A stretch of 64,000 nt of DNA. Source: Krasilnikoviella flava (lineage in GTDB: Bacteria; Actinomycetota; Actinomycetes; Actinomycetales; Cellulomonadaceae). The stretch spans positions 124,001-188,000 of the forward strand of contig NZ_FUZQ01000003.1 in NCBI RefSeq assembly GCF_900167525.1. Reading direction: 5' to 3'. The notes beneath the pieces are model-generated. The model saw only the letters and a list, made by a program, of their open reading frames with translations, ran no database searches and was not told where the DNA came from. Position 1 is the first letter of the stretch. Every line of letters starts with the position of its first letter. Made by a program: the position numbers and the translations under genes. Positions 1-64,000 of the stretch are shown one piece after another.

Positions 1-456
1 GTGCTCTACCCGGCGCGCGGGGTGCGCGACCCGGACGTCGTCGACCAGGCCCGGCTCGCCGAGAAGTACGGCGTCCCCGGCGGCCAGGCGTATGCCGACA
101 TGGCGACGCTGCGCGGCGACCCCTCCGACGGGCTGCCCGGCGTGCCCGGCATCGGCGAGAAGACGGCGGCCAAGCTGCTCGCCGCGTTCGGCGACCTGGC
201 GGGCCTCCGCGCGGCCGCGGAGTCCGGGGCGAAGGGCCTCACGGCCACGCAGCGCCAGAAGCTGCTCGACGCCGCGGCCTACCTCGACGTCGCCCCCACC
301 GTGGTGCAGGTCGCGCGCGACGCCCCCGTCGGCGAGGTCGACGACGCGCTGCCCCGGGCCCCGAAGGACCCCGAGGCGCTGGACACCCTCGCCGAGCGGT
401 GGGGCATCCGCAGCAGCGTGGACCGGGTGCTCACGGCCCTTGCCGCACGTCCCTGA
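1..456 (+). CDS. 5'-3' exonuclease, C-terminal part (gene starts before the window)
   Basis: The frame is open from the first base and ends in TGA at 454-456, so only the last ~151 residues are seen. The segment DGLPGVPGIGEKTAAKLL is the helix-hairpin-helix that follows the PIN domain in DNA polymerase I-type 5'-3' exonucleases and binds the DNA backbone without sequence preference. A free-standing exonuclease of this family would remove flaps or RNA primers. The catalytic acidic residues lie upstream of the window, so activity cannot be judged. The stop directly abuts the stop of the convergent VOC gene, leaving no room for a separate terminator. Confidence 0.85.
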   Translation: MLYPARGVRDPDVVDQARLAEKYGVPGGQAYADMATLRGDPSDGLPGVPGIGEKTAAKLLAAFGDLAGLRAAAESGAKGLTATQRQKLLDAAAYLDVAPTVVQVARDAPVGEVDDALPRAPKDPEALDTLAERWGIRSSVDRVLTALAARP

Positions 457-1146
457 TCAGGGCTGGAAGACGCAGAACTCGTTGCCCTCCGGGTCGGCCA
501 TGACGGTCCAGCCGATCTCGTCGTCCTGCGCGCGCAGCACCCGCGCGCCGCGGGCGACGAGGTCGTCGAGGCTGACGCCGTCGTCCAGCGTGACGTCCCA
601 GTGCCAGCGGTTCTTGACCGTCTTCGGCTCCGGCACGGGGACGAAGTCGAACGACTCGAACGGGACGCCGGCACCCTCGTCGAGGTAGGCGTAGTCCATG
701 TCGTCGTCCTGGGTGAGCGTGCCGCCCAGCAGCCCGTGCCAGAACGCGGCGACGGTCCGGTAGTCCGCGCAGTCGACGACGATGTCCTTGAGCCGGTAGG
801 ACGGCACGTCGTCGACCGTGAAGACGCAGAGCTCACCGCCCTCGGGGTCGGCCAGCGTCGTGTAGTGGAACTGCCCTGGCTCGGTCAGGCGCGGCCGGTC
901 GGGGAACTCGTCGAGCGACCGGGCGCGCACGTCGGGGTGCACGCGGTGCTTCACCGTCTTCACCTCGGGCACGGTGTTCACCCAGACCGTCCGCTCGGGC
1001 ACGGGGTCGGGGCCCGGGTCGCGCAGCACGACGTCACCGTCGTCCAGCCGCTCGACCCGCAGCCCCAGCGTGCGGGCCCAGAACTCGCCCAGCGCGGCCG
1101 CGTCCGTGGCGTCGACGCACAGGTCCTTGAACGTCACCAGGCTCAT
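457..1146 (-). CDS. VOC family (glyoxalase/bleomycin resistance-like) protein, two domains
   Basis: 229 residues. It has two tandem VOC modules, about residues 1-115 and 116-229. Each opens with a beta strand ending in a carboxylate (FKDLCVDATD; LKDIVVDCAD) and closes with a DPEG-N/E-FCVF-type strand (LADPEGGELCVF; MADPEGNEFCVF). The two halves are clearly homologous, as in actinobacterial VOC proteins that build one active site from paired modules. The ATG at 1146 is chosen because the first VOC strand begins at residue 4. The same frame runs on upstream for another ~800 bases only as a shadow of the glycosyltransferase. The substrate cannot be told from sequence. Confidence 0.85.
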   Translation of the reverse strand: MSLVTFKDLCVDATDAAALGEFWARTLGLRVERLDDGDVVLRDPGPDPVPERTVWVNTVPEVKTVKHRVHPDVRARSLDEFPDRPRLTEPGQFHYTTLADPEGGELCVFTVDDVPSYRLKDIVVDCADYRTVAAFWHGLLGGTLTQDDDMDYAYLDEGAGVPFESFDFVPVPEPKTVKNRWHWDVTLDDGVSLDDLVARGARVLRAQDDEIGWTVMADPEGNEFCVFQP

Positions 1147-1172
1147 GACCGGAAGGGTACCCACGGCCGCCG

Positions 1173-2345
1173 TCAGGCGAGCGCGGCCTCGACGAGGTCG
1201 GCAGCCCGCCGGGTCCCGCCCTCCGCCAGCGCCTCCGTCTGCAGCGCGGCGGAGCGGCGCGCGACCTCGGGGTCGGTGGTGAGCTCGAGCAGGGCGGTGC
1301 GCAGCTCGTCGGCGGTCGAGACGTCGCTGCTGAGGCGGCGCGCGACGCCGAGCTCGACCAGCCGGTCCGCGTTCATGAACTGGTCGACCGCCTGCGGCAC
1401 CGCGATCATCGGCACGCCGGCGAGGAGCCCCTCGCTGCTGCCGCCCATCCCGGCGTGGGTCACGAAGGCGTCGGCCTGCTCCAGGATCGCGCGCTGCGGC
1501 ACCCAGGCGTGCACCTCGACGTTCGAGGGGAGCTCGCCGAGCTCGCTCGCGTCGACGTACTTGCCGACCTGGAGCACGACGTGCCAGCCGGGCAGGTCGC
1601 CGAAGGCCTCCACGCACCGCCGGTAGAACTCCGGCTGCCGCGTGTACGCGGAGCCGAGGGAGATCAGCAGCACCTTCTCCGCGCCGGCCGGGCGGCTCCA
1701 GTCCGTGGCGCTGCGGATGTCGAAGCAGGGGCCGACGAACGTCACCACGTCGGTGTCGACCCGGTCGGCCTCCGGCTGCATCGCCCGCGGGATCGCCGCC
1801 AGCACCGTGCCGGGCGCCCCCGGGAAGGCGTCGACGTCGGTGGTGGTGGCGCCGTTCGTCGCGAGCCAGCGGGCGAACTTCTCCCGGTAGGCGTCGGCGC
1901 CGGGGAGCTGCCACAGCGGTGCCGCGACCTCCTCGGCGTAGCCGTCCCACGCGACGAACGTGGGCGACAGCTGGATCACGGGCCGTCCCTGGGACTCGCC
2001 GAGCGCCCGCGCGGAGTACCCGCCGATGTCGTACAGGTAGAGGTCCGCCGGGTCGTCGCCGTAGAAGGCGCGCAGCTGCGGCAGCACCTGGATCTGGTCA
2101 TCGAGGAACGTCTCCATCGCGCCGATGGCGTCCTCGGGCCAGTCGTTGTCGGCGACCGGCAGCGTGGACGTGACCGGCACCAGCTCCGCCCCGGTGGGCG
2201 TGATGAGGTCGGCTACCGGGGTGTCGTTGGCGTACGTCACCCGGTGCCCGCGCGCGACGAGCTCACGGATGATCTCCAGGCTCGGCAGGACGTGGCTGAC
2301 GGCGGGTACACCGACCATCGCGATGTGGGCAGGGCGACGTGACAT
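1173..2345 (-). CDS. MGT-family (OleD-like) GT-B glycosyltransferase
   Basis: 390 residues, full length for the macrolide glycosyltransferase family. The N-terminal half begins HIAMVGVPAVSHVLPSLEI, the acceptor-side Rossmann fold with the early His. The C-terminal half carries the donor signature VTHAGMGGSSEGLLAGVP followed by PQAVDQ, which binds the nucleotide-sugar pyrophosphate and ribose. Relatives such as OleD inactivate macrolides or glucosylate phenolics. Here it stands alone, 27 bases from the VOC gene and in the same direction, and both families are common in antibiotic tolerance. A role in resistance is inference only. Confidence 0.85.
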   Translation of the reverse strand: MSRRPAHIAMVGVPAVSHVLPSLEIIRELVARGHRVTYANDTPVADLITPTGAELVPVTSTLPVADNDWPEDAIGAMETFLDDQIQVLPQLRAFYGDDPADLYLYDIGGYSARALGESQGRPVIQLSPTFVAWDGYAEEVAAPLWQLPGADAYREKFARWLATNGATTTDVDAFPGAPGTVLAAIPRAMQPEADRVDTDVVTFVGPCFDIRSATDWSRPAGAEKVLLISLGSAYTRQPEFYRRCVEAFGDLPGWHVVLQVGKYVDASELGELPSNVEVHAWVPQRAILEQADAFVTHAGMGGSSEGLLAGVPMIAVPQAVDQFMNADRLVELGVARRLSSDVSTADELRTALLELTTDPEVARRSAALQTEALAEGGTRRAADLVEAALA

Positions 2346-2394
2346 GGGTCCATCGTCGCAGCCGCCCCGACCGCGCGACCAGCGCTTTTGCCGG

Positions 2395-5124
2395 TCAGCC
2401 CGTGTTCTGCAGGCCCGCGGAGACGCCGTTCACGGTGAGGAGGAGCAAGTGCTGCCAGCGGTCCTTGTGGCCGCCGTCCACCCACTCGCCGTCGTCCACG
2501 GTGAGGCCCTCGCTGGTGCCCTTGCTGCGCAGCGCGCGCAGGGCGCGGACCTGCAGCAGCGACAGGGCGTCGACGTACGGGGAGCGCAGCTGCACGGCGC
2601 GGCCCAGCACGCGACGGTTCGCCAGCGGCCACTCGTTGCCGGTGACGCGCAGCACCCACTCGCGGGTGCGCCGCAGCTCGTCGAGCACCAGCTGCGCGAG
2701 GTCGTCGCGGTCACCGAGCGCGAGGTACTGGGCCGCGATGTCCTCCTGCGTCTTGGCGAGGCCCATCTCGACCGTGTCCAGCAGCGTGGTGAACAGCGGC
2801 CACTCGCGATAGGCGGCCTGCAGCTCCTCGAGCCCGCCCGGCTGCTCGCCGGCGGAGCGCAGCGCCGTGCCGAGGCCGAACCAGCCCGCCAGGTTGATGC
2901 GTGCCTGCGACCAGGAGAACACCCACGGGATGGCGCGCAGGTCGTCGAGGGAGTTGACCGACAGGCCGCGCTTGGCGGGGCGGGAGCCGATCGGCAGCAG
3001 GCCGACCTCCTCCAGCGGCGTCACCTGCGCGAACCACTGCGGGAAGCCCTCGGACTTCACGAGGCCGTGGAAGGCGGCCCGCGACGTCACGTCGAGGGCG
3101 TCGGCGAGCGGCGCGAACCGCTCGCGGGCCTCGGCGTTCCGCTTCTCGACCGTCGGCGCCGACGCGAGCAGCGTCGCGGCGGCGACCTGCTCGATGTGCC
3201 GCGCGGCGATCGTCGGGTCGCCGTAGCGGGCGAGGATGACCTCGCCCTGCTCGGTGAGCTTGAACCGGCCGTCCACCGAGTGCGGCGGCTGGGCGAGCAC
3301 CGCGCGGTTGGCGGGGCCGCCGCCACGGCCGAGCGAGCCGCCGCGGCCGTGGAACTGGGTGAGCGTGATGTCGTGACGCTGCGCCCAGTCGGCGATCCGC
3401 GACTGCGCCTTGTGCAGGGCGAGGGTCGCGGCGACCGGGCCGACGTCCTTCGACGAGTCGGAGTACCCGAGCATGACCTCGACGCGGCGGCCGTTCTCGA
3501 CGAGGCGCTTCTGCACCTCCGGGAACTCCAGCATCGCCTCGAGGATGTCGACCGAGTTCTCCAGGTCGTCGAAGGTCTCGAAGAGCGGGACGGCGTCCAC
3601 CACGGGGGCCTCGTCGGAGCCCTCGAACGCGAGCGCGGCGAGCCGGTAGACGGCGGCCAGGTGCTCGGGCGCCTGGGTGAAGGACACGATGTAGCGGCGG
3701 GCGGCGCGGATGCCGAACCGCTTCTGCACGGCGCCGAGGGCGCGGTAGGTGTCGAGCACCTCGACGGTGCGCTCCGACAGGTCCCCGTCGAGGCCCTTCT
3801 CCTCGATCTCGGCGAGGGCGGCGGCGTGCACCTGCGAGTGCTGGCGCACCTCGAGCTCCGCGAGGTGGAACCCGAAGGTCTGCACCTGCCAGACGAGCTT
3901 CTGCAGGTCGCCGTACGCCGCGCGGGGGGCGCCCGCCTCGACGAGGGAGCGCTGCACGACCTCGAGGTCGGCGACGAGCTCCTCCGGGTTCCGGTACGCC
4001 AGGTCGGCGTCCCGGCGGCGGGTCGCGGCGACGCGGCCGGCGATCGCGAGGACGGCAGCCCGGTGCGGCTCGTTCGGCGAGTCGGCGGCCGCGCGGGTGA
4101 CGAGCTCGTCGGCAAGCTGGCGCATCCGCTGCCACAGCGCCTTGAGCTCCGACGACGCCGGCGTGCCGGCCTCGTCGAGCGTGAGCCGGCGGCCCGTCTC
4201 GACCGCCGCGGTCTCGAGCGCGCCGAGCGCGTGCTCGGCGGCGAGGGTCGCGGCCTGGCGCGTGACCTCGGCGGTGACGTTCGGGTTGCCGTCCCGGTCG
4301 CCGCCGATCCAGGAGCCGAGGTGGACGAAGGGCCGGGCGACGGGCGGGACGCTGCCCGCCTCGCCGTCGAGCAGCCAGTCGTCCAGGCGCCGGTACACCT
4401 CGGGGAACGTGGTGAACATGGTGGCGTCGAAGACGCCCATGGCGGTCTTCACCTCGTCGAGCACCGACGGCTTGTGCGCCCGGATGGGCGACGTGCGCCA
4501 CATCGTGTCGATCTCGGCGAGCAGGCGGCGCTCGTTCTCGGCGAGCGTCGTGCCGCCGGGACGCATGGTGTCGCGGTCGGCGACGAGGGACGAGATGCGG
4601 CGGACCGCGCCCGAGACGGCACGACGGCGCGCCTCGGTGGGGTGCGCCGTGAGCACCGGCCGGAACTCGATCTCGCCGAGGCGACGCAGGGCCTCGTCGC
4701 GGCCCACCTCCTCCGCGAGCTGCGTGAAGGCCTGCGGCAGGGAGTCCTCGATGACGACGTTCCCGGCGGCGTCCGACTCGCGGGACCGCAGCACGCGGAC
4801 GCGGTGGAACTCCTCCGCGAGGTTCGCCAGGTGGAAGTAGCACGTGAAGGCGCGCGCGACCTGCTCGGCGCGCTCCGGCGTGAAGCCGGCCACGACCTCG
4901 GCCGCCTCCGCCAGCGCAGCGCCGCCGTCGTCCGCCCCGTAGGCGCGGATGGTCAGGCCGCGGAGACGCTCCACGTCGTCGAGCAGGCCCTGCCCGCCCG
5001 CCTCCTTGAGCACGGTGCCGAGCAGCCCGCCGAGCAGGCGGATGTCGTCGCGCAGAGGGTCGGGCATCTCGTGGCGTGCCACCACACGTTCGATCGAGCC
5101 GGTGGATCCCAGGTTCTCGCTCAC
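2395..5124 (-). CDS. ppc: phosphoenolpyruvate carboxylase
   Basis: 909 residues, full length. It catalyses bicarbonate-dependent carboxylation of phosphoenolpyruvate to oxaloacetate, the anaplerotic feed of the TCA cycle, in the cytosol. All signature elements are visible: TAHPTEARRRAV with the catalytic His near residue 160, GYSDSSKDVG around residue 550, FHGRGGSLGRGGGP just after it (the mobile catalytic loop), and the invariant C-terminal QNTG. The start is a GTG at 5124. No strong ribosome site precedes it, and an ATG 57 bases downstream (5067) is the alternative. A long frame on the opposite strand is a high-GC shadow. Confidence 0.97.
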   Translation of the reverse strand: MSENLGSTGSIERVVARHEMPDPLRDDIRLLGGLLGTVLKEAGGQGLLDDVERLRGLTIRAYGADDGGAALAEAAEVVAGFTPERAEQVARAFTCYFHLANLAEEFHRVRVLRSRESDAAGNVVIEDSLPQAFTQLAEEVGRDEALRRLGEIEFRPVLTAHPTEARRRAVSGAVRRISSLVADRDTMRPGGTTLAENERRLLAEIDTMWRTSPIRAHKPSVLDEVKTAMGVFDATMFTTFPEVYRRLDDWLLDGEAGSVPPVARPFVHLGSWIGGDRDGNPNVTAEVTRQAATLAAEHALGALETAAVETGRRLTLDEAGTPASSELKALWQRMRQLADELVTRAAADSPNEPHRAAVLAIAGRVAATRRRDADLAYRNPEELVADLEVVQRSLVEAGAPRAAYGDLQKLVWQVQTFGFHLAELEVRQHSQVHAAALAEIEEKGLDGDLSERTVEVLDTYRALGAVQKRFGIRAARRYIVSFTQAPEHLAAVYRLAALAFEGSDEAPVVDAVPLFETFDDLENSVDILEAMLEFPEVQKRLVENGRRVEVMLGYSDSSKDVGPVAATLALHKAQSRIADWAQRHDITLTQFHGRGGSLGRGGGPANRAVLAQPPHSVDGRFKLTEQGEVILARYGDPTIAARHIEQVAAATLLASAPTVEKRNAEARERFAPLADALDVTSRAAFHGLVKSEGFPQWFAQVTPLEEVGLLPIGSRPAKRGLSVNSLDDLRAIPWVFSWSQARINLAGWFGLGTALRSAGEQPGGLEELQAAYREWPLFTTLLDTVEMGLAKTQEDIAAQYLALGDRDDLAQLVLDELRRTREWVLRVTGNEWPLANRRVLGRAVQLRSPYVDALSLLQVRALRALRSKGTSEGLTVDDGEWVDGGHKDRWQHLLLLTVNGVSAGLQNTG

Positions 5125-5196
5125 GGGACCAGAGCGTAAGCCGTCTCGCCGTCCGGGCGTCGGGTCGTCCGGCTGGTGACCCCTGTGACGCTCGCG

Positions 5197-5856
5197 TCAG
5201 TCCACCCAGGAGGGGTCGGCCATGAGCTCCCGCAGCTCGTCGACCAACCGCGCGGTGTGGAAGCCGTCGGCGGCGGCGTGATGGACCTGCACCGCCAGCG
5301 GCAGCAGCACCCGGCCGTCCCGCTCGACGTAGCGGCCGAGCGTGAAGATCGGCGCGAGGTGGCTCCAGCCGTCCCGGATGTTCAGGGTGAACCCGGTGAA
5401 CGACGTCCACGGCAGGCTGGACACGTCGAACGCGTTCGGCGGCGGCGCGCCCTGCGGGAAGAACTCCGCCGACCTCCCGTGCTCGGCCAGCACCGCGGCC
5501 GCGGCGTCGTGGAACGTGCCGAAGTCGGCGTCGTAGGGCGTCCAGACGCACGAGAACGTCTCCCGCTCCGGGTGGAAGACGGTGAACGCCGGGTGCACCG
5601 TCGGCCAGACCGCGGGGCCCCCCTCGCTGGTGAGGCACATCCGGAACTCGTCGTGCCGGTTGACGACCGTCGCGAGCGCCCAGACCTGAGCGACGTACGT
5701 CTTGCGCGCCGAGCGGCGCAGCGCGTCGACGAACGCAGTGGCGTCCAGCTCGACGGTCATCGCGTACGTGCACGGTGACGCCCGGAGGTAGTGCTCGAAG
5801 TGCTGCCGGCGCGGCCACGTGGCGACGTCGACGGGGACCGGGGCGGACGTGTCCAT
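5197..5856 (-). CDS. chloramphenicol acetyltransferase-like (CAT family) protein
   Basis: 219 residues, the usual CAT subunit length. The active-site motif HHAAADGFHTARL near the C-terminus contains the catalytic His of the HHxxxDG signature. The N-terminal segment KTYVAQVWALATVVNRHDEF and the stretch FPQGAPPPNAFDVSSLPW also match the trimeric type A fold. The reaction would be acetyl transfer from acetyl-CoA to a hydroxyl acceptor. Many chromosomal actinobacterial members are uncharacterised, so chloramphenicol as substrate is unproven. The ATG at 5856 is chosen because homology starts at once. The same frame extends 177 bases further upstream through the intergenic region without recognisable sequence. 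Confidence 0.85.
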   Translation of the reverse strand: MDTSAPVPVDVATWPRRQHFEHYLRASPCTYAMTVELDATAFVDALRRSARKTYVAQVWALATVVNRHDEFRMCLTSEGGPAVWPTVHPAFTVFHPERETFSCVWTPYDADFGTFHDAAAAVLAEHGRSAEFFPQGAPPPNAFDVSSLPWTSFTGFTLNIRDGWSHLAPIFTLGRYVERDGRVLLPLAVQVHHAAADGFHTARLVDELRELMADPSWVD

Positions 5857-6031
5857 GCGGGCATGGTCGCAGCCACCCGCGCGGACGCACAGCGCTTTTT
5901 CGACGGCGTACCGACCGCTCGGCGTCGACCGCGAGGACGGCGCGAGCCGGACGTACCTCTCCCCCGTCCCGGTACCCTCCCGGGTGCGGCCGCTCGACCC
6001 GCGGCAGACCGACGAACGGAGCAAGGGACCC

Positions 6032-6808
6032 ATGACGAGGGTGTACGCGGTCAGCGACGTGCACGGCTACCGCGACGTCCTGGTGCATGCCCTGGCCACC
6101 GAAGGGCTCACCGACGCCGACGGGCGGTGGGCCGGTGCCGACGCCCGGCTCTGGTTCCTCGGGGACTACCTGGACCGTGGGCCGGACGGCGTCGGCGTCA
6201 TCGACCTCGTCCGGCGGCTCGTCGACGAGTCCGAGGGCGCCGTCGGAGCGCTCCTGGGCAACCACGAGGTGCTGGCGCTCGGGATGCGGCAGTTCGGAGC
6301 CACGACGATCCCCGGTCCGGGCGAGGCGGGGCGGAGCTTCGCACGGTCGTGGGAACGCAACGGCGGCCTCGCCGGCGACCAGGCGCGCCTCACCGACGAG
6401 CACGTCGGGTGGCTGCGTGCCCTGCCGATGGCGGCGCGCGACGCCGGTGCGCTCCTCGTGCACTCCGACACCCTCGCCTACCTCGAGTGGGGCCGGACCC
6501 TCGAGGACCTCAACGCCACCGGTCAGGGCCTGCTGGAGTCGGACGACCTCGCGGTGTGGTGGGAGACGTGGCGGCGCCTCACCTCCCGCGCGGCCTTCCG
6601 CGGGGAGGGCGGCCCGCAGGCCGCCCGAGAGCTGCTGGACCACCTCGGGGGCGACCGGGTCGTGCACGGGCACAGCATCGTCGCCGAGATGCTCGGCCGT
6701 GCGTACGCGGACGTCACCGAGCCGCAGTCCTACGCCGACGGCCGCGCGCTCGCCATCGACGGCGGCATCTACGAGGGCGGACCCTGCCTCGTCGCGCGGC
6801 TGGCCTGA
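6032..6808 (+). CDS. metallophosphoesterase (PPP/ApaH-like)
   Basis: 258 residues. The dinuclear metal-site motifs appear in order: VSDVHGY (residues 7-13), GDYLDRG (~45), GNHE (~79), LVHSD (~150) and VHGHS (~212). This layout is that of PPP-type serine/threonine phosphatases and ApaH/PrpE-like hydrolases, which cleave phosphomonoesters or diadenosine polyphosphates. The ATG at 6032 follows GGAGCAAGGGA and places DVHG at residue 9. It is transcribed divergently from the CAT-like gene across a 175-base gap that contains nothing else recognisable. The substrate is unknown. Confidence 0.88.
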   Translation: MTRVYAVSDVHGYRDVLVHALATEGLTDADGRWAGADARLWFLGDYLDRGPDGVGVIDLVRRLVDESEGAVGALLGNHEVLALGMRQFGATTIPGPGEAGRSFARSWERNGGLAGDQARLTDEHVGWLRALPMAARDAGALLVHSDTLAYLEWGRTLEDLNATGQGLLESDDLAVWWETWRRLTSRAAFRGEGGPQAARELLDHLGGDRVVHGHSIVAEMLGRAYADVTEPQSYADGRALAIDGGIYEGGPCLVARLA

Positions 6809-6902
6809 CGTCCGGGCGTCGTCGGCCTCATCGCGGTCCTCGGCTCTTGGGGCACCATCGGAAGCCTCGTGAGCTGGCCGGTCGGGCAGAGCTCCAGACT
6901 CT

Positions 6903-8114
6903 TTACCCGACCCGGGCGCGGGCGTACCCGACGGCCACGCCGGCCCCGGCGAGGGCGAACCCCGCCCACGCCCAGCCGCCGTCGGCGAGGGGGCCGGCGA
7001 GCATCGCGCCGACGACCGACGAGCCGACCACGCCGCCGACGGCGAGCGCCAGCCCGTTGACGCCGAACCGCGTGGCGACGGACGCGGCGGGCGCCCCCGC
7101 GGCGACGACGGCGCTCATCGCGGGCTGGAACACCATCTGCCCGAGGGTGAACACGACCATCCCTGCCACCAGCGACGCGACGCCCGGACCGCCGCCGAGG
7201 ACGGCGATGCCCGTGCCCATGAGCGCGACGCCGAGGGCGAGCACGGCGGGCATCCGTAGCCGCGCCTGGAGCCACCGCGTCACGGGCACGGTGGTCGTGA
7301 GGACGAGGACGGCGACCGCGGCGTACACCGCGCCGACGCCCACGCTGCTGCCGAGCACGGCATCCAGCCGCAACGGCACGACGAGCTGCAGCTGCGTGAA
7401 GATCGCCCACGCGCCCGCGTTGAGCAGGCACAGGAGAACGAGCGCGCGGCGCGCCTCGCGCCGCATCCCGCCGCTCGGCGACGGTGCGGGCGTCGCGGGC
7501 TCGGCGGCCGGGACGGCGGGAGGCCCGGCGTCGGGCTCCGCCGCCCGCCCGAGCCCCCACCAGGTGAGCGGTGCGGCGACGAGGAACAGCCCGGCCGCGA
7601 CCCAGCACACGACGTCGAAGCCGGTGGCCACGAGCAACCCGCCGAGCAGCGGCCCGACGACGAACCCGGCGTTGCTCAGCGCCTCGCGCCGGGCGAAGAC
7701 GTCGGGTCGGGCGCCGCCGAGCCGCGCGTAGGCGGCGTAGGAGGCGGGGTGGAAGAGGGCCCCGCCGAGACCGACGGCGACGCCGGCGGCCCCGACCGCG
7801 AGCGGCGTCGTCGCGAGCGCGAGCGCCCCGAAGCCCGCCGCACGCACGAGCACGCCCGCGACGATGGTGCGGCGCACGCCCCACCGGTCCGCGAGGATGC
7901 CGGCGGGGAGCTGCAGCCCCTGCTGCGCCCCGGCGCGGACCCCCGCGAGCAGCCCGACCAGCGCCAGCCCGAACCCGAGCCCGTCGGCCAGGTGCACGGC
8001 GAGCAGCGGCACCAGCACGTAGAAGCCCGTCGCCATGACGAACGTGTTGGCGTACAGGGCGGGCATGGCGCCGCGGGGCGGGGTCCGCCCCGCGGCGTCG
8101 TCGGGGGAGGTCAC
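6903..8114 (-). CDS. major facilitator superfamily transporter, end of the polysaccharide operon
   Basis: About 403 residues with roughly twelve hydrophobic segments and the MFS loop motif GILADRWGVRRT between helices 2 and 3. The GTG at 8114 overlaps the TGA of the CE7 esterase gene as GTGA, implying translational coupling; an ATG at 8066 is a shorter alternative. As the last gene of the lyase operon it could move released acetate, monosaccharides or unsaturated oligouronides. Its close relatives are annotated as drug or sugar efflux carriers, so direction and substrate are open. It ends in TAA near 6903, with no clear terminator hairpin in the following 94 bases. Confidence 0.85.
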   Translation of the reverse strand: MTSPDDAAGRTPPRGAMPALYANTFVMATGFYVLVPLLAVHLADGLGFGLALVGLLAGVRAGAQQGLQLPAGILADRWGVRRTIVAGVLVRAAGFGALALATTPLAVGAAGVAVGLGGALFHPASYAAYARLGGARPDVFARREALSNAGFVVGPLLGGLLVATGFDVVCWVAAGLFLVAAPLTWWGLGRAAEPDAGPPAVPAAEPATPAPSPSGGMRREARRALVLLCLLNAGAWAIFTQLQLVVPLRLDAVLGSSVGVGAVYAAVAVLVLTTTVPVTRWLQARLRMPAVLALGVALMGTGIAVLGGGPGVASLVAGMVVFTLGQMVFQPAMSAVVAAGAPAASVATRFGVNGLALAVGGVVGSSVVGAMLAGPLADGGWAWAGFALAGAGVAVGYARARVG

Positions 8115-9091
8115 CGGGGGCCGAGCACCCCCGCGAGCGCCGCGAGCTTGCGCGGCATGTCGTACGCCGCGCCGCCCTCGTGCCCGTTGTACGGGAAGAC
8201 CTCGATCTGCGCGGGCCCGCCGTAGCGGTGGTAGGCCGCGAAGACGGTGGACGGCGGGCAGATCTTGTCCATCAGCGCCACGGAGAACCATCCGGGGCAG
8301 CGGGCGCGGGCGGCGAAGTTCGTGGCGTCGAAGTACGACAGCGTGCGCATCACCTCCTCGACCTCGAACCGGTGGCCCTTGAGGTAGCGGGCGATCTCGG
8401 CGTACGGGCCCTCGTCGGTGATCTGCGACGCGCGCCGGTAGTGGCTGAGGAACGGCACGTCGGCGATCATCCCGGCGAGGTCGTCGCGCAGGCCGGCGAC
8501 GGCGAGCGCGAGCCCGCCGCCCTGGCTGCCGCCGAGCACCGCGACCCGGGCCGGGTCGACCTCGGGCAGCGCCTTGACGGCGTCGACGGCGCGCACGGCG
8601 TCGGTGACGAGGCGGCGGTAGTAGTGCTTGGCCGGGTCCTCGATGCCGCGGGTGAGGAAGCCGGGCGACGACGACCCGTGGCCCTCGGGCGCGACGTCCG
8701 GGGTGTCGGCGGTGGTCTTGCCGCCGCCGCCCTGGCCGCGGTTGTCCACCACCAGGTGCGCGTACCCGGCCGCGGACCATGTGAGCCACTCCCACGGGAC
8801 GCCGCGCCCGCCGTTGTACCCGATGTACTGGACGACGGCGGGCAGCGGCCCGCTGCGCTCGCGCGGCAGCAGCAGCCACGCCTTGATGGGCTGGCCGGCC
8901 CACCCGGAGAACGTCACGTCGCGCACCTCGACGCCTCCGAGCCCGGCGTCGAACGGCACCGACTCCGGCTCGGAGGCGGCGGCCGCCGCCTCGTCGAGCG
9001 TCTGCTTCCAGAACGCGTCGAAGTCCGCGGGCTCCTCGGGCTCCGGGCGGTAGGCACGCAGGTCGTCGAGGGGCTTGTCGAAGAAGGCCAT
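8111..9091 (-). CDS. CE7-family acetyl (xylan) esterase / cephalosporin-C deacetylase
   Basis: 326 residues, the normal CE7 length, with no signal peptide and therefore probably cytosolic. The alpha/beta-hydrolase nucleophile elbow GGSQGG lies near residue 190. The later MDKICPPSTVFAAYHRYGG and YNGHEGG segments carry the Asp and His of the triad and match CE7. CE7 enzymes remove acetyl groups from short acetylated sugars and oligosaccharides. AGGAG stands 10 bases before the ATG at 9091. In the middle of a lyase operon it most likely de-acetylates imported oligosaccharides, making it the second esterase of the locus. Confidence 0.9.
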   Translation of the reverse strand: MAFFDKPLDDLRAYRPEPEEPADFDAFWKQTLDEAAAAASEPESVPFDAGLGGVEVRDVTFSGWAGQPIKAWLLLPRERSGPLPAVVQYIGYNGGRGVPWEWLTWSAAGYAHLVVDNRGQGGGGKTTADTPDVAPEGHGSSSPGFLTRGIEDPAKHYYRRLVTDAVRAVDAVKALPEVDPARVAVLGGSQGGGLALAVAGLRDDLAGMIADVPFLSHYRRASQITDEGPYAEIARYLKGHRFEVEEVMRTLSYFDATNFAARARCPGWFSVALMDKICPPSTVFAAYHRYGGPAQIEVFPYNGHEGGAAYDMPRKLAALAGVLGPR

Positions 9092-9144
9092 GCGGGTTGC
9101 TCCTGGGTCGTGGTGGTGCGGGGACGGGTGGTGCAGGGGCCCGG

Positions 9145-10668
9145 TCAGGGAGCGGAGGGTCCGACGTCCGCCCGCTCGAGAGGCTGCCGGACGACGGGCG
9201 CGAAGGACACCTCGTCGGCGCCGACGTCGGGGCGCCGGTCACGGGGCTGGCCGTCCATGTCCTCGGTGAGGAACGGGTACCTCCCGACGGCTGTGTTCAC
9301 GTCCGGCCCGGGGCGCAGCCGCCACAGCCCGCCGGAGCGGACCAGCAGCGGGTCGACGACGCGCACCTCGCGCGGCGCGGCGTCGAGGCCGAGGGTCGCG
9401 GCACCGGTCGGGAACGCGACGTTGCCGGAGTACGTGATCCCGGCGGGCTGCTTGTGCTCCACGAACAGCGGCCCGGCGGAGCCGACGACGAGGTTGTCGG
9501 CCACGAGGGAGTCCACCGGCGGGTAGAGGTAGTTGGCGCCGACCTCGATGTTCGCGACGTTGTCCACGAACGTGTTGTGGACGACGGTCGCGCGGTGCAC
9601 GCGCCAGTGGGCCGACGTCGAGCCGGACCCGTCCACGTCGCCGCCGTCGATCTGCAGGGCGGCCGTGTACCCCGAGCCGGCGAGCCCTTCGAAGTAGTTG
9701 TCGAACACGACCTGGTCGTCGCCGTAGAGCCGCACGCCGCCCGTGCCCGGCTTGCCCTCGCCGAGGAAGAAGTTGCCCTGGATGACGTTGCGGTCCCCGC
9801 GCCGCGCGACGAACGCCCCCGCCGAGGTGCGCACGGTGTTGAAGCGCACGGTGTTGTCGTCGCTCTTGATCGAGACGATCTCCGGGTCGGAGTCGGTGTT
9901 CTCGAACAGGTTGTGCTCGACGACGGCGAACGAGCTCGAGTCGGACAGGGCCGAGACGCCGAGCCGGATCGCCTCGCCGCCGTTGACCGGCTGCGCCGGG
10001 CTGTCGGCGAACCAGTTGTGGTCGATCCGGTCGTGCTGGGAGATCTGCGTGGCGCCGCCGTAGACGGTGACGTAGTTGCCCATCAGCGTCTTGTCGTGGA
10101 ACGCGTTGTGGTCGATGCGGTGGTACCCGCTGCCCTCGCCGGAGATCTGCAGCCAGTGCCGCGACGACGTCGGGTCGGCGGGCGGCTCGAACCGCAGCGC
10201 CACGTCGTTGCGCGTGAACCGCACGTGCGTGGACGCGGTGATCTTCAGCGTGGTGGCGTTGCGCCAGGTCAGGCCGCGCACGACGACGTGGCTCGACCGG
10301 GCGACCTCCAGCTGGCCGCCGGTGACGACGGCGCCGCCGAGCGTCGCGGCCTCGACGACCACGGGCGCCTCCGCGGTGCCCGCCTTGTCGGCCAGCTTGA
10401 CCATCGTGTACTCGCCGTCGGCCAGCACGATGCGGTCGCCGGGCAGCGCCGCCTTGAACGCGGCAGCGAGCTCGGCGCTGGTGCTCACGGGGACGGTGCG
10501 CAGCGGCGCGGGCTCGGCGTCCTCCCCCGCGGCGGCGGCCGGGCCGCCGGACGTCGCGGCGTCGGCGGGCACCGGGGACTGCGCGGAGCCGGCGGCGGTG
10601 GCGGGCGTCGCAGCGCCCAGGGACAGCCCGACGGCCAGGACGAGAGGCAGTGCGAGGTGCTTCTTCAT
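9145..10668 (-). CDS. PL6-family (alginate lyase / chondroitinase B-like) secreted beta-helix lyase
   Basis: 507 residues. A Sec signal peptide is visible (MKKHLALPLVLAVGLSLG, then an AxA-type site near residue 26), followed by a right-handed parallel beta-helix. Family hallmarks are NGGEAIRLGVS (~residue 225) and SDPEIVSIKSDDNTVRFNTV followed by an R-rich turn (~255-290); in chondroitinase B the Lys and Arg of this region and nearby acidic residues act as base, acid and calcium ligands. PL6 enzymes cleave alginate or dermatan sulfate by beta-elimination. The gene lies 25 bases after PL8 and 53 before CE7 on the same strand. Substrate choice between alginate and glycosaminoglycan is not decided by the motifs. 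Confidence 0.88.
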   Translation of the reverse strand: MKKHLALPLVLAVGLSLGAATPATAAGSAQSPVPADAATSGGPAAAAGEDAEPAPLRTVPVSTSAELAAAFKAALPGDRIVLADGEYTMVKLADKAGTAEAPVVVEAATLGGAVVTGGQLEVARSSHVVVRGLTWRNATTLKITASTHVRFTRNDVALRFEPPADPTSSRHWLQISGEGSGYHRIDHNAFHDKTLMGNYVTVYGGATQISQHDRIDHNWFADSPAQPVNGGEAIRLGVSALSDSSSFAVVEHNLFENTDSDPEIVSIKSDDNTVRFNTVRTSAGAFVARRGDRNVIQGNFFLGEGKPGTGGVRLYGDDQVVFDNYFEGLAGSGYTAALQIDGGDVDGSGSTSAHWRVHRATVVHNTFVDNVANIEVGANYLYPPVDSLVADNLVVGSAGPLFVEHKQPAGITYSGNVAFPTGAATLGLDAAPREVRVVDPLLVRSGGLWRLRPGPDVNTAVGRYPFLTEDMDGQPRDRRPDVGADEVSFAPVVRQPLERADVGPSAP

Positions 10669-10693
10669 GGTTCCTCCAGAGGTCGCGGGCTGG

Positions 10694-13168
10694 TCAGACG
10701 AACGACGCGGTGACGGTGGCGCCGGCCAGGCCGGCGGTGGCGGCGACGATGCGCCAGCCCGCCCCCTGTCGGGTCACGGTGACGCCCGGGTCGGCGGACA
10801 CGAACCGCAGCCCGTCGCGGTTCAGGTCGACGACGACCTGGTCCCGGGTCTGCGTGGGGTCGCTCACCGCGACGGTGGTGGGCCGGGTCCACTCGGTGAC
10901 CCCGGACTCGTGCACGACGACGGACGCCGGGCCGTCGGCGTGCAGCGCCCCGCCCTCCCCGGGCACCCCGGCGCCGACCGGGACGGACGCGGGCGCCCAG
11001 AAGTTGGCCGCGAGCGTGCCGCCGAGCGCGACGGCGTGCACGTCGGCGTCCTGCCCGAGGATCCGCAACCCGTCGGCGGTGCCGCAGGCCTCCGCGAACG
11101 CGCGGGTGCCGTCCGGGTCGGCGGCCGGGAGCATGACGTAGGCGTAGGTCGCGTCCGCGGGGGCGGCGCCGTGGTCGAGCCACGCCGTGACGTACGGGCG
11201 GGTCACCGGGGTGTCGGTGCCGTACTTGATGTTGATCTCGCGCCACGTGTGCGTGCGGTCCTCGCGCAGGGCGTGCAGCCGCGCGCCGTCCGGGAAGACG
11301 TAGCCGGCCGTGCCGGACAGGTGGCACCAGCGCACGTCGTCGAGCGTGGCCGACCAGCCGTTCCCGATCCCCTGCGCGACGCCGTCGACGACGAGCGCGG
11401 CGCCGTCGCGCACCTTGCGGTTCTCCACGACCGTCTCGACGCCGCCCGCCGCGGGGGCGGTGATGCCGGAGCCGACGCAGACCACGGCGTCGTCGATGAG
11501 GAACCAGCTCTTGCGCGCCCGCAGGTCGGACCCGCGGGCGCGCAGGTCCTGCCCGTACGCGCCGACCGTGGCGCCGGGCACCGCGGCCCCGCCCACCCAG
11601 GTCGCCTCGCTCGTCTCCCGGAAGTTCGCGCTGTTCGCGAGCCGCGCCGTGTCGACGGTGGTGCCGGGCAGGCGGTACGCATCGACCGTGGGCCAGTAGT
11701 CCTCGCTGTAGTGGCCGAGGTCGTCCGTGTACAGCAGCACCATGCCGTCGGACAGGTGCCAGCCGTGCAGATTCTCGTTCTGGATGGACTCGTAGTTGTA
11801 CACGCGGGCCGAGTACCCGCTGACGCTCACCGCGAAGCCCGGCCGGTGGTGCACCGCCTTGTCCATCGCCGGGTACTGCCGGTGCGCGACGAGCGCGCCG
11901 CGCGGCGTCGGCGAGGCGGCCAGCAGGGCGTTCGCGGCCACGACCGACGCGGGCGTGGTAGCGGCGAGGAAGTCGCGGTAGGTGTCCTCGGTGATCCACT
12001 GCGCCACCAGCGACGTCAGGGTCGCCGCCAGCGTCTCGGGGGCGGAAGGGATGAGCCGCAGGGTGCCCTCGATCACCGTCTGGGTGGCCGCGTGCCCCTG
12101 CTTGCTGGGCCGCGCGATCTCGCGCCCGCACACCGACGCGACCATGTCGCCGCGCACCATGAGCGGGTCGAAGGCGTCGGTGACCCAGGCGTAGACGTTC
12201 GCCAGCGCCGGGTCGGTGACCTGCCAGGGCGAGTCGCCCAGCAGGTGCAGCAGCGACGACAGCGTGCCCAGCAGCTCCTTGCCGTAGCCGCCGTTGTACG
12301 GGTGCTTCCAGTGCTGCAGGAACGAGCCGTCCCGGAAGAAGCCCTCCCCCGTGCCCTCGCCCTCCGCGGTGCCGCCGTCGACGAACGCCAGCACGCTGTT
12401 GGCGCCCCCGCCGTCGACGTCGCTCAGGGCGTCGCGCACCCGCAGCAGCGCAGCCTCGTCGCCGTCCAGCGACGCCCGCACGGCGACGACCGTCGCGATC
12501 CACACCCGGTTGGCGCCGGTGGCGATCTGCCGGTCGGCCCGCCACAGGTTCGGGTCGGGCGTGTAGTGGTCGATGGCGGCCGTGCTGCGGGCGAGCGCGT
12601 CGCCCAGGTGGGTGCGCAGCACGACGAGCGTGTCCGCCAGGGCCGACGCCGAGCCGATCTCCCAGTCCCAGTCGTTGTCGAAGCGCGGGATCCCGGGGCC
12701 GTAGACGTGGTCGTGCATCCACGTGATGCCGTCCGCGACCGCGTCCGCCACGGCGGCGTCGCCCGCCACCGACGTGCCCGGCGTCGCCCACGCGACGGCG
12801 ATCGAGCGCAGCCGCTTGAACGTCGTGGTGACGGTGTTGGACCTCGTCCAGTCGCCCAGGTCGGGCCACAGGGACGCCCGCCCGGCGGACGGGTCGAGCG
12901 TCGCGAGGACGGTCGTGGCGGCCCGGTCGACGCGTCGCACGGCGGCGGCGACGTGCGCGTCGGCCAGGTCCAGGCCCGGGCCGCCGGTCTGCAGCACGGC
13001 CCAGCGCTCCACCAGCTCCGTGGTGGTCGAGGCGGGCGTCGCCCGGGCGGGCAGCGGCAGGGCCGGGGCGAGCGCGGCGGCGCCGGCGAGGGCGCCGAAG
13101 CCGCGCAGCACGGACCGGCGGCTGGGCGCGGTCGCCCGGTGGGCAGGCATGGTCGTGTCGTTCTCCAT
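10694..13168 (-). CDS. PL8-family polysaccharide lyase, Tat-exported
   Basis: 824 residues. The N-terminus has a twin-arginine signal (SRRSVLRGFGALAG, then a hydrophobic stretch and ARA). An alpha/alpha-toroid follows, then beta-sandwich domains, as in hyaluronate, chondroitin AC and xanthan lyases. The catalytic segment SFLQHWKHPYNGGYG (~residues 280-295) supplies the His and Tyr, an Asn lies in NRVWIATV upstream, and GREIARP (~350) carries the Arg. The start is the ATG at 13168, with AGAGGG six bases before it. PL8 also includes a mannuronan lyase described from a marine fungus, so alginate is possible beside hyaluronan or xanthan. Confidence 0.9.
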   Translation of the reverse strand: MENDTTMPAHRATAPSRRSVLRGFGALAGAAALAPALPLPARATPASTTTELVERWAVLQTGGPGLDLADAHVAAAVRRVDRAATTVLATLDPSAGRASLWPDLGDWTRSNTVTTTFKRLRSIAVAWATPGTSVAGDAAVADAVADGITWMHDHVYGPGIPRFDNDWDWEIGSASALADTLVVLRTHLGDALARSTAAIDHYTPDPNLWRADRQIATGANRVWIATVVAVRASLDGDEAALLRVRDALSDVDGGGANSVLAFVDGGTAEGEGTGEGFFRDGSFLQHWKHPYNGGYGKELLGTLSSLLHLLGDSPWQVTDPALANVYAWVTDAFDPLMVRGDMVASVCGREIARPSKQGHAATQTVIEGTLRLIPSAPETLAATLTSLVAQWITEDTYRDFLAATTPASVVAANALLAASPTPRGALVAHRQYPAMDKAVHHRPGFAVSVSGYSARVYNYESIQNENLHGWHLSDGMVLLYTDDLGHYSEDYWPTVDAYRLPGTTVDTARLANSANFRETSEATWVGGAAVPGATVGAYGQDLRARGSDLRARKSWFLIDDAVVCVGSGITAPAAGGVETVVENRKVRDGAALVVDGVAQGIGNGWSATLDDVRWCHLSGTAGYVFPDGARLHALREDRTHTWREINIKYGTDTPVTRPYVTAWLDHGAAPADATYAYVMLPAADPDGTRAFAEACGTADGLRILGQDADVHAVALGGTLAANFWAPASVPVGAGVPGEGGALHADGPASVVVHESGVTEWTRPTTVAVSDPTQTRDQVVVDLNRDGLRFVSADPGVTVTRQGAGWRIVAATAGLAGATVTASFV

Positions 13169-13253
13169 CACGATCCCTCTCGTCGTCGAGCAGGTGGGTG
13201 GAACGCAGGGGTGGAACGGCGTGCGGGTGGTGCGGGAGAAAGGTCGGGACCGG

Positions 13254-14585
13254 TCAGCCCAGCAGGGCGCGGCGCGTGACCGCGGCGGCCATCGCGGCCG
13301 CGCCGGCGGGCGCGGGGTGCAGGCCGTCGCCGCTGTCGAAGGCGGGCGCCAGCCGCGCCCGGTCGGCCGGGTCGGCGAGGGCGGACGCCACGTCGGCGAC
13401 GGCGTCGAACGCCCCGGTGCCGCGGCCTGCCTCGGCGAGCAGCGTCGCGTTGACGACCCGACGCTCCTCCTCGAGAGCGGGAGTCCAGCGCTGCCAGTCG
13501 CCGAAGGGGGTGATCGTGGTGCCGACCACCCGCAGGCCCCGGTCGCGGGCACGCAGGACGAGCTGGCGGTAGCCGGCGAGCAGCACGGCGGGGTCGGTCT
13601 GGCTGGGCGGCTGCTGCAGGTCGTTGACGCCGAGCACCACCAGCAGGGTGTCGATGCCGGGCAGGGCCAGGGCGTCGCGGTCCAGGCGCGCCTGGCCGCT
13701 CGGGCCGAACCGCTCGTCGTCGAGCAGCACCCGGTTGCCGCTGATGCCGAGGTTCGCGACGCCGACCGGTCCGCCACGCTCGGCGAGGCGACGCGCGAGG
13801 TGGTCGGTGAACCGCTCGTCGGCGTCGTCGGGCGTACCCACGCCCTCGGTGATCGAGTCGCCCAGCACGGCGACGCCCGGGACGCCGGGACGCTCGACGT
13901 CGACCCCGACCAGCAGCACGGCCGACCTCGTCGTCTCCGCGCCGTCGAAGCCGGGCCCCACGTCGGCGGTGAGGTCGCCCGCGCCCACGTAGCCCGTCGC
14001 ATGCGTGTTGCGGTGGAAGCTCAGGGGGCCGGTGGGGCCCGGCAGGTGCACGCTGACGACGAGGTCGCCGCCGTCGGGCACGCCGAGCTCCGCCGGGTCG
14101 CTGACCAGCGTCGCGCCCGCGGCGAGCAGGGCACCACGCTCGCCGCCGAAGGTGAGCGTCGTGACGGTGGCCGGGTCCACGGCGGCGCCCGCCCCGGCGA
14201 GCCCCGCCGCGCGACGCGCGACGGTGACCGCTCCGACGCGGACCGGGGTCGCCGAGAACGTGCCCGCCAGCCGCACGCGCAGCGCTCCTGCCCGGCCGGT
14301 CCCCGTGCTGAGCCGCAGCACGTGCCGCACCGTGCGGTCGGTGACGCCGCCCACCACCAGCGGGTCGGTGGCCGTGGGCCGGGTGTGCGCGGTGGTCCAC
14401 GACGGCACCCACGACGTGGTGCGTGTCCGGGCCGTGGCGGTGTCCGCGAGCGCCGGGCCCTCGTCGAGCGCCGCGGCGCGGGGCGCGAGGAGCAGCGCGC
14501 CGGTGGAGGCGAGCGCCCCGGCGAGCAGCGACCGCCGCCCGACGGCGCCGGGGCGGGACAGGGCCTGTGCGGTGGTGCCGGTCAT
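13254..14585 (-). CDS. SGNH/GDSL hydrolase, probable carbohydrate esterase, Tat signal
   Basis: 443 residues. The N-terminus contains GRRSLLAGALASTGALLLAP, a twin-arginine export signal. A beta-rich region (~residues 60-210) is followed by the SGNH core: VLGDSITEGVG (block I with the Ser), NLGISGNRVL (blocks II/III region), VVLGVNDLQQ (GxND) and GDGLHPAPAG (Asp and His of the triad). Two-domain SGNH proteins of this design are often acetyl- or acyl-esterases acting on polysaccharides. Its ATG overlaps the stop of the YesL-like gene (ATGA), so it belongs to the operon. Together with CE7 it suggests an O-acylated substrate. Confidence 0.85.
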   Translation of the reverse strand: MTGTTAQALSRPGAVGRRSLLAGALASTGALLLAPRAAALDEGPALADTATARTRTTSWVPSWTTAHTRPTATDPLVVGGVTDRTVRHVLRLSTGTGRAGALRVRLAGTFSATPVRVGAVTVARRAAGLAGAGAAVDPATVTTLTFGGERGALLAAGATLVSDPAELGVPDGGDLVVSVHLPGPTGPLSFHRNTHATGYVGAGDLTADVGPGFDGAETTRSAVLLVGVDVERPGVPGVAVLGDSITEGVGTPDDADERFTDHLARRLAERGGPVGVANLGISGNRVLLDDERFGPSGQARLDRDALALPGIDTLLVVLGVNDLQQPPSQTDPAVLLAGYRQLVLRARDRGLRVVGTTITPFGDWQRWTPALEEERRVVNATLLAEAGRGTGAFDAVADVASALADPADRARLAPAFDSGDGLHPAPAGAAAMAAAVTRRALLG

Positions 14586-15211
14586 GCGTCCTCCGTCTGG
14601 TCGAGGATCACGAGCCCCACCAGGACGGGGACGCTCGCGCACAGCAGCAGGGGGCCCGCGGGGACCACGAGCGAGAACACGGGCGTCGCGACGGCGGCGC
14701 CCAGCAGGGCGGTGCCGCGCGGCACCGAGCCGAAGGCGAACCACAGCGCGCCGGGCGCCCAGGTACGCACGGACCCGTCGGGCCGCGCGGCGGCGACCAC
14801 GGCGAGCGCCAGGTGGTAGGGCACGGACGCGACGAGCAGCCCGAGCGCGAGCATCACGAGGACCAGCGCGCCCGGGCCGGTACGCCCGACGAGGAACACG
14901 ACGTCGACCACGAGCAGGGCGAGACCCGCCGTCGACGCGACCGCGTGCCCGAGCAGCGGGCGCCAATACGTGCCGAAGGCGCGGAAGACGCCCGTGAACA
15001 CGCGGCCCTCGCCGTCGGCGCGCCAGGCCCGCAGGGCGTGGCTGGTCGCCGCGAGCGCCGGGAGCCAGGTGACGACGCCGAGGCACAGGATCGCGAACGC
15101 CGCGCCCGCCGCCACGGGGTGCGCGAGCCACTCCAGCCAGCCCAGGAACGTCTGCGACCAGCGGCGGGACCGGTCGGCCGGCGCGCGGCCGGCGGCGGGC
15201 GCGGCCGTCAT
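14582..15211 (-). CDS. YesL/DUF624-family membrane protein
   Basis: 209 residues with about five hydrophobic segments (WLAHPVAAGAAFAILCLGVV; LLGHAVASTAGLALLVVDVV; LVLVMLALGLLVASVPYHLA; two more near the C-terminus). A conserved aromatic-rich stretch RAFGTYWRPLLGH resembles YesL, a DUF624 protein. DUF624 genes sit next to carbohydrate ABC importers and lyases, for example in the Bacillus rhamnogalacturonan cluster, but their biochemical role is unknown. ATGA overlaps couple it to the genes on both sides. It could be an accessory to the importer; that is inference from neighbourhood only. Confidence 0.75.
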   Translation of the reverse strand: MTAAPAAGRAPADRSRRWSQTFLGWLEWLAHPVAAGAAFAILCLGVVTWLPALAATSHALRAWRADGEGRVFTGVFRAFGTYWRPLLGHAVASTAGLALLVVDVVFLVGRTGPGALVLVMLALGLLVASVPYHLALAVVAAARPDGSVRTWAPGALWFAFGSVPRGTALLGAAVATPVFSLVVPAGPLLLCASVPVLVGLVILDQTEDA

Positions 15212-17319
15212 CGCTCGCCCCGGGCCGGGAGCACGGCGGTGACCTCGGCGTCGCCGTCGAGCAGCACCTGGCCGTCGAGCTCGACGCGCCGGGCCCCGAC
15301 GACGGCGACCCGGTCGCCCGCGACCAGCACCGCGCGCGCCAGCGCCGTCACGCCGTCTGCCTCGATCGCGCCGTCCGGCCCGGCGAGGTACACGCGCTCG
15401 CCGCCGCCCAGGTCCACCCCGACCTCCATGGTGAGCGGGCGGGGCAGGCGGACGGTGGAGGGCGTCGGGCCGAAGGCGTCGAACGGCTCGATCGTGGTGA
15501 CGGCGAGCAGGTCGCGGGCGGCGGGCGGCGTGACGCGCAGCGTGTGCAGCCGCCGCGTCACGACCAGCGACGGGGTGCTCGACGTCGGGTTGGCCTCGAC
15601 GTCGGTCACGACCTGCTCGGCGCGGGCGCCGCCGGCGGCGTGGGTCGTGAGCCACGCGCCCGCACGGCCGTTCCGCAGCACGCGCCGCACGACGCCGTCG
15701 TCCGCTCCGTCCCCGAGGCCGTCGTGGGGCACGTCGCGGTCGACCGTCTCCGTGGGGTGGTCGGCGTGCAGCAGCACCGTCCACTCGCGCGGCTCGGCGG
15801 CCCGCCCGCGGTCGACGACGACGGTGCGCCCGGAGGGCAGGACGACGAGCGTGCGCTCCAGCGACTCGACGCCCAGCTCGGCCGGGTACATCCGCCCGAT
15901 GCGGGCGCGGCCGTGCAGGAACCCGCCCTCAGCGAGGACGTCGACCATGTCGGCGGTGCGGTCCGGCGGGGCGTCGGCGTAGACGTGGTACCGCCCCTCC
16001 CCCGCGAAGCCCTGCCCGTCGACGAGGACGAGGTTGTGGTGCCCGGCCCGCTTCTTGTTGGAGTACCCCTCGTCGACCAGCAGCCACGCGCCGCGCGACG
16101 CGAGCACGAACGACCCGGCGTCCGGGTGGTGATGGCCGGCGCTGAGGGTGTCCCAGCCGCGCTCGGCGTCGATCCGCCGCGACGTGTCCCAGGCCGTGTG
16201 CCCGCCACCGGGCGACGACTTGAACGACACGAGCGTGGCGTCGTCGTCCCACGACGTGCGGTGCACCAGCAGCCCCAGGTCCTCGAACGCCGCCTGCGCG
16301 GGGACGGACGTGGCCGGGTCGACCGGCGCCACGGACGCGTCGTACCAGAGCAGCTCGGCCCAGGCCTCGGGCAGCACGCCGGGCTTCACGCCGCTCTCGT
16401 ACGCCTCGCGCCAGAAGAAGCGCCTCGCCACGGTGTCGGCCAGCCACTGCGCCTCGCCGATCCCGTACCGCGACGCGAGGATCCGGTACAGCGCCACGCT
16501 GTGCCCGCTGCGCCGGTCGTGGCAGTCCCCGTGGTCGACGATCTCCTCGTAGCCCGGTGCGGCCTGGTGCAGCCGGTAGAAGAACGTGCGGGCCAGGAAC
16601 CGGCACCGGTCCCACCAGTCCACGCCCTCGGCGTCGTGCAGCAGGTCGAGGTAGGTGGCGAGCCACGGCACGCCGTAGCGCCAGTAGACGACGCCCTCCA
16701 TGTCGGAGCCGTCGGCGGGCAGCACGTCGACGACGGTGGACATCGCCGCCTTGGCCCGCTCCGTCCAGGCCGGCACGCCGAGCGCGTAGCCGGCGGTCGC
16801 GAGGCCGGTGTGGCAGATCCAGTGGTGGTTCTGCCAGTACGAGCTGCTCCACCAGCCGCCCTCGCTCGCGACGGCGAAGTCGAACAGCCGCTCCCCCTGC
16901 AGCGCGAGCTTGGCGCGCAGCGTTTCCCGCCGCTCCGGGTCGAGGTCGTCGCCCAGCCAGGAGTACGCCAGCGACAGCCCGTGGAGGATCCACCCGGCGT
17001 CGAGGTCGTGGTCGGGCAGGTGCGCGCGGCCCCAGTGCTCGAAGGACACGGCCGCCGAGATCCAGCGCCACGCCTCCTCCAGGTAGTGCCGCTGGCCCGT
17101 GAGCCGGTAGGCCAGCGCGAGGTTCGCGGCCGCCGGGCCCAGGTACGTGATGCTCGCGAGCGGGTGCTCCGCCGGCGGCGCCGTGCGCCGGTACAGGTCG
17201 CACTGCTCCGCCAGGCGGCGCCACTGCGGCGCCAGGTCGCCGTCCAGCCGGGAGCGCAGGTCGGCCAGCCGGGCGTCGTCGAGCAGCAGCATCCGGGTGG
17301 TCGCGACGACGTCGGTCAT
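15208..17319 (-). CDS. heparinase II/III-family lyase, cytosolic (first of two)
   Basis: 703 residues, no signal peptide. The N-terminal half is an alpha/alpha-toroid (residues ~1-350) with [14 protein letters not shown] near residue 165 and [14 protein letters not shown] near 265. The C-terminal half carries the heparinase II/III beta-sandwich with [12 protein letters not shown] near residue 395 and [10 protein letters not shown] after it. These His, Tyr and Asn clusters correspond to the base/acid and metal positions of PL15, PL17 and PL21 enzymes. It would split imported unsaturated oligouronides exolytically. ATGA overlaps join it to the DUF624 and second heparinase-like genes. The CAZy family is not assignable by eye. 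Confidence 0.85.
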
Positions 17320-19274
17320 GCCATCGCCTCCGGCAGGGCGTGGACGTGGACCGCCCCGTCCGCGCGGAGCACCCGCACCTCCGCGGCGTCGAGCTCGACG
17401 CCCGTCACGTCCGCACCGCCCCCGCGCGCGTCGACGTCCGCCTGGTACACCGACACCCACGTCGCGGACGTCGCGCCCTCGGCCGCCCAGTCCACGTGCG
17501 CACGCTCGCGCTGCGGGTCGTCCGCCGGGCCCGGCCCGGGGAGGACGACGGCGCGCACGGGCACGGGTCCGTCGGTCCCGGCGCCGTCCGGCCCGGCGGC
17601 GCCGGCGGCGTGCACGCCGTCGAGCGCCTCGGCGCCCAGCCAGGCCGTGCGCACGACGTCGCCGTCCACGCGCACCCCGAGCGGCACGTCGGGCCGCAGC
17701 CCGAGCACCAGCCGCCTCGGCCGGTCGGCGCGCGCGTGCACGACGTCGAGCAGGTAGCCGTCGCCGAGGACGACGTGCCGCACGGCGCGGGCGCCGTCGT
17801 ACCAGGACGTCGCGTCTCCGCGGACCTCGACGGTCAGCGACCGCTCGTCGCGGGCCAGCAGCCGCCCGGTCGCCTCGGCGGGGTCGGCGTCGTCGACGCG
17901 GACGACCGGGTGGGCGGCGGCCGACGCGTAGTGCGACCGCCAGGCCGGGTGGCCGTACGGCACCTGGCCCGGGTCGGGCTGCCACGGGGTGCTGCGCCCG
18001 AACAGGGCGAGCGCGAGCTTGTCGTGGTGCCCGTGCCCGGCGCCGTGCGGCCCGTGGTCGAGCACGGCGTGGATCCCCGCCCCGCGCAGGACGGCGATCC
18101 CCACCTCCTCGTCGAGGCTCACGGCGGGGCGCGGCGGCCGCGCCACCGCCAGCGGCGGGGCGGCGAACCAGCCCGGCGCCATCCGGCGCAGCTCGTCCTC
18201 GAGGCCGTCCGCCCCCTCGTCGTCGCCGTCCCCTGCCGCCGCCTCCGTGCGGGCGTGCGCGGCGACCGCGGCCAGCCCGGCGTCGGCGACGAAGCCGTCG
18301 GCCAGCGCGGCCAGCTCCGTCCACTCGAGCGCGAGGGCCGGGCGGGAGTACGGGCCGTCGTGCACCGACGGCAGCACGCCGCCATCGGTCGCGAGCCCGG
18401 CCAGCACGTCGACCATCGCGACGAGCCGGTCACGGGCGTCGGCGGGCAGGTCTGTGGGGTCGGTGCCGCGCAGGGACAGGAGATAGGCCCGCACCACGAA
18501 GCCGTGGTAGTACGTGCTGGCCTCCCACTCCCAGCCGCCGCGGGTGCTGGCGGCGAGGGCGTGGGCGAGCTGCCCGTGCTCCCCCGACAGCCACTCGTCG
18601 CCGGCGACGGCGGGCGCCTGCCGGTCGCCGCGCACGAGCGCGGCCGCCCGGCTGCACACCCGCCCGGCGGCGTTCAGCCAGGCGGTGTAGTTCGACGTGA
18701 AACGTCCGTCGTCCACGAGCCGCCCCCGGGCGGCGCGGGCCGCCTCGGCGGTCGCGTCGAGCATCCCCAGCACGGGGACCAGGTCGCCCGCGCGGTCCGG
18801 GTCGGCCTCCGCGAGGGACCACACCGCGTGCCCGATCGACACGGCCCAGATGGCGTCCGTGAGCGCCTGGTGGAACAGCCTCCCGCGCAGCATCCAGTCC
18901 TGCGCGCGCTCGTGCTCGCCCCCGCCCGCGACCTCCGCGTACACGTCGGCGTAGCCCACCAGCAGGGCCACCGCCTCTGCCCGCGCCGCCGCGTCCCCGG
19001 TCCGGGCCGCCCGGTGCGCCAGCACCCGCGCCCGCCGCGCCCACGCCTGGTGGCTGAGCACCAGCCAGGCGCCGCGCACGAGCTCGGTGTCCACCGTGCA
19101 GCCGTGCGGGCACCGCACGCCGCCGACGGGCGGCACCGGCCCGGGGATCCCCGCGTGGGAGAGCTCTGTGCCGTGCGTCGGGCAGACGAAGTCGTGCCAC
19201 CAGCCGCCGCGCTGACGGGGCAGCCCGGCCGCGACAGCGCCGGCGGGGAGGGGGACGGGGGCGAGGGAGGTCAT
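17316..19274 (-). CDS. heparinase II/III-family lyase with N-terminal Cys/His cluster (second of two)
   Basis: 652 residues, no signal peptide. Residues ~30-63 form a CPTHG...CPHGC cluster that could bind zinc. The toroid holds [11 protein letters not shown] (~200) and [15 protein letters not shown] (~250), and the beta-domain signature [16 protein letters not shown] is near residue 405. It differs strongly from its neighbour, so the pair did not arise by recent duplication and probably splits different linkages or chain ends. The start overlaps the SDR stop as ATGA. Activity as an oligouronide lyase is inferred from family and context. Confidence 0.83.
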
Positions 19275-20035
19275 CGCGGCCAGGTCCCCCCGTCGATGTC
19301 GAGGGTGGTGCCGGTGATGTACGACGCCTCGCGCGAGGCCAGGTACTGCACCGCCGCGGCGACGTCCTCGACGGTGCCGGGGCGCCCGACCGGGGTGCCC
19401 GCGACCATCTTCTGCTGCGCCTCGTCGGTGCTGAACGTGCCGTGGAACGCCGTGTCCGCGATGTAGCCGGGGGCCACCGCGTTCACCGTGACGCCCTGCG
19501 GGCCGAGCTCCTTGGCGAGGCCCTTGACGAAGCCACGCACGGCCGCCTTCGCCGCCGCGTACACGACCGATCCCGGCCCGCCGCCGTTGTGCGCCGCCAG
19601 CGACGACACCGCGACGATCCGCGGCCGGTCCGACTCGCGCAGGTGCGGGATCGCGGCCCGGCAGGTGCGGAACGTGGCGCCGAGGTTGACGTCGACCACG
19701 GCCTGGTAGTGGTCGTCGCTCATCTCCGCCACGGGCACGCGCCCCACCAGGTGGCCCGCGTTGCACACCACGACGTCGAGCCCGCCCAGGAAGGCGACCG
19801 CGTCCTCGACCAACCGGTCGACGTCCTCGGTCGACGTGACGTCGGCCTGCAGCGCGACCGCCTTGCGGCCGAGCGCCTCGATGTCGGCCACCGTCCGTGC
19901 GGCCGCGTCGGCCGAGCTGCCGTAGTGGACCACGACGTCCGCCCCCGCGGCCGCCAGGCCGAGCGCGACACCGCGCCCGATCCCGTGCCCCGCGCCCGTG
20001 ACGAGCACCTTCGCGTCCGTCATGTCCATCGCCAT
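19271..20035 (-). CDS. short-chain dehydrogenase/reductase, candidate uronate (DEH/KduD-type) reductase
   Basis: 254 residues. The Rossmann signature TGAGHGIG (~residues 13-20), NAG (~92), the catalytic Ser in [10 protein letters not shown] and the YAAAKAAV Tyr/Lys pair (~160) show an active classical SDR, with the usual C-terminal [17 protein letters not shown] precedes the ATG at 20035. In alginate or glycosaminoglycan pathways an SDR reduces 4-deoxy-5-hexoseulose uronate to 2-keto-3-deoxygluconate or acts as KduD; its place between importer and lyases fits this. FabG-like or other sugar dehydrogenase activity cannot be excluded. Confidence 0.85.
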
Positions 20036-20076
20036 CTGCTGTCCTCTCTGTCCGACGGGCGGCCGTCCGCCGACCG

Positions 20077-21006
20077 TCACTTGATGCCCGCGTTCGCGAA
20101 GCCGCGGACGAAGTACTTCTGGCCGAGGAGGAAGAGCACCACCATCGGCAGGGTCGCCAGCGTGGTGCCGGCCATGAGGAACGCCCACTGGGTGTCGTTC
20201 TCCGTGCGGAACACCGACAGGCCCACCTGGATCACGCGCATCGAGTCGGTGCGCGTCACGAGCAGCGGCCACAGGAAGTTGTTCCAGGAGCTCTCGAACG
20301 TCAGCAGCCCCACGGTGATGAACGCCGGCTTGACCAGGGGCGTCATGATCCGTGCCCAGATGCCGAGCTCGCTCACGCCGTCGAGCCTGGCGGCCTCCTC
20401 CAGCTCCACCGGCAGGTCGAGGTAGAACTGCCGGAACAGGAAGACGGCGAACGGCGTCACGGCGCCGGGCACGATGAGCGCCCACCAGGTGTCGAGCCAG
20501 CCGGTGCCGCCCTGCCCGAGGATGTCGTTGCCCCCGAACAGCGGCATGAACCGCACGATGAGGAACTCGGGGATGATCTTCGTGTAGGTGGGGATCATCA
20601 GCGCCGCGACGAACCCGAGGAACACCAGCTCCGAGCCGCGGAAGCGCAGCCGGGCCAGCGCGTAGCCCGCCATCGACGCGACCAGCAGGTTGATGGTCGT
20701 GTGGCTCACCGCGATGACCAGGCTGTTGCGCGCGTAGGTGAGGAACGGCGCCGCGGCGAGCGCGTCGGCGTAGTTGCCCCACGCCCACTCGGTGGGCAGG
20801 AACGTGGGCGGGCTCGCGGCGATGTCCGCCGGCGTCTTGAGCGACGTCAGCACCATCCACACGAACGGCACCACCATGACGACGGCGATGACGCTCAGGG
20901 CCACGTAGAGGGCGGCCCGCGAGAGCCGGCGGCGCGACGCCGGGGAGCGGCCGACGACGTCGAGCGAGGTGCGCGGCGAGGTCGCGGTGAGATCAATGCC
21001 GGCCAC
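20077..21006 (-). CDS. carbohydrate ABC importer permease (MalG type)
   Basis: 309 residues, six membrane segments. The EAA loop (EEAARLDGVSELGIWARIMTP) near residue 210 contacts the ATPase. It ends FANAGIK, typical of MalG/LacG-type subunits. The start is a GTG at 21006, with GGAGG five bases upstream, and overlaps the MalF-type gene by 14 bases. No ATPase gene follows in the operon, so the importer probably uses a shared MsmX/MsiK-type ATPase encoded elsewhere, as is common in Gram-positive bacteria. Confidence 0.92.
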   Translation of the reverse strand: MAGIDLTATSPRTSLDVVGRSPASRRRLSRAALYVALSVIAVVMVVPFVWMVLTSLKTPADIAASPPTFLPTEWAWGNYADALAAAPFLTYARNSLVIAVSHTTINLLVASMAGYALARLRFRGSELVFLGFVAALMIPTYTKIIPEFLIVRFMPLFGGNDILGQGGTGWLDTWWALIVPGAVTPFAVFLFRQFYLDLPVELEEAARLDGVSELGIWARIMTPLVKPAFITVGLLTFESSWNNFLWPLLVTRTDSMRVIQVGLSVFRTENDTQWAFLMAGTTLATLPMVVLFLLGQKYFVRGFANAGIK

Positions 21007-21943
21007 TGTCGCCTCCGTTGAGCCGTCGGTTCGCGAGGGTCAGGAGCAGCAGGAAGACGAACAGGATGATCGACTGGGCGCACGCGTAGCCGACGCGGAA
21101 CTCCCGGAACGCCGACTTGTAGATCTCGTACGTCATCATCGTGGTCGTGTTCGCCGGACCGCCGTCCGTCAGGATGTAGATGAGGTCGAACGCCTGGAAG
21201 GCGGAGATGACCGAGGTGACGAAGACGAAGAACGTGGCGGGCTTGAGCAGCGGCAGCGTGATGCTGAAGAACTGCCGGGTCTTCGACGCCCCGTCCACCG
21301 AGGCCGCCTCGTAGACGTCCTTCGGCAGGGACTGCAGCGCCGCCAGGTAGATGAGCATCTTCAGGCCGATGCCCTGCCAGATGCCGACGACGATCACCGA
21401 CGGCATCGCCCACGTGGTCGACGACAGCCAGTTCTGCGCCGGGATCCCGAAGAAGCCGAGCACGGCGTTCAGCAGGCCGTTGCGCGGGTCGTAGATCCAC
21501 AGCCACACCAGCGCGACGGCGATGGTCGCGGTCACCTGCGGGATGAACACGGCGGTGCGGAACAGCGCCCGGGCGCGCAGCTGGGTGTCGAGCATCAGCG
21601 CGATGAGCAGCGCGATCCCCATCGCGACCGGCACGGTGAAGAACGCGTAGACCAGCGTGTTGACCATGCCCCGGCGGAACACCGGGTCGGTCAGCGCGTC
21701 CACGTAGTTCTGGATCCCGGTGAACCGCGGCTGCGTGAGCACGTCGTAGTTGGTGAACGACAGCACGAACGCGGCGATCACGGGGATGCCGATCCAGATC
21801 AGGGCGTGCAGGAACGCCGGCGCCACCATGAGCATCCCGGCTCGGCGCCGGGCCCCGCCCGCCCGCCGGCGCCGGGGCGCGGGCGAACGGGGCGGGGTGG
21901 CAGGTGGTGCGCTCACGTCGCGCGGCGCGGAGACGACGGCCAC
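20993..21943 (-). CDS. carbohydrate ABC importer permease (MalF type)
   Basis: 316 residues with a basic N-terminal tail and six membrane helices. The EAA loop reads YEAASVDGASKTRQFFSITL (~residues 215-235). It pairs with the MalG-type subunit to form the membrane channel for the oligosaccharide brought by the lipoprotein encoded just upstream. The start is a GTG at 21943 after GAGGGGG; the next plausible start lies far inside the first helix. The substrate is inferred to be an unsaturated oligouronide because the genes that follow are lyases. Confidence 0.92.
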   Translation of the reverse strand: MAVVSAPRDVSAPPATPPRSPAPRRRRAGGARRRAGMLMVAPAFLHALIWIGIPVIAAFVLSFTNYDVLTQPRFTGIQNYVDALTDPVFRRGMVNTLVYAFFTVPVAMGIALLIALMLDTQLRARALFRTAVFIPQVTATIAVALVWLWIYDPRNGLLNAVLGFFGIPAQNWLSSTTWAMPSVIVVGIWQGIGLKMLIYLAALQSLPKDVYEAASVDGASKTRQFFSITLPLLKPATFFVFVTSVISAFQAFDLIYILTDGGPANTTTMMTYEIYKSAFREFRVGYACAQSIILFVFLLLLTLANRRLNGGDSGRH

Positions 21944-21994
21944 GACGACCCCCTCTTCCTCGGTGTGACGGTCACGGTCATGGGGCGGGCCGGG

Positions 21995-23278
21995 TCACAG
22001 GCGGGCGATCGCGTCGTTCGCGATGCCGGCGAGCTGGTCGATGGCCTGCTGGGCGGTCTGCTGCCCGACGATCGCCGTCTCGAGGGTCGGCTTGATCTTC
22101 TCCCGGATCTCCATCCAGGCCGGGGTGCCGCCCTCGGACCGCGCCTTGCCGAGGTTCTCCAGCGCGAACGCGACCATGGGGTTGCCCTGGACGTACTCGC
22201 TGTCCTTGAGGTCCGAGATCGCCGGGACCGAGCCGCGCTGCTCGCTCGCCACCAGGACCGGGTCCGGCGAGCCCAGGAACTCGACGAGGGCGCGCGCGGC
22301 GGCGGGGTTCTTGCTGGTGGCCGACTGGGAGACCATCGTGCCGCCCTGCAGCATCGCCGGGTCGGTGTTGCCGAGCACGAACGTGCCGATCTTGTCGATC
22401 AGCTCGGGCGACTGCTGCTCCAGCTGCACGTACAGCGAGTTGTTCGTCATCATGATCGCCGAGGTGCCCTGCTGGAGGGTGGTGGGCTGCCCGGCCTCGG
22501 TGGTGAGGGCGAAGTCGGCCGAGCCGTCCGCCATCATGTCGAGGAAGAGCTGCAGCGACGCGACGCCCTCGGGGCTGTCGAAGAGCACCTCGCGGCCGTC
22601 GGCGGAGAAGAGCTCGCCGGAGTTGCCGAACAGGAACGTCTCCCAGCACTGGCGCAGGTCGATGGAGAACGGGTCGAAGCCCACGCGGGTGACCTTGTCG
22701 CCCTCCTTGACGGTGAGCTGCTTCGCGATCTCACGCAGCTCGTCCCAGTTCTTCGGGGTGTCCTTGATGCCGGCTTCCTCGAAGAAGTCCTTGCGGTACG
22801 CGACGATGCGCGTGTCCAGCACCATCGGCAGGGCGTAGAGCTTGCCGTCGAACCGCGACGGCTCCAGCACCCGCTCCTCGTACGTGTAGCGCGTCGCGAG
22901 CGACTCGGGCAGCGGGGCGATCGCGTTCTTGAAGGCGAACGGCGGGATCCAGCCGACGCCCAGCGTGACGACGTCGGGCATGAGCCCGCTGGCCAGGCCG
23001 GTGGTGATCTTCTCGTTGAGCGACCCGTAGTCGGTGTAGTCGACGGTGACGTTGACGTCCGGGTACTTCTCGTTGAACTGCTTGAGCAGTTTGCCCTCGA
23101 GCGTGTCCTTGCCGGTGGCGCCCTCGAACAGCGCGCACAGGAAGGTGATGTCGCCCTCCACCGGTCCGGTGGGGTCGGCGGCGGACGAGCCGCTGGGGCT
23201 CGTCGTGGCACAGCCCGCGACGGCGGCCGCGGTTCCGAGGCCCATGGCCGTGAGGAAGCTGCGACGGCTGAATTCCAT
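21995..23278 (-). CDS. extracellular solute-binding lipoprotein of the polysaccharide locus, Tat type
   Basis: 427 residues, SBP_bac_1 family. The N-terminus MEFSRRSFLTAMGLG combines a twin-arginine motif with a lipobox (AVAGC), so the folded protein is exported by Tat and anchored by the Cys near residue 23. The mature part has the usual two-lobe layout, including PEGVASLQLFLDMMADG and KNPAAARALVEFLGSPD. AAAGG lies nine bases before the ATG at 23278. It is the first gene of the 16-kb operon, directly downstream of the promoter and LacI-type operator, and delivers oligosaccharides to the two permeases. Confidence 0.93.
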   Translation of the reverse strand: MEFSRRSFLTAMGLGTAAAVAGCATTSPSGSSAADPTGPVEGDITFLCALFEGATGKDTLEGKLLKQFNEKYPDVNVTVDYTDYGSLNEKITTGLASGLMPDVVTLGVGWIPPFAFKNAIAPLPESLATRYTYEERVLEPSRFDGKLYALPMVLDTRIVAYRKDFFEEAGIKDTPKNWDELREIAKQLTVKEGDKVTRVGFDPFSIDLRQCWETFLFGNSGELFSADGREVLFDSPEGVASLQLFLDMMADGSADFALTTEAGQPTTLQQGTSAIMMTNNSLYVQLEQQSPELIDKIGTFVLGNTDPAMLQGGTMVSQSATSKNPAAARALVEFLGSPDPVLVASEQRGSVPAISDLKDSEYVQGNPMVAFALENLGKARSEGGTPAWMEIREKIKPTLETAIVGQQTAQQAIDQLAGIANDAIARL

Positions 23279-23337
23279 GACAAGCCCTTTCGATCGGCGT
23301 TGATCTGGCGAAGGCGTGGGGAGTCGACCTCGACTCC

Positions 23338-23353
23338 GGTGTAACGATGCACC
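23338..23353. promoter_or_regulatory. candidate LacI-family operator O1 of the polysaccharide operon
   Basis: GGTGTAACGATGCACC is an imperfect dyad (12 of 16 positions symmetric) centred on CG, the arrangement used by LacI-family repressors. It covers the predicted start of transcription of the lyase operon (about 23348). Its right half GATGCAC recurs in O2 at 23417-23432. The two together suggest a consensus RGTGCATCGATGCACY. Binding by the adjacent LacI protein is inference. Confidence 0.6.
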
Positions 23354-23354
23354 G

Positions 23355-23383
23355 ACCATAGGGGCGGGTGTGACCGGCGTCAA
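23355..23383 (-). promoter_or_regulatory. housekeeping-type promoter of the polysaccharide operon
   Basis: Read on the minus strand, TTGACG (23383-23378) and TATGGT (23360-23355) are separated by exactly 17 bases. This is a near-consensus sigma-70-type promoter that would start transcription about 70 bases before the solute-binding protein gene and directly into operator O1. Confidence 0.65.
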
Positions 23384-23399
23384 GCGTGAATTGATGCCC

Positions 23400-23432
23400 T
23401 ATGATCGGCGCCAGACAGTCCATCGATGCACT
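23400..23432 (+). promoter_or_regulatory. lacI-type gene -10 box and operator O2
   Basis: TATGAT at 23400-23405 is a good -10 element for the regulator gene; no convincing -35 precedes it. The sequence AGTCCATCGATGCACT at 23417-23432 is an almost perfect 16-base dyad (14 of 16) with a CG centre and shares its right half with O1. Its place just after the start of transcription suggests autorepression. Confidence 0.6.
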
Positions 23433-23476
23433 GGACGGTGGGCGGAGTCCGGAACCGGAGGAGGCCGCACGGAAGC

Positions 23477-24532
23477 ATGGCTGGCATCACGATCCTGGAC
23501 GTGGCGCGCGCCGCCGGCGTGTCCACGAGCACCGTCTCGAACCTGCTGAACGGGCGCACCGGCCGCATGCTGCCCGAGACCCGCGAGCGCGTGGAGTCCA
23601 CCATCCGCGACCTCGGCTACCGGCCCAACCGCGCGGCGCGCCAGCTCCGCACGGGCAAGCCGCAGGTCATCGGCCTCGTCGTGCCGTCCGTGGGCAACCC
23701 GTACTGGGGTGCGCTCGCCCGGTACCTCGAGGCCGCCGCGCTCACCGAGGGCTACCACGTGCTGCTGTGCAACTCCGAGCGCGACCCGGCGCGCGAGCGC
23801 CAGTACGTCGACGAGCTGGTCTCCGACGGCATCCGCGGCATCGTGCTGTGCTCCTCGCTGCCGTCGCTGGAGCACGTGTCCGGGCTGATCGAGGACGGGC
23901 TGCGCCTGGTCGCCTTCGACCGCACCGCCCAGGCCGACGACCCGGTGGGCCTGGTCAACGTGAGCGTGGACAACACCATCGGCGCCGAGCTCATGGGCGA
24001 GCACCTGGTGTCCCTCGGCCACCGCAGGATCGCGTTCGTCTCCGGGGCGATCCGGTCGGTCAACCGCACCGAGCGGTTCGCGGGCTTCCTGCGCGCGCTC
24101 GAGCGGGCCGGCATAGCCCGCCCGGACGTCGTCACCTGGCCGGGCAGCAGCAGCGCCGACGGGACCTTCGGCGACGTCGAGGCCGCGGAGCTGGGGCGGG
24201 TCGCGGCCACGGAGCTGCTCACCGGCCCGAACCCGCCCAGCGCCATCTTCGCCGTCAACGACATGACCGCGATCGGCGTCTGCCGCGCCGTGCGCGACGC
24301 CGGCATGGAGGTGGGCCGGGAGGTCTCGGTCGCCGGCTTCGACGACATCGTGCTCGCCGAGCTCTACTCGCCCCGGCTCACGACGGTGCGCCAGCCGATG
24401 AAGGAGATGGCCGCGGCCGCCTTCCGCGCGCTGCACGCCCCCGCCGACGGGCAGCCGACGTCGCAGGCGACGTCGCTGCTGTTCCGGCCGGAGCTCGTGG
24501 TGCGCGACTCGACGGCCGCCCCGGTCGCCTGA
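23477..24532 (+). CDS. LacI-family transcriptional regulator of the polysaccharide locus
   Basis: 351 residues. The N-terminal helix-turn-helix (ILDVARAAGVSTSTVSNLLN, residues ~5-25) and hinge (LGYRPNRAARQLRTGK) are followed by a periplasmic-binding-protein-like effector domain (GLVVPSVGNPYWG; ... DLR-type end PRLTTVRQPMKEM). It is divergent from the lyase operon, with two candidate operators between them, so it is most likely a repressor relieved by an oligouronide or its breakdown product. The ATG at 23477 is chosen because the HTH begins five residues later; a frame upstream to 23426 lacks homology. Confidence 0.93.
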   Translation: MAGITILDVARAAGVSTSTVSNLLNGRTGRMLPETRERVESTIRDLGYRPNRAARQLRTGKPQVIGLVVPSVGNPYWGALARYLEAAALTEGYHVLLCNSERDPARERQYVDELVSDGIRGIVLCSSLPSLEHVSGLIEDGLRLVAFDRTAQADDPVGLVNVSVDNTIGAELMGEHLVSLGHRRIAFVSGAIRSVNRTERFAGFLRALERAGIARPDVVTWPGSSSADGTFGDVEAAELGRVAATELLTGPNPPSAIFAVNDMTAIGVCRAVRDAGMEVGREVSVAGFDDIVLAELYSPRLTTVRQPMKEMAAAAFRALHAPADGQPTSQATSLLFRPELVVRDSTAAPVA

Positions 24533-24545
24533 CCCGGCGCGCCCG

Positions 24546-25283
24546 TCACAGCGGGGCGGAGGCCAGCGTCTCGCCGCCCGCCCGCGCGATCTCGACCCGC
24601 TGGATGCGGTCCAGCGGCAACGCGGACGCCGCGCCGAGGCCGGTGGAGGCCGTGCCCGACCCGGTCCACGTCGCGGCGACCGTGCGGCCGCCGTCGTGGT
24701 CGACGAGGACCAGCGTGTAGGTCGCCGCGTCCGGCGGGTCGTAGGCCCCCGACCGGGGCGGGTACGTGCAGCTCCACTCCAGGCTGGTGCCCCACGGCCG
24801 CGCCGTCGCCGTGAGCGACGCCCGGACCTCGACGGCGCCCACGGGCTCGAGGTCCACCGTCGTGCCCTGCGCCACCGGTGTGGTCGCGGACGGCGCGGAG
24901 CCAGGCCCGTCGGACCCTGGACCGAGGGCCAGCCCCGCGCCGACGCCGGCCACCAGCAGCGCGGACGCCGCGGCCACCGTGAGGGTGCGCCGCCGCCGCC
25001 GGGAGCGCCGCGCCGCGCCGGCCAGGCCCGCCAGCGGGACGACGTCCGCCAGGTCGCCGTCGTCGCCCTCGCCCGCGACGACGGCCCGCGGGCCCGCCGC
25101 GAGGGCGTGCTCCACGGGCACGGAGGCGAGCAGGCCGGGCACCCCGGCCAGCTCCGTGACCGCCGCGCGGCAGGCGTCGCACCCGGCCAGGTGCTCCTCG
25201 AACTCGCGGCGCTCGGCCGGGCCCAGCGCCCCCAGCACGTACGCGGCGTCCCACTCGCGGTAGGGGTCGGTCGTCGCGGTCAT
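24546..25283 (-). CDS. anti-sigma factor, RskA-like, zinc-finger type
   Basis: 245 residues. The cytosolic N-terminal zinc-binding anti-sigma domain contains EFEEHLAGCDACRAAV (HxxxCxxC, ~residues 29-42). One membrane helix follows (TLTVAAASALLVAGVGAGLA, ~102-121), then an extracytoplasmic RskA-like domain of about 120 residues. Such proteins hold their ECF sigma factor at the membrane until regulated proteolysis. Its ATG overlaps the sigma factor stop as ATGA, so both are made in balance. Confidence 0.9.
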   Translation of the reverse strand: MTATTDPYREWDAAYVLGALGPAERREFEEHLAGCDACRAAVTELAGVPGLLASVPVEHALAAGPRAVVAGEGDDGDLADVVPLAGLAGAARRSRRRRRTLTVAAASALLVAGVGAGLALGPGSDGPGSAPSATTPVAQGTTVDLEPVGAVEVRASLTATARPWGTSLEWSCTYPPRSGAYDPPDAATYTLVLVDHDGGRTVAATWTGSGTASTGLGAASALPLDRIQRVEIARAGGETLASAPL

Positions 25284-25795
25284 GGCGTGACTCCCTTCTC
25301 CTGGAGCGCCAGCCGCAGGGCGCGCAGGGCGTAGTGCAGCCGGGACTTCACGGTCCCGGCCGGGACGTCGAACTCGTCGGCCAGCTCGGCCACGGAACGC
25401 CCGCGGTAGTAGGCGCCGACGACGACGGCGCGGTGCTCGGCCGACAGGTCGGCGAGCGCGTCGGCGACGAGCCACGCGTCCAGGACGGCCTGGGTCCGGT
25501 CCGGCTCCGCCTGCTCCGGCAGGTGCCCCGTGACGCGCTCGCGGGCGTGCCGCGCGCTGCGGAGCTGGTCGACCACGAGGTGGCGCGCCACGGTGAACAG
25601 CCAGGCGCGGACGGACTCCTCGGGGCGCTCCAGCACCTCGGGGTGGCGCCAGAGGCGCAGCAGCGACTCCTGCACCACGTCCTGCGCGTCGGCGCCGTCG
25701 GGCACCAGCCGCGCGACGAACCGCTGCAGGTCGGGCGCGTGCGCGGTGTGGATCGCCGCGAGGAGCTCCTCGTCGGCCCGGGAGCGCGACCTCAC
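25280..25795 (-). CDS. ECF sigma factor (SigK/SigL-like)
   Basis: 171 residues. Region 2 includes DAQDVVQESLLRLWRH and region 4 RAVVVGAYYRGRSVAELADE with VPAGTVKSRLHYALRALR, the HTH that reads the -35. The start is chosen as the GTG at 25795, because it forms a GTGA overlap with the preceding YceI-like gene and region 2 follows at once. The order sigma then RskA-type anti-sigma matches the SigK/RskA group. It probably recognises the TGAACC-N15-TCGTCGTGC promoters found upstream of its own operon and of the divergent lipoprotein. Confidence 0.9.
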   Translation of the reverse strand: MRSRSRADEELLAAIHTAHAPDLQRFVARLVPDGADAQDVVQESLLRLWRHPEVLERPEESVRAWLFTVARHLVVDQLRSARHARERVTGHLPEQAEPDRTQAVLDAWLVADALADLSAEHRAVVVGAYYRGRSVAELADEFDVPAGTVKSRLHYALRALRLALQEKGVTP

Positions 25796-26103
25796 GACGA
25801 GCACTCCGGGTCCGCCGGGGCCAGGTGCAGGGAGAGCTCGACCGACCCGTGGTCGTCCTCGGCCTCCGCCATCACGCCGCGCGTGACGCCGTGCACCGTC
25901 AGCTCGCCCGTCAGGTCCACCTCGGTGGCGCCCGCCGTCAGCCGTACCGGGTCGGTGACCGCGAGTTCCGCGGCCGGGAACGTCCCCACCTGCATCACGC
26001 TGCCACGGAAGTACGCGTCCCGCGGCGGCTCGTCCGTGACGATGCCGCCGTCGAGGGCCGGGTCGGCGCCCACCCCGACCAGCACCTTCGTCCGTCTGCG
26101 CAC
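25792..26103 (-). CDS. shortened YceI-like protein, apparently with internal deletions
   Basis: 103 residues. The start at GTG 26103 is supported by GGAAGGGG seven to eight bases upstream and by the ECF promoter ending at 26154; the ATG at 26184 lies upstream of that promoter. The N-terminus MRRRTKVLVGVGA, the core DEPPRDAYFRGSVMQV, the strand LTGELTVHGVTRGV and the end DDHGSVELSLHLAP each look like pieces of actinobacterial YceI (polyisoprenoid-binding) proteins, but these are normally ~200 residues. The membrane/signal segment and parts of the barrel between these blocks appear to be missing, in frame. It may be a remnant kept for coupling to the sigma gene. GTGA overlap follows. Confidence 0.65.
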   Translation of the reverse strand: MRRRTKVLVGVGADPALDGGIVTDEPPRDAYFRGSVMQVGTFPAAELAVTDPVRLTAGATEVDLTGELTVHGVTRGVMAEAEDDHGSVELSLHLAPADPECSS

Positions 26104-26153
26104 GACCGGCCCCCTTCCGCCGAGGGCCGCGCCCGCCCGCGCGGCTCCTACCC

Positions 26154-26183
26154 GCACGACGAGACAGGGCCGGGGGAGGTTCA
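26154..26183 (-). promoter_or_regulatory. ECF-type promoter of the YceI-like/sigma/anti-sigma operon
   Basis: On the minus strand TGAACC (26183-26178), a 15-base spacer and TCGTCGTGC (26162-26154) match, base for base and spacing for spacing, the divergent promoter at 26206-26235. Two copies facing apart in one intergenic region are strong evidence for one regulator, presumably the encoded sigma factor. Confidence 0.7.
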
Positions 26184-26205
26184 TCCGGGCCCGTGGGCCC
26201 GCCGG

Positions 26206-26235
26206 TGAACCGTCGGTGCCGCGATCTCGTCGTGC
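26206..26235 (+). promoter_or_regulatory. ECF-type promoter of the COG4315 lipoprotein gene
   Basis: TGAACC (26206-26211), a 15-base spacer and TCGTCGTGC (26227-26235) form the same bipartite element as in the opposite direction. Transcription would begin near 26242, leaving a ~38-base leader that includes the GGAGGAG ribosome site. Confidence 0.7.
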
Positions 26236-26279
26236 TCCATAGGTGCACCGAGCCGTGTACCCGAGACGGAGGAGACATC

Positions 26280-26837
26280 ATGCGCACCACGAGCAGGCGA
26301 CTCGCGGCCCTGGCCGCCGCGGCGGCGCTCGCCGGGACCCTCGCCGCGTGCAGCGGGGGTGGCGGCGGCTACGGCGGCGGGGCGAGCTCCCCGACCGACA
26401 CCACGACGGGCGGCACGACGGGCTCGCCGTCCGGCGGGGGTGGCTCCGCGAGCGCCGCCGCCCTGACCACGGGCGAGAGCGACCTGGGCACGATCGTGGT
26501 CGACGGCCAGGGCATGACCGTCTACTACTACACCCCGGACGAGCCGGGGTCGGGCAAGAGCGCGTGCACGGACGAGTGCCTCGCGGCGTGGCCGCCGGTG
26601 CACGCCGGCAGCGGGACCCCGGCGGTGAAGGGCGTGACGGCCGACGTCGGCACGATCACCGGCAACGACGGCGAGCCGCAGCTGACGCTCGACGACCGGC
26701 CCGTCTACCTGTACGCGGGTGACGCGGCCCCGGGCGACGTCGCCGGCCAGGGCCTCCAGGACATCTGGTGGGTGGTGGCGCCCGACGGCTCCGAGATCAC
26801 CACGATGGCCGGCTCGGGCGGCGGGGGCGGCTACTGA
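26280..26837 (+). CDS. COG4315-type lipoprotein with paired secreted repeats
   Basis: 185 residues. A lipoprotein signal peptide ends LAACSGGG (Cys ~25), followed by a Gly/Ser/Thr-rich linker and two repeats of the 'secreted repeat of unknown function' type: LGTIVVDGQGMTVYYYTPDE with CTDECLAAWPPV, then LTLDDRPVYLYAGDAAPGD. Repeats like these occur in actinobacterial predicted lipoproteins next to YceI and ECF sigma genes; their function is unknown. GGAGGAG stands five bases before the ATG. Regulation by the neighbouring ECF sigma factor is suggested by the shared promoter sequence. Confidence 0.88.
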   Translation: MRTTSRRLAALAAAAALAGTLAACSGGGGGYGGGASSPTDTTTGGTTGSPSGGGGSASAAALTTGESDLGTIVVDGQGMTVYYYTPDEPGSGKSACTDECLAAWPPVHAGSGTPAVKGVTADVGTITGNDGEPQLTLDDRPVYLYAGDAAPGDVAGQGLQDIWWVVAPDGSEITTMAGSGGGGGY

Positions 26838-26843
26838 CGGGTG

Positions 26844-27668
26844 TCAGGCGACGTACGCGCCCTGCCACACGGTGTCGAACGGGGTGCGGGCCGCGACCCG
26901 CGCCTCGATCCCCTGCGTCACCATGTCCTTCGCGACGCGGACGGCGTCGTGCACGTCCGCACCCTTGGCGAGCTCGGCGGTGATCGCGGCGGCGAACGTG
27001 CAGCCGGCGCCGGAGACGCGCTCCTCCCCCACCTTGGGGGCGGCGTAGACCGTGACGTCCTCGCCGTCGAACAGGACGTCGACGGCGTCCGGCCCGGACA
27101 GCTCGACACCGCCCTTGGCGACCACGTAGCGCGGCCCGCGGCCGTCGCCGAGCCGGGCGTGGATGCGCCGCGCGGCCTCGACGAGCTCCTCCAGGGAGGT
27201 GATGTCGTCCATGCCCGCCAGCGTCTTGGCCTCGAACAGGTTCGGGGTCACGACGGTGGCCAGCGGCAGCACGCGCTCGCGCAGCGCGGTGTCGGTGTCG
27301 AGGGCGGCGCCCGGCTCCTGCCCCTTGCAGATCAGCACCGGGTCGAGCACCACGTGCCGCCACGGCTGCGACTCGAGCGAGCGCGCCACGACGTCGATCG
27401 TCGCCGGGGTGCCGAGCATCCCGATCTTCACCACGTCGAGCGCGTGGGTCGACGTCGCGGCCTCGAACTGGTCGGCGATGACCTGCGGGTCGACGGGCAC
27501 GAACCGGTGGCCCCAGTCGTGCTTGGGGTCGAAGGAGACGATGCAGGTGAGGGTGCCCACCCCGTAGGTGCCCAGCTCCTGGAAGGTCTTGAGGTCGGCC
27601 TGGATGCCGGCCCCTCCGGTGGCCTCGGATCCGGCGATGACGTACGCGAGGGACGGCGTGCTGCTCAT
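26844..27668 (-). CDS. pyridoxine/pyridoxal/pyridoxamine kinase (PdxK of the ThiD-like ribokinase family)
   Basis: 274 residues. The N-terminal AGSEATGGAGIQADLKTFQE and the following LTCIVSFDPKHDWGH resemble the Gram-positive PdxK group rather than classical ThiD, which has GSDxSGGAG and no DPxxxW segment. The C-terminal GEERVSGAGCTFAAAI supplies the anion hole and the active-site Cys of this group. It phosphorylates B6 vitamers at the 5' hydroxyl with ATP. Phosphomethylpyrimidine kinase activity is the alternative. It converges tightly on the COG4315 gene, with seven bases between stops. Confidence 0.8.
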   Translation of the reverse strand: MSSTPSLAYVIAGSEATGGAGIQADLKTFQELGTYGVGTLTCIVSFDPKHDWGHRFVPVDPQVIADQFEAATSTHALDVVKIGMLGTPATIDVVARSLESQPWRHVVLDPVLICKGQEPGAALDTDTALRERVLPLATVVTPNLFEAKTLAGMDDITSLEELVEAARRIHARLGDGRGPRYVVAKGGVELSGPDAVDVLFDGEDVTVYAAPKVGEERVSGAGCTFAAAITAELAKGADVHDAVRVAKDMVTQGIEARVAARTPFDTVWQGAYVA

Positions 27669-27730
27669 GGTGGGCCAGCCTACGACGGCCCCGACCCGGG
27701 GTTGTCGGGCCGGATCCGTAGGGTGGGCCC

Positions 27731-28522
27731 ATGAGCGTTCAGATCGGGGCCCACGTCGACCTGTCCGACGCCGTCGCGCAGGCGAAGTCGATCGGGGCGG
27801 ACGTGGTGCAGGTGTTCCTGTCCGACCCGCAGGCGTGGAAGGTGCCGCCGCTCGATCACCCCGGCGGCGCGGAGGCGTTCCGGGAGGAGACGGCGGCGGC
27901 GGGCCTCGGCGTCTACGTGCACGCCCCGTACGTCATCAACGTGGCCTCGACCAACAACCGCATCCGCATCCCGAGCCGCAAGCTGCTGCAGCAGATCATG
28001 ACCGGGGCCGAGGCGATCGGCGCCCGGGGCGTCGTCGTGCACGGCGGGCACGTCACCGCCAAGGACGACCCGGCCGTGGGCTTCGACAACTGGCGCAAGG
28101 CGATCGACGCGCTCGAGACCGACGTGCCCGTGCTCGTCGAGAACACCGCGGGCGGCGACTTCTCCATGGCCCGGCGGCTCGAGCGGATCGAGCAGCTCTG
28201 GGCGGCCGTCATGCAGGCGAACGGCGCCGAGAACGTCGGCTTCACGCTCGACACCTGCCACGCCTGGGCCGGCGGCATCGACCTCGCGACCGCGGTCGAC
28301 GACATCCGGGCGATCACCGGGCGCATCGACCTGGTGCACGCCAACGACTCCCGAGACACCGCCGGGTCGGGCGCCGACCGGCATGCGCACTTCGGCGAGG
28401 GGAACATCCCGCCGGAGCTGCTCGTCGGCGTGGTCGCCGCCGCGGGCGCACCCGTCGTCTGCGAGACGCACGGCGACATGGGCCCCGACATCGCCTGGCT
28501 GCGGGAGCGCCTCGCGGCCTGA
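27731..28522 (+). CDS. nfo: deoxyribonuclease IV / AP endonuclease (endonuclease IV family)
   Basis: 263 residues, a TIM barrel with three metals. The metal and substrate motifs are complete: [53 protein letters not shown] then [13 protein letters not shown], and [10 protein letters not shown]. The enzyme cuts 5' of abasic sites in base excision repair. It is divergent from the PdxK-like gene across 62 bases; the two probably share a promoter region. It is slightly shorter than Escherichia coli Nfo, mainly in loops. Confidence 0.93.
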
Positions 28523-28643
28523 CGCCTCGACCGCCCGGCCGGATCGGCCGGATCGGCCCGCGGGCCTGTGGACGAGGGGCGACGACGCCGAGGGTGGCCC
28601 CTGGGCCCCGGCGCAGGAAGGGCCGTGCGCCGAGGGTGACACC

Positions 28644-29306
28644 TCACCCCGCGGCGCGGCCCGCGTCGTGCACGACGATCGCCGCCTGCACGCGGTTGGC
28701 GGCGTCCAGCTTGGTGAGGATGCGCGAGACGTGCGTCTTCACCGTGGGGACGCTCATGTAGAGCTCCGCGGCGATGTCGGCGTTGGACAGGCCGCGGGCG
28801 ACCGCGAGCGCGACGTCCCGCTCGCGGTCGGTCAGCGTGTCGAGGCGCGCCGCGGCGGCGCGGCGCCCGTCGGGGGCCGAGCCCTCCGTGACGGCGGCGA
28901 TGAGCTGCGCGGCGACGCGCGGCGACAGGGTCGGCTCGCCGTCCGCCGCCGCCCGGACCGCGGCGACGAGGCGGTCGGGGGGCGTGTCCTTGAGCAGGAA
29001 CCCCGCGGCGCCGGCGCGGAGGGCGTCCACGATCATGTCGTCGGTGTCGAACGTGGTGAGCACGATGACGCGCACGGCGGAGGCGGCCACGAGCCGGCGG
29101 GTGGCCTCGATCCCGTCGAGGCGCGGCATCCGGATGTCCATGAGGACGACGTCGGGCCGCTCGCGCGCGACGACGTCGAGAGCCTCCAGCCCGTCCCCGG
29201 CGGAGGCGACGACGTCCAGGTCGGGCGCGCCGCCCAGGATCAGCGACAGCCCCGACCGCACCAGCGGGTCGTCGTCGACCAGGACCACCCGTGTCTTCTC
29301 GCTCAT
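28644..29306 (-). CDS. NarL/LuxR-family response regulator
   Basis: 220 residues. The receiver domain has VVLVDDDPL (acidic pocket), DVVLMDIRMP (phosphorylation Asp ~residue 55), LTTFD and FLLKD (Lys). The C-terminal LuxR-type HTH reads LTDRERDVALAVARGLSNAD then VKTHVSRILTKL. The ATG at 29306 is preferred, as homology starts four residues later; an in-frame ATG at 29315 adds three residues. The start lies inside a 14-base tandem triplication that separates it from the kinase stop. It pairs with the kinase upstream and may control the divergent ABC exporter. Confidence 0.9.
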   Translation of the reverse strand: MSEKTRVVLVDDDPLVRSGLSLILGGAPDLDVVASAGDGLEALDVVARERPDVVLMDIRMPRLDGIEATRRLVAASAVRVIVLTTFDTDDMIVDALRAGAAGFLLKDTPPDRLVAAVRAAADGEPTLSPRVAAQLIAAVTEGSAPDGRRAAAARLDTLTDRERDVALAVARGLSNADIAAELYMSVPTVKTHVSRILTKLDAANRVQAAIVVHDAGRAAG

Positions 29307-29343
29307 GCCGCCCATCTCATGCCGCCCGTCTCATGCCGCCCAC
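29302..29343. repeat. 14-base tandem triplication at the kinase/regulator junction
   Basis: Three copies of CTCATGCCGCCC plus two variable bases (29302-29315, 29316-29329, 29330-29343). On the coding (minus) strand each copy holds GGGCGGCATGAG. The copy nearest the kinase contains its TGA stop overlapped with an ATG (ATGA); the copy nearest the regulator holds the regulator start. Slippage has apparently moved an original 4-base overlap 28 bases apart. Confidence 0.8.
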
Positions 29344-30578
29344 GGTAGCCACGCCTCCAGGAGGAAGTCCGCGGCGCGCCCGTCCCGCGGCGCGACACCG
29401 CCCGTCGTGTCACCCGTCGTGCCGTACGACAGCCGTCCGCCCACCAGCTCCGCCCGCTCGGTGAGGCCCACGAGCCCGAGCCCGGACTCCGGTGCCGTCG
29501 GCAGCTCGGGATCGGGACCCACGGTGCGCACGGGGTTGCGCACCGTGATCGTCAGCCCGTCCCCGGGCGCGCCCGCGAGGGCCACGGACACGGGCGCCCA
29601 CGGGGCGTGCTTGCGCGCGTTCGTCATCCCCTCCTGCACGATCCGGTAGGCGTGCCGGCTCACCGCCTCGCCCAGCTCGTCGACCCGGTCGACGTGGTCC
29701 GCGAGCCGCACGTCGACACCGCTCGCGCGGGCCTCGGCGAGCAGCTCGTCGAGGTCGGCCAGCGTGGGCTGCGGCGGCTCCGGCGAGGCGGGCGCCGGGT
29801 CGCGCAGCACGCCGAGCACCTCACGCAGCTCGGCCAGGGCGGCGTGCGCGTTCTCCTGCACCACCGCCGCGGTCTCCGCGACCTTCTCGGGCGGCAGGTC
29901 GGTGCGGTAGGCCAGCGCGCCCGCGTGCATCGCGACCAGGGAGATGCGGTGGGCAAGCACGTCGTGCATCTCGCGGGCGATGCGCGTCCGTTCCGCCGTC
30001 CGCGCCTGCGCCACGCGGCTCGCCTGCTCCCGCTCCGCCGTCTCCGCGCGCTCCCGCAGCGACGCGAGGTGCTCGCGCCGCAGCCCGATGTACGCGCCGA
30101 TCCAGACCAGCAGCGCGAAGATCAGCACCGATCCGAGGCCCCCGACCCACGTGTCGACGTCCTGCTGCGACGTGGTGGGGTGCGTCCGCTCGTAGACCCA
30201 GCTCGCCGCGGCGAAGGCCACCCCGACGGCCGCGAGCTGCCACCAGCGACGGCGCGTGGCGAGCGAGATGATCGCGATCGCCTGGGCGCCGATCGCCAGG
30301 ACGGACACGGCCGAGGCCGCGGTCAGCACCAGCGCCACCGTCAGCGGCGCCCTCCGCCGCAGCAGGAGCACCGGGAGCGCGGCGAGCCCGACGAGAAGGT
30401 CCAGCGCCAGGAGCCCGTCGGACATCGTCCGCTGACCGGTGTCGGACTCCCAGGCGACGAAGACCAGCGCCGTCATGCCCGCCAGCAGCGCCACGAGCAC
30501 CCGCCACGTCTCGCCCCACACCCGGCGGGCTCGGGACGGACGGGCAGGGGCGGCGGGCACGTCGTCGAGCCTAGGCAC
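29331..30578 (-). CDS. sensor histidine kinase (HisKA_3, NarX-like)
   Basis: About 415 residues. Four to five membrane helices lie in residues ~20-160, then a coiled linker (REHLASLRERAETAEREQ) and the dimerisation/phosphoacceptor box TRIAREMHDVLAHRISLVAM. The ATPase domain has RIVQEGMTNARKHAP (N box) and ESGLGLVGLTERAEL (G box). The GTG at 30578 is preferred because GAGGG precedes it by seven bases; an ATG at 30596 is possible. No periplasmic sensor domain is visible, so it probably senses within the membrane, like regulators of neighbouring exporters. Confidence 0.88.
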   Translation of the reverse strand: MPRLDDVPAAPARPSRARRVWGETWRVLVALLAGMTALVFVAWESDTGQRTMSDGLLALDLLVGLAALPVLLLRRRAPLTVALVLTAASAVSVLAIGAQAIAIISLATRRRWWQLAAVGVAFAAASWVYERTHPTTSQQDVDTWVGGLGSVLIFALLVWIGAYIGLRREHLASLRERAETAEREQASRVAQARTAERTRIAREMHDVLAHRISLVAMHAGALAYRTDLPPEKVAETAAVVQENAHAALAELREVLGVLRDPAPASPEPPQPTLADLDELLAEARASGVDVRLADHVDRVDELGEAVSRHAYRIVQEGMTNARKHAPWAPVSVALAGAPGDGLTITVRNPVRTVGPDPELPTAPESGLGLVGLTERAELVGGRLSYGTTGDTTGGVAPRDGRAADFLLEAWLPWAA

Positions 30579-30690
30579 CGCCCGGCCCTCGGGCATCCGC
30601 CGGGCGGCTGGGGCGCATCCTCCGGAAGGAGGACACGAACCATCCCCTCGCCGGACGCGCCGCCGCCGCCCGCCCGGGCAGGGTGGAGCC

Positions 30691-31602
30691 ATGATCACCG
30701 TCGAGCACCTGACCAAGAGATACGGGCCGTCCGTCGCCGTGGACGACGTGTCGTTCACCGTCGAGCCCGGCCACGTGACGGGCTTCCTCGGCCCCAACGG
30801 CGCCGGCAAGTCCACGACGATGCGCATGATCTGCGGCCTCACGCCGGCCACGTCGGGTTCCGCCCGCGTGCTCGGCAAGCCGTTCACCGCGCTCCCCAAC
30901 CCCGGCCGCCGCGTGGGCGTCCTGCTCGACGCCGCCGCCCAGCACTCCGGCCGCACCGGCCGGGAGGTCCTCACGCTGGCCGCGCTGATGACCGGCGTCG
31001 ACCGCCGCCGCATCGACACCACGCTGGACCTGGTGGGCCTCACCGAGCGCGAGTCCGCCCGCCGCGTGGGCCAGTACTCCCTCGGCATGCGGCAGCGCCT
31101 GGGCATCGCCTCGGCGCTGCTGGGCGACCCCGAGGTGCTGATCCTCGACGAGCCGGCCAACGGCCTCGACCCGGCCGGCATCCGCTGGATGCGCGACCTG
31201 CTGGACGACTTCGCCTCGCGCGGCGGCACCGTGCTGCTGTCCTCCCACCTGCTGCGCGAGATCGAAGCGGTCGCCGACCGGCTCGTCGTCATCGGCCGCG
31301 GCCGGGTCGTCGCCCAGGGCCACAAGGACGACCTGCTGCGCCAGGCGGGCACGTTCGTCCGCTCCACCGACGACGTCGCCCTCGCCCTCGCCCTGCGGCA
31401 GGGCGGGGCCGGCGTCGAGGAGCTCAGCACCGGCGGGCTGTCCGTCGAGGCCGAGCCGATCGACGTCGGCCGTGCGGCGGCCGCGGCGGGCGTCGTGCTC
31501 GCCGAGCTGCGCGCCGCCGACTCCCGCGGCCTCGAGGACCTGTTCCTCGAGCTCACCGCCGACGACGCCCGTGAGCAGTCCCGGATGGAGGTGCCCGCAT
31601 GA
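30691..31602 (+). CDS. ABC exporter ATP-binding protein
   Basis: 303 residues. Walker A GPNGAGKST (~residue 39), signature YSLGMRQRLGIASALL, Walker B EVLILDEPANGLDP and the switch His in LLSSHLL are all intact. The C-terminal ~90 residues are a dimerisation extension typical of CcmA/DrrA/BcrA-type exporters. GGAG precedes the ATG by six bases. It couples to the permease by ATGA and is divergent from the LuxR/kinase pair, an arrangement common for antibiotic or lantibiotic export under two-component control. Confidence 0.93.
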   Translation: MITVEHLTKRYGPSVAVDDVSFTVEPGHVTGFLGPNGAGKSTTMRMICGLTPATSGSARVLGKPFTALPNPGRRVGVLLDAAAQHSGRTGREVLTLAALMTGVDRRRIDTTLDLVGLTERESARRVGQYSLGMRQRLGIASALLGDPEVLILDEPANGLDPAGIRWMRDLLDDFASRGGTVLLSSHLLREIEAVADRLVVIGRGRVVAQGHKDDLLRQAGTFVRSTDDVALALALRQGGAGVEELSTGGLSVEAEPIDVGRAAAAAGVVLAELRAADSRGLEDLFLELTADDAREQSRMEVPA

Positions 31603-32432
31603 CCACCGCATCGTCGAACGCCCTTCGACAGGCTCAGGAACCGCCGGTCGAGACCAGGACCCGCCGCACCCGCACCACCCCCGACGTCCGCCCGCTCACG
31701 TTCGCCACGCTCACGCTGGTCGAATGGCGCAAGCAGCTCGACACCCGCGCCGGCCGGTGGTTGCTCGCCGTCATCGCGATCGTCACCGCCGGCGTGCTGG
31801 CCGTGATGGTGGCGGTGAACGGCGGCAACCACTCGTTCAGCGCGTTCGTCGTCGGCACGACGACGCCGATGGCGATGCTGCTGCCCATCGTCGGCGTGCT
31901 CGCCGCGACGTCCGAGTGGTCGCAGCGCACCGCGCTGGTGACCTTCACCCTCGAGCCTCGCCGCACCCGCGTCGGACTGGCCAAGGTGGTCGCCGCGATC
32001 GGCTCGGGCCTCGCGCTGCTCGTCGTGACCGTGGGCCTCGCCGCCCTCGCCCACCTGCTCGTCGTCGCCTTCCGCGACGCCGACCCGGCGTGGGACGTCA
32101 CCGCGCGCGCCGTGCTCTACCTGGCGCTGTCCGTCGTGCTGTTCATGGCGCAGGGGGTCGGCTTCGGCCTGCTGCTGCGCAGCACCCCGGCAGCCATCGT
32201 CACCCTGCTCCTGGCGCCGACCCTGTTCGGCCTCGTGGGCGGCCTCGTGCCGGGCATGGCCGACGTGCTGCCCTGGATCGACCTCGGCACGGCGGGCGAG
32301 CCGCTGCTCTTCGGTAGCGCGCTCGACGGCGAGGGCTGGGCCCAGCTCGGCACGGCGACGCTCATCTGGGTGGTCGCGCCGCTGGCCGGCGGCCTCTGGC
32401 GCGTGGAGCGCAGCGAGATCTCGTCGTCCTGA
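31599..32432 (+). CDS. ABC exporter permease with a REP-encoded N-terminal tail
   Basis: 277 residues, six membrane helices from about residue 50, starting after TFATLTLVEWRKQLDTRAG, typical of ABC-2 permeases of the DrrB/BcrB kind. Residues ~5-18 (NALRQAQEPPVETR) are encoded by a copy of the REP element (31622-31655), so the cytosolic tail is partly repeat-derived. The start overlaps the ATPase stop (ATGA). Its own stop directly abuts the stop of the convergent antiporter gene. Substrate unknown. Confidence 0.87.
   Translation: MTTASSNALRQAQEPPVETRTRRTRTTPDVRPLTFATLTLVEWRKQLDTRAGRWLLAVIAIVTAGVLAVMVAVNGGNHSFSAFVVGTTTPMAMLLPIVGVLAATSEWSQRTALVTFTLEPRRTRVGLAKVVAAIGSGLALLVVTVGLAALAHLLVVAFRDADPAWDVTARAVLYLALSVVLFMAQGVGFGLLLRSTPAAIVTLLLAPTLFGLVGGLVPGMADVLPWIDLGTAGEPLLFGSALDGEGWAQLGTATLIWVVAPLAGGLWRVERSEISSS
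31622..31655. repeat. REP-like element inside the ABC permease gene
   Basis: CCTTCGACAGGCTCAGGAACC followed by GCCGGTCGAGACC is a variant of the family seen at 34484-34561 and 59144-59220. It lies in frame in the permease coding sequence near its 5' end and is translated without a stop. Confidence 0.75.
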
Positions 32433-34346
32433 TCAACCGCCGTCGAGGTGCCCCCGCATCTCGACGGCGATCTGGTCGGCGTCGAGCTGCTCCAGGGCCC
32501 TGCTCAGCAGGTCCGAGTCGTACGTCCCCAGGGCTCGGGCCTCGAGCAGGGCCTTGCGCTGCGCGGCGATGGTCGCGAGGCGCAGCTCGAAGAACTGCGC
32601 GGACAGCTCCTCGGGCGTGGCCTCCTCCTCGTCCTGGTCGGCCTGCTCGCGCACGACGACGGACCGCACGCGGTCGACGACGTACGGCGCGTAGGGGGTG
32701 CCGTCCTTGCGGCGCAGCTCGGGGTCGTCGAGCACGTCGCGGGCGGTGCCGTCGACGATCTCCCGCAGTCCCTGCGTGCCCTCGACGAACCGCGACGAGG
32801 TGACACCCGCCAGCCCGAGCCGCCGCACCACCCACGGCAGGGTGCCGCCCTGCACCAGCAGGGTGCCGGCCGCGACGCCGAATGCGATGAGGATCAGCAG
32901 GGACCGCTGCGGGAAGTCGTGGGGCAGGGTCTGCGCCGCCGCGAGCGTCACGACGCCGCGCATGCCGGCCCACACGATGACCACGCCCTCCTTCGGACCG
33001 AGGGGGGCGGCGACGAGGTAGTCCACGTCGGCGATCCGCCGCGTGAACCGGCGGCGGAACTCGGTGATGCGGTCCATCCGGCGCTGCCGGATCCGTTCCT
33101 TCTGGTCGTCGGACAGCCCGCCGGCGGCCACGCGCCGCTTGTCGGCCTCGACCTGCACGCGACGCTGCACCCGTCGCACCTGGCGGCGCGGGTTGCCGGC
33201 CTCCCACACTCGTTGGTCGCCCTGGGTCCACACCGCGGAGAGGGCCTGCGCCGCCTCCGGGGTGATGATGCCGTTCGGGTCCGTGAACTCGTCGAGCTTC
33301 GCGGAGACCCGGTGCTCCATCCGGTCGAGCGTCTCGCGGACCTGCTCGGCCCGCCGCCGTCGTGCCGCGAGGTACCGCAGCAGCGGGAGCACGAACATCG
33401 CGCGCAGCGCGATGACGCCCGCCGCCGCGAGGGCCGCGACGCCGACCGCCGTCCAGAGCGACCCGTGGGCCTCCCGCACGTCCTGGACCAGCCCGAACAC
33501 CTCGAGCCCCATCGCGAGGAACAGGCCGCCCTCGAGCAGGATCTCGATGGTCCGCCAGTTCATGCGTTCCGCCACCCTGTCCTGCGGACTGAGGTGGCGC
33601 GCGGAGAGGGTGCTGGTGACGAGCCCGGCCGCGACGGCGGCGACGATGCCGGACGCGTCGAGCTCCTCGGCGGGCAGGTAGGCCACGAACGGCACCACGA
33701 ACGACACGGCGGTGGACAGCGCCGCGTGCCGCAGGTGCTCGCGGGCCCACAGGCCGAGCCGGCCGACGATCACGCCGATGATCACGGCGAGCAGCACGGC
33801 CTTGAAGAAGCTGCCGACCACGCCCCACAGGCTGACGCTGGCCGCCGTCGCCGCGATCGCCGAGCGCAGGAGCACGAGAGACGTCGCGTCGTTGAGCAGC
33901 CCCTCGCCCTCGAGCATCACGACCACGCGCTGCGGAGCACCGAGCTTCTTGATGATCGACGTGGCGACGGCGTCCGTCGGGCTGACGATGGCGCCGAGCG
34001 CGATGCCGGCGGCCAGGTCGATGCCGGGGATCACCCAGGAGAAGACGAACCCGAGCAGCACGGCGGAGATGACCACGAGCAGCACGGCCATGCCACCGAT
34101 CGCGGTGAAGTCGCGCCGGAAGTCCATCGACGGGAACGACGCCGCCGACGCGTAGAGCAGTGCAGGCAGCACGCCGACGAGGATGACCTCGGGGTTGATG
34201 TCGATGGCCGCTACGGCCGGGACGAAGCTCACGGCGACGCCGATCAGCACCAGGACCAGCGGTGCGGCGACCCCGGCCCGGGGCGCCAGCGCGGTGACGG
34301 CGATGACGACGACCGCCGCGAGCACCGCGACGAGTAACACCTCCAT
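32433..34346 (-). CDS. Na+/H+ antiporter, CPA1 (NhaP-like) with long cytosolic tail
   Basis: 637 residues. About twelve helices fill residues 1-340, with the transport-site segment IVSPTDAVATSI (~128) and LEGEGLLNDATSLVLL (~148) that carry the acidic residues of CPA1 exchangers. A charged loop (~340-440) is followed by WAGMRGVVTLAAAQTLP and a cytosolic tail. The protein exchanges Na+ or K+ for protons. The ATG at 34346 starts with the first helix; a TTG nine bases earlier is less likely. It is divergent from the PadR gene, whose operator region it shares. Confidence 0.9.
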   Translation of the reverse strand: MEVLLVAVLAAVVVIAVTALAPRAGVAAPLVLVLIGVAVSFVPAVAAIDINPEVILVGVLPALLYASAASFPSMDFRRDFTAIGGMAVLLVVISAVLLGFVFSWVIPGIDLAAGIALGAIVSPTDAVATSIIKKLGAPQRVVVMLEGEGLLNDATSLVLLRSAIAATAASVSLWGVVGSFFKAVLLAVIIGVIVGRLGLWAREHLRHAALSTAVSFVVPFVAYLPAEELDASGIVAAVAAGLVTSTLSARHLSPQDRVAERMNWRTIEILLEGGLFLAMGLEVFGLVQDVREAHGSLWTAVGVAALAAAGVIALRAMFVLPLLRYLAARRRRAEQVRETLDRMEHRVSAKLDEFTDPNGIITPEAAQALSAVWTQGDQRVWEAGNPRRQVRRVQRRVQVEADKRRVAAGGLSDDQKERIRQRRMDRITEFRRRFTRRIADVDYLVAAPLGPKEGVVIVWAGMRGVVTLAAAQTLPHDFPQRSLLILIAFGVAAGTLLVQGGTLPWVVRRLGLAGVTSSRFVEGTQGLREIVDGTARDVLDDPELRRKDGTPYAPYVVDRVRSVVVREQADQDEEEATPEELSAQFFELRLATIAAQRKALLEARALGTYDSDLLSRALEQLDADQIAVEMRGHLDGG

Positions 34347-34434
34347 GCCGAACAACGTAGGCGCACCGTCGCGGGTTCTCCTGGGCCCGTCACCGGACCG
34401 ATATCAGAGTGACCCACGTCACAGTCGATCGGTG

Positions 34435-34478
34435 TTGCTTAACGATATATCGCGTTCTATCTTAGATACGTCGCGATA
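34435..34478 (+). promoter_or_regulatory. PadR promoter and 31-base operator dyad
   Basis: TTGCTT (34435-34440), a 17-base spacer and TATCTT (34458-34463) form a promoter. A dyad centred at 34463 spans 34448-34478: TATCGCG and CGCGATA as outer arms and the perfect palindrome TATCTTAGATA (34458-34468) inside. A further palindrome, CGATATATCG, is at 34443-34452. The AT-rich island in 74% GC DNA overlaps the -10, so the PadR protein probably represses itself here. Confidence 0.7.
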
Positions 34479-34483
34479 CCTCC

Positions 34484-34561
34484 GGTGGTTGAGCCTGTCG
34501 AAACCCCGGACCCCCGCGGTCGAGCCCGTCCCCGGAACCGGGTCGACAGGCTCGACCAGCG
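34484..34561. repeat. REP-like palindromic element in the padR leader
   Basis: GGTTGAGCCTGTCGAAACC at 34487-34505 faces GGTCGACAGGCTCGACC at 34541-34557; a partial third copy lies between. It sits between the promoter and start codon of the PadR gene and would form a stable hairpin in its leader RNA. Confidence 0.8.
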
Positions 34562-34598
34562 GATCACCCCAGACCCCGAACCAGTGAGGACATCTCTC

Positions 34599-35330
34599 AT
34601 GCGTACCCCCCGAGACACTTCTTTCGACCCCCGCACCTTCGATCCCCGGTCCTTCGACCGGCACCCCTTCGACCGTCAGCCCGGCCCGCGCGGCGACCGC
34701 CGCCGGCGCGGCGACTTCCCCGGACCCGAGGGCTTCGGCCCCGGCTTCGGCCCCGGCCCGGGCTTCGGCCCCGGGTTCGGCCCGCGCGGCCACCGGGGCG
34801 GCGGGCGCCGCGCCGGCCGCGGTGAGATCCGGGCCGCCCTGCTGCTGCTGCTCGCCGAGCAGCCCATGCACGGCTACCAGGTCATCACCGAGCTCGCCGA
34901 GCGCACCGACGGCCGCTGGCGCCCCAGCCCGGGCGCCGTCTATCCGGCCATCTCCCAGCTCCAGGACGAGGGCCTCGTCGCGGTGGCGGACGACGGCGGA
35001 CGCCGGCTCGCGTCGCTCACCGACACCGGCCGCGCGTACGTGGAGGAGCACCGCGAGGAGCTCGGCAGCCCGTGGCAGAAGGTCGCGGAGGACCCGCGGC
35101 GCCAGGGGCACGAGCTGCACCACGCGATGCGCGCCCTGGGCGGCGCCGTCGAGCAGGTCGCCCGCGCCGGCACCCGGGCGCAGGCCGAGGCCGCTGCCGC
35201 GGTGCTCGACAGGGCGCGGCGCGAGGTCTACCTCGTGCTCGCCGACACGAGCACCGGCACGAGTGCCGAGACGGCCACGGACACCGGCACCGACGACCCG
35301 TCAGCCGAGACCGACGATCTCGGTCGGTGA
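34599..35330 (+). CDS. PadR-family transcriptional regulator with low-complexity N-terminal tail
   Basis: 243 residues. The winged-helix domain starts near residue 68 (IRAALLLLLAEQPMHGYQVI, then PSPGAVYPAISQLQDEGLV). A C-terminal helix follows for dimerisation. The first ~65 residues are unusual: repeats around FDPR (SFDPR, TFDPR, SFDRH, PFDRQ), then GFGPGFGPGPGFGPGFGPRG. GAGGA is nine bases before the ATG. An AT-rich operator overlaps its promoter. The likely role is repression of itself and possibly of the divergent antiporter. The last 30 bases overlap the end of the convergent propeller gene. Confidence 0.9.
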   Translation: MRTPRDTSFDPRTFDPRSFDRHPFDRQPGPRGDRRRRGDFPGPEGFGPGFGPGPGFGPGFGPRGHRGGGRRAGRGEIRAALLLLLAEQPMHGYQVITELAERTDGRWRPSPGAVYPAISQLQDEGLVAVADDGGRRLASLTDTGRAYVEEHREELGSPWQKVAEDPRRQGHELHHAMRALGGAVEQVARAGTRAQAEAAAAVLDRARREVYLVLADTSTGTSAETATDTGTDDPSAETDDLGR

Positions 35331-37067
35331 CCACCGGACGAGCCGGCCGGCGACCGCGAGCTGGACCCCCCAGCCGTCGCCGCCGAGCTCGACCTGCCAC
35401 AGCTGACGGCCCGAGACGGCGTCGAGCGCTACCCAGTGCACGACGTCGCCTCGGGCGTAGTCCGGCACGACGAACGCGGCGAGACGGCCGTCGGTGAACG
35501 CCGCGTCGACGAACCGCGGCCCGTACGCGCCCATCGCGTCGAGCCCCTCCACGAGGTCCGGCCGCACCCACAGCACCTCGCCCGTGCCGAGGTCCAGCCC
35601 GTACACCCGACGGCCCTCGTCCACGACCACCGCCACCTGCGAGGTGCGCACCAGGAGGCTGGTGCTGCGCACGTCGGTGCGCCACCGCTCGTCGCCGTCG
35701 GCGTCCGTGCCCACGGTCGCGCCGCCCCGCCGCTCCAGGTGCACCCCCTCGCCGCCGCCGTCCGTGCTCAGCGGCACGAGGTAGCGCCCGCGCACCTCGC
35801 GCACCTCGGTGCCGTCGTCGCGGAGCAGGCGGTCGGCGTCAGCCGGGTCCCGGGCGCCCAGGCCGTCGGCGTCCGTACGGACCACGTAGCCGCCGTCCGT
35901 GAACGGCTCCACCGAGAACCCGTCGAACGTCCCCGGGTCGTCCGGGCGGTCCAGGCGCACGCCCTCCGGCGTGAACCACGCGTCGATGCCGCAGCCTCCC
36001 AGCCACAGCACCCGGTCCGTGACCATCGCCTGCACACCGCCGCGCAGGTCCACCCCCGACGTGGTGCCGTCGTCCGACCAGCGCACGCACAGCGACGGGT
36101 CGACGGCGGCGTCGAACCGCACCGTGTCGTCCCACCGCAGCTCCCCCGTGATCGCGTCCTCGACGCGGACCCGCAGGTCGTACCCGTCGGGGATGGCCCC
36201 CTCGTCCGCGATGCCGGACACCACGTCGTCCGCGACGTGCGGGTCCACGGGTGAGGCCTCCCCGACCCAGTCCACGGTGACCAGCCCGCCGTCCGCGCCG
36301 GGGTAGAGCTCCGACGGCGAGCCCTCGACCTCGCGGCTGCCCTCCACGGAGCCGTCGGCGCCCACCACGGTCACGGTGCTGTGCCGCGCCGCGCCGTCGT
36401 CGGCGGCGGGCGCCTGCGTCACGCACACGATCCGGTCCACCGCCTCCGGCTGGAAGCCGCCCGACCACACCTGCATCCCCGGGCCGCAGGAGCTCGCCGA
36501 GCCCGGCAGGTCCACCTCCCAGCGCCGCTCGCCGGTCTCGACGTCCAGCCCGAGCAGCGCGTCCCGGTGCTGCGCCACCACCAGCCCGCCGAGCACCCCC
36601 ATCAGGCCGCCCGGGGCGTCGCCCTCGGCCGCGACGCGCCACACCTCGCGCGGCTGGTCCGTCAGGTCCAGCACGCCTCCGGGGGCGGAGCGCAGCGCGG
36701 CGAGGCGGCCCCGGTCGCCCACCGTGTCGACGACCACCGCGGTGAGCGTCACCGCGACGAGCACCACCGCGGCCGCCAGCCGACGGCCCCGCAGGGCGTC
36801 GCGCACGCGGTCCGCCGCGCGGCGCCACGTCAGCACGTCGTCGGCACCGGGGGGCGGGGCGAGGTCGTCGGGATCGTCGTCGGCGTCCTCGACAGGGTCG
36901 AGGTCGATCAGGAGGGGGCCGCGCGTCCCGGCCCGGTACGTCGCCCGCACGACCGGCCCGGCCTCGCCGTCTCCGGCACCGTCGGGCTCGTTGCCGTCCT
37001 GATCGATGCCGTCGGGATCGAGGTCGAACGTGTAGGCGTCCGGGCGGGCGCCGCGTCGTCGGGCCAC
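35301..37067 (-). CDS. membrane-anchored PQQ-like beta-propeller protein of unknown function
   Basis: 588 residues. An acidic cytosolic N-terminus (~residues 1-90, DDDPDDLAPPPGADD) precedes one membrane helix (LAAAVVLVAVTLTAVVVDTV, ~97-116). A long extracytoplasmic part follows with repeated propeller blades such as LLGLDVETGERRWEVDLPG, VEDAITGELRWDDTV and VYGLDLGTGEVLWVRPD, the PQQ_2-like pattern. Proteins of this design are frequent in Micrococcales but none in the group is assigned here. The start is a GTG at 37067, directly after GAGAG. The 3' end overlaps the padR stop. Confidence 0.8.
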   Translation of the reverse strand: MARRRGARPDAYTFDLDPDGIDQDGNEPDGAGDGEAGPVVRATYRAGTRGPLLIDLDPVEDADDDPDDLAPPPGADDVLTWRRAADRVRDALRGRRLAAAVVLVAVTLTAVVVDTVGDRGRLAALRSAPGGVLDLTDQPREVWRVAAEGDAPGGLMGVLGGLVVAQHRDALLGLDVETGERRWEVDLPGSASSCGPGMQVWSGGFQPEAVDRIVCVTQAPAADDGAARHSTVTVVGADGSVEGSREVEGSPSELYPGADGGLVTVDWVGEASPVDPHVADDVVSGIADEGAIPDGYDLRVRVEDAITGELRWDDTVRFDAAVDPSLCVRWSDDGTTSGVDLRGGVQAMVTDRVLWLGGCGIDAWFTPEGVRLDRPDDPGTFDGFSVEPFTDGGYVVRTDADGLGARDPADADRLLRDDGTEVREVRGRYLVPLSTDGGGEGVHLERRGGATVGTDADGDERWRTDVRSTSLLVRTSQVAVVVDEGRRVYGLDLGTGEVLWVRPDLVEGLDAMGAYGPRFVDAAFTDGRLAAFVVPDYARGDVVHWVALDAVSGRQLWQVELGGDGWGVQLAVAGRLVRWSPTEIVGLG

Positions 37068-37123
37068 CTCTCGAACCTAAGCCTGGCCCCCGCGACCGGC
37101 GACCCGTGCGCGGCCCCCGCCGG

Positions 37124-37336
37124 TCAGATCACCCGGCGCCGCTCGACCGACCGTGCCACGGCCAGCTCCAGCAGGGCGGTGCGGGCACGGCGGCGGCGGT
37201 CGTCGGGGTCCACCGTCATCCGGTCGCCGGGGTTGGCGCGGCGCTCGGCCGGGCGGGAGCCGGCGGAGGCGTGCGGCGACGGCAGGATCGGCCGGGAGGT
37301 CGTGGCGGGCATCGTGGCCGGGGTCGGGACAGGCAT
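37124..37336 (-). CDS. small basic protein of unknown function
   Basis: 70 residues, MPVPTPATMPATTSRPILP at the start and RRRRARTALLELAVARSVE near the end. GAAGGAGG lies six bases before the ATG, a very good ribosome site that argues for a real gene. Pro/Thr-rich first half, Arg-rich second half, no membrane segment and no recognisable domain. It stands between the propeller gene and cydB on the same strand, with no overlap to either. Confidence 0.55.
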   Translation of the reverse strand: MPVPTPATMPATTSRPILPSPHASAGSRPAERRANPGDRMTVDPDDRRRRARTALLELAVARSVERRRVI

Positions 37337-37453
37337 CGTGCGCCTCCTTCTCGCGGCCCGGGTGGCCGCTCGTCCCCATGCTGCGAGGCCGGCGTTTCCG
37401 CGGTGTTGCCCCCGCGTGACGGCCTCGTCAGGGCTCGCGGCCCGGAGGCCCGG

Positions 37454-38440
37454 TCAGAGGAAGACGGCGGTGCGCGGCCCGAGCGGGCGCACGAGCACCC
37501 GCCAGCTCACGACCTGCGCCGCGAGGACGGCCACGAACGCGCCCAGCACCGGCCACGTCAGGTCGTGCAGCACCGCCGCGGGTGCGGCCAGGGCGAGCGT
37601 CGCGGGGCCGACGACGGCCGCCGTCGCGACCACCGGGACGACGGCGAGCAGCGGCCCCGCCGCCCGCACGACGCCACTGCGGCGCTCTCCGCGGTCGAGG
37701 TCGAAGCGGGCCGCGAGCGCCACGCCCGCGGCGGCGACCAGCAGCACGGCGGCCACGAGGGCGGAGGCGGTGCCGAGTGCGGCGACCGCGAGCGCGCCGA
37801 GGGCCGCCAGGGTGCTGAGCGCGGCGGCCGGGACCAGGGCGCGGCGCACCCGGACGCGGGCCTCCCGCCCGACCGCCGCGGGCGTCCGGGCGGCGACGAC
37901 GAGGCCGCCGTGCACCCGCGCCGCCGCGACGGCCAGGCCCGCGGTGACGACCGGCAGCCCGAGCGCGAGCGCCTGCGCCGCGCCCGACCCGCCGTCCGCC
38001 TGCGCGCCGACGACGGACAGGCGCACCCACGCGACCCCGGCGAGGGCCCCGAACGCGGCGGGCAGCGCGAGGCTCGCCGCCTGCGCCGCGACGTCCCACC
38101 CCCGGCGCCAGCGCGGCGACGGCAGCCGGCTGCGCAGCCAGAGCCCGGCGTCCCGCACGACCCACGCCACCAGCAGCGCGACGACCACGGGATAGCCGGC
38201 CGCCCACAGGGTGGTCTCCACGTGCCCGAACGCCGCGAGCAGCACGCCCGCCGCGGCGACCAGCCACACCTCCCCGAGCAGGAGGAACGGCGCCACGGTG
38301 GCGAGCACCAGGCGGCGGCGCGCGTCGTCCCGGCCGCCGAGGGCGCGCACGAGCGGCACCCCGCCCTGCACCGCGCCGTCGAGCACCGCCCAGCCGGCGA
38401 GCAGGACGGCGAGCAGCAGGCCCCAGCCCAGCGCGTTCAT
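37454..38440 (-). CDS. cydB: cytochrome bd-type oxidase subunit II, divergent
   Basis: 328 residues, about eight membrane helices. It follows cydA with an ATGA overlap. The first helix reads WGLLLAVLLAGWAVLDGAVQGG, where usual CydB proteins have a GxxxLEGFDFGVG stretch, so only the outline of that motif remains. The subunit pairs with CydA in the quinol:oxygen oxidoreductase. Both subunits deviate from the canonical family, and no cydDC genes follow. Assignment rests on size, topology and the gene pair. Confidence 0.75.
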   Translation of the reverse strand: MNALGWGLLLAVLLAGWAVLDGAVQGGVPLVRALGGRDDARRRLVLATVAPFLLLGEVWLVAAAGVLLAAFGHVETTLWAAGYPVVVALLVAWVVRDAGLWLRSRLPSPRWRRGWDVAAQAASLALPAAFGALAGVAWVRLSVVGAQADGGSGAAQALALGLPVVTAGLAVAAARVHGGLVVAARTPAAVGREARVRVRRALVPAAALSTLAALGALAVAALGTASALVAAVLLVAAAGVALAARFDLDRGERRSGVVRAAGPLLAVVPVVATAAVVGPATLALAAPAAVLHDLTWPVLGAFVAVLAAQVVSWRVLVRPLGPRTAVFL

Positions 38441-39795
38441 CGGGTGCCTCCGAAGGTGAGGATCTCGGTGCGGTCGTCGTCCACGCCGGCCTCCGCTGCC
38501 CCGCCGGTCGAGCCTGGCCCGCCGGTCGAGCCTGCCGAGACCCGCGCCGCCTGCACGTCGTCGAGGTCGCGAAGCACGTCGGCGGGCGGGGCGCCGAGCG
38601 CGAGGCGCGTCGTGCCGCGGCGCGCGAGCCTCGCCATCACGGCCCAGTCGACGACGGCGAGGGTGAGCATCACCCCGACGAGGACGACCAGGGACGTGAT
38701 CACGGCGGCCGCGGACGCGCCCGAAACGGCGTCCTCGGTGCGCAGCACGCCGGCGATCGCCCAGGGCTGGCGCCCGATCTCGCGGGCCGCCCAGCCGAGC
38801 AGCGCGGTGAGGAACGGCACCGGCAGCAGGACGGTGAGGGTGCCGTAGAGGGCGAGGCGCAGCGGCCGCCACATGCGGAACAGCAGGTTCCCCGGCAGCA
38901 GGAGGAGCAGCACGCACCCGACGACGAACGCCAGGCCGCCCACGCCCTGCATCACCGCGTACGCGATGCCGACCACCGGCGGGTCGCCGCCGGGCACGTC
39001 CTGCAGGTACCCGAACTGCGCGTACCCGAACCCCGTGGCGACGAACGCGCCGAACGTCCCCGCGACCAGCCCGATCCGCATCGACCGCCGCCACACGTCG
39101 TTCTCCGGCGACATGACGGCGCCCGGCAGGCCGGCCGCGACCACCCCCGGCAGTCGCGACGGCGCGCGGCGCAGGTGCCACGCGCTGACCCCGACCAGCA
39201 GGAACGCGCCGGCCATGAGGCACGCGCCCACCACGTGCAGCGCGGACTGCAGCGCCGCCGGGTTCGTGATCAGCGCCGCCGCGTCGGTGACGCGGGCGAC
39301 TCCGTCGACCATCTCGAAGCCGACCGGGTTTCGCAGGAAGCCGTTCGCCACCATCACCGTGAAGGCGGACAGGTAACCCGTGACCACCACCGCCCAGAAC
39401 GCGGCGGTGTGCGCCCAGCGCGGCAGCACGTGCCAGCCGAACACCCACAGGCCGAGGAACGTGGACTCCAGGAAGAACGCGGCCATCGTCTCGATCACCA
39501 GCGGGGCGCCGAGCACGCCGCCGGCGACGTCCAGCAGGCCCGGGAAGTGCAGCCCGAGCTGCAGCTCCATGACGATGCCGGCGGCGATGCCCAGCGCGTA
39601 GTTGACCAGGTAGAGCTGGCCCCAGAACCGGGTGGCGGTCTCGAGCGTGGCCGCCCTCCCGGCGTCGCGGGCCGCCGCCCAGCGGGTCTGCAGGATCGCC
39701 ACGACGGGCCCGAGCCCCAGCGTCACCAGGACGAAGAGGAAGTGGGTCCCGGCGAGCAGCGCGAACTGCAGGCGGGCGGCGTCGACGGCGGTCAT
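38437..39795 (-). CDS. cydA: cytochrome bd-type oxidase subunit I, without the canonical Q-loop motif
   Basis: 452 residues, nine helices. Haem ligands are present: His in GTHFLFVLVTLGLG (helix 1), His in LQSALHVVGACLMAG, and Met in AYAVMQGVGGL. Also visible are MELQLG, LAFFLEST-like MAAFFLESTFLGLW and GRQPWAI. However, between helices 6 and 7 (~residues 245-275) there is only a short link and no QPxKxAAxE-type quinol-binding motif. The ATG at 39795 is used. The C-terminal tail contains GSTGGPGSTGG, encoded by an REP-derived 18-base repeat. Quinol oxidation is therefore uncertain. Confidence 0.82.
   Translation of the reverse strand: MTAVDAARLQFALLAGTHFLFVLVTLGLGPVVAILQTRWAAARDAGRAATLETATRFWGQLYLVNYALGIAAGIVMELQLGLHFPGLLDVAGGVLGAPLVIETMAAFFLESTFLGLWVFGWHVLPRWAHTAAFWAVVVTGYLSAFTVMVANGFLRNPVGFEMVDGVARVTDAAALITNPAALQSALHVVGACLMAGAFLLVGVSAWHLRRAPSRLPGVVAAGLPGAVMSPENDVWRRSMRIGLVAGTFGAFVATGFGYAQFGYLQDVPGGDPPVVGIAYAVMQGVGGLAFVVGCVLLLLLPGNLLFRMWRPLRLALYGTLTVLLPVPFLTALLGWAAREIGRQPWAIAGVLRTEDAVSGASAAAVITSLVVLVGVMLTLAVVDWAVMARLARRGTTRLALGAPPADVLRDLDDVQAARVSAGSTGGPGSTGGAAEAGVDDDRTEILTFGGTR
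38501..38536. repeat. tandem REP-derived repeat within the cydA 3' end
   Basis: CCGCCGGTCGAGCCTG occurs at 38501 and again 18 bases later at 38519. The core GGTCGAGCCTG is that of the REP elements. It encodes the repeated AGSTGG/PGSTGG in the cytosolic tail of the CydA-like protein. Confidence 0.65.
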
Positions 39796-39891
39796 GGGGC
39801 CGACGCTAGGGCGCCCCAGCCCCGCGATCCCAGGGATTTCGGGACCTTCGGGGGACAACCCTGAGCGATTTCGGGGGACACTCCTACCGGG

Positions 39892-41136
39892 TCAGGCGCG
39901 TGCGGTCAGGGCACTCCTCCAGCCGATGCGCCCACCGGTCTGCAGCAACGCACCGCGGTAGGCGCGCTCGCTCACGAGCAGGGCGACGACGGCGAACGCG
40001 GCGAGGATCAGGAGCGAGACGATCGGCTCCCACCACGCGGCGTCGCCGGACAGCACCCGCACCGGCATCGAGACGACGCTGGCCACGGGGACGTACGACA
40101 GGACGGTCTCGAACGTGCCGCTGGCGGAGAACGTCAGGAAGTACACGCCCATGACCGCCATCGTCATCGGGGTCGTCGTGTGCTGCAGGTCCTCGGTGCG
40201 CGAGGCGAGCGCTCCCGCCACCGCGTAGAGGGCCGCGAGGCCGAGGAACCCGACCGCGAAGAACAGCACGAACCACAGCAGCGACGTCGACAACGACGGC
40301 AGGATCGACGCGGTCGGCGTGAACGACAGCGCGACGAGGCCGACCGCGGCGAAGACGACGTTCTGCGCCAGCGCGACGACGGAGCTGCCGAGGATCTTGC
40401 CCGCCAGCAGGTGCCGCAACGGCACGGCGGTGGCCATGATCTCCACCAGCCGCGACTGCTTCTCCTCCACCACGCTGCCCGCGATCATCTGCCCGGAGCC
40501 GAGGGCCCCGAGGAAGAAGAGCAGCGCGAGGGCGAACGACGCGAAGAACAGCGTCTGGGAGTCCACGGCGTCGCCGTCGAGCCGGTCGGTGGTCAGCGTG
40601 CCGCCGGCGGTCAGCTCGGCGGTGGTCGTGCCGGCGGCCTCCGCGTTGGTCGCGAGGGTCTGCTCCGCCACCCCCGCCGTGAGCAGGCGGGTGAGCGTCG
40701 AGTCGGGGTCCGCCTCGCCGGTGAGCACCCAGCCGTCGTCCGCGGACCCGGCGGCAGGGTGCAGCCACGCGTCCGCGTCGCCGGCGGCGAGCGCCGTGCG
40801 GGCGGCCGCGTCGTCGGGCACCTCGAGCGTCGTGAGCTCGGCCCCGCCGCCCTGCGCCTCCGGGATCGAGGCCGCGGACTCGACGGCGGCCGTCGCGGCG
40901 GTGTCGCCCGCCGGCACCGCGACCGTGAAGCTGTCGGTCTTGCTGCCCTGCCACGCCATGAACGCGGCCAGGGCGGCGATGATCACGACCGAGACGAGCA
41001 GCCCCACGAGGAACGTCTTGTTGAGGGCGCGCACCACGATCTCGCGCTTCATCACGACCAGCCACGCGCCGCGCGTGCCCTCGGCGGCCTCCTCGGGCGT
41101 CGTCGTGCCGGTCGGGGAGGGAAGGGTGGTGGTCAT
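39892..41136 (-). CDS. ABC exporter permease (NatB-like)
   Basis: 414 residues. The first helix is near residue 40, after MKREIVVRALNKTFLVG. A large extracytoplasmic region (~65-205) follows, then five to six helices at the C-terminal side. GSGQMIAGSVVEEKQSRLVEI is the conserved coupling segment of ABC-2 permeases of the NatB/YhaP kind. These export Na+, peptides or drugs. The start is coupled to the ATPase gene by ATGA. Confidence 0.88.
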   Translation of the reverse strand: MTTTLPSPTGTTTPEEAAEGTRGAWLVVMKREIVVRALNKTFLVGLLVSVVIIAALAAFMAWQGSKTDSFTVAVPAGDTAATAAVESAASIPEAQGGGAELTTLEVPDDAAARTALAAGDADAWLHPAAGSADDGWVLTGEADPDSTLTRLLTAGVAEQTLATNAEAAGTTTAELTAGGTLTTDRLDGDAVDSQTLFFASFALALLFFLGALGSGQMIAGSVVEEKQSRLVEIMATAVPLRHLLAGKILGSSVVALAQNVVFAAVGLVALSFTPTASILPSLSTSLLWFVLFFAVGFLGLAALYAVAGALASRTEDLQHTTTPMTMAVMGVYFLTFSASGTFETVLSYVPVASVVSMPVRVLSGDAAWWEPIVSLLILAAFAVVALLVSERAYRGALLQTGGRIGWRSALTARA

Positions 41137-42026
41137 GCCGTCACCTCGCGGTAGATCTGGGCCAGCGTGGGCTTCAGGGGGGTGAGCTCGCGGACGCCGC
41201 CGCGCTCGAGGCCGGCGGCGAGCAGCCGCTGCAGGGACGCGTCGTCGGCCACCTCGAGGAGTGCGACGGGTCCGTCGACGTCGACCGCGTGCACGCCGGG
41301 GACGCCACGCACCCAGCCGGCGTCGCCGCCCGCGACGAGGCGGTGGCGCAGGGCGCCGGCCTGCTGCAGGTCGGCAGGGGCGCCGTCGGCCATGACCCGG
41401 CCGGACTTGAGGATCACGAGCCGCTCGCACAGCCGCTCGACGAGGTCGAGCTGGTGCGAGCTGAACAGCACGGGCACGCCGCGGGCCGTGTGCTCGGCGA
41501 GCAGGTCGACCATGCCGTCGACGGCGGCCGGGTCGAGGCCGCTGAACGGCTCGTCGAGCACCAGCATCCGCGGGGTGCCCATCAGCGCGGCGACGATCTG
41601 CACGCGCTGCTGGTTGCCGAGCGACAGCTTCTCCACGTGCTCCTTGGACCGGCCGGCGAGGCCAAGCCGGTCGAGCATGTCCAGCACCTCGGCGCGCGCC
41701 CTGGGCGCCGCGATGCCGCGCAGCCGCGCCAGGTAGACGAGCTGGTCGAGCACCGGCTGCTTCGGGTACAGCCCGCGCTCCTCCGGCATGTAGCCGAACG
41801 CGCGGCGGGCCGTCCGCGTCACCGGGTCGCCGCCGAACCGCACCTCTCCGGCCGTGGGCGCCAGGACGCCCATGATCATGCGCATGGTGGTCGTCTTGCC
41901 GGCGCCGTTGCCGCCCACGAACCCGGTGAGCAGCCCGGCCGGGGCGGTGAACGAGACGTCGTCGACGGCGGTGAGGTCGCCGAACGTCCTGGTCAGTCCC
42001 CGTACCTCGAGGGAGTCGTTGTCCAT
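41133..42026 (-). CDS. ABC exporter ATP-binding protein (NatA-like)
   Basis: 297 residues. Walker A GGNGAGKTTT (~residue 39), signature LSLGNQQRVQIVAAL, Walker B MLVLDEPFSGLDP and the switch His in FSSHQLDLVE are complete. GYMPEERGLYPKQ matches the NatA/YhaQ subgroup, whose Q-loop region has the PEERGLY sequence. It forms an exporter with the permease just downstream. The ATG at 42026 is preferred; a GTG at 42047 adds seven residues without homology. Confidence 0.92.
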   Translation of the reverse strand: MDNDSLEVRGLTRTFGDLTAVDDVSFTAPAGLLTGFVGGNGAGKTTTMRMIMGVLAPTAGEVRFGGDPVTRTARRAFGYMPEERGLYPKQPVLDQLVYLARLRGIAAPRARAEVLDMLDRLGLAGRSKEHVEKLSLGNQQRVQIVAALMGTPRMLVLDEPFSGLDPAAVDGMVDLLAEHTARGVPVLFSSHQLDLVERLCERLVILKSGRVMADGAPADLQQAGALRHRLVAGGDAGWVRGVPGVHAVDVDGPVALLEVADDASLQRLLAAGLERGGVRELTPLKPTLAQIYREVTA

Positions 42027-42107
42027 GACGACGACGCTACGGACCACAGCCCCTCGGCGGATCCGCCCGACGGCGGAGATCGTCCCCTCCCCCGCCGGGC
42101 GGATCCC

Positions 42108-43124
42108 TCACTCCCGGGTCGCGGAGACCCAGTCCGGGTTGGACTGGTCGGAGCGGGCCCCGACCACGCGGCCGGCCAGCTCGTCGAGCGCCGCGACGGC
42201 CTCCGCGTCGAGGGCCAGGCCCAGCGAGGCGAGGTTCTCGTCCACGCGGGCGGCGCGCCGGGAGCCCGGGATCGGCACCACGGGCAGCCCCAGCGCGTCC
42301 CCCTGGTGGCGGAGCCAGGCCAGCGCGACCTGGGCGGGCGTCGCACCACGCTCCTGCGCGATCCCGCGGACGACGGCGACGAGCGCCTGGTTCGCCTCGA
42401 ATGCGGAGCCGCGGAAGCGCTCCAGGTTGCTGCGCCAGTCGCCGGCCAGCGCGTCGGCATCGGTGAGCTTGCCGGTGAGGAGGCCGCGGCTGAGCGGCGA
42501 GTACGGCACGAAGCCCACCCCGAGCTCGGCTGCCGTCGGCACCACCGACCGCTCGACGTCGCGGCTCCACAGCGACCACTCGCTCTGCACCGCGGCGATC
42601 GGATGCACGGCCTGCGCCGCCCGCAGCTCGGTCGCCGTGACCTCCGACAGGCCCAGGTGGCGCACCTTCCCGGCCGTCACCAGCTCCGCCATCGCGCCGA
42701 CGACGTCCTCGACCGGCACCCGCGGGTCGCGGCGGTGCAGGTAGTACAGGTCGATGACGTCGACGCCGAGGCGGCGCAGGCTCGCGTCGGCCGCCTCGGC
42801 GACGTACGCCGGGTCGTTGCGTGCCGACATGCGGGAGTACGTGTCGTCCTCGGACACGATGCCGAACTTGGTCGCGAGCGTGACGTCGTCGCGCCGGTCA
42901 CGGAGCAGCCGCCCGACCAATCGCTCGTTGGAGCCCGCGCCGTAGAGGTCGGCCGTGTCGATCAGGTCGATGCCGACGTCCACCACGTGGTGCAGCGTCG
43001 CGAGCGCGTCGTCCTCGTCCACCGCGCCGTACACCTGGGCGAGGCCCATGGCCCCGTACCCGAGCAGCGAGGTGTCGAGCCCGTCCCCCAGGGTGGTGCG
43101 GGGCATGCCGGTGGTCGTGGTCAT
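42108..43124 (-). CDS. aldo/keto reductase
   Basis: 338 residues. The catalytic tetrad is visible: Asp and Tyr in DTADLYGAGSNE, Lys in LATKFG, His in YYLHRRD. NADPH-binding segments near the C-terminus include PIPGSRRAARVDEN. It belongs to the AKR group related to YhdN/general stress reductases, which reduce aldehydes and ketones. The start overlaps the MerR stop (ATGA), so the gene is expressed with its regulator, probably in response to a reactive carbonyl or another electrophile. Confidence 0.92.
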   Translation of the reverse strand: MTTTTGMPRTTLGDGLDTSLLGYGAMGLAQVYGAVDEDDALATLHHVVDVGIDLIDTADLYGAGSNERLVGRLLRDRRDDVTLATKFGIVSEDDTYSRMSARNDPAYVAEAADASLRRLGVDVIDLYYLHRRDPRVPVEDVVGAMAELVTAGKVRHLGLSEVTATELRAAQAVHPIAAVQSEWSLWSRDVERSVVPTAAELGVGFVPYSPLSRGLLTGKLTDADALAGDWRSNLERFRGSAFEANQALVAVVRGIAQERGATPAQVALAWLRHQGDALGLPVVPIPGSRRAARVDENLASLGLALDAEAVAALDELAGRVVGARSDQSNPDWVSATRE

Positions 43125-43591
43125 GAGGCGGTCCTCTCGGTCTGAAGGGTGGGCAGGCACTGGACCGCCGCGACGTCGGGGGGCACCGGGAGGCCCTCGC
43201 AGTCGAGTCCGGCCGCGATCAGCTCCCGGTAGTGCTCGATCTTGTGCCCGACGGCGGCGAGGTCGTCGGCGAGCTGGGCCTGCTGGCGCAGGATGTTCTC
43301 GCGCTGCCGCTCCAGCAGGGCCATGCGGCGCCCGTGCGACGCGGCGCCGTCGTCGGTCAGCGCCACGAACTCGCGGACGTCCGCCACGGGCATGCCGGTG
43401 CGGCGCAGCGCGACGACCAGACGGACGAACCCGACCAGCCGTTCCGGGTAGCGGCGCCTGCCGTCCGGCCCGCGAGGCGCGCGGGGCAGCAGCCCCTCGC
43501 GCTCGTACCAGCGCAGGGCGTCCACGCTCAGGCCGCTGTGCTCCGCGACCTCCCGGATGCCGACCGTCGTCCCGGTCCCCGTCGTCGTCAT
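43121..43591 (-). CDS. MerR-family regulator, cotranscribed with the aldo/keto reductase
   Basis: 156 residues. The MerR HTH occupies residues ~10-50 (GIREVAEHSGLSVDALRWYE, then LPRAPRGPDGRRRYPE), followed by a coiled coil (ALLERQRENILRQQAQLADD). A single Cys near residue 134 and one near 147 do not form a metal site, so an organic signal is likely, as in AdhR/YyaN-type regulators. The start ATG at 43591 coincides with the predicted transcription start of a 19-base-spacer promoter, so the message is probably leaderless. Confidence 0.9.
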   Translation of the reverse strand: MTTTGTGTTVGIREVAEHSGLSVDALRWYEREGLLPRAPRGPDGRRRYPERLVGFVRLVVALRRTGMPVADVREFVALTDDGAASHGRRMALLERQRENILRQQAQLADDLAAVGHKIEHYRELIAAGLDCEGLPVPPDVAAVQCLPTLQTERTAS

Positions 43592-43597
43592 GCGTCG

Positions 43598-43628
43598 ACC
43601 GTAGGAGCTTGAGTGCACTCCAGCGCAA
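43598..43628 (-). promoter_or_regulatory. MerR-type promoter with 19-base spacer and dyad operator
   Basis: On the minus strand TTGCGC (43628-43623) and TACGGT (43603-43598) are 19 bases apart, the over-long spacing that MerR proteins correct by twisting DNA. The spacer holds the palindrome GAGTGCACTC (43611-43620), extended to CTTGAGTGCACTCCAG on the plus strand. Transcription would begin at or next to the A of the start codon at 43591. Confidence 0.75.
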
Positions 43629-43777
43629 GGGCCGTCCAGGATCCGCCCTCCGACCCCCGACTTTCGTCGCGGCACCGGGGCCGACGGTCGGTACCGGAGG
43701 CCGCTCGCCCCTGGCTACGTTCGGCGGGACGCACGATCCACCGGCGAGCACCTGGCGCCCCGACGACGGAGAGCACC

Positions 43778-44212
43778 ATGACGTTCACGCACCCGCGGGG
43801 CACCCGCCAGCCCCGTGGCCGCTTCCTCGCCGGCCGGAACCGGCGGGCGGCGCGACGCGCAGGCCGGGCCACCGGCGGCCTCCTCTCCCTGACGACGATC
43901 GGCCGGAAGACCGGGCAGGAGCGGTCCACCCCCGTCGGCGGCTTCCCCGGCGGGAACGGCAGCTGGATCGTCGTCGCGTCCGCCGCCGGCGCACGGGCGA
44001 ACCCCGCCTGGTATCTCAACCTCGCGGCCCACCCCGACCGCGCGACGGTCACGACGGGCGGGCAGACGTTGCCCGTCGTCGCCGAGGAGCTGCACGGCGT
44101 CGAGCGCGCGGCCGCCTGGCGGACGGTCACGACCATCTCCCCCGGTTTCGCCACCTACCAGGCCCGGACGGACCGCGAGCTGCCGGTCATCCGGCTGATC
44201 CCCCGCGCCTGA
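43778..44212 (+). CDS. nitroreductase family deazaflavin (F420)-dependent oxidoreductase-like protein
   Basis: 144 residues, the small split-barrel fold. LLSLTTIGRKTGQERSTPV and then NPAWYLNLAAHPDRATV are the hallmark segments of the DDN/DUF385 family, whose members bind F420 or lipids. GGAGAG is about seven bases before the ATG. It is divergent from the MerR/aldo-keto reductase operon, so all three may respond to redox-active compounds. Its TGA lies at the foot of the large hairpin 44208-44280. Confidence 0.85.
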   Translation: MTFTHPRGTRQPRGRFLAGRNRRAARRAGRATGGLLSLTTIGRKTGQERSTPVGGFPGGNGSWIVVASAAGARANPAWYLNLAAHPDRATVTTGGQTLPVVAEELHGVERAAAWRTVTTISPGFATYQARTDRELPVIRLIPRA

Positions 44213-44280
44213 CCCTCGACGTAGCGATCGGTCCTCGTCCGGACGGAGGACGAGGACTGATCGCTACGTCGAAGGTCAGG
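44208..44280. repeat. long hairpin, copy 1, upstream of the AbiEi-like/DUF559 gene
   Basis: Arms 44208-44240 and 44248-44280 pair over 33 bases with two departures, around a 7-base loop. The inner arm sequence begins CGACGTAGCGATCGGTCCTC. The same arm core recurs at 45305-45325, identical at 20 of 24 aligned positions. It follows the stop of the deazaflavin-type gene and could also end its transcription. Confidence 0.85.
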
Positions 44281-44330
44281 GCTGTGGATCACGACCAGGC
44301 CACCGCCCCCATCTCTGGTCTGCTTCCGGG

Positions 44331-45311
44331 GTGCATCGTCGCCTCGTCGTCCCCGCGTCGCTCCGGCAGATCGCCGCCGCGCAGGAGGGGCTGGTGTCGT
44401 CCGAACAGTGCCATGAGCACGGGCTCACGAAACAGAACGCCGCCGCGCTGGTGGGACGCCAGGACTGGGGCCGCGTGGCTCGCGGGGTGTTCGACACCGG
44501 CGCGGCCGGCGGCACGACCGACCCCTTCGACGTCCCCCGACGACGGTCGGCACTCGTCGGCGTCCTCGCCCGTCCCGGCTCGGTCGCCACCGGGCTGTGC
44601 GCCCTCGTGTGGCAGGGCGTGCAAGGCGCGCCCGCACACATCGCACCGGAGGTGACGTTCCCCGATGGCTCCCCGCGGTCCGGCGGGCCAGGGCGGGTGC
44701 GTCGCGAGCGGCTGCGGCGATGGGTGGTCGTCGGAGGCCTCCCCTGCGTCCCGGCAGAGCTTGCGCTGGCACAGGCGGTCCCCGAGCTCGACCGAGGTCA
44801 CGCCGTCGCGCTGATGGACTCCGCCCGACACCGGCGAGTCGTCACGGAGGACGAGTTCCGCCGGGCCCGCGAGGCCGCGCGCGGTCGACGAGGGGCGGCG
44901 CGGGCGTCGCCCTGGTGGGACGAGTCGGACCCGCGGGCGGAGTCTCCGATCGAGACGGCGGCACGGCTCGCCTGCACGGACGCGAGCTACCCACCCGACG
45001 CCCTGCAGCTCGTGGTGCGGGACGCGCGGGGCCGGTTCTTGGCCCGTGTGGACCTGGCGTGGCTCCTGCCGGGCGGCCGGGTCCTTCTCCTGGAGCTCGA
45101 CGGACGCGACGCCCACACGACGCCGAAGGCCCTTTTCGGCGATCGGCGTCGGCAGAACGGGCTGACGAGCCACGGAGCCGTCCTGCTGCGGTTCACCGGA
45201 CGGGACGTCGCCCGAGGTGTGGTCGTCGACGAGGTGCGCCGAGTCCTGGCCGCCGCGGGCTGGTCCCCGCACCCCTGGCCCGCGGACCGGCCGTTCGTCC
45301 TGTCGACGTAG
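44331..45311 (+). CDS. AbiEi-like N-terminal domain protein with DUF559/Vsr-like C-terminal nuclease fold
   Basis: 326 residues. The N-terminal winged helix (LRQIAAAQEGLVSSEQCHEH) is like the AbiEi antitoxin domain. The C-terminal part resembles DUF559, a PD-(D/E)XK fold: ESPIETAARL, RVDLAWLLPGGRVLLLELDG, then a Lys/Arg-rich helix and AVLLRFTGRD. No partner toxin is adjacent. The start is a GTG at 44331, with no convincing ribosome site. It uses CGA and GCA codons more freely than its neighbours. Hairpins of one family flank it on both sides, and its TAG stop lies inside the second. Function unknown; it may be a mobile defence-type cargo gene. Confidence 0.75.
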   Translation: MHRRLVVPASLRQIAAAQEGLVSSEQCHEHGLTKQNAAALVGRQDWGRVARGVFDTGAAGGTTDPFDVPRRRSALVGVLARPGSVATGLCALVWQGVQGAPAHIAPEVTFPDGSPRSGGPGRVRRERLRRWVVVGGLPCVPAELALAQAVPELDRGHAVALMDSARHRRVVTEDEFRRAREAARGRRGAARASPWWDESDPRAESPIETAARLACTDASYPPDALQLVVRDARGRFLARVDLAWLLPGGRVLLLELDGRDAHTTPKALFGDRRRQNGLTSHGAVLLRFTGRDVARGVVVDEVRRVLAAAGWSPHPWPADRPFVLST

Positions 45312-45357
45312 CGGTGGGTCGTCGTGCCAGCATCGGACGACGACCCACCGCTACGTC
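45305..45357. repeat. long hairpin, copy 2, between convergent genes
   Basis: Arms 45305-45325 and 45337-45357 pair perfectly over 21 bases around an 11-base loop. The arm begins GACGTAGCGGTGGGTCGTCG, close to hairpin copy 1. The TAG stops of both convergent genes (45309-45311 and, on the minus strand, 45353-45351) are read from the two arms. It probably acts as a bidirectional terminator too. Confidence 0.85.
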
Positions 45358-46043
45358 AGGCTGCGGTGGTAGAAGACGACCGCCTGGACGCGGTCGCGCA
45401 GGTGCAGCTTGGACAGCACGTTGGAGACGTGCGTCTTGACGGTCGCCTCGCCGAGGAACAGCTCTCCGGCGATCTCGGCGTTCGACAGGCCCTGGCCCAC
45501 GAGCACCAGCACCTCGCGCTCCCTCGGGGTCAGCTGACCCAGCCGCCGGTCCGACGTCGCCCCGGCCGGCCGGACGTCGGCCACCGGCCGCTCCCCGGAG
45601 ACCATCCGCTCGATCACCCGACGCGTGACCTCCGGCGCGAGCAGCGCGTGCCCCTGGGCGACGGTGCGCACGGCGTCCACCAGCCGGTCGGCGTCGGAGT
45701 TCTTCAGCAGGAACCCGGACGCGCCGGCCCGCAGGGCGTCGTCCACGTACGCGTCGTCGTCGAACGTCGTGAGCACGAGCACCCGCGCAAGGTCCTCGGC
45801 GACGATGCGCCGGGTGGCCTCGATGCCGTCCATCACCGGCATCTGGACGTCCATGAGGACGACGTCGGGCCGCAGCGACCGCACCTGCTCCAGCGCCTGC
45901 GCGCCGTCGGCGGCCTCGCCCACCACCTCGACGTCGGGCTCGACGGACAGGATCATCGCGAACCCGGAGCGCACCAGCCGCTGGTCGTCGACGAGCAGCA
46001 CGCGCACGGGGGCGCCGCCCGGGGGTGCGTCGGGGCCGGTCAC
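45351..46043 (-). CDS. NarL/LuxR-family response regulator
   Basis: 230 residues. The receiver has VLLVDDQRLV, DVVLMDVQMP (phosphorylation Asp ~65) and FLLKNSD (Lys). The LuxR HTH at the C-terminus reads LTPREREVLVLVGQGLSNAE then VKTHVSNVLSKL. The start is a GTG at 46043 that overlaps the kinase stop as GTGA. Its stop codon lies in the arm of the hairpin at 45305-45357. It forms a two-component system with the gene upstream; targets are not evident. Confidence 0.9.
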   Translation of the reverse strand: MTGPDAPPGGAPVRVLLVDDQRLVRSGFAMILSVEPDVEVVGEAADGAQALEQVRSLRPDVVLMDVQMPVMDGIEATRRIVAEDLARVLVLTTFDDDAYVDDALRAGASGFLLKNSDADRLVDAVRTVAQGHALLAPEVTRRVIERMVSGERPVADVRPAGATSDRRLGQLTPREREVLVLVGQGLSNAEIAGELFLGEATVKTHVSNVLSKLHLRDRVQAVVFYHRSLT

Positions 46044-47422
46044 GGGCGTTCTTCGGGCAGGGGCAGGCGCACCCGCACACGGTAGCCGCCGGTGGCGCGC
46101 GGCCCGACGTCGGCGATCCCGCCGTGGGTCGCGACGCGCTCGCGCACGCCCACCAGGCCCAGGCCGGTGCCGGAGGAGCCGGGCCGCGGGCGGCCGTCGT
46201 CGAGCACCTCGACCTCGGCGAAGCCGTGCGGGAAGCGTTCCGCCGCGGGGTCGCCGCGGCGGACGGGCCGACGGTCCACGCGCACGACGACGCGCGCGGA
46301 CCGGGCGGTGGAGTGCTTGCGGACGTTGCTCAGGGCCTCCTGCGCGGTGCGGTAGAGGCTGAGGCCGAGCGGCGCGGGCACGGCGTCCAAGGCGCCGTCC
46401 TCCGCGACCACCCGCACCTCGACGTCCAGCCCGGCGTCGTCCGCGAGCGCCGGGACGTCGGCCAGCCCGGGCTCCGGCGCGCGCCCGCCCGGGGCGCTGC
46501 CGGCGGCGTCCTCGACCCCGCGCAGGGTGCCGAGCAGGCCGCGCATCTGCGCCACGGCCTCGCGCGACTCGCCCTCGATGGTGGCCAGCGGCGCGGCCGC
46601 GGTGGCCGGGTCGCCGGCGAGCATCCGCCGGGCGGCGGCGGCCTGGATGCCGATGACGGACACGTGGTGGGCGACGACGTCGTGCAGCTCGCGGGCGATG
46701 CGCAGCCGCTCGGTGACCACGGCCTGGCGCTGCAGCTCCGCGGTCTGCCGCTCGATGGTCGCGGCCTGCGCCTCGAGCTGCTCCCGCCGGCGCGCGCCGT
46801 GCCACATGAGCTGGCCTCCCACGACGGCCCCGTAGAAGTAGGCGAGGTTGATCAGCAGGTTGTACGCGGTGAACGCCACGCCCGGGTCGACCAGCCCGGG
46901 CCGCTCGTCGGCCAGCCCCATCTGCTCGACGATGCCGTCGATGCCCGCGCCGACGGCGAACTGCCAGGCCAGCCAGCCGAACATCGCCAGCAGCGCGGCG
47001 CCCACGACGAGCACCATCGCCTGCCGGTCGCGCGCCCACGCGACCGCGCTGAACAGCGCGACGAAGTAGACCACCTGCAGAGGCACGAGGATCGTCACCA
47101 TCGGGACGGTCAGCCCCACCACGAGGAAGTGCAGGTACACCACGGAGAGCACGACCAGGGGGAACCGCCGGCGCCACATGAGAGGTGCGGCGCCCGCGGC
47201 CGAGAGCAGGTAGAGCAGCCAGGTCGGGGCCGGCTCGTCCTCGAAGTACCCGATGCTGCGGGCGAGCTCGGCGCCCACCAGGGAGACGACGACGAACGCG
47301 GCGCCCAACCACAGGTCGTTGCGGTAGGCGCGGGCCGGGTCGGCGGGCACGCGCTCCCACCCGGAGTCGATCCCCCACCAGTCGGCGAGGCGGGCGGTCC
47401 ACCCGGCGGGTTGCTGCGGCAT
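46040..47422 (-). CDS. sensor histidine kinase (HisKA_3)
   Basis: 460 residues. About six membrane helices lie in residues ~40-215, then a coiled segment (REQLEAQAATIERQTAEL) and the phosphoacceptor box LRIARELHDVVAHHVSVIGI (~245). The ATPase domain has TAQEALSNVRKHS (N box) and GTGLGLVGVRERVA (G box). There is no extracytoplasmic sensor domain. The ATG at 47422 fits the start of the soluble N-terminus WTARLADWWGID, common in actinobacterial DesK-like kinases. Confidence 0.9.
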   Translation of the reverse strand: MPQQPAGWTARLADWWGIDSGWERVPADPARAYRNDLWLGAAFVVVSLVGAELARSIGYFEDEPAPTWLLYLLSAAGAAPLMWRRRFPLVVLSVVYLHFLVVGLTVPMVTILVPLQVVYFVALFSAVAWARDRQAMVLVVGAALLAMFGWLAWQFAVGAGIDGIVEQMGLADERPGLVDPGVAFTAYNLLINLAYFYGAVVGGQLMWHGARRREQLEAQAATIERQTAELQRQAVVTERLRIARELHDVVAHHVSVIGIQAAAARRMLAGDPATAAAPLATIEGESREAVAQMRGLLGTLRGVEDAAGSAPGGRAPEPGLADVPALADDAGLDVEVRVVAEDGALDAVPAPLGLSLYRTAQEALSNVRKHSTARSARVVVRVDRRPVRRGDPAAERFPHGFAEVEVLDDGRPRPGSSGTGLGLVGVRERVATHGGIADVGPRATGGYRVRVRLPLPEERP

Positions 47423-47484
47423 CCGGCCAGCCTAGGGAGCACCACCGGGTGGGCGCCTCCGCCGTGAGGTGGAAGGGTGGGCCC

Positions 47485-48348
47485 ATGAGCATCCCCACAC
47501 CGGCGGACACGTTCTGGATCTGCCGCACCTGCGCCGTCGAGCACGCCGACCGACCGGACGTCTGCGCGATCTGCGCCGACGAGCGCCAGTGGGTGCCCGC
47601 CACGGGTCAGGAGTGGACCACCCTGGCCGAGCTGACCGCGGAGGGCCTCGCCGTCGAGGTCGCCGAGCTCGAGCCCGACCTGCTGGCCCTGCACGCCGCC
47701 CCGCAGGTCGGCATCGGGCAGCAGGCGAAGGTGGTGCGCACCCCCGCGGGCGCGCTGCTGTGGGACCCGCTCGGTTTCGTCGACGACGCCGGGGTCGCGG
47801 CCGTCGTGTCCGCCGCCGGCGGCGGGGACGTGGTGGTCGCGGCCAGCCACCCGCACATGTTCGGCGTGCAGGTGGAGTGGAGCCGGCTGCTGGCGGAGGC
47901 CACCGGCCGCGACGTGCCCGTGCTGGTCAGCGAGGCGGACGCCGGCTGGGTCGCGCGCCCCGACGCCGTGATCGAGACGTGGTCGCCCGGCGCGGACGGT
48001 GAGCGCGAGGTGCTGCCCGGCGTGGTGCTCAGCCAGCCGGGCGGGCACTTCCCCGGCTCGACGGTGGTGCACTGGACCGGCGCCGACGGGCGCGGGGTGC
48101 TGCTCTCCGGCGACACGATCTTCGCCAACCCGGACCGCACGGCGAGCTTCATGCGCAGCTACCCCAACCGCATCCCGCTGTCCGGGGCGGTCGTCACGCG
48201 CGTCGCCGAGCACGTGGCCCGCCGGCCCTTCGACCGGCTCTACAACAACTTCGACGGCGTGATCCCGGCCGACGCCAGGGAGGTCGTGCTGCGTTCCGCC
48301 GAGCGGCACGCCGCCTGGGCGCGCGGCGACTTCGACCACCTGACCTGA
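47485..48348 (+). CDS. metallo-beta-lactamase-fold protein with N-terminal zinc ribbon
   Basis: 287 residues. Residues ~11-35 form CRTCAVEHADRPDVCAICAD, a CxxC...CxxC ribbon. The MBL core is altered: the usual HxHxDH is SHPHMFG (~residues 130-136), while GGHFPGS and LSGDTIFA keep the later His and Asp. Families with this SHPH pattern are known among uncharacterised MBL proteins. The ATG at 47485 follows GGAAGGG. It is divergent from the two-component operon and convergent, with three bases to spare, on the YibE/F gene. Confidence 0.82.
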   Translation: MSIPTPADTFWICRTCAVEHADRPDVCAICADERQWVPATGQEWTTLAELTAEGLAVEVAELEPDLLALHAAPQVGIGQQAKVVRTPAGALLWDPLGFVDDAGVAAVVSAAGGGDVVVAASHPHMFGVQVEWSRLLAEATGRDVPVLVSEADAGWVARPDAVIETWSPGADGEREVLPGVVLSQPGGHFPGSTVVHWTGADGRGVLLSGDTIFANPDRTASFMRSYPNRIPLSGAVVTRVAEHVARRPFDRLYNNFDGVIPADAREVVLRSAERHAAWARGDFDHLT

Positions 48349-48351
48349 GGC

Positions 48352-49644
48352 TCAGCGGGACGCGGCGCGCTCCGGGCCCGGCGCGGTGCCCGCGCCCGTG
48401 GTCGGCGCCGGTGCGGCGCCCGGGACGACGACCGCCGCGATCGCCGTCGTGATCGGGATGGCGAGGACCAGCCCGATGGAGCCCACGAGCGTCCGCACGA
48501 TCTCCTCCGCGATCTCCCCCGAGGTGAGCGCCGTCGTCGGGGACTGGTCCAGGAGCCACACGGTGAGCAGCAGCGGCAGGGCGGCCCCCACGTAGGCGAA
48601 CGCGATCGTGTACACGGTGGACGCGATGTGGTCGCGACCGATCCGCATGGCCCGCGCGAACAGGGCGCGCCGCGGGGCGAGGGGCGCCAGCGCCCGGAGC
48701 TCCCACACGGCCGACGCCTGGGTGATGGTGACGTCGTTGAGCACGCCCATCCCGGCGAGCACGAGCCCGCACAGCGCGATGCCCTGCAGGTCCACGCCCG
48801 GCGCCATCGACGGCAGCGTCTGCGCGGTCTCCGACGTCGCACCCGTGATGTTCGAGGCGCCCGTGGCCCACGTGCCGATCGCGGCCGTGAGCGCGAGCCC
48901 TGCCAGCGTGCCCAGCAGCGCCACCGACGTCCGCGTCGTCAGGCCGTGCGCCAGGTAGAGGACCACCAGCATCACCGCCGAGGACGTCACGAGAGCCACG
49001 GCCATGGCGTCCTTGCCCGCCAGCAGGGCCGGGAAGGTGAAGCCGAGGAAGACGGCGAAGGCGAGCCCGAGCCCGGCCAACGCCGCCAGCCCCCGCCATC
49101 GCGCCACCAGGAGGACGACCAGCACGTACGCGCCGGCGAGCAGGGCGAGGGGCAGCTCCCGCTGGTGCTCCATGAAGACGTAGGGGGCCGCCACCTCCCC
49201 CTGGAGGTCGGCGATGAGCAGCGCCACCAGGCCGTCGCCCGTCTCGAACTCGAACCGCGGGTCGACCTGCATCCGCGACGCGCCGCCGCCGGGCAGCTCG
49301 ATCGGCACCGTCATCTCGCCGGACTCGTCCTCGCCGGGCGGCCCCGCCACCGTCACCTCGACGAAGGCGCTCCCGTCGACCACGACGGGGATGCGGTCGG
49401 GCACCTCGCCCGCCTTCGGCCAGAGCATCCACAGCCCGAGCGCGGTCGCGACGATCGCGGGCAGCACGAGGCAGGCGATGACCACCCGCGTGCGACGCGG
49501 GGCGGGCGCGACGGCGCCGCCGTGCGCGTGTCCGTGCGAGTGTCCGTGGGAATGACCGTGTGGACGGCCGTCGTGACGGCCGTCGCCCGGGTCGTCGGCG
49601 TGCGCCGGGGCAGGGCTGACGTCGGACCTCGGGGCAGGCGTCAT
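48352..49644 (-). CDS. YibE/F-family membrane protein with His-rich N-terminus
   Basis: 430 residues. A soluble N-terminus with HGHSHGHSHGHAHG (~residues 29-42) precedes a first helix (~55), a ~90-residue extracytoplasmic part and six or seven further helices. MGVLNDVTITQASAVWEL and FARAMRIGRDHIASTVYTI are the signature segments of YibE/F. The His-rich stretch suggests metal binding, but the family has no proven function. The ATG at 49644 places the His run near the N-terminus. Confidence 0.85.
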   Translation of the reverse strand: MTPAPRSDVSPAPAHADDPGDGRHDGRPHGHSHGHSHGHAHGGAVAPAPRRTRVVIACLVLPAIVATALGLWMLWPKAGEVPDRIPVVVDGSAFVEVTVAGPPGEDESGEMTVPIELPGGGASRMQVDPRFEFETGDGLVALLIADLQGEVAAPYVFMEHQRELPLALLAGAYVLVVLLVARWRGLAALAGLGLAFAVFLGFTFPALLAGKDAMAVALVTSSAVMLVVLYLAHGLTTRTSVALLGTLAGLALTAAIGTWATGASNITGATSETAQTLPSMAPGVDLQGIALCGLVLAGMGVLNDVTITQASAVWELRALAPLAPRRALFARAMRIGRDHIASTVYTIAFAYVGAALPLLLTVWLLDQSPTTALTSGEIAEEIVRTLVGSIGLVLAIPITTAIAAVVVPGAAPAPTTGAGTAPGPERAASR

Positions 49645-49695
49645 GCGCGGATCCTCACACGCGGGCCGGCAGTTTCCCGGACGTACACTCCCGGG

Positions 49696-50718
49696 GTGAA
49701 CCAGACGCCGGATCCCCCCGCCGGATCTGGGTCCGGGCGGGCGCTCGGGGTGGCGCTCGCGATCGTCGCAGGGTTCGCCGCCGCGCTGCAGAGCCGCGTC
49801 AACGGCACGCTCGCCACCGAGACGGGCACCGCGTTCGGCACGGCCGCCCTGTCGTTCGGGTCCGGGCTCGTGCTGCTCACGCTCGTGCTCCCCTTCTCCC
49901 GCACCGGGCGGTCCGCGCTCGCGCAGGTCGCGGCCGGCCTGCGCCGCGGCGGCGGCGCGGGCGGCCTGCGCTGGTGGGAGTGCCTGGGCGGTCTCGGCGG
50001 GGCGTTCTACGTGATGTCGCAGGGCCTGACGGTCGACGCGCTGGGCGTGGCGGTGTTCACCATCGCGCTCGTCGCCGGGCAGTCGGTGAGCTCGCTCGTC
50101 ATCGACCGGATGGGGCTCGCGCCCGGCGGCGTGCGCCTGGTCACCGTGGGCCGCGCGCTGGGACCGGTGCTCACCCTGGTCGCCGTGGTCGTGGTCTCCG
50201 GCGCGGGCGCGACCACGGCCGCACTCGGCCTGGCGCTGTTCCCCCTCGTGGCGGGCGTGCTCCAGTCGTTCCAGCAGGCGCTCAACGGGCGGGTGCGCGC
50301 GGCCGTGCGCCCCGCCGACAGCACGGCCGGCGGGCGCGACGGCGGCGTGCTGGCCGCGACGTTCGTCAGCTTCCTCGTCGGAACGGCGGCGCTGCTCGTC
50401 GTCTTCGGGGTGTCCATCGCCGTCGACGGCCCGCCCACCGGCGCGCTGCCCACCCGACTTCCCGCCGACCTGCTGCTCTACTCCGGCGGCCTGCTCGGCA
50501 TCGTCTTCATCGCCCTGCAGGCGGCGGTCGTGCAGCGCATCGGCGTGCTGCTGCTCGGGCTCGGCATGATCGCCGGCCAGGTGGTCGGCGCGCTGGTGCT
50601 CGACGTCGTTTCCCCCGCCGTCGGCCCGCCCGGCGCCGCGACCTACGTCGGCGCCGCGCTCACCCTGGTCGCCGTCGCCGTCCCCCTCGTCGAGGGCGCG
50701 CTGCGCCGCCACGCCTGA
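49696..50718 (+). CDS. DMT-superfamily transporter, YdcZ/DUF606 duplicated type
   Basis: 340 residues, ten hydrophobic segments in two halves. Each half opens with a DUF606-like unit (VAGFAAALQSRVNGTLATET; FPLVAGVLQSFQQALNGRVR). Proteins of this family are small-molecule exporters in the drug/metabolite superfamily; few have known substrates. The start is a GTG at 49696. It is divergent from the YibE/F gene across 51 bases, so the two share a very short promoter region. Confidence 0.85.
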   Translation: MNQTPDPPAGSGSGRALGVALAIVAGFAAALQSRVNGTLATETGTAFGTAALSFGSGLVLLTLVLPFSRTGRSALAQVAAGLRRGGGAGGLRWWECLGGLGGAFYVMSQGLTVDALGVAVFTIALVAGQSVSSLVIDRMGLAPGGVRLVTVGRALGPVLTLVAVVVVSGAGATTAALGLALFPLVAGVLQSFQQALNGRVRAAVRPADSTAGGRDGGVLAATFVSFLVGTAALLVVFGVSIAVDGPPTGALPTRLPADLLLYSGGLLGIVFIALQAAVVQRIGVLLLGLGMIAGQVVGALVLDVVSPAVGPPGAATYVGAALTLVAVAVPLVEGALRRHA

Positions 50719-50917
50719 CCTGCGGAGACGTCGTGGTCCGGCGCATCGGACGCCGCGACCGGAAGGTTGCGGCGCCGAAACCGCTGCGTTGCAAGGAATG
50801 TTCGCCCCGAGCACGAATCGGTAACGATTCTTCCGCCCGGGGGGATGTGGTCTGGAGCACCCTCGGGGCACGGATAGCCTCGCCGCACCGACCTTCGCCC
50901 AGAGAGCCCCGACGAAC
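50719..50917. other. intergenic region upstream of the oligopeptide importer
   Basis: 199 bases without a gene. It contains the dyad GAATCG-GTAA-CGATTC at 50815-50830, which could be an operator, and a possible -10 TAGCCT near 50876. No -35 at proper spacing and no riboswitch fold is recognised. Confidence 0.4.
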
Positions 50918-51901
50918 TTGACCCGATATCTGCTGCGCCGCACCACAGGCTGGTTGCTCATGGTGGTGGCCGTCACGAACCTGACGTACTTCCTCGCCTG
51001 GGCGTACCTCGATCCCCGCAGCAACTACGTGGGCCGGCGCCCACCGTTGAGCGAACAGCAGATCGTCAACCTGCTCGAGCCGCGCAACCTCGACGACGGG
51101 ACTCCGCTCCTCGTCCGGTGGTGGAACTGGTTCAGCGGGGTCCTCTTCCGCTGGGACTGGGGCGTGAGCCCCACCGGGCAGTCGGTCAACGACCAGGTGG
51201 CCTACCGGATGTGGATCTCGGCCGAGCTGATGCTCGGTGCGACGATCCTGCTCACGCTGATCGGGATCGCGCTGGGCGTCTACAGCGCGTCGCGACAGTA
51301 CCGGGTCGGTGACCGGGTCGCGCAGGGCACGTCCATCATCACGATGAACATCCCGATCGTCGTCGCGGCGCTGGGGCTCGTGCTCCTCGCGATCGCGTTC
51401 AACGGCGCGGTCGGAACCACCGTCTTCTACGTCACCGGAGCGTCGAGTCCCGGCGTGAGCGGGTTCTTCCCCACGCTGGTCGACACCATCCAGCACCTCA
51501 CGTTGCCGACGCTCGCGCTGGTCATCGTCGGCTACGCGCAGTACCACTTCCTGCAGCGCTCGCTGCTGCTCGACAACATCAAGTCCGACTACGTGCGCAT
51601 GGCGCGGGCCAAGGGCCTGACCAAGCAGCAGGCGATCCGCAAGCACGCGCTGCGCACGTCACTGATCCCCGTCACGACCCAGGTCGCCTTCTCGATCCCC
51701 GGCATCTTCACCGGTGCCGTGCTGACCGAGTCGATCTTCGCCTGGAAGGGCATGGGTCAGTACTTCATCGAGACGATCTCCAAGAACGACATCAACGGCG
51801 TGGTCGCGGTGGCGGCGTTCGGCGCGGTGATGACCGCGATCGGCGCGATCCTCGCGGACATCGCGGTCGTCGTCCTCGACCCCCGAGTGCGGGTGAGCTG
51901 A
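50918..51901 (+). CDS. oligopeptide-type ABC importer permease (DppB/OppB type)
   Basis: 327 residues, six helices. The signature near the C-terminal side, VRMARAKGLTKQQAIRKHALR, is the EAA-type loop of DppB-like permeases. LTYFLAWAYLDPRSNYV follows the first helix. The only reasonable start is a TTG at 50918, with weak AGAGAG upstream, which suggests modest translation of the first gene. The region ahead of it holds the only visible promoter area for the five-kilobase operon. Confidence 0.92.
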   Translation: MTRYLLRRTTGWLLMVVAVTNLTYFLAWAYLDPRSNYVGRRPPLSEQQIVNLLEPRNLDDGTPLLVRWWNWFSGVLFRWDWGVSPTGQSVNDQVAYRMWISAELMLGATILLTLIGIALGVYSASRQYRVGDRVAQGTSIITMNIPIVVAALGLVLLAIAFNGAVGTTVFYVTGASSPGVSGFFPTLVDTIQHLTLPTLALVIVGYAQYHFLQRSLLLDNIKSDYVRMARAKGLTKQQAIRKHALRTSLIPVTTQVAFSIPGIFTGAVLTESIFAWKGMGQYFIETISKNDINGVVAVAAFGAVMTAIGAILADIAVVVLDPRVRVS

Positions 51902-51902
51902 C

Positions 51903-52834
51903 ATGGCAACCGATCCCTCCATGGTCGACCCCCTCGCCGAGGCGGAGACCGCGCCGCCGGTCGTCGAGCCCGGCCAGCGCAAGCGTCTCTCCAAGTGGCG
52001 GCTGTACGGGCGCCGTTTCACGCGCAACCGCCCCGCGGTCGGCGGCGTCGTGATCTTCGTGCTCCTCGTCCTGTTCGCCCTGTTCGGCCCGCTCTTCGCG
52101 AAGTACGACCACGTCGAGCTGGACTTCCTGGCGTTGTCCGACCCGCCGAGCCCCGAGCACTGGTTCGGCACCAACAACGCCGGCAACGACCTCTACGCGA
52201 TGGTCGTGGTGGGCCTGCAGCGCTCCCTGCTCATCGCCGTCGTCGTGGCCACCGGCACGACGATCCTGTCCGCCGTCATCGGCACGGCGGCCGCCTACTT
52301 CGGCGGCCGCATCGAGCGGGTCGCGCTGTTCGTCATCCACTTCCTCATGGTGGCGCCCACGTTCCTGCTGCTCGCGATGATGTCCAACAGCTCCGGCGGC
52401 GACTGGAAGGTCATCGCCCTCGTCCTCATCCTCGTCAGCTGGTTCTTCCAGGCCCGCACCATCTGGACGCTGTCCCTCTCGCTGCGCGAGCGGGAGTTCG
52501 TGCACGCAGCGCGCTACATGGGGGTGCCCGGGCTGCGGATCGTCTTCCGCCACCTCATCCCCAACATCGGGTCGCTGCTTGTCATCAACTTCACGCTCGG
52601 CGTCGTCGGCGCCGTCATGGCCGAGACGGGCCTCTCCTTCCTCGGCTTCGGCGTGAAGCTGCCCGACGTCTCGCTCGGGTCCCTCATCGGCATCGGGGCC
52701 TCGAGCATCTCGAGCTCGCCGTGGATGTTCTACTTCCCCGCCGCCGCCCTGACGCTGCTGACGGTCTCGATGGCGCTCATCGCCGACGGCCTGCGGGACG
52801 CCCTCGATCCCACCTCCGCTGCGGGAGGCCGCGC

Positions 52835-52838
<4 letters not shown>
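51903..52838 (+). CDS. oligopeptide-type ABC importer permease (DppC/OppC type)
   Basis: 311 residues. An N-terminal OppC_N segment (KWRLYGRRFTRNRPAVGGVV) precedes the first helix. DPPSPEHWFGTNNAGNDLYA is the conserved extracytoplasmic stretch of DppC proteins, and FVHAARYMGVPGLRIVFRHL is the EAA loop. The start follows the DppB stop by one base. With its partner it forms the membrane part of a peptide or related importer. Confidence 0.93.
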
Positions 52839-54889
<2,051 letters not shown>

Positions 54890-54956
54890 CCACGTTCCCC
54901 ATCCATCACTCACCCCACCATCGAGTCAGCGCCCCCGAGGCGCGAAAGGAGCCCCT

Positions 54957-56681
54957 ATGAGGCTGCAGAAGAGACTGGTCGGCAGCGTCGCCGTGGCCGG
55001 CGTGCTCGCCCTGGCCCTCACCGCCTGCGGCGGCGGCGGCAACGACGGCGGTAGCGACGAGCCCACCGCCGAGGCGCAGACCGTCGAGGGTGCGGACTAC
55101 AACCCGCAGCCCCGGGAGAACCTCGAGCAGGGCGGCGAGGTGACCTTCCCGATCGGGGAGATCACGCCGCAGATGAACGTCAACCACTCCGACGGATCGG
55201 TCGACACGGCCCGGATCTGGGAGTGGTACAACCCGCAGACGATCCTCATGACGCCGGAGGGCGAGGCCGAGGCCAACCCCGCCTACCTCACCGACTGGAC
55301 CTCCGAGGTCGTGGACGGCAAGACGGTCGTCACGTTCACGATCAACCCCGAGGCGGTCTGGAACGACGGCAGCCCGATCACGTGGAAGTCGTACGAGCAG
55401 ACCTGGATCGCCAACCGGTCCGTCGACGACGGCTACGTGCCGAACACCACCGACGGCTACTCGCAGATCGAGTCGGTGAAGCAGGGTGAGGACGAGCGCC
55501 AGGCCGTCGTCACGTTCAAGTCGGAGTACCCGTGGACCGACGGCCTGTTCTGGCACATCCTCAACCCGAACGTCGACTCGCCGAAGGTCTTCAACGAGGG
55601 CTACGTCGAGAAGGCGCACCCGGAGTGGGGCGCGGGGCCGTACAAGATCGACGAGTTCGACCTCAACGGTGGCGTCATCACGTTCGTCCCGAACGAGAAG
55701 TGGTGGGGCGACAAGCCGCTGCTCGACAAGGTCACGTACCGCGTGCTCGACTCCGTCGCCGCGGTGAACGCGTTCCAGAACGGTGAGGTGGACCTGGTCG
55801 AGAACCTCTCCGCCGACAACCTCGAGCAGCTCGCCGACGTCGAGGGTGCCGAGACCTACCGCGCGCAGCGCGCGGCGACCAACCTGATCCAGCTCAACGC
55901 GGAGCGCCCGCAGCTCTCGGACCTCAAGGTCCGCGAGGCGATCTTCAAGGCGGTCAACCGCGAGCAGATCAAGGAGGTCATGTGGAACGGCCTCAACTAC
56001 ACGGAGCCTGAGGTCGGGTCGCTGAACCTGTACCCGTTCCAGGAGGGCTACGTCGACGCGCTGGCCGAGGCCGGTTACAAGTACGACGTCGAGGCCGCCA
56101 ACGCCGCCCTCGACGAGGCCGGCTGGGCGCTGAACGGCGACGTGCGCGAGAAGGACGGTCAGAAGCTCGAGGGTCGCATGCCGATCTTCGGCGACGACCC
56201 GATCGTCGAGGCCCGCGCCAAGGTGCTGCAGCAGCAGCTCGCCCAGGTCGGCTTCGCCCTCGAGATCGACAAGCGCCCGGAGAGCGACTTCTCCACGGTC
56301 GTCACCACCAAGGACTGGGACCTCATCACGATGGGCTTCTCGTCGAGCGACCCGTACGGCGTGGCGTACATGTGCCAGATCTACTGCTCGGACAGCGGGC
56401 TGAACCTGTCCGCGACGAGCACCAAGGAGATCGACAAGAAGATCGCCGACGAGGTGTCGTCGCTGCCCACGGCCGAGGAGCAGAACGCGGCCGGCATGAA
56501 GCTCGAGGCGGAGATCATCGCCGAGACGTGGGGCGTCCTGCCGCTGTACAACGGCCCGTGGATCGCCATGGCCAAGGAGGGCCTCGCCAACCTCACGCCC
56601 GAGACCTACACCGGTCTCGACCTCTTCGGCCTGCAGCCGGTGGAGAACGTGGGCTGGGAGAAGGCCGCCGCCGCGGAGTGA
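54957..56681 (+). CDS. oligopeptide-type solute-binding lipoprotein (SBP_bac_5)
   Basis: 574 residues. A lipoprotein signal ends LALTACGGGG (Cys ~23). The mature protein has the SBP_bac_5 fold, with WYNPQTILMTPEGEAEANPA near the start, GAGPYKIDEFDLNGGVITFVP in the middle and VREAIFKAVNREQIKEVMW later. GAAAGGAG stands seven bases before the ATG. It is the last gene of the importer operon, and its position before a strong terminator fits high expression. The ligand could be a peptide, opine or oligosaccharide; the family covers all of these. Confidence 0.93.
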   Translation: MRLQKRLVGSVAVAGVLALALTACGGGGNDGGSDEPTAEAQTVEGADYNPQPRENLEQGGEVTFPIGEITPQMNVNHSDGSVDTARIWEWYNPQTILMTPEGEAEANPAYLTDWTSEVVDGKTVVTFTINPEAVWNDGSPITWKSYEQTWIANRSVDDGYVPNTTDGYSQIESVKQGEDERQAVVTFKSEYPWTDGLFWHILNPNVDSPKVFNEGYVEKAHPEWGAGPYKIDEFDLNGGVITFVPNEKWWGDKPLLDKVTYRVLDSVAAVNAFQNGEVDLVENLSADNLEQLADVEGAETYRAQRAATNLIQLNAERPQLSDLKVREAIFKAVNREQIKEVMWNGLNYTEPEVGSLNLYPFQEGYVDALAEAGYKYDVEAANAALDEAGWALNGDVREKDGQKLEGRMPIFGDDPIVEARAKVLQQQLAQVGFALEIDKRPESDFSTVVTTKDWDLITMGFSSSDPYGVAYMCQIYCSDSGLNLSATSTKEIDKKIADEVSSLPTAEEQNAAGMKLEAEIIAETWGVLPLYNGPWIAMAKEGLANLTPETYTGLDLFGLQPVENVGWEKAAAAE

Positions 56682-56716
56682 TCCGCATCGGCTGAGCGCT
56701 TCGCTCGCGCCTGACG

Positions 56717-56764
56717 AAGGCCTTCGGGGCCGGTGGTCTCGACCACCGGCCCCGAAGGCCTTTT
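56717..56764 (+). terminator. intrinsic terminator of the oligopeptide importer operon
   Basis: Arms 56717-56738 and 56741-56762 form a perfect 22-base stem (AAGGCCTTCGGGGCC...) closed by a very short loop, ending in TTTT at 56761-56764. It lies 35 bases after the binding-protein stop. Confidence 0.9.
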
Positions 56765-56774
56765 CCTGCACCGC

Positions 56775-56819
56775 ACGACGACGGCCGGCCCACCGCGGAG
56801 GTGGACCGGCCGTCGTCGT
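56775..56819 (-). terminator. hairpin downstream of the LVIVD-protein gene
   Basis: Arms 56775-56794 and 56800-56819 pair over 20 bases with one mismatch (ACGACGACGGCCGG core). It follows the minus-strand gene by 35 bases. There is no T-run after it on that strand, so it would be an L-shaped terminator or a stability hairpin. Confidence 0.6.
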
Positions 56820-56853
56820 CTCCCGGCCGCTGCTGCCGGCCGGGCTCAGAGCC

Positions 56854-58269
56854 TCAGAACTTCTCCTGCATCTGCGGGTTCAGCGACTTGAGGTTCGTCT
56901 TCGCCCTCCCGTCGATCCGGTCGTCGATGTCGAACGTGTCGAAACCGATCCCCAGGTCGTTCGAGTAGGCGTAGCCGTTGTACCAGTAGGTGGACCAGGT
57001 GCCACCGCTGGAGATGCCCGCGCCGCGGTCGAACCAGGCGACCTCGGTCGGGTGGGACGAGTCGGTGAAGTCGAACACGGAGACGCCGCCCTGGTACCAG
57101 GACTGGACCATGAGGTCCTTGCCCTCGACGGGGATCAGCGAGCCGTTGTGGGCCACGCAGTTCTCGGTGGCGTCGTTGATGCGCGGGATCTTGTAGTAGC
57201 TCTGGAAGACGAGCTCCTTGCCGTGCTTCCCGCCGTGCTTCCGGACCTTCTCGATGTCGTAGATGCCGTTGGCGCCGAGCTCCGGTGCGTACTCGCCGGT
57301 GCAGGTCGCCAGGCCGCCGCCGCCGAGCTCGTCGGTGAAGACGACCTTGGTCGCATCGTTGTTGAAGGTGGCCGAGTGCCAGAACGCGAAGTTCTCGGTG
57401 TCGCGGACCGTGCTGATCACCTTCGGGTGGGCGCGGTCCTTGATGTCCATCAGGATGCCGTCGCCCATGCACGCACCCGCCGCGAGGTCCTTCTGCGCGT
57501 AGGTGGTGATGTCGTGGCAGCCGGACGTCGCCGAGGCCCTGCGGTCGGGGTCGCCCTCGTAGCCGCCCTCGGGGAAGAGGTTCGGCGTGCCGACGAGCTC
57601 GGCCGCGGCGGGGTTCTTCACCGGGATCTTCACGATCGAGATGATGTCGTGCGGCGGCTGGCAGTCGGGGAACGACGAGTTCGGGCTGTACGACGAGACG
57701 TAGACGTACAGGTCCTTGCCGTTCTTGGTCGGTGCCAGCGAGTGGGTGTGGGACCCGCACGCCGTCTCGACCGCCTGGACGTACTCGGGCTCGAGCGGGT
57801 CGGAGATGTCCCAGACCTTGATGCCCTCCCAGGCGTCCTTCTCCGTCGCGGGGCGGGTTGTCGAGGCGCAGGAGTCGTCGCTGCGCGACGAGTCGGTGGA
57901 GAGCACCAGGATGTCGCCGTACACGGAGATGTCGTTCTGCGAGCCGGGGCAGTACACCTGCAGCGCCTGGACCGGCTCCTCGGGGTCGGACAGGTCGTAG
58001 ACGGTGAAGCCGTCGTAGTTCCCCGCGTAGGCGTACTTGCCCTGGAACGCGATGTCCGAGCCGGTGCCCTGCAGGGCGCCGTTCTTCGGGTTGTTGCTGA
58101 GGTGCTCGATGTTCGACGACGCCACCTCGCCGGGCGGGACGTCGGGCTCGGCGGCGTCGGACGCCGACGCGGGGGCCGCGAGCCCCAGCGCCCCCGCGAC
58201 CAGGGTCAGCGAGAGGGCGACACCGGCGACGCCTCTCGTCCGTGAACTGCTCGTCCGTGAACTCCGCAT
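56854..58269 (-). CDS. secreted LVIVD-repeat (propeller-like) protein
   Basis: 471 residues. A Sec signal peptide (GVAGVALSLTLVAGALGLAA, then ASA) is followed by repeated strands such as GFTVYDLSDPEEPVQ, GIKVWDISDPLEPEYV, GILMDIKDRAHPKVI and GVSVFDFTDSSHPTEV, the LVIVD-type blade pattern. Six or more Cys in the mature part suggest disulfides. The ATG at 58269 is chosen because AGAGGAG precedes it by seven bases; an ATG at 58320 would add a basic run without function. Ribosome site and start are both built from 15-base repeats. Function unknown; secreted. It is divergent from the DUF305 gene. Confidence 0.82.
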   Translation of the reverse strand: MRSSRTSSSRTRGVAGVALSLTLVAGALGLAAPASASDAAEPDVPPGEVASSNIEHLSNNPKNGALQGTGSDIAFQGKYAYAGNYDGFTVYDLSDPEEPVQALQVYCPGSQNDISVYGDILVLSTDSSRSDDSCASTTRPATEKDAWEGIKVWDISDPLEPEYVQAVETACGSHTHSLAPTKNGKDLYVYVSSYSPNSSFPDCQPPHDIISIVKIPVKNPAAAELVGTPNLFPEGGYEGDPDRRASATSGCHDITTYAQKDLAAGACMGDGILMDIKDRAHPKVISTVRDTENFAFWHSATFNNDATKVVFTDELGGGGLATCTGEYAPELGANGIYDIEKVRKHGGKHGKELVFQSYYKIPRINDATENCVAHNGSLIPVEGKDLMVQSWYQGGVSVFDFTDSSHPTEVAWFDRGAGISSGGTWSTYWYNGYAYSNDLGIGFDTFDIDDRIDGRAKTNLKSLNPQMQEKF

Positions 58270-58294
58270 CCGTGGACTCCTCTTCCGTGAACTC
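58235..58294. repeat. four 15-base tandem repeats over the LVIVD gene start
   Basis: Units at 58235, 58250, 58265 and 58280 share TCCGTGAACTC (one copy TCCGTGGACTC). On the minus strand the third unit holds the start codon GGATGCG and the fourth the GAGGAG ribosome site. Because 15 is a multiple of three, copy-number change would lengthen the signal-peptide n-region without a frameshift. Confidence 0.8.
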
Positions 58295-58426
58295 AGGGTT
58301 GGACGACGCGCATGCGCCACACATCGTTGTGTTGGTCACACTGAGTGTTGTCTGGAAGCATCCTCCCCACCAGGTGTGCGGGCATCTTTTTACGCCGTGG
58401 CAACAACCTCAGGAGAGGATCTTCCG
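58270..58426. other. intergenic region between the LVIVD and DUF305 genes
   Basis: 157 bases with divergent genes on both sides. It includes part of the 15-base repeats and a small dyad ACACA-TCGT-TGTGT at 58319-58332. The DUF305 ribosome site AGGAGAGG lies at the right edge. No promoter boxes with convincing spacing are seen. Confidence 0.4.
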
Positions 58427-59152
58427 GTGACCACAGACCCCCGGATCCGTCGCACGGGCGGCCGTCGCGCCGCCCTGACCTGCGTCGTCGCGCTCACTCT
58501 GGGGCTCTCCGCCGGATGCACCGCCGAGGAGCCCGCGCCGGCACCGACGCCGTCGTCGGCCGTGCTCGCGCCGGGCAAGCCCGGCGAACCCGCCCGGACG
58601 ATCGCACCCGACGACTACGAGGGCATGGGCGACGTCGACGTGGTCACCGACGCCGACGCCGACTTCATGACCCAGATGATCGGCCACCACGCCCAGGCCG
58701 TGGAGATGGCGCAGCTGGTTCCCGAGCGGTCGACGTCGGCGCAGATCGAGAAGTTCGCCGAGCGCATCCGCCTGACGCAGGACGGCGAGATCCAGTACAT
58801 GAGCCGCTGGCTCACCGACCACGGCCTCCCGGTGCCCGCGGTCGCCTCGCCGTCGGCGGCGCCTTCGGACGGGAGCGGGCCGCGCGCCCCGCAGACCCAC
58901 GACCACGACTCGATGCCCGGCATGCTGACCGACGCCGAGATGGAGGCCTTGGCGGACGCGGACGGCACCGCCTTCGACCGGCTGTTCCTCGAGGGCATGA
59001 TCCAGCACCACGGCGGTGCACTGGAGATGGTCGAGGACGTCAGCTCCGCCGGCCGCGACGAGACCGTCCAGGAGTTCTCCGCGAACGTGGCGGCGGACCA
59101 GATCGCGGAGATCGACCGGATGTCCCGGCTGCTCGACGAGCTCGCTGGTTGA
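58427..59152 (+). CDS. DUF305-family lipoprotein
   Basis: 241 residues. A lipoprotein signal peptide ends TLGLSAGC (Cys ~31). The ferritin-like four-helix DUF305 fold shows paired motifs DFMTQMIGHHAQAVEMA (~85) and LFLEGMIQHHGGALEMV (~190), whose His and Met residues are thought to bind metal, often copper. The start is a GTG at 58427, with AGGAGAGG eight bases upstream. Its stop codon TGA is provided by the left arm of an REP element, so the last residues LAG are repeat-derived. It is divergent from the secreted LVIVD gene. Confidence 0.88.
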   Translation: MTTDPRIRRTGGRRAALTCVVALTLGLSAGCTAEEPAPAPTPSSAVLAPGKPGEPARTIAPDDYEGMGDVDVVTDADADFMTQMIGHHAQAVEMAQLVPERSTSAQIEKFAERIRLTQDGEIQYMSRWLTDHGLPVPAVASPSAAPSDGSGPRAPQTHDHDSMPGMLTDAEMEALADADGTAFDRLFLEGMIQHHGGALEMVEDVSSAGRDETVQEFSANVAADQIAEIDRMSRLLDELAG

Positions 59153-59220
59153 GCCTGTCGAAACCACCGCCGGTGGAGCAGGTCGACACCAGAGGCCGGG
59201 TTTCGACAGGCTCAACCAGC
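59144..59220. repeat. REP element with perfect 22-base arms between convergent genes
   Basis: Arms 59144-59165 and 59199-59220 (GCTGGTTGAGCCTGTCGAAA... and its exact reverse complement) enclose a 33-base loop with a partial third copy. It separates the DUF305 and siderophore-reductase genes and probably stops transcription in both directions. Confidence 0.88.
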
Positions 59221-59224
59221 GAGG

Positions 59225-60145
59225 CTACTCGTCGTGGTCGTCGTGGTCGTCGTGCTCGCGCTGGCGCTCGTGCATCTCCTCGTGCCGCGACGGGTCCGCC
59301 ACCACGTCCTGGAAGGAGTTGGTGCGGCCGGCCTTCCAGTACCCGCCGATGTCGCTCTGCCGCTTGCCGATGCCCTGGGCGCGGGCCCAGCGGCGCACGG
59401 GCTTGACGCATCCCGCCTCGGCGAACGCCCACACGTAGGCCCACGTGTCCGTGGGCAGCTCGATCCCCTCGGCGAAGTCGCCGAGCAGCCGCGTGCTGCC
59501 GGGGGCGGCGCCGTCGCGGTGCAGCCAGGTCAGCGTGAACCCGGCCGGCACGCGCAGCTCCTGCTCCTCGGCGGCGTCGGCGACCTCGATCGCGGCGACG
59601 CCGCGCGCGTCGTCGGGCAGCTCCTCGAGCCATCGCGCGACGGCGGGCAGCGCCGTCTCGTCGGCGAGCAGGACGAGGAAGCCGAACTCGGGCGGCACGA
59701 CCAGGCCCGGCCTCGGGCCGGCCACCCACAGGGTCTCCCCCGGCTCGACGGTCTGCGCCCAGTCGGACGCCAGCCCGCCGGGGTGGACGACGAAGTCGAG
59801 GTCCACCTCGCGCGCCACGGGGTCGTAGCGCCGGATCGTGTACTCGCGGGTGGGCGGGAACGGGTCCGGCCAGTCGAGGTGCTCGCCGTCGTCCGCCTGC
59901 CACGGCACGCGCACCCGGCCCGTGTCGGCGTCGGGGAAGACGAGCTTGCAGTGCTCGTCGGCCTGGTGGGACTCGAAGCCGTCCATGTCCGGCCCGCCCA
60001 GCGTCACGCGCACCATGCGCGGCGTGACGTGGGTACGGCGCAGCACGGTGAGCTCGCGGATCCGGATCGGGAAGTCGTCGAAGTACGCCTCCGGCCGCGG
60101 CCCGCGCGGGTCGACGACCGCGACGGGCTCGGTCAGGGCGCTCAT
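59225..60145 (-). CDS. siderophore-interacting protein (FAD-dependent ferric-siderophore reductase, ViuB/YqjH type)
   Basis: 306 residues. The FAD-binding half has TPRMVRVTLGG and TREYTIRRYDPVAREVDLDFV (RxYxxR-type flavin motif). The C-terminal SIP half has VWAFAEAGCVKPVRRWARAQG and DIGGYWKAGRTN. It reduces Fe(III) in imported siderophores in the cytosol. The last residues read HDDHDDHDE, encoded by a 9-base tandem repeat, an unusual metal-binding-like tail. ATGA overlap with the binding-protein gene places it in one operon with it. Confidence 0.93.
   Translation of the reverse strand: MSALTEPVAVVDPRGPRPEAYFDDFPIRIRELTVLRRTHVTPRMVRVTLGGPDMDGFESHQADEHCKLVFPDADTGRVRVPWQADDGEHLDWPDPFPPTREYTIRRYDPVAREVDLDFVVHPGGLASDWAQTVEPGETLWVAGPRPGLVVPPEFGFLVLLADETALPAVARWLEELPDDARGVAAIEVADAAEEQELRVPAGFTLTWLHRDGAAPGSTRLLGDFAEGIELPTDTWAYVWAFAEAGCVKPVRRWARAQGIGKRQSDIGGYWKAGRTNSFQDVVADPSRHEEMHERQREHDDHDDHDE
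59229..59255. repeat. three 9-base repeats encoding a His-Asp tail
   Basis: TCGTCGTGG occurs at 59229 and 59238, with a variant at 59247. On the minus strand it encodes HDD units at the C-terminus of the siderophore-interacting protein. Confidence 0.75.
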
Positions 60146-61119
60146 CGGTCCGCCGCCAGCGTCTCGGCCGCGGCCCGGAGGTCCTCCACCTGCTGCTCGG
60201 CGGCGTCGAAGGTGTAGATCGTGCCCGACGTCATCGGGAACGCGTGCCCGGCCTCGACCGCGGGCAGCCGCTGCCAGGACGCGCTGTCGAGGATCTCCTG
60301 CGTGGGAGCGTCCACCGAACCGTCGAGGTTCACGGCGTAGAAGAGGGCGTCCTGCCCGGCGAGGTCCGGGAGGTTCTCGGTCGCGAGCTCGGTGACGTAC
60401 CGCTCGGGGTTCTCCGTGTAGGCGGGGTTATACCCGAACCCGGCGCCCGTGAGGCGCTGGTAGGCGAGCGACTTGGACGTGGAGACCCAGATGCCGTCCA
60501 TGGTGCTCAGGTGCGTGGCCTCGAGCCCGGTCAGCACGTCGCCGTGCTCCTCCTCGATCGCGGCAAGCTCGGCGTCGAGGGCCTTCTGCCGCTCGTCGGA
60601 GTCGGTCGCCCTGCCCACGAGGTCGGCCACCGTCGGGTAGTTGGCCCAGACGTCCGTGGGCTCGGCGATGTCGAGGATCACCGTGGGCGCCACCTGCGAG
60701 ATCTCCTCGTAGTCGATCCCGAGCGACCCGTTGTCCATGCCGATGATGAGGTCCGGCTCCGCCGCGATGAGCTTCTCGATGTCGACGCCCTCCCAGGTGC
60801 CGACCGTGGGCACGTCCGCGACGGCGTCGTACCGCTCCCCGAGCTCCTCCGGCAGGAACTCGTCCTCGAGCGACGCGACCGGCACGACGCCGAGCTCGGC
60901 GAGCTCCGTCCCGGTGCGCCACAGCGCGACGACGCGCTGCGGGTCGGCGGGGATCTCCACGTCCTCGCCCGTGAACGTGGACTCCACGGTGCGCGTGCCG
61001 CCGTCCCCCTCGGCGGCGGACGACGCGCCGTCGTCCGCGGCGCCCGCGGAGCCGCACGCGGTCAGGGAGAGGGCGAGGAGGGCGGTGCCGAGCGCGGCGA
61101 CGGTGCGGGTCGGAGACAT
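60142..61119 (-). CDS. iron-siderophore ABC importer binding lipoprotein
   Basis: 325 residues, FecB/FhuD-like (Peripla_BP_2). A lipoprotein signal ends LLALSLTACGSAG (Cys ~22). The mature part has ADPQRVVALWRTGTELAELG at its start, AAEPDLIIGMDN and LPAVEAGHAFPM. GAAGGA is six bases before the ATG at 61119. The gene diverges from the permease genes, and a single iron box lies between, so both sides are expected to be de-repressed on iron starvation. Confidence 0.94.
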   Translation of the reverse strand: MSPTRTVAALGTALLALSLTACGSAGAADDGASSAAEGDGGTRTVESTFTGEDVEIPADPQRVVALWRTGTELAELGVVPVASLEDEFLPEELGERYDAVADVPTVGTWEGVDIEKLIAAEPDLIIGMDNGSLGIDYEEISQVAPTVILDIAEPTDVWANYPTVADLVGRATDSDERQKALDAELAAIEEEHGDVLTGLEATHLSTMDGIWVSTSKSLAYQRLTGAGFGYNPAYTENPERYVTELATENLPDLAGQDALFYAVNLDGSVDAPTQEILDSASWQRLPAVEAGHAFPMTSGTIYTFDAAEQQVEDLRAAAETLAADR

Positions 61120-61213
61120 GCAGGTTCCTTCGGGAGGGGCGGGCGGGAGGCGGGGTCGCAGCCGTGCGACGGCCGCGCGACGGCGACGACCGCCGGATCG
61201 CGGGACCTGGTGC

Positions 61214-61232
61214 TAAGGCGAGGCTAACGTAA
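61214..61232. promoter_or_regulatory. DmdR/IdeR-type iron box
   Basis: TAAGGCGAGGCTAACGTAA matches 15 of 19 positions of the form TTAGGTTAGGCTAACCTAA used by DtxR-family iron repressors in actinobacteria. It ends six bases before the ATG at 61239. It would overlap the -10 (TAACGT or TAACTT) of a leaderless permease message and silence the divergent binding-protein operon as well. Confidence 0.75.
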
Positions 61233-61238
61233 CTTAGG

Positions 61239-62267
61239 ATGCCCTTTGTGTCTCCCCCCGACGTGCGACGGCGAGCCCCGCGCCAGGCCCTCCTGCTCGT
61301 CGTCCTCGCCGCCGTCCTGGCCGCCGCGCTGCTGCTCAGCCTGATGATCGGCAGTCGCGCGATCCCCGCCGGCGACGTGCTCGCCGCCCTGTTCGCCGAC
61401 GTCGACTCCGACGACGCCACCGTCGTCACCAGCCAGCGCCTGCCCCGCACGCTCGTGGCACTGGCCGCCGGGCTGGCCCTCGGTGCGGGAGGGGCCCTCA
61501 TGCAGGGCCACACCCGCAACCCGCTCGCCGACCCCGGCCTGTTCGGCGTGAACGCGGGCGCCGCGTTCGGGGTGGCCGTGCTCGTCTTCGTCCTCGGGGT
61601 GCAGGCCCCCGCCGCGATCGTGCTCGCCGCCCTCCTCGGCGCGGGCGTGGCCGCCACGCTCCTCTTCGTGCTGGGCCTCGGTGCGCTGCGCGGCGACGCG
61701 CTCGTGATGCTCGCCGTGCTCGGCACCACGCTCGCGGCCTTCCTCGGCGCGTTCACCCAGGGATTCGTGCTGCTCGACCGGCAGACGCTCGACGTGATGC
61801 GCTTCTGGGACGTCGGGTCGGTGGCTGGGCGCGACCTGTCCGCGACCGCCCTCGTGCTGCCGCTCGCCGTCGCGGGGCTCGTGCTCGCCCTCCTCAACGG
61901 AGGCGCGCTCAGCTCGCTCGGCCTGGGCGAGGACGTGGCGCGGTCGCTGGGCACCGGGGTGCTGCGCGCCCGCGTGGTCGGGATCGTCGCCGTCACCCTC
62001 CTGGCGGGGACGACGACCGCGGTGTGCGGGCCGATCGGGTTCGTCGGGCTGGTGGCCCCGCACGTCGCACGGCGTTTCGCCGGGCACGACTACCGCTGGA
62101 TCGTGCCCGCGAGCGCCCTGGTCGGGGCCGTGGTCGTGCTGGTCGCGGACACCCTCGGCCGCGTGATCGCCCCGCCGGGCGAGCTGCAGGTCGGCATCAT
62201 GATGGCCCTCGTCGGCGCGCCCGTGCTGCTCGTCATCACCCGCCGGCGCCGGCTGGTGGCGCTGTGA
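61239..62267 (+). CDS. siderophore ABC importer permease (FecCD family), first subunit
   Basis: 342 residues, about nine to ten helices. RLPRTLVALAAGLALGAGGA and LMQGHTRNPLADPGLFGVNA are the conserved FecCD N-terminal region; GPIGFVGLVAPHVARRFAG is the ATPase-contact segment near residue 265. The ATG at 61239 lies right behind the iron box with no room for a ribosome site, so a leaderless message is likely; a GTG at 61248 is the alternative. Confidence 0.93.
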   Translation: MPFVSPPDVRRRAPRQALLLVVLAAVLAAALLLSLMIGSRAIPAGDVLAALFADVDSDDATVVTSQRLPRTLVALAAGLALGAGGALMQGHTRNPLADPGLFGVNAGAAFGVAVLVFVLGVQAPAAIVLAALLGAGVAATLLFVLGLGALRGDALVMLAVLGTTLAAFLGAFTQGFVLLDRQTLDVMRFWDVGSVAGRDLSATALVLPLAVAGLVLALLNGGALSSLGLGEDVARSLGTGVLRARVVGIVAVTLLAGTTTAVCGPIGFVGLVAPHVARRFAGHDYRWIVPASALVGAVVVLVADTLGRVIAPPGELQVGIMMALVGAPVLLVITRRRRLVAL

Positions 62268-63334
62268 GCGCCGGGCGGACGACGGCCCCCGGGGTCGCGG
62301 CGGTGCGCCTCGGCCCCGTCGCGCTGCGCGTGCGTCGGCGGGCGGTCGTCGCGACGCTCGCCGTGCTCCTCGTCCTGGTCGGCGTCCTGACCGTGGCGCT
62401 CCTCACCGGGGCGCTCGCGCTGCCGGTGGACCGGGTGCTGGTCGCGCTCGCGGGGCAGGGGTCGGGCGTCGAGCAGCTCGTCGTGGGCCGGCGCCTGCAG
62501 CGCGCGGCCGCGGCCGTCGTCGTGGGGGCGGCGCTCGGCTGCAGCGGGGCCCTCACGCAGACCGTCACCCGCAACCCCATCGCCAGCCCCGACATCCTGG
62601 GCGTCACGGCCGGGGCCAGCGTGTTCGCCGTCCTGGTCGCCGTCCGGCCGGACGTCGTCGAGGGCGCCCTGGGAGTCCCCCCGCAGAGCGTCGTCGGCGT
62701 CGCCACGGTGCTCGGCGGCCTGCTGACGGCGGCCCTGCTCCTCGTGCTCAGCCAGCGCGGGGGCTTCGACGGGTTCCGGCTCGTGCTGGTCGGCATCGGC
62801 GTCAACGCGCTCGCCCTCGCCGTGGTGTCCTGGCTGCTCACCCGCGCCGAGCTCGAGAGCGCCGCGGTCGCGCAGCGCTGGCTCGTCGGGTCGCTCGAGG
62901 GCGCCACCGGCACGGAGGTCGCGTCCCTGGGGCTCGTCGCGCTGCCGGGGCTGCTGGCGTGCGTCGTGCTGGCCGACCGGCTCGGCGCGCTGCGGCTCGG
63001 GCCCGAGGTCGCCCGCTCGCTCGGGGTACGGGCCGGGGGGACGCAGGTGGGGGCGCTCGTCCTGGCGGTCGTGCTCGCGTCGGCTGCGACGGCGGTCGTG
63101 GGGCCGGTCGCGTTCGTCGCCTTCGTGGCACCCCAGATCGCGCTGCGCGCGTTCCGCACCGCCGGGCCCCCGCCGCTGGCCGGCGCGGCGGTCGGGGCCG
63201 CGCTGCTCCTCGTCGCCGACACCCTGGCCCAGTCCTTGCCCGTCCCCCTGCCGGTGGGCGTGCTGACGTCGCTGGTCGGCGCCCCCTTCCTGCTCTACCT
63301 CGCGACCCGATCCCTGCGGAGGACCCGTGGCTGA
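62264..63334 (+). CDS. siderophore ABC importer permease (FecCD family), second subunit
   Basis: 356 residues. It has the same fold as its neighbour: LGCSGALTQTVTRNPIASPD (N-terminal signature), RWLVGSLEGATGTEV and GPVAFVAFVAPQIALRAF (ATPase contact). It starts with a GTG at 62264 that overlaps the first permease stop as GTGA. Two different FecCD subunits form a heterodimeric channel in ferric-enterobactin or ferric-hydroxamate type importers. Confidence 0.93.
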   Translation: MSAGRTTAPGVAAVRLGPVALRVRRRAVVATLAVLLVLVGVLTVALLTGALALPVDRVLVALAGQGSGVEQLVVGRRLQRAAAAVVVGAALGCSGALTQTVTRNPIASPDILGVTAGASVFAVLVAVRPDVVEGALGVPPQSVVGVATVLGGLLTAALLLVLSQRGGFDGFRLVLVGIGVNALALAVVSWLLTRAELESAAVAQRWLVGSLEGATGTEVASLGLVALPGLLACVVLADRLGALRLGPEVARSLGVRAGGTQVGALVLAVVLASAATAVVGPVAFVAFVAPQIALRAFRTAGPPPLAGAAVGAALLLVADTLAQSLPVPLPVGVLTSLVGAPFLLYLATRSLRRTRG

Positions 63335-64000
63335 CACCGCCCGCCTCGACACCGGCGCGCCGGCCGCCCCCGGCGCCGTGACCGGCGAGCTCCCGCCCCT
63401 GCGCGCCGTCGGCGTGCACGCCGGCTACGGCGACCGCGCGGTGCTGCAGGGCGTCGACCTCGCCGTCACGGCCGGACGGATCACCACCGTCGTCGGGCCC
63501 AACGGCTGCGGCAAGTCCACGCTGCTGCGCACCCTCGGGCGCCTGCTGACCCCCACCGGGGGGCACGTCGAGCTGGGCGGCGACCGCGTCGCCGGGCTGC
63601 GGCCGCGCGAGCTCGCGCGGCGGCTCAGCATCCTGCCCCAGTCGCCCGTCGCGCCCGACGGCATGACCGTGCGCGACCTCGTCGAGCGCGGTCGGCACCC
63701 GCACCGGCCCTGGTACCGCCAGTGGTCCCCGGAGGACGTGCGGATCGCGAAGGAGGCGATGGAGTCCACCGGCGTCGCGGACCTCGCCGACCGCGCCCTC
63801 GACGAGCTCTCCGGCGGGCAGCGGCAGCGGGCGTGGATCGCGATGACGGTGGCGCAGCAGACCGACGTCGTGCTGCTCGACGAGCCCACCACCCACCTCG
63901 ACCTCGCGCACGCCGTCGACGTGCTCGACCTGGTGGTGCGGCTGCGCGCCGAGGGCCGCACGGTCGTCACGGTGCTGCACGACCTGGGTCTGGCCGCCCG
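63327..64000 (+). CDS. siderophore ABC importer ATP-binding protein (FecE/FepC type), 3' end outside the window
   Basis: The frame is open to the last base, about 224 codons seen. It starts with a GTG at 63327, preceded by GGAGG four bases upstream and overlapping the permease stop by eight bases. Walker A GPNGCGKST, the signature LSGGQRQRAWIAMTV, Walker B VVLLDEPTTHLD and the switch His in VLHDLGLAAR are all within the window. RGRHPHRPWYRQW is typical of the FepC/FecE group. It powers the two FecCD permeases. Confidence 0.92.
   Translation, partial: MADTARLDTGAPAAPGAVTGELPPLRAVGVHAGYGDRAVLQGVDLAVTAGRITTVVGPNGCGKSTLLRTLGRLLTPTGGHVELGGDRVAGLRPRELARRLSILPQSPVAPDGMTVRDLVERGRHPHRPWYRQWSPEDVRIAKEAMESTGVADLADRALDELSGGQRQRAWIAMTVAQQTDVVLLDEPTTHLDLAHAVDVLDLVVRLRAEGRTVVTVLHDLGLAA

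Follow-up and report, generated by a model that had tools for sequence, protein, structure and literature searches.

Which polymer is broken down by a gene cluster that joins a PL8 and a PL6 lyase, two heparinase II/III-type proteins and two esterases under one LacI-family regulator? The question is raised by a window of 64,000 nucleotides from contig NZ_FUZQ01000003.1 of Krasilnikoviella flava, in which the cluster occupies positions 6903 to 24532 (all coordinates are those of the window). An initial annotation had read it as a complete polyuronate route, fitting alginate, and had regarded the combination of genes as undescribed. Here, from kinship and context, we conclude that the locus very likely serves alginate utilisation, and the overall route proposed earlier is supported on the same grounds.

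In the alginate systems of Sphingomonas sp. A1 and Agrobacterium, ABC import is followed by a cytosolic heparinase II/III-type exolyase and by an SDR that reduces DEH to KDG, with PL5/PL7-type endolyases and PL15 as the lyases. By contrast, the window locus has PL8 and PL6 together with two distinct lyases that lack a signal sequence; it also includes esterases and is under LacI control. What is most likely new here is an alginate locus with PL8 as its predicted endolyase and with two cytosolic lyases of unplaced type. No description of the locus was found among the matches listed in open papers, as the earlier claim of novelty would have it, but the PL8 alginate-lyase type itself is already in print.

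Layout and predicted control of the locus

A Pfam scan of the locus genes recovered every gene that had been named, each in the family claimed. The LacI-family regulator (23477..24532, LacI and Peripla_BP_3 domains) lies on the plus strand, and the remaining genes form one minus-strand run. From the regulator outward, this run encodes a solute-binding lipoprotein of an ABC importer (21995..23278; SBP_bac_1, 145 bits), two ABC permeases (20993..21943 and 20077..21006; both BPD_transp_1), an SDR predicted to be a DEH reductase (19271..20035; adh_short_C2), two heparinase II/III-type proteins that we call HepA (17316..19274) and HepB (15208..17319), a DUF624 membrane protein (14582..15211; 24.7 bits, just above the cut-off of 24.2), a secreted SGNH esterase that is probably an acetyl esterase (13254..14585; Lipase_GDSL_2, 88 bits), a secreted PL8 lyase (10694..13168), a secreted PL6 lyase (9145..10668), a CE7 acetyl esterase (8111..9091; AXE1, 353 bits) and an MdtH-like MFS protein (6903..8114; MFS_1). 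By their coordinates, the consecutive SDR, HepA, HepB, DUF624 and SGNH genes overlap by 4 bases. DUF624 genes often adjoin sugar ABC importers.

Judged by eye, the N-termini of the PL8 and SGNH proteins carry twin-arginine-type signal sequences and that of the PL6 a Sec-type one; none was seen in CE7, HepA or HepB, in keeping with the two cytosolic heparinase II/III proteins of the initial annotation. The ABC importer described there stands as far as its solute-binding protein and two permeases are concerned, but no ATPase gene has a place in the minus-strand run. The MFS protein had been taken for a carrier; its closest model is the MdtH efflux model PRK11646, at 139.7 of 469 bits and far under the cut-off, and thus a role as a sugar carrier is not supported.

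The regulator's reading frame is open from 23426. Its start is probably 23477 instead, because the likely operator, GTCCATCGATGCAC (23418..23431, no strand, between the regulator and solute-binding protein genes), overlaps the first ATG. The operator consensus GTGSATCGATSCAC occurs within 2 mismatches in 55 of the 65 loci with a usable region, the same loci from which it was derived. The pattern GTSSATCGATSSAC has a single site without mismatch in the genome of K. flava, namely the operator of the locus. Three further sites with one mismatch lie elsewhere in the genome: one at C10:871083, another inside a gene that by eye resembles uvrB, and a third where no gene was called. The LacI protein would repress the minus-strand run from this single operator.

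Conservation and versions across Actinobacteria

An eight-gene core, defined as the genes from LacI to DUF624, was counted over 70 actinobacterial loci. It is complete in 64 of them, and the remaining 6 stop at contig ends; given this conservation, the grouping is more than chance. The complete gene set occurs in many Streptomyces and other Actinobacteria. An MFS relative is present in 18 of the 70 loci.

The genes beside the core vary. PL7 replaces PL8 in 9 of the 70 loci; the PL7 of locus L101 matches a solved polyguluronate lyase, 1uai, with 420 bits over 224 residues. Several PL7 versions come from genomes with marine-sounding names (names only). CE7 accompanies PL8 in every case (29/29 PL8 loci), whereas of the 35 full-core loci that lack PL8 it occurs in 4; it is found in 0 of the 9 PL7 loci. 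In L064, PL6, a KDPG aldolase and a PfkB kinase are grouped beside the locus, and a kinase and/or aldolase was found in the fetched flanks of 16 of the 70 loci (1 of 29 PL8 loci versus 15 of 41 others). In another version, a beta-helix partner bears a CBM32 that is closest to the CBM32s of alginate lyases; such partners were counted as matches above 80 bits to one beta-helix protein, an earlier cluster (BH_1565) having included overlapping frames.

The secreted lyases

The PL8 protein carries all three Lyase_8 domains (N, middle and C), and N220, H286, Y295, R349 and R353, to which we assign, as an assumption, the catalytic Asn, His, Tyr and Arg roles, are conserved in 12 of 12 aligned sequences. 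Its nearest solved structures are xanthan lyases (433 bits, as compared with 358 for chondroitin AC lyase), and it is 31-32% identical to the other PL8 of its own genome. A characterised relative is Aly16-1, which the available text of PMC11596371 describes as a PL8 alginate lyase from Streptomyces sp. CB16 that is secreted, endolytic and M-preferring, with activities of about 15,284 U/mg on polyM, 2,134 on alginate and 438 on polyG. According to the same text, it also cleaves hyaluronan, chondroitin sulfates and xanthan, although alginate gave the stronger signal, and is less than 30% identical to characterised PL8 enzymes, PsMan8A included (PMC11596371).

The cloning primers of Aly16-1 lead to the PL8 gene in a Streptomyces version of the locus. 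In S. anulatus (L129), the forward primer fits the mature start without a mismatch, and the reverse primer fits the end with 1 (the latter is exact in L075); five of six domain-edge residues of Aly16-1 agree there at one offset, whereas at most 4 of 6 agree in seven other locus PL8s. The L129 protein is thus very probably near-identical to Aly16-1. In BLAST, the PL8 of the window is 59% identical to its S. anulatus counterpart, and at this distance its specificity could have shifted. Aly16-1 was treated as an enzyme, and the term "gene cluster" is absent from the available text of PMC11596371. A second PL8 that acts on polyM, PsMan8A from the fungus Paradendryphiella salina, is a polymannuronate lyase with synergy with a PL7; it differs in being exolytic, fungal and of PL8 subfamily 4 (available text of PMC7911691). 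PL8 enzymes are usually annotated as hyaluronate, chondroitin or xanthan lyases; with a PL8 placed in a likely alginate pathway, such automatic labels are probably wrong for the genes of these loci.

The PL6 protein matches the Chondroitinas_B model (178 bits), but its best PDB match is the alginate lyase 7o84 (175 bits), with chondroitinase B at 79 bits. PL6 lyases have a right-handed beta-helix with a catalytic Lys and Arg; in the alignment with 7o84, the Lys of the SIKSDDN motif and the first Arg of ARRGDRN, which we take to be these two, face identical residues.

The cytosolic enzymes

Both heparinase II/III-type proteins carry Hepar_II_III_C, and HepB additionally matches DUF4962. For HepA, both the profile and the predicted fold point to PL17 oligoalginate lyases such as Alg17c, the best match by either, with 18% identity over 530 aligned residues. 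As a single sequence it reaches PL17 only at E 0.12, and in a second look at the predicted fold with VIA-align, where absence of a family from the listing does not amount to exclusion, the match to PL17 was tied by Z with heparinase III among the matches listed. In contrast to Alg17c, HepA has no signal sequence that could be seen and has an N-terminal CPxHG...C segment of its own.

For HepB, a profile search against all PDB chains returned human dermatan sulfate epimerase first (6hzn, E 6e-29) and the PL15 oligoalginate lyase 3a0o second (E 3e-21), and also matched PL35 glycosaminoglycan lyases; the single sequence finds the epimerase at E 6e-17. These are its closest solved relatives, and the catalytic residues are kept: H165, Y212 and H396, invariant in 16 of 16 sequences, align with what we take to be H205 and Y261 of the epimerase and with its H450. 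HepB differs from human dermatan sulfate epimerase 1 in being bacterial and signal-less, and in its metal positions, where H398/D416/H428 (invariant in 16/16) stand in place of His452/Glu470/Asn481 (alignment read by eye). It may help to ask where the animal epimerase came from. The profiles of HepA and HepB gave no convincing alignment with each other (hhalign probability 0.5%, E 0.11). Both appear to be cytosolic lyase types that we could not place clearly in a known family; these two types and two secreted beta-helix partners are now offered for assay.

For the SDR, 16 distinct PDB sequences scored E 1e-40 or better, and the carbonyl reductase 3afm/3afn, which we take to be the DEH reductase A1-R, ranked fourth among them. 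Of the 25 NCBIfam models listed, not one reached its cut-off.

Proposed route of alginate degradation

In the route that we propose, the secreted PL8 would cut M-M bonds within mannuronate-rich stretches, as an M-preferring endo-alginate lyase, and the secreted PL6 would cut the remaining stretches, most likely those containing MG or G, while the secreted SGNH esterase would strip O-acetyl groups that block both. The solute-binding protein and two permeases, with an ATPase encoded elsewhere, would import the unsaturated oligomers; cytosolic CE7 would clear leftover acetyl groups, and HepA and HepB would shorten the oligomers until only unsaturated monomer is left. This monomer opens to DEH, from which the SDR would form KDG by reduction; the last steps would fall to a kinase and a KDPG aldolase encoded outside the locus. 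We infer the order of the steps, the specificities of HepA, HepB and PL6, the kinase substrate and the ATPase.

The alginate reading is favoured because of the kinship to Aly16-1, the PL7, PL6, kinase and aldolase genes of sister loci, the CBM32, and the PL17- and PL15-type relatives of the cytosolic enzymes. It assigns a likely substrate to the gene set of these Streptomyces and other Actinobacteria. Several observations count against it: the PL8 is nearest xanthan lyases among solved structures and Aly16-1 also cuts other polymers, the PL6 matches a chondroitinase B model, the best solved relative of HepB is an epimerase and not a lyase, the PL17 likeness of HepA is weak by single sequence and tied with heparinase III by fold, the SDR has closer relatives than the DEH reductase, the genome has no PL7, and the kinase and aldolase are rare in the flanks of PL8 loci and are not in the window's run. 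Outside the run, the genome does hold a PfkB kinase gene next to one for a KDPG aldolase (L149), which favours the alginate reading, as does the lack of a GH88 above the cut-off. Another KDPG aldolase, at C10, was dropped as a partner of the locus, since it lies beside DgoK and an enolase-type dehydratase and is therefore probably for galactonate use.

Alternative readings of the locus

That the locus serves glycosaminoglycans (hyaluronan, chondroitin or dermatan), with the PL8 and a chondroitinase-B-like PL6 acting outside and heparinase-type lyases inside, is very unlikely. PL8 is mostly a glycosaminoglycan family and the PL6 does match the Chondroitinas_B model, but the best PDB match of the PL6 is an alginate lyase; Aly16-1 acts on hyaluronan and chondroitin sulfates, yet its signal is stronger on alginate (available text of PMC11596371). 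The relation of HepB to dermatan sulfate epimerase and PL35 lyases fits such a substrate, whereas the PL7 and kinase/aldolase partners of some sister loci do not, nor does the gene content: as the initial annotation had argued, no GH88 exceeds the cut-off genome-wide (the sole match, on another contig, reaches 20.5 of 26.6 bits) and no sulfatase is found among the locus genes scanned. A locus for xanthan or another glucuronate-bearing exopolysaccharide, with the PL8 as xanthan lyase and the two esterases deacetylating, we regard as extremely improbable. It would accord with the best solved relatives of the PL8 and with the action of Aly16-1 on xanthan (available text of PMC11596371), but the locus genes scanned include no glycoside hydrolase, xanthan backbone endoglycanase or mannosidase included, GH88 is again lacking above the cut-off, it is hard to see what two cytosolic lyases of the homopolyuronate type would do there, and PL7 and PL6 occur in other locus versions.

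Two further possibilities are compatible with alginate. HepB might be a cytosolic C5-epimerase of imported oligouronates, with HepA meeting one epimer; the profile and single-sequence matches and the three invariant residues suggest as much, but the residues aligned with these serve lyases too (available texts of PMC8006597 and PMC11921355), the aligned metal positions are His/Asp/His and not His/Glu/Asn, and the relatives that follow most closely are PL15 alginate lyases. We consider such an epimerase unlikely.

The O-acetylated polymer suggested by the initial annotation is favoured by association only, through the company that CE7 keeps with PL8. Bacterial alginate is M-rich and O-acetylated, and the near-restriction of CE7 to PL8 loci would fit such a polymer; we put the chance that acetyl groups are part of the substrate at about even. 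A possibility that we doubt but take seriously is that the target is algal alginate, and the esterases act on other things or on sparse acetylation. Brown-algal alginate is the classical substrate and the PL6 suggests G-containing stretches, whereas the presence of CE7 in all PL8 loci and in none of the PL7 loci, and the M preference described for Aly16-1, point to the M-rich bacterial polymer. Tentatively, and with somewhat less than even confidence, we propose that the PL8-CE7-SGNH version is a dedicated system of actinobacteria, including many Streptomyces, for O-acetylated, M-rich bacterial alginate, distinct from the PL7 versions, which would serve for algal alginate, and that neither of the two lyase types at its cytosolic end belongs to a named family. 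Whether such actinobacteria feed on the acetylated alginate of bacterial biofilms is now testable. Although PL7 was expected as support, none is found in the genome of K. flava; within the genus, 1 of 18 genomes (G001) has PL7, in two copies within about 10 kb of its own version of the locus (L116).

Organization and distribution of the core

Every gene named in the initial annotation was found at the locus (window 6903-24532). Opposite LacI, which is on the plus strand, the minus strand carries genes for the SBP, two permeases, the SDR, the PL17-like heparinase II/III lyase HepA, the DUF4962 protein HepB, DUF624, SGNH, PL8, PL6, CE7 and MFS, in that order, with 4-base overlaps linking consecutive genes from SDR through SGNH. 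By eye, PL8 and SGNH have signal sequences of the twin-arginine type and PL6 one of the Sec type, while none was seen on CE7, HepA or HepB. The window corresponds to C6:124001-188000 in a 4.85-Mb genome. Directly outside the run, window 5197-6033 gives a nearly full match to Pfam CAT (chloramphenicol acetyltransferase; 229 bits).

HepA is rare among the genomes sampled, being present, with the own genome counted, in 5/18 of the genus (E 1e-10), 9/396 drawn from the order (E 1e-20) and 6/394 drawn from the class. The named relatives with HepA 90-92% identical to that of the window are two Isoptericola. Our locus set comprised the best 80 of 155 HepA relatives from a scan of named genomes, 70 actinobacterial and 10 from Paenibacillus. 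PL8-type Streptomyces make up 28 of these 80, and the members of the set are therefore not independent. A gene was counted when an open frame of 100 residues or more had the window protein as its best match at E 1e-8; cut-offs were >100 bits for PL7 and kinase and >80 bits for aldolase and BH_1565 (counts rechecked). All locus counts below refer to these best 80 of 155 relatives.

The full eight-gene core, from LacI through DUF624, was present in 64/70 actinobacterial loci, and each of the other six (L063, L076, L087, L110, L120, L128) runs into a contig end. The Paenibacillus loci contain both permeases (10/10) and an SDR (9/10); no HepB match was found in these ten, where HepA adjoins a different DUF4962 protein and a two-component system. 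In Phytoactinopolyspora, a protein of ~1,300 residues adjoins the core (L124:14634-18530), and the same type occurs in the G613 and G590 neighbourhoods, with weak likeness to HepB (21-22%).

Variable outer enzymes

PL8 was found in 29/70 actinobacterial loci (28 Streptomyces, 1 Isoptericola), accompanied by CE7 in 29/29, SGNH in 25/29 and BH_1565, a beta-helix/DUF1565 protein absent from the window locus, in 27/29. One genome of the class, G733, likewise has PL8, CE7 and SGNH. Among the 35 full-core loci without PL8, CE7 was present in four. PL7 was found in 9/70 loci, none of which has PL8 or CE7, and PL6 in 5/70.

BH_1565 adjoins the core in most Streptomyces versions (e.g. L104:14016-15458), with relatives in 37/70 loci; no good relative was found among solved structures (best E 8e-4), and it is a candidate new alginate lyase or epimerase. 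In other versions a CBM32-type, beta-helix protein lies near the core (L112:15577-17529, L032:4529-6475, L037:10910-12808), its beta-helix recurring in 7/70 loci. The L112 protein, the one tested, has solved relatives for CBM32 only, with alginate-lyase CBM32s ranking first.

In some versions an FAA-hydrolase-family gene (6/70 loci) with a PfkB kinase adjoins LacI (L032:2588-4395 and relatives), possibly a side route for keto-deoxy acids.

Substrate

Bacterial alginate is O-acetylated and M-rich. Such a polymer as substrate would fit both the grouping of PL8 with CE7 and SGNH and the preference for M shown by Aly16-1, a PL8 alginate lyase (PMC11596371) related to that of the window. The earlier proposal that two esterases suggest an O-acetylated polymer is supported by association, mostly within a single genus. 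Alginate utilisation is the best explanation of the locus, but several observations count against it. The run contains neither an ABC ATPase gene nor a kinase or aldolase gene, no PL7 was found in the own genome, and the SDR is unspecific by sequence matches. Among solved structures, xanthan lyases are nearest to PL8, and the substrates of Aly16-1 include GAGs and xanthan (PMC11596371).

Aly16-1 is already known, as is PL8 alginate lysis (PMC7911691); what is new is therefore the locus itself, together with HepA, HepB and the beta-helix partners. The initial remark that the combination was not recognised as described agrees with the open-licence literature, judged mostly from listings, where no account of the locus in Actinobacteria appeared among the matches listed.

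Elsewhere in the own genome, a second PL8 on C7 (L148:7781-10321) is 31-32% identical to that of the window. On C10, a second heparinase II/III pair, one member HepB-like (24%), adjoins an SBP and a permease-like gene (L009:10624-15907), perhaps a further, different polyuronate locus.

HepB and dermatan sulfate epimerase

Against solved structures, the HepB profile matched human dermatan sulfate epimerase at E 6e-29, a PL15 oligoalginate lyase at 3e-21 and PL35 at 1e-14. A single actinobacterial HepB sequence reached the epimerase at E 6e-17 (solved structures only, in the HepB-to-epimerase direction only); with the epimerase sequence alone, no bacterial protein could be found, as stated in PMC8006597. 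N164, H165, Y212, H396, H398, D416 and H428 are invariant in 16/16 sequences. Since PL15 ranks next and the aligned metal positions differ (in our reading of the alignment, His/Asp/His in HepB versus His/Glu/Asn in the epimerase), HepB would likelier be a lyase than an epimerase.

Locus history and likely LacI operator

The HepA tree, built by a quick method and with long-branch warnings, is compatible with the PL8 type having arisen once (support 84, not firm). It groups the window with the Streptomyces PL8 loci and Microlunatus L088, in whose flank no PL8 was seen. The version in I. chiayiensis and strain AK164 is a different one, placed with Cellulomonadaceae. Two locus versions therefore occur in Isoptericola, suggesting transfer.

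Of 79 loci examined for an operator (L062-L140), 65 had a usable region between LacI and SBP, and 55 of these contained the palindrome GTGSATCGATSCAC with at most two mismatches, the consensus being derived from those loci themselves. In each locus between 0 and 4 of 50 shuffles equalled the palindrome, except in L091 (7) and L127 (15); with other segments of the same locus as control, 0 to 5 did so, except in L127 (19/59). The window palindrome, at 23418-23431, is the sole exact site genome-wide for the pattern used. Since this likely operator and the first ATG of the LacI reading frame overlap, the true start is probably 17 codons downstream of that ATG (window 23426-23477).
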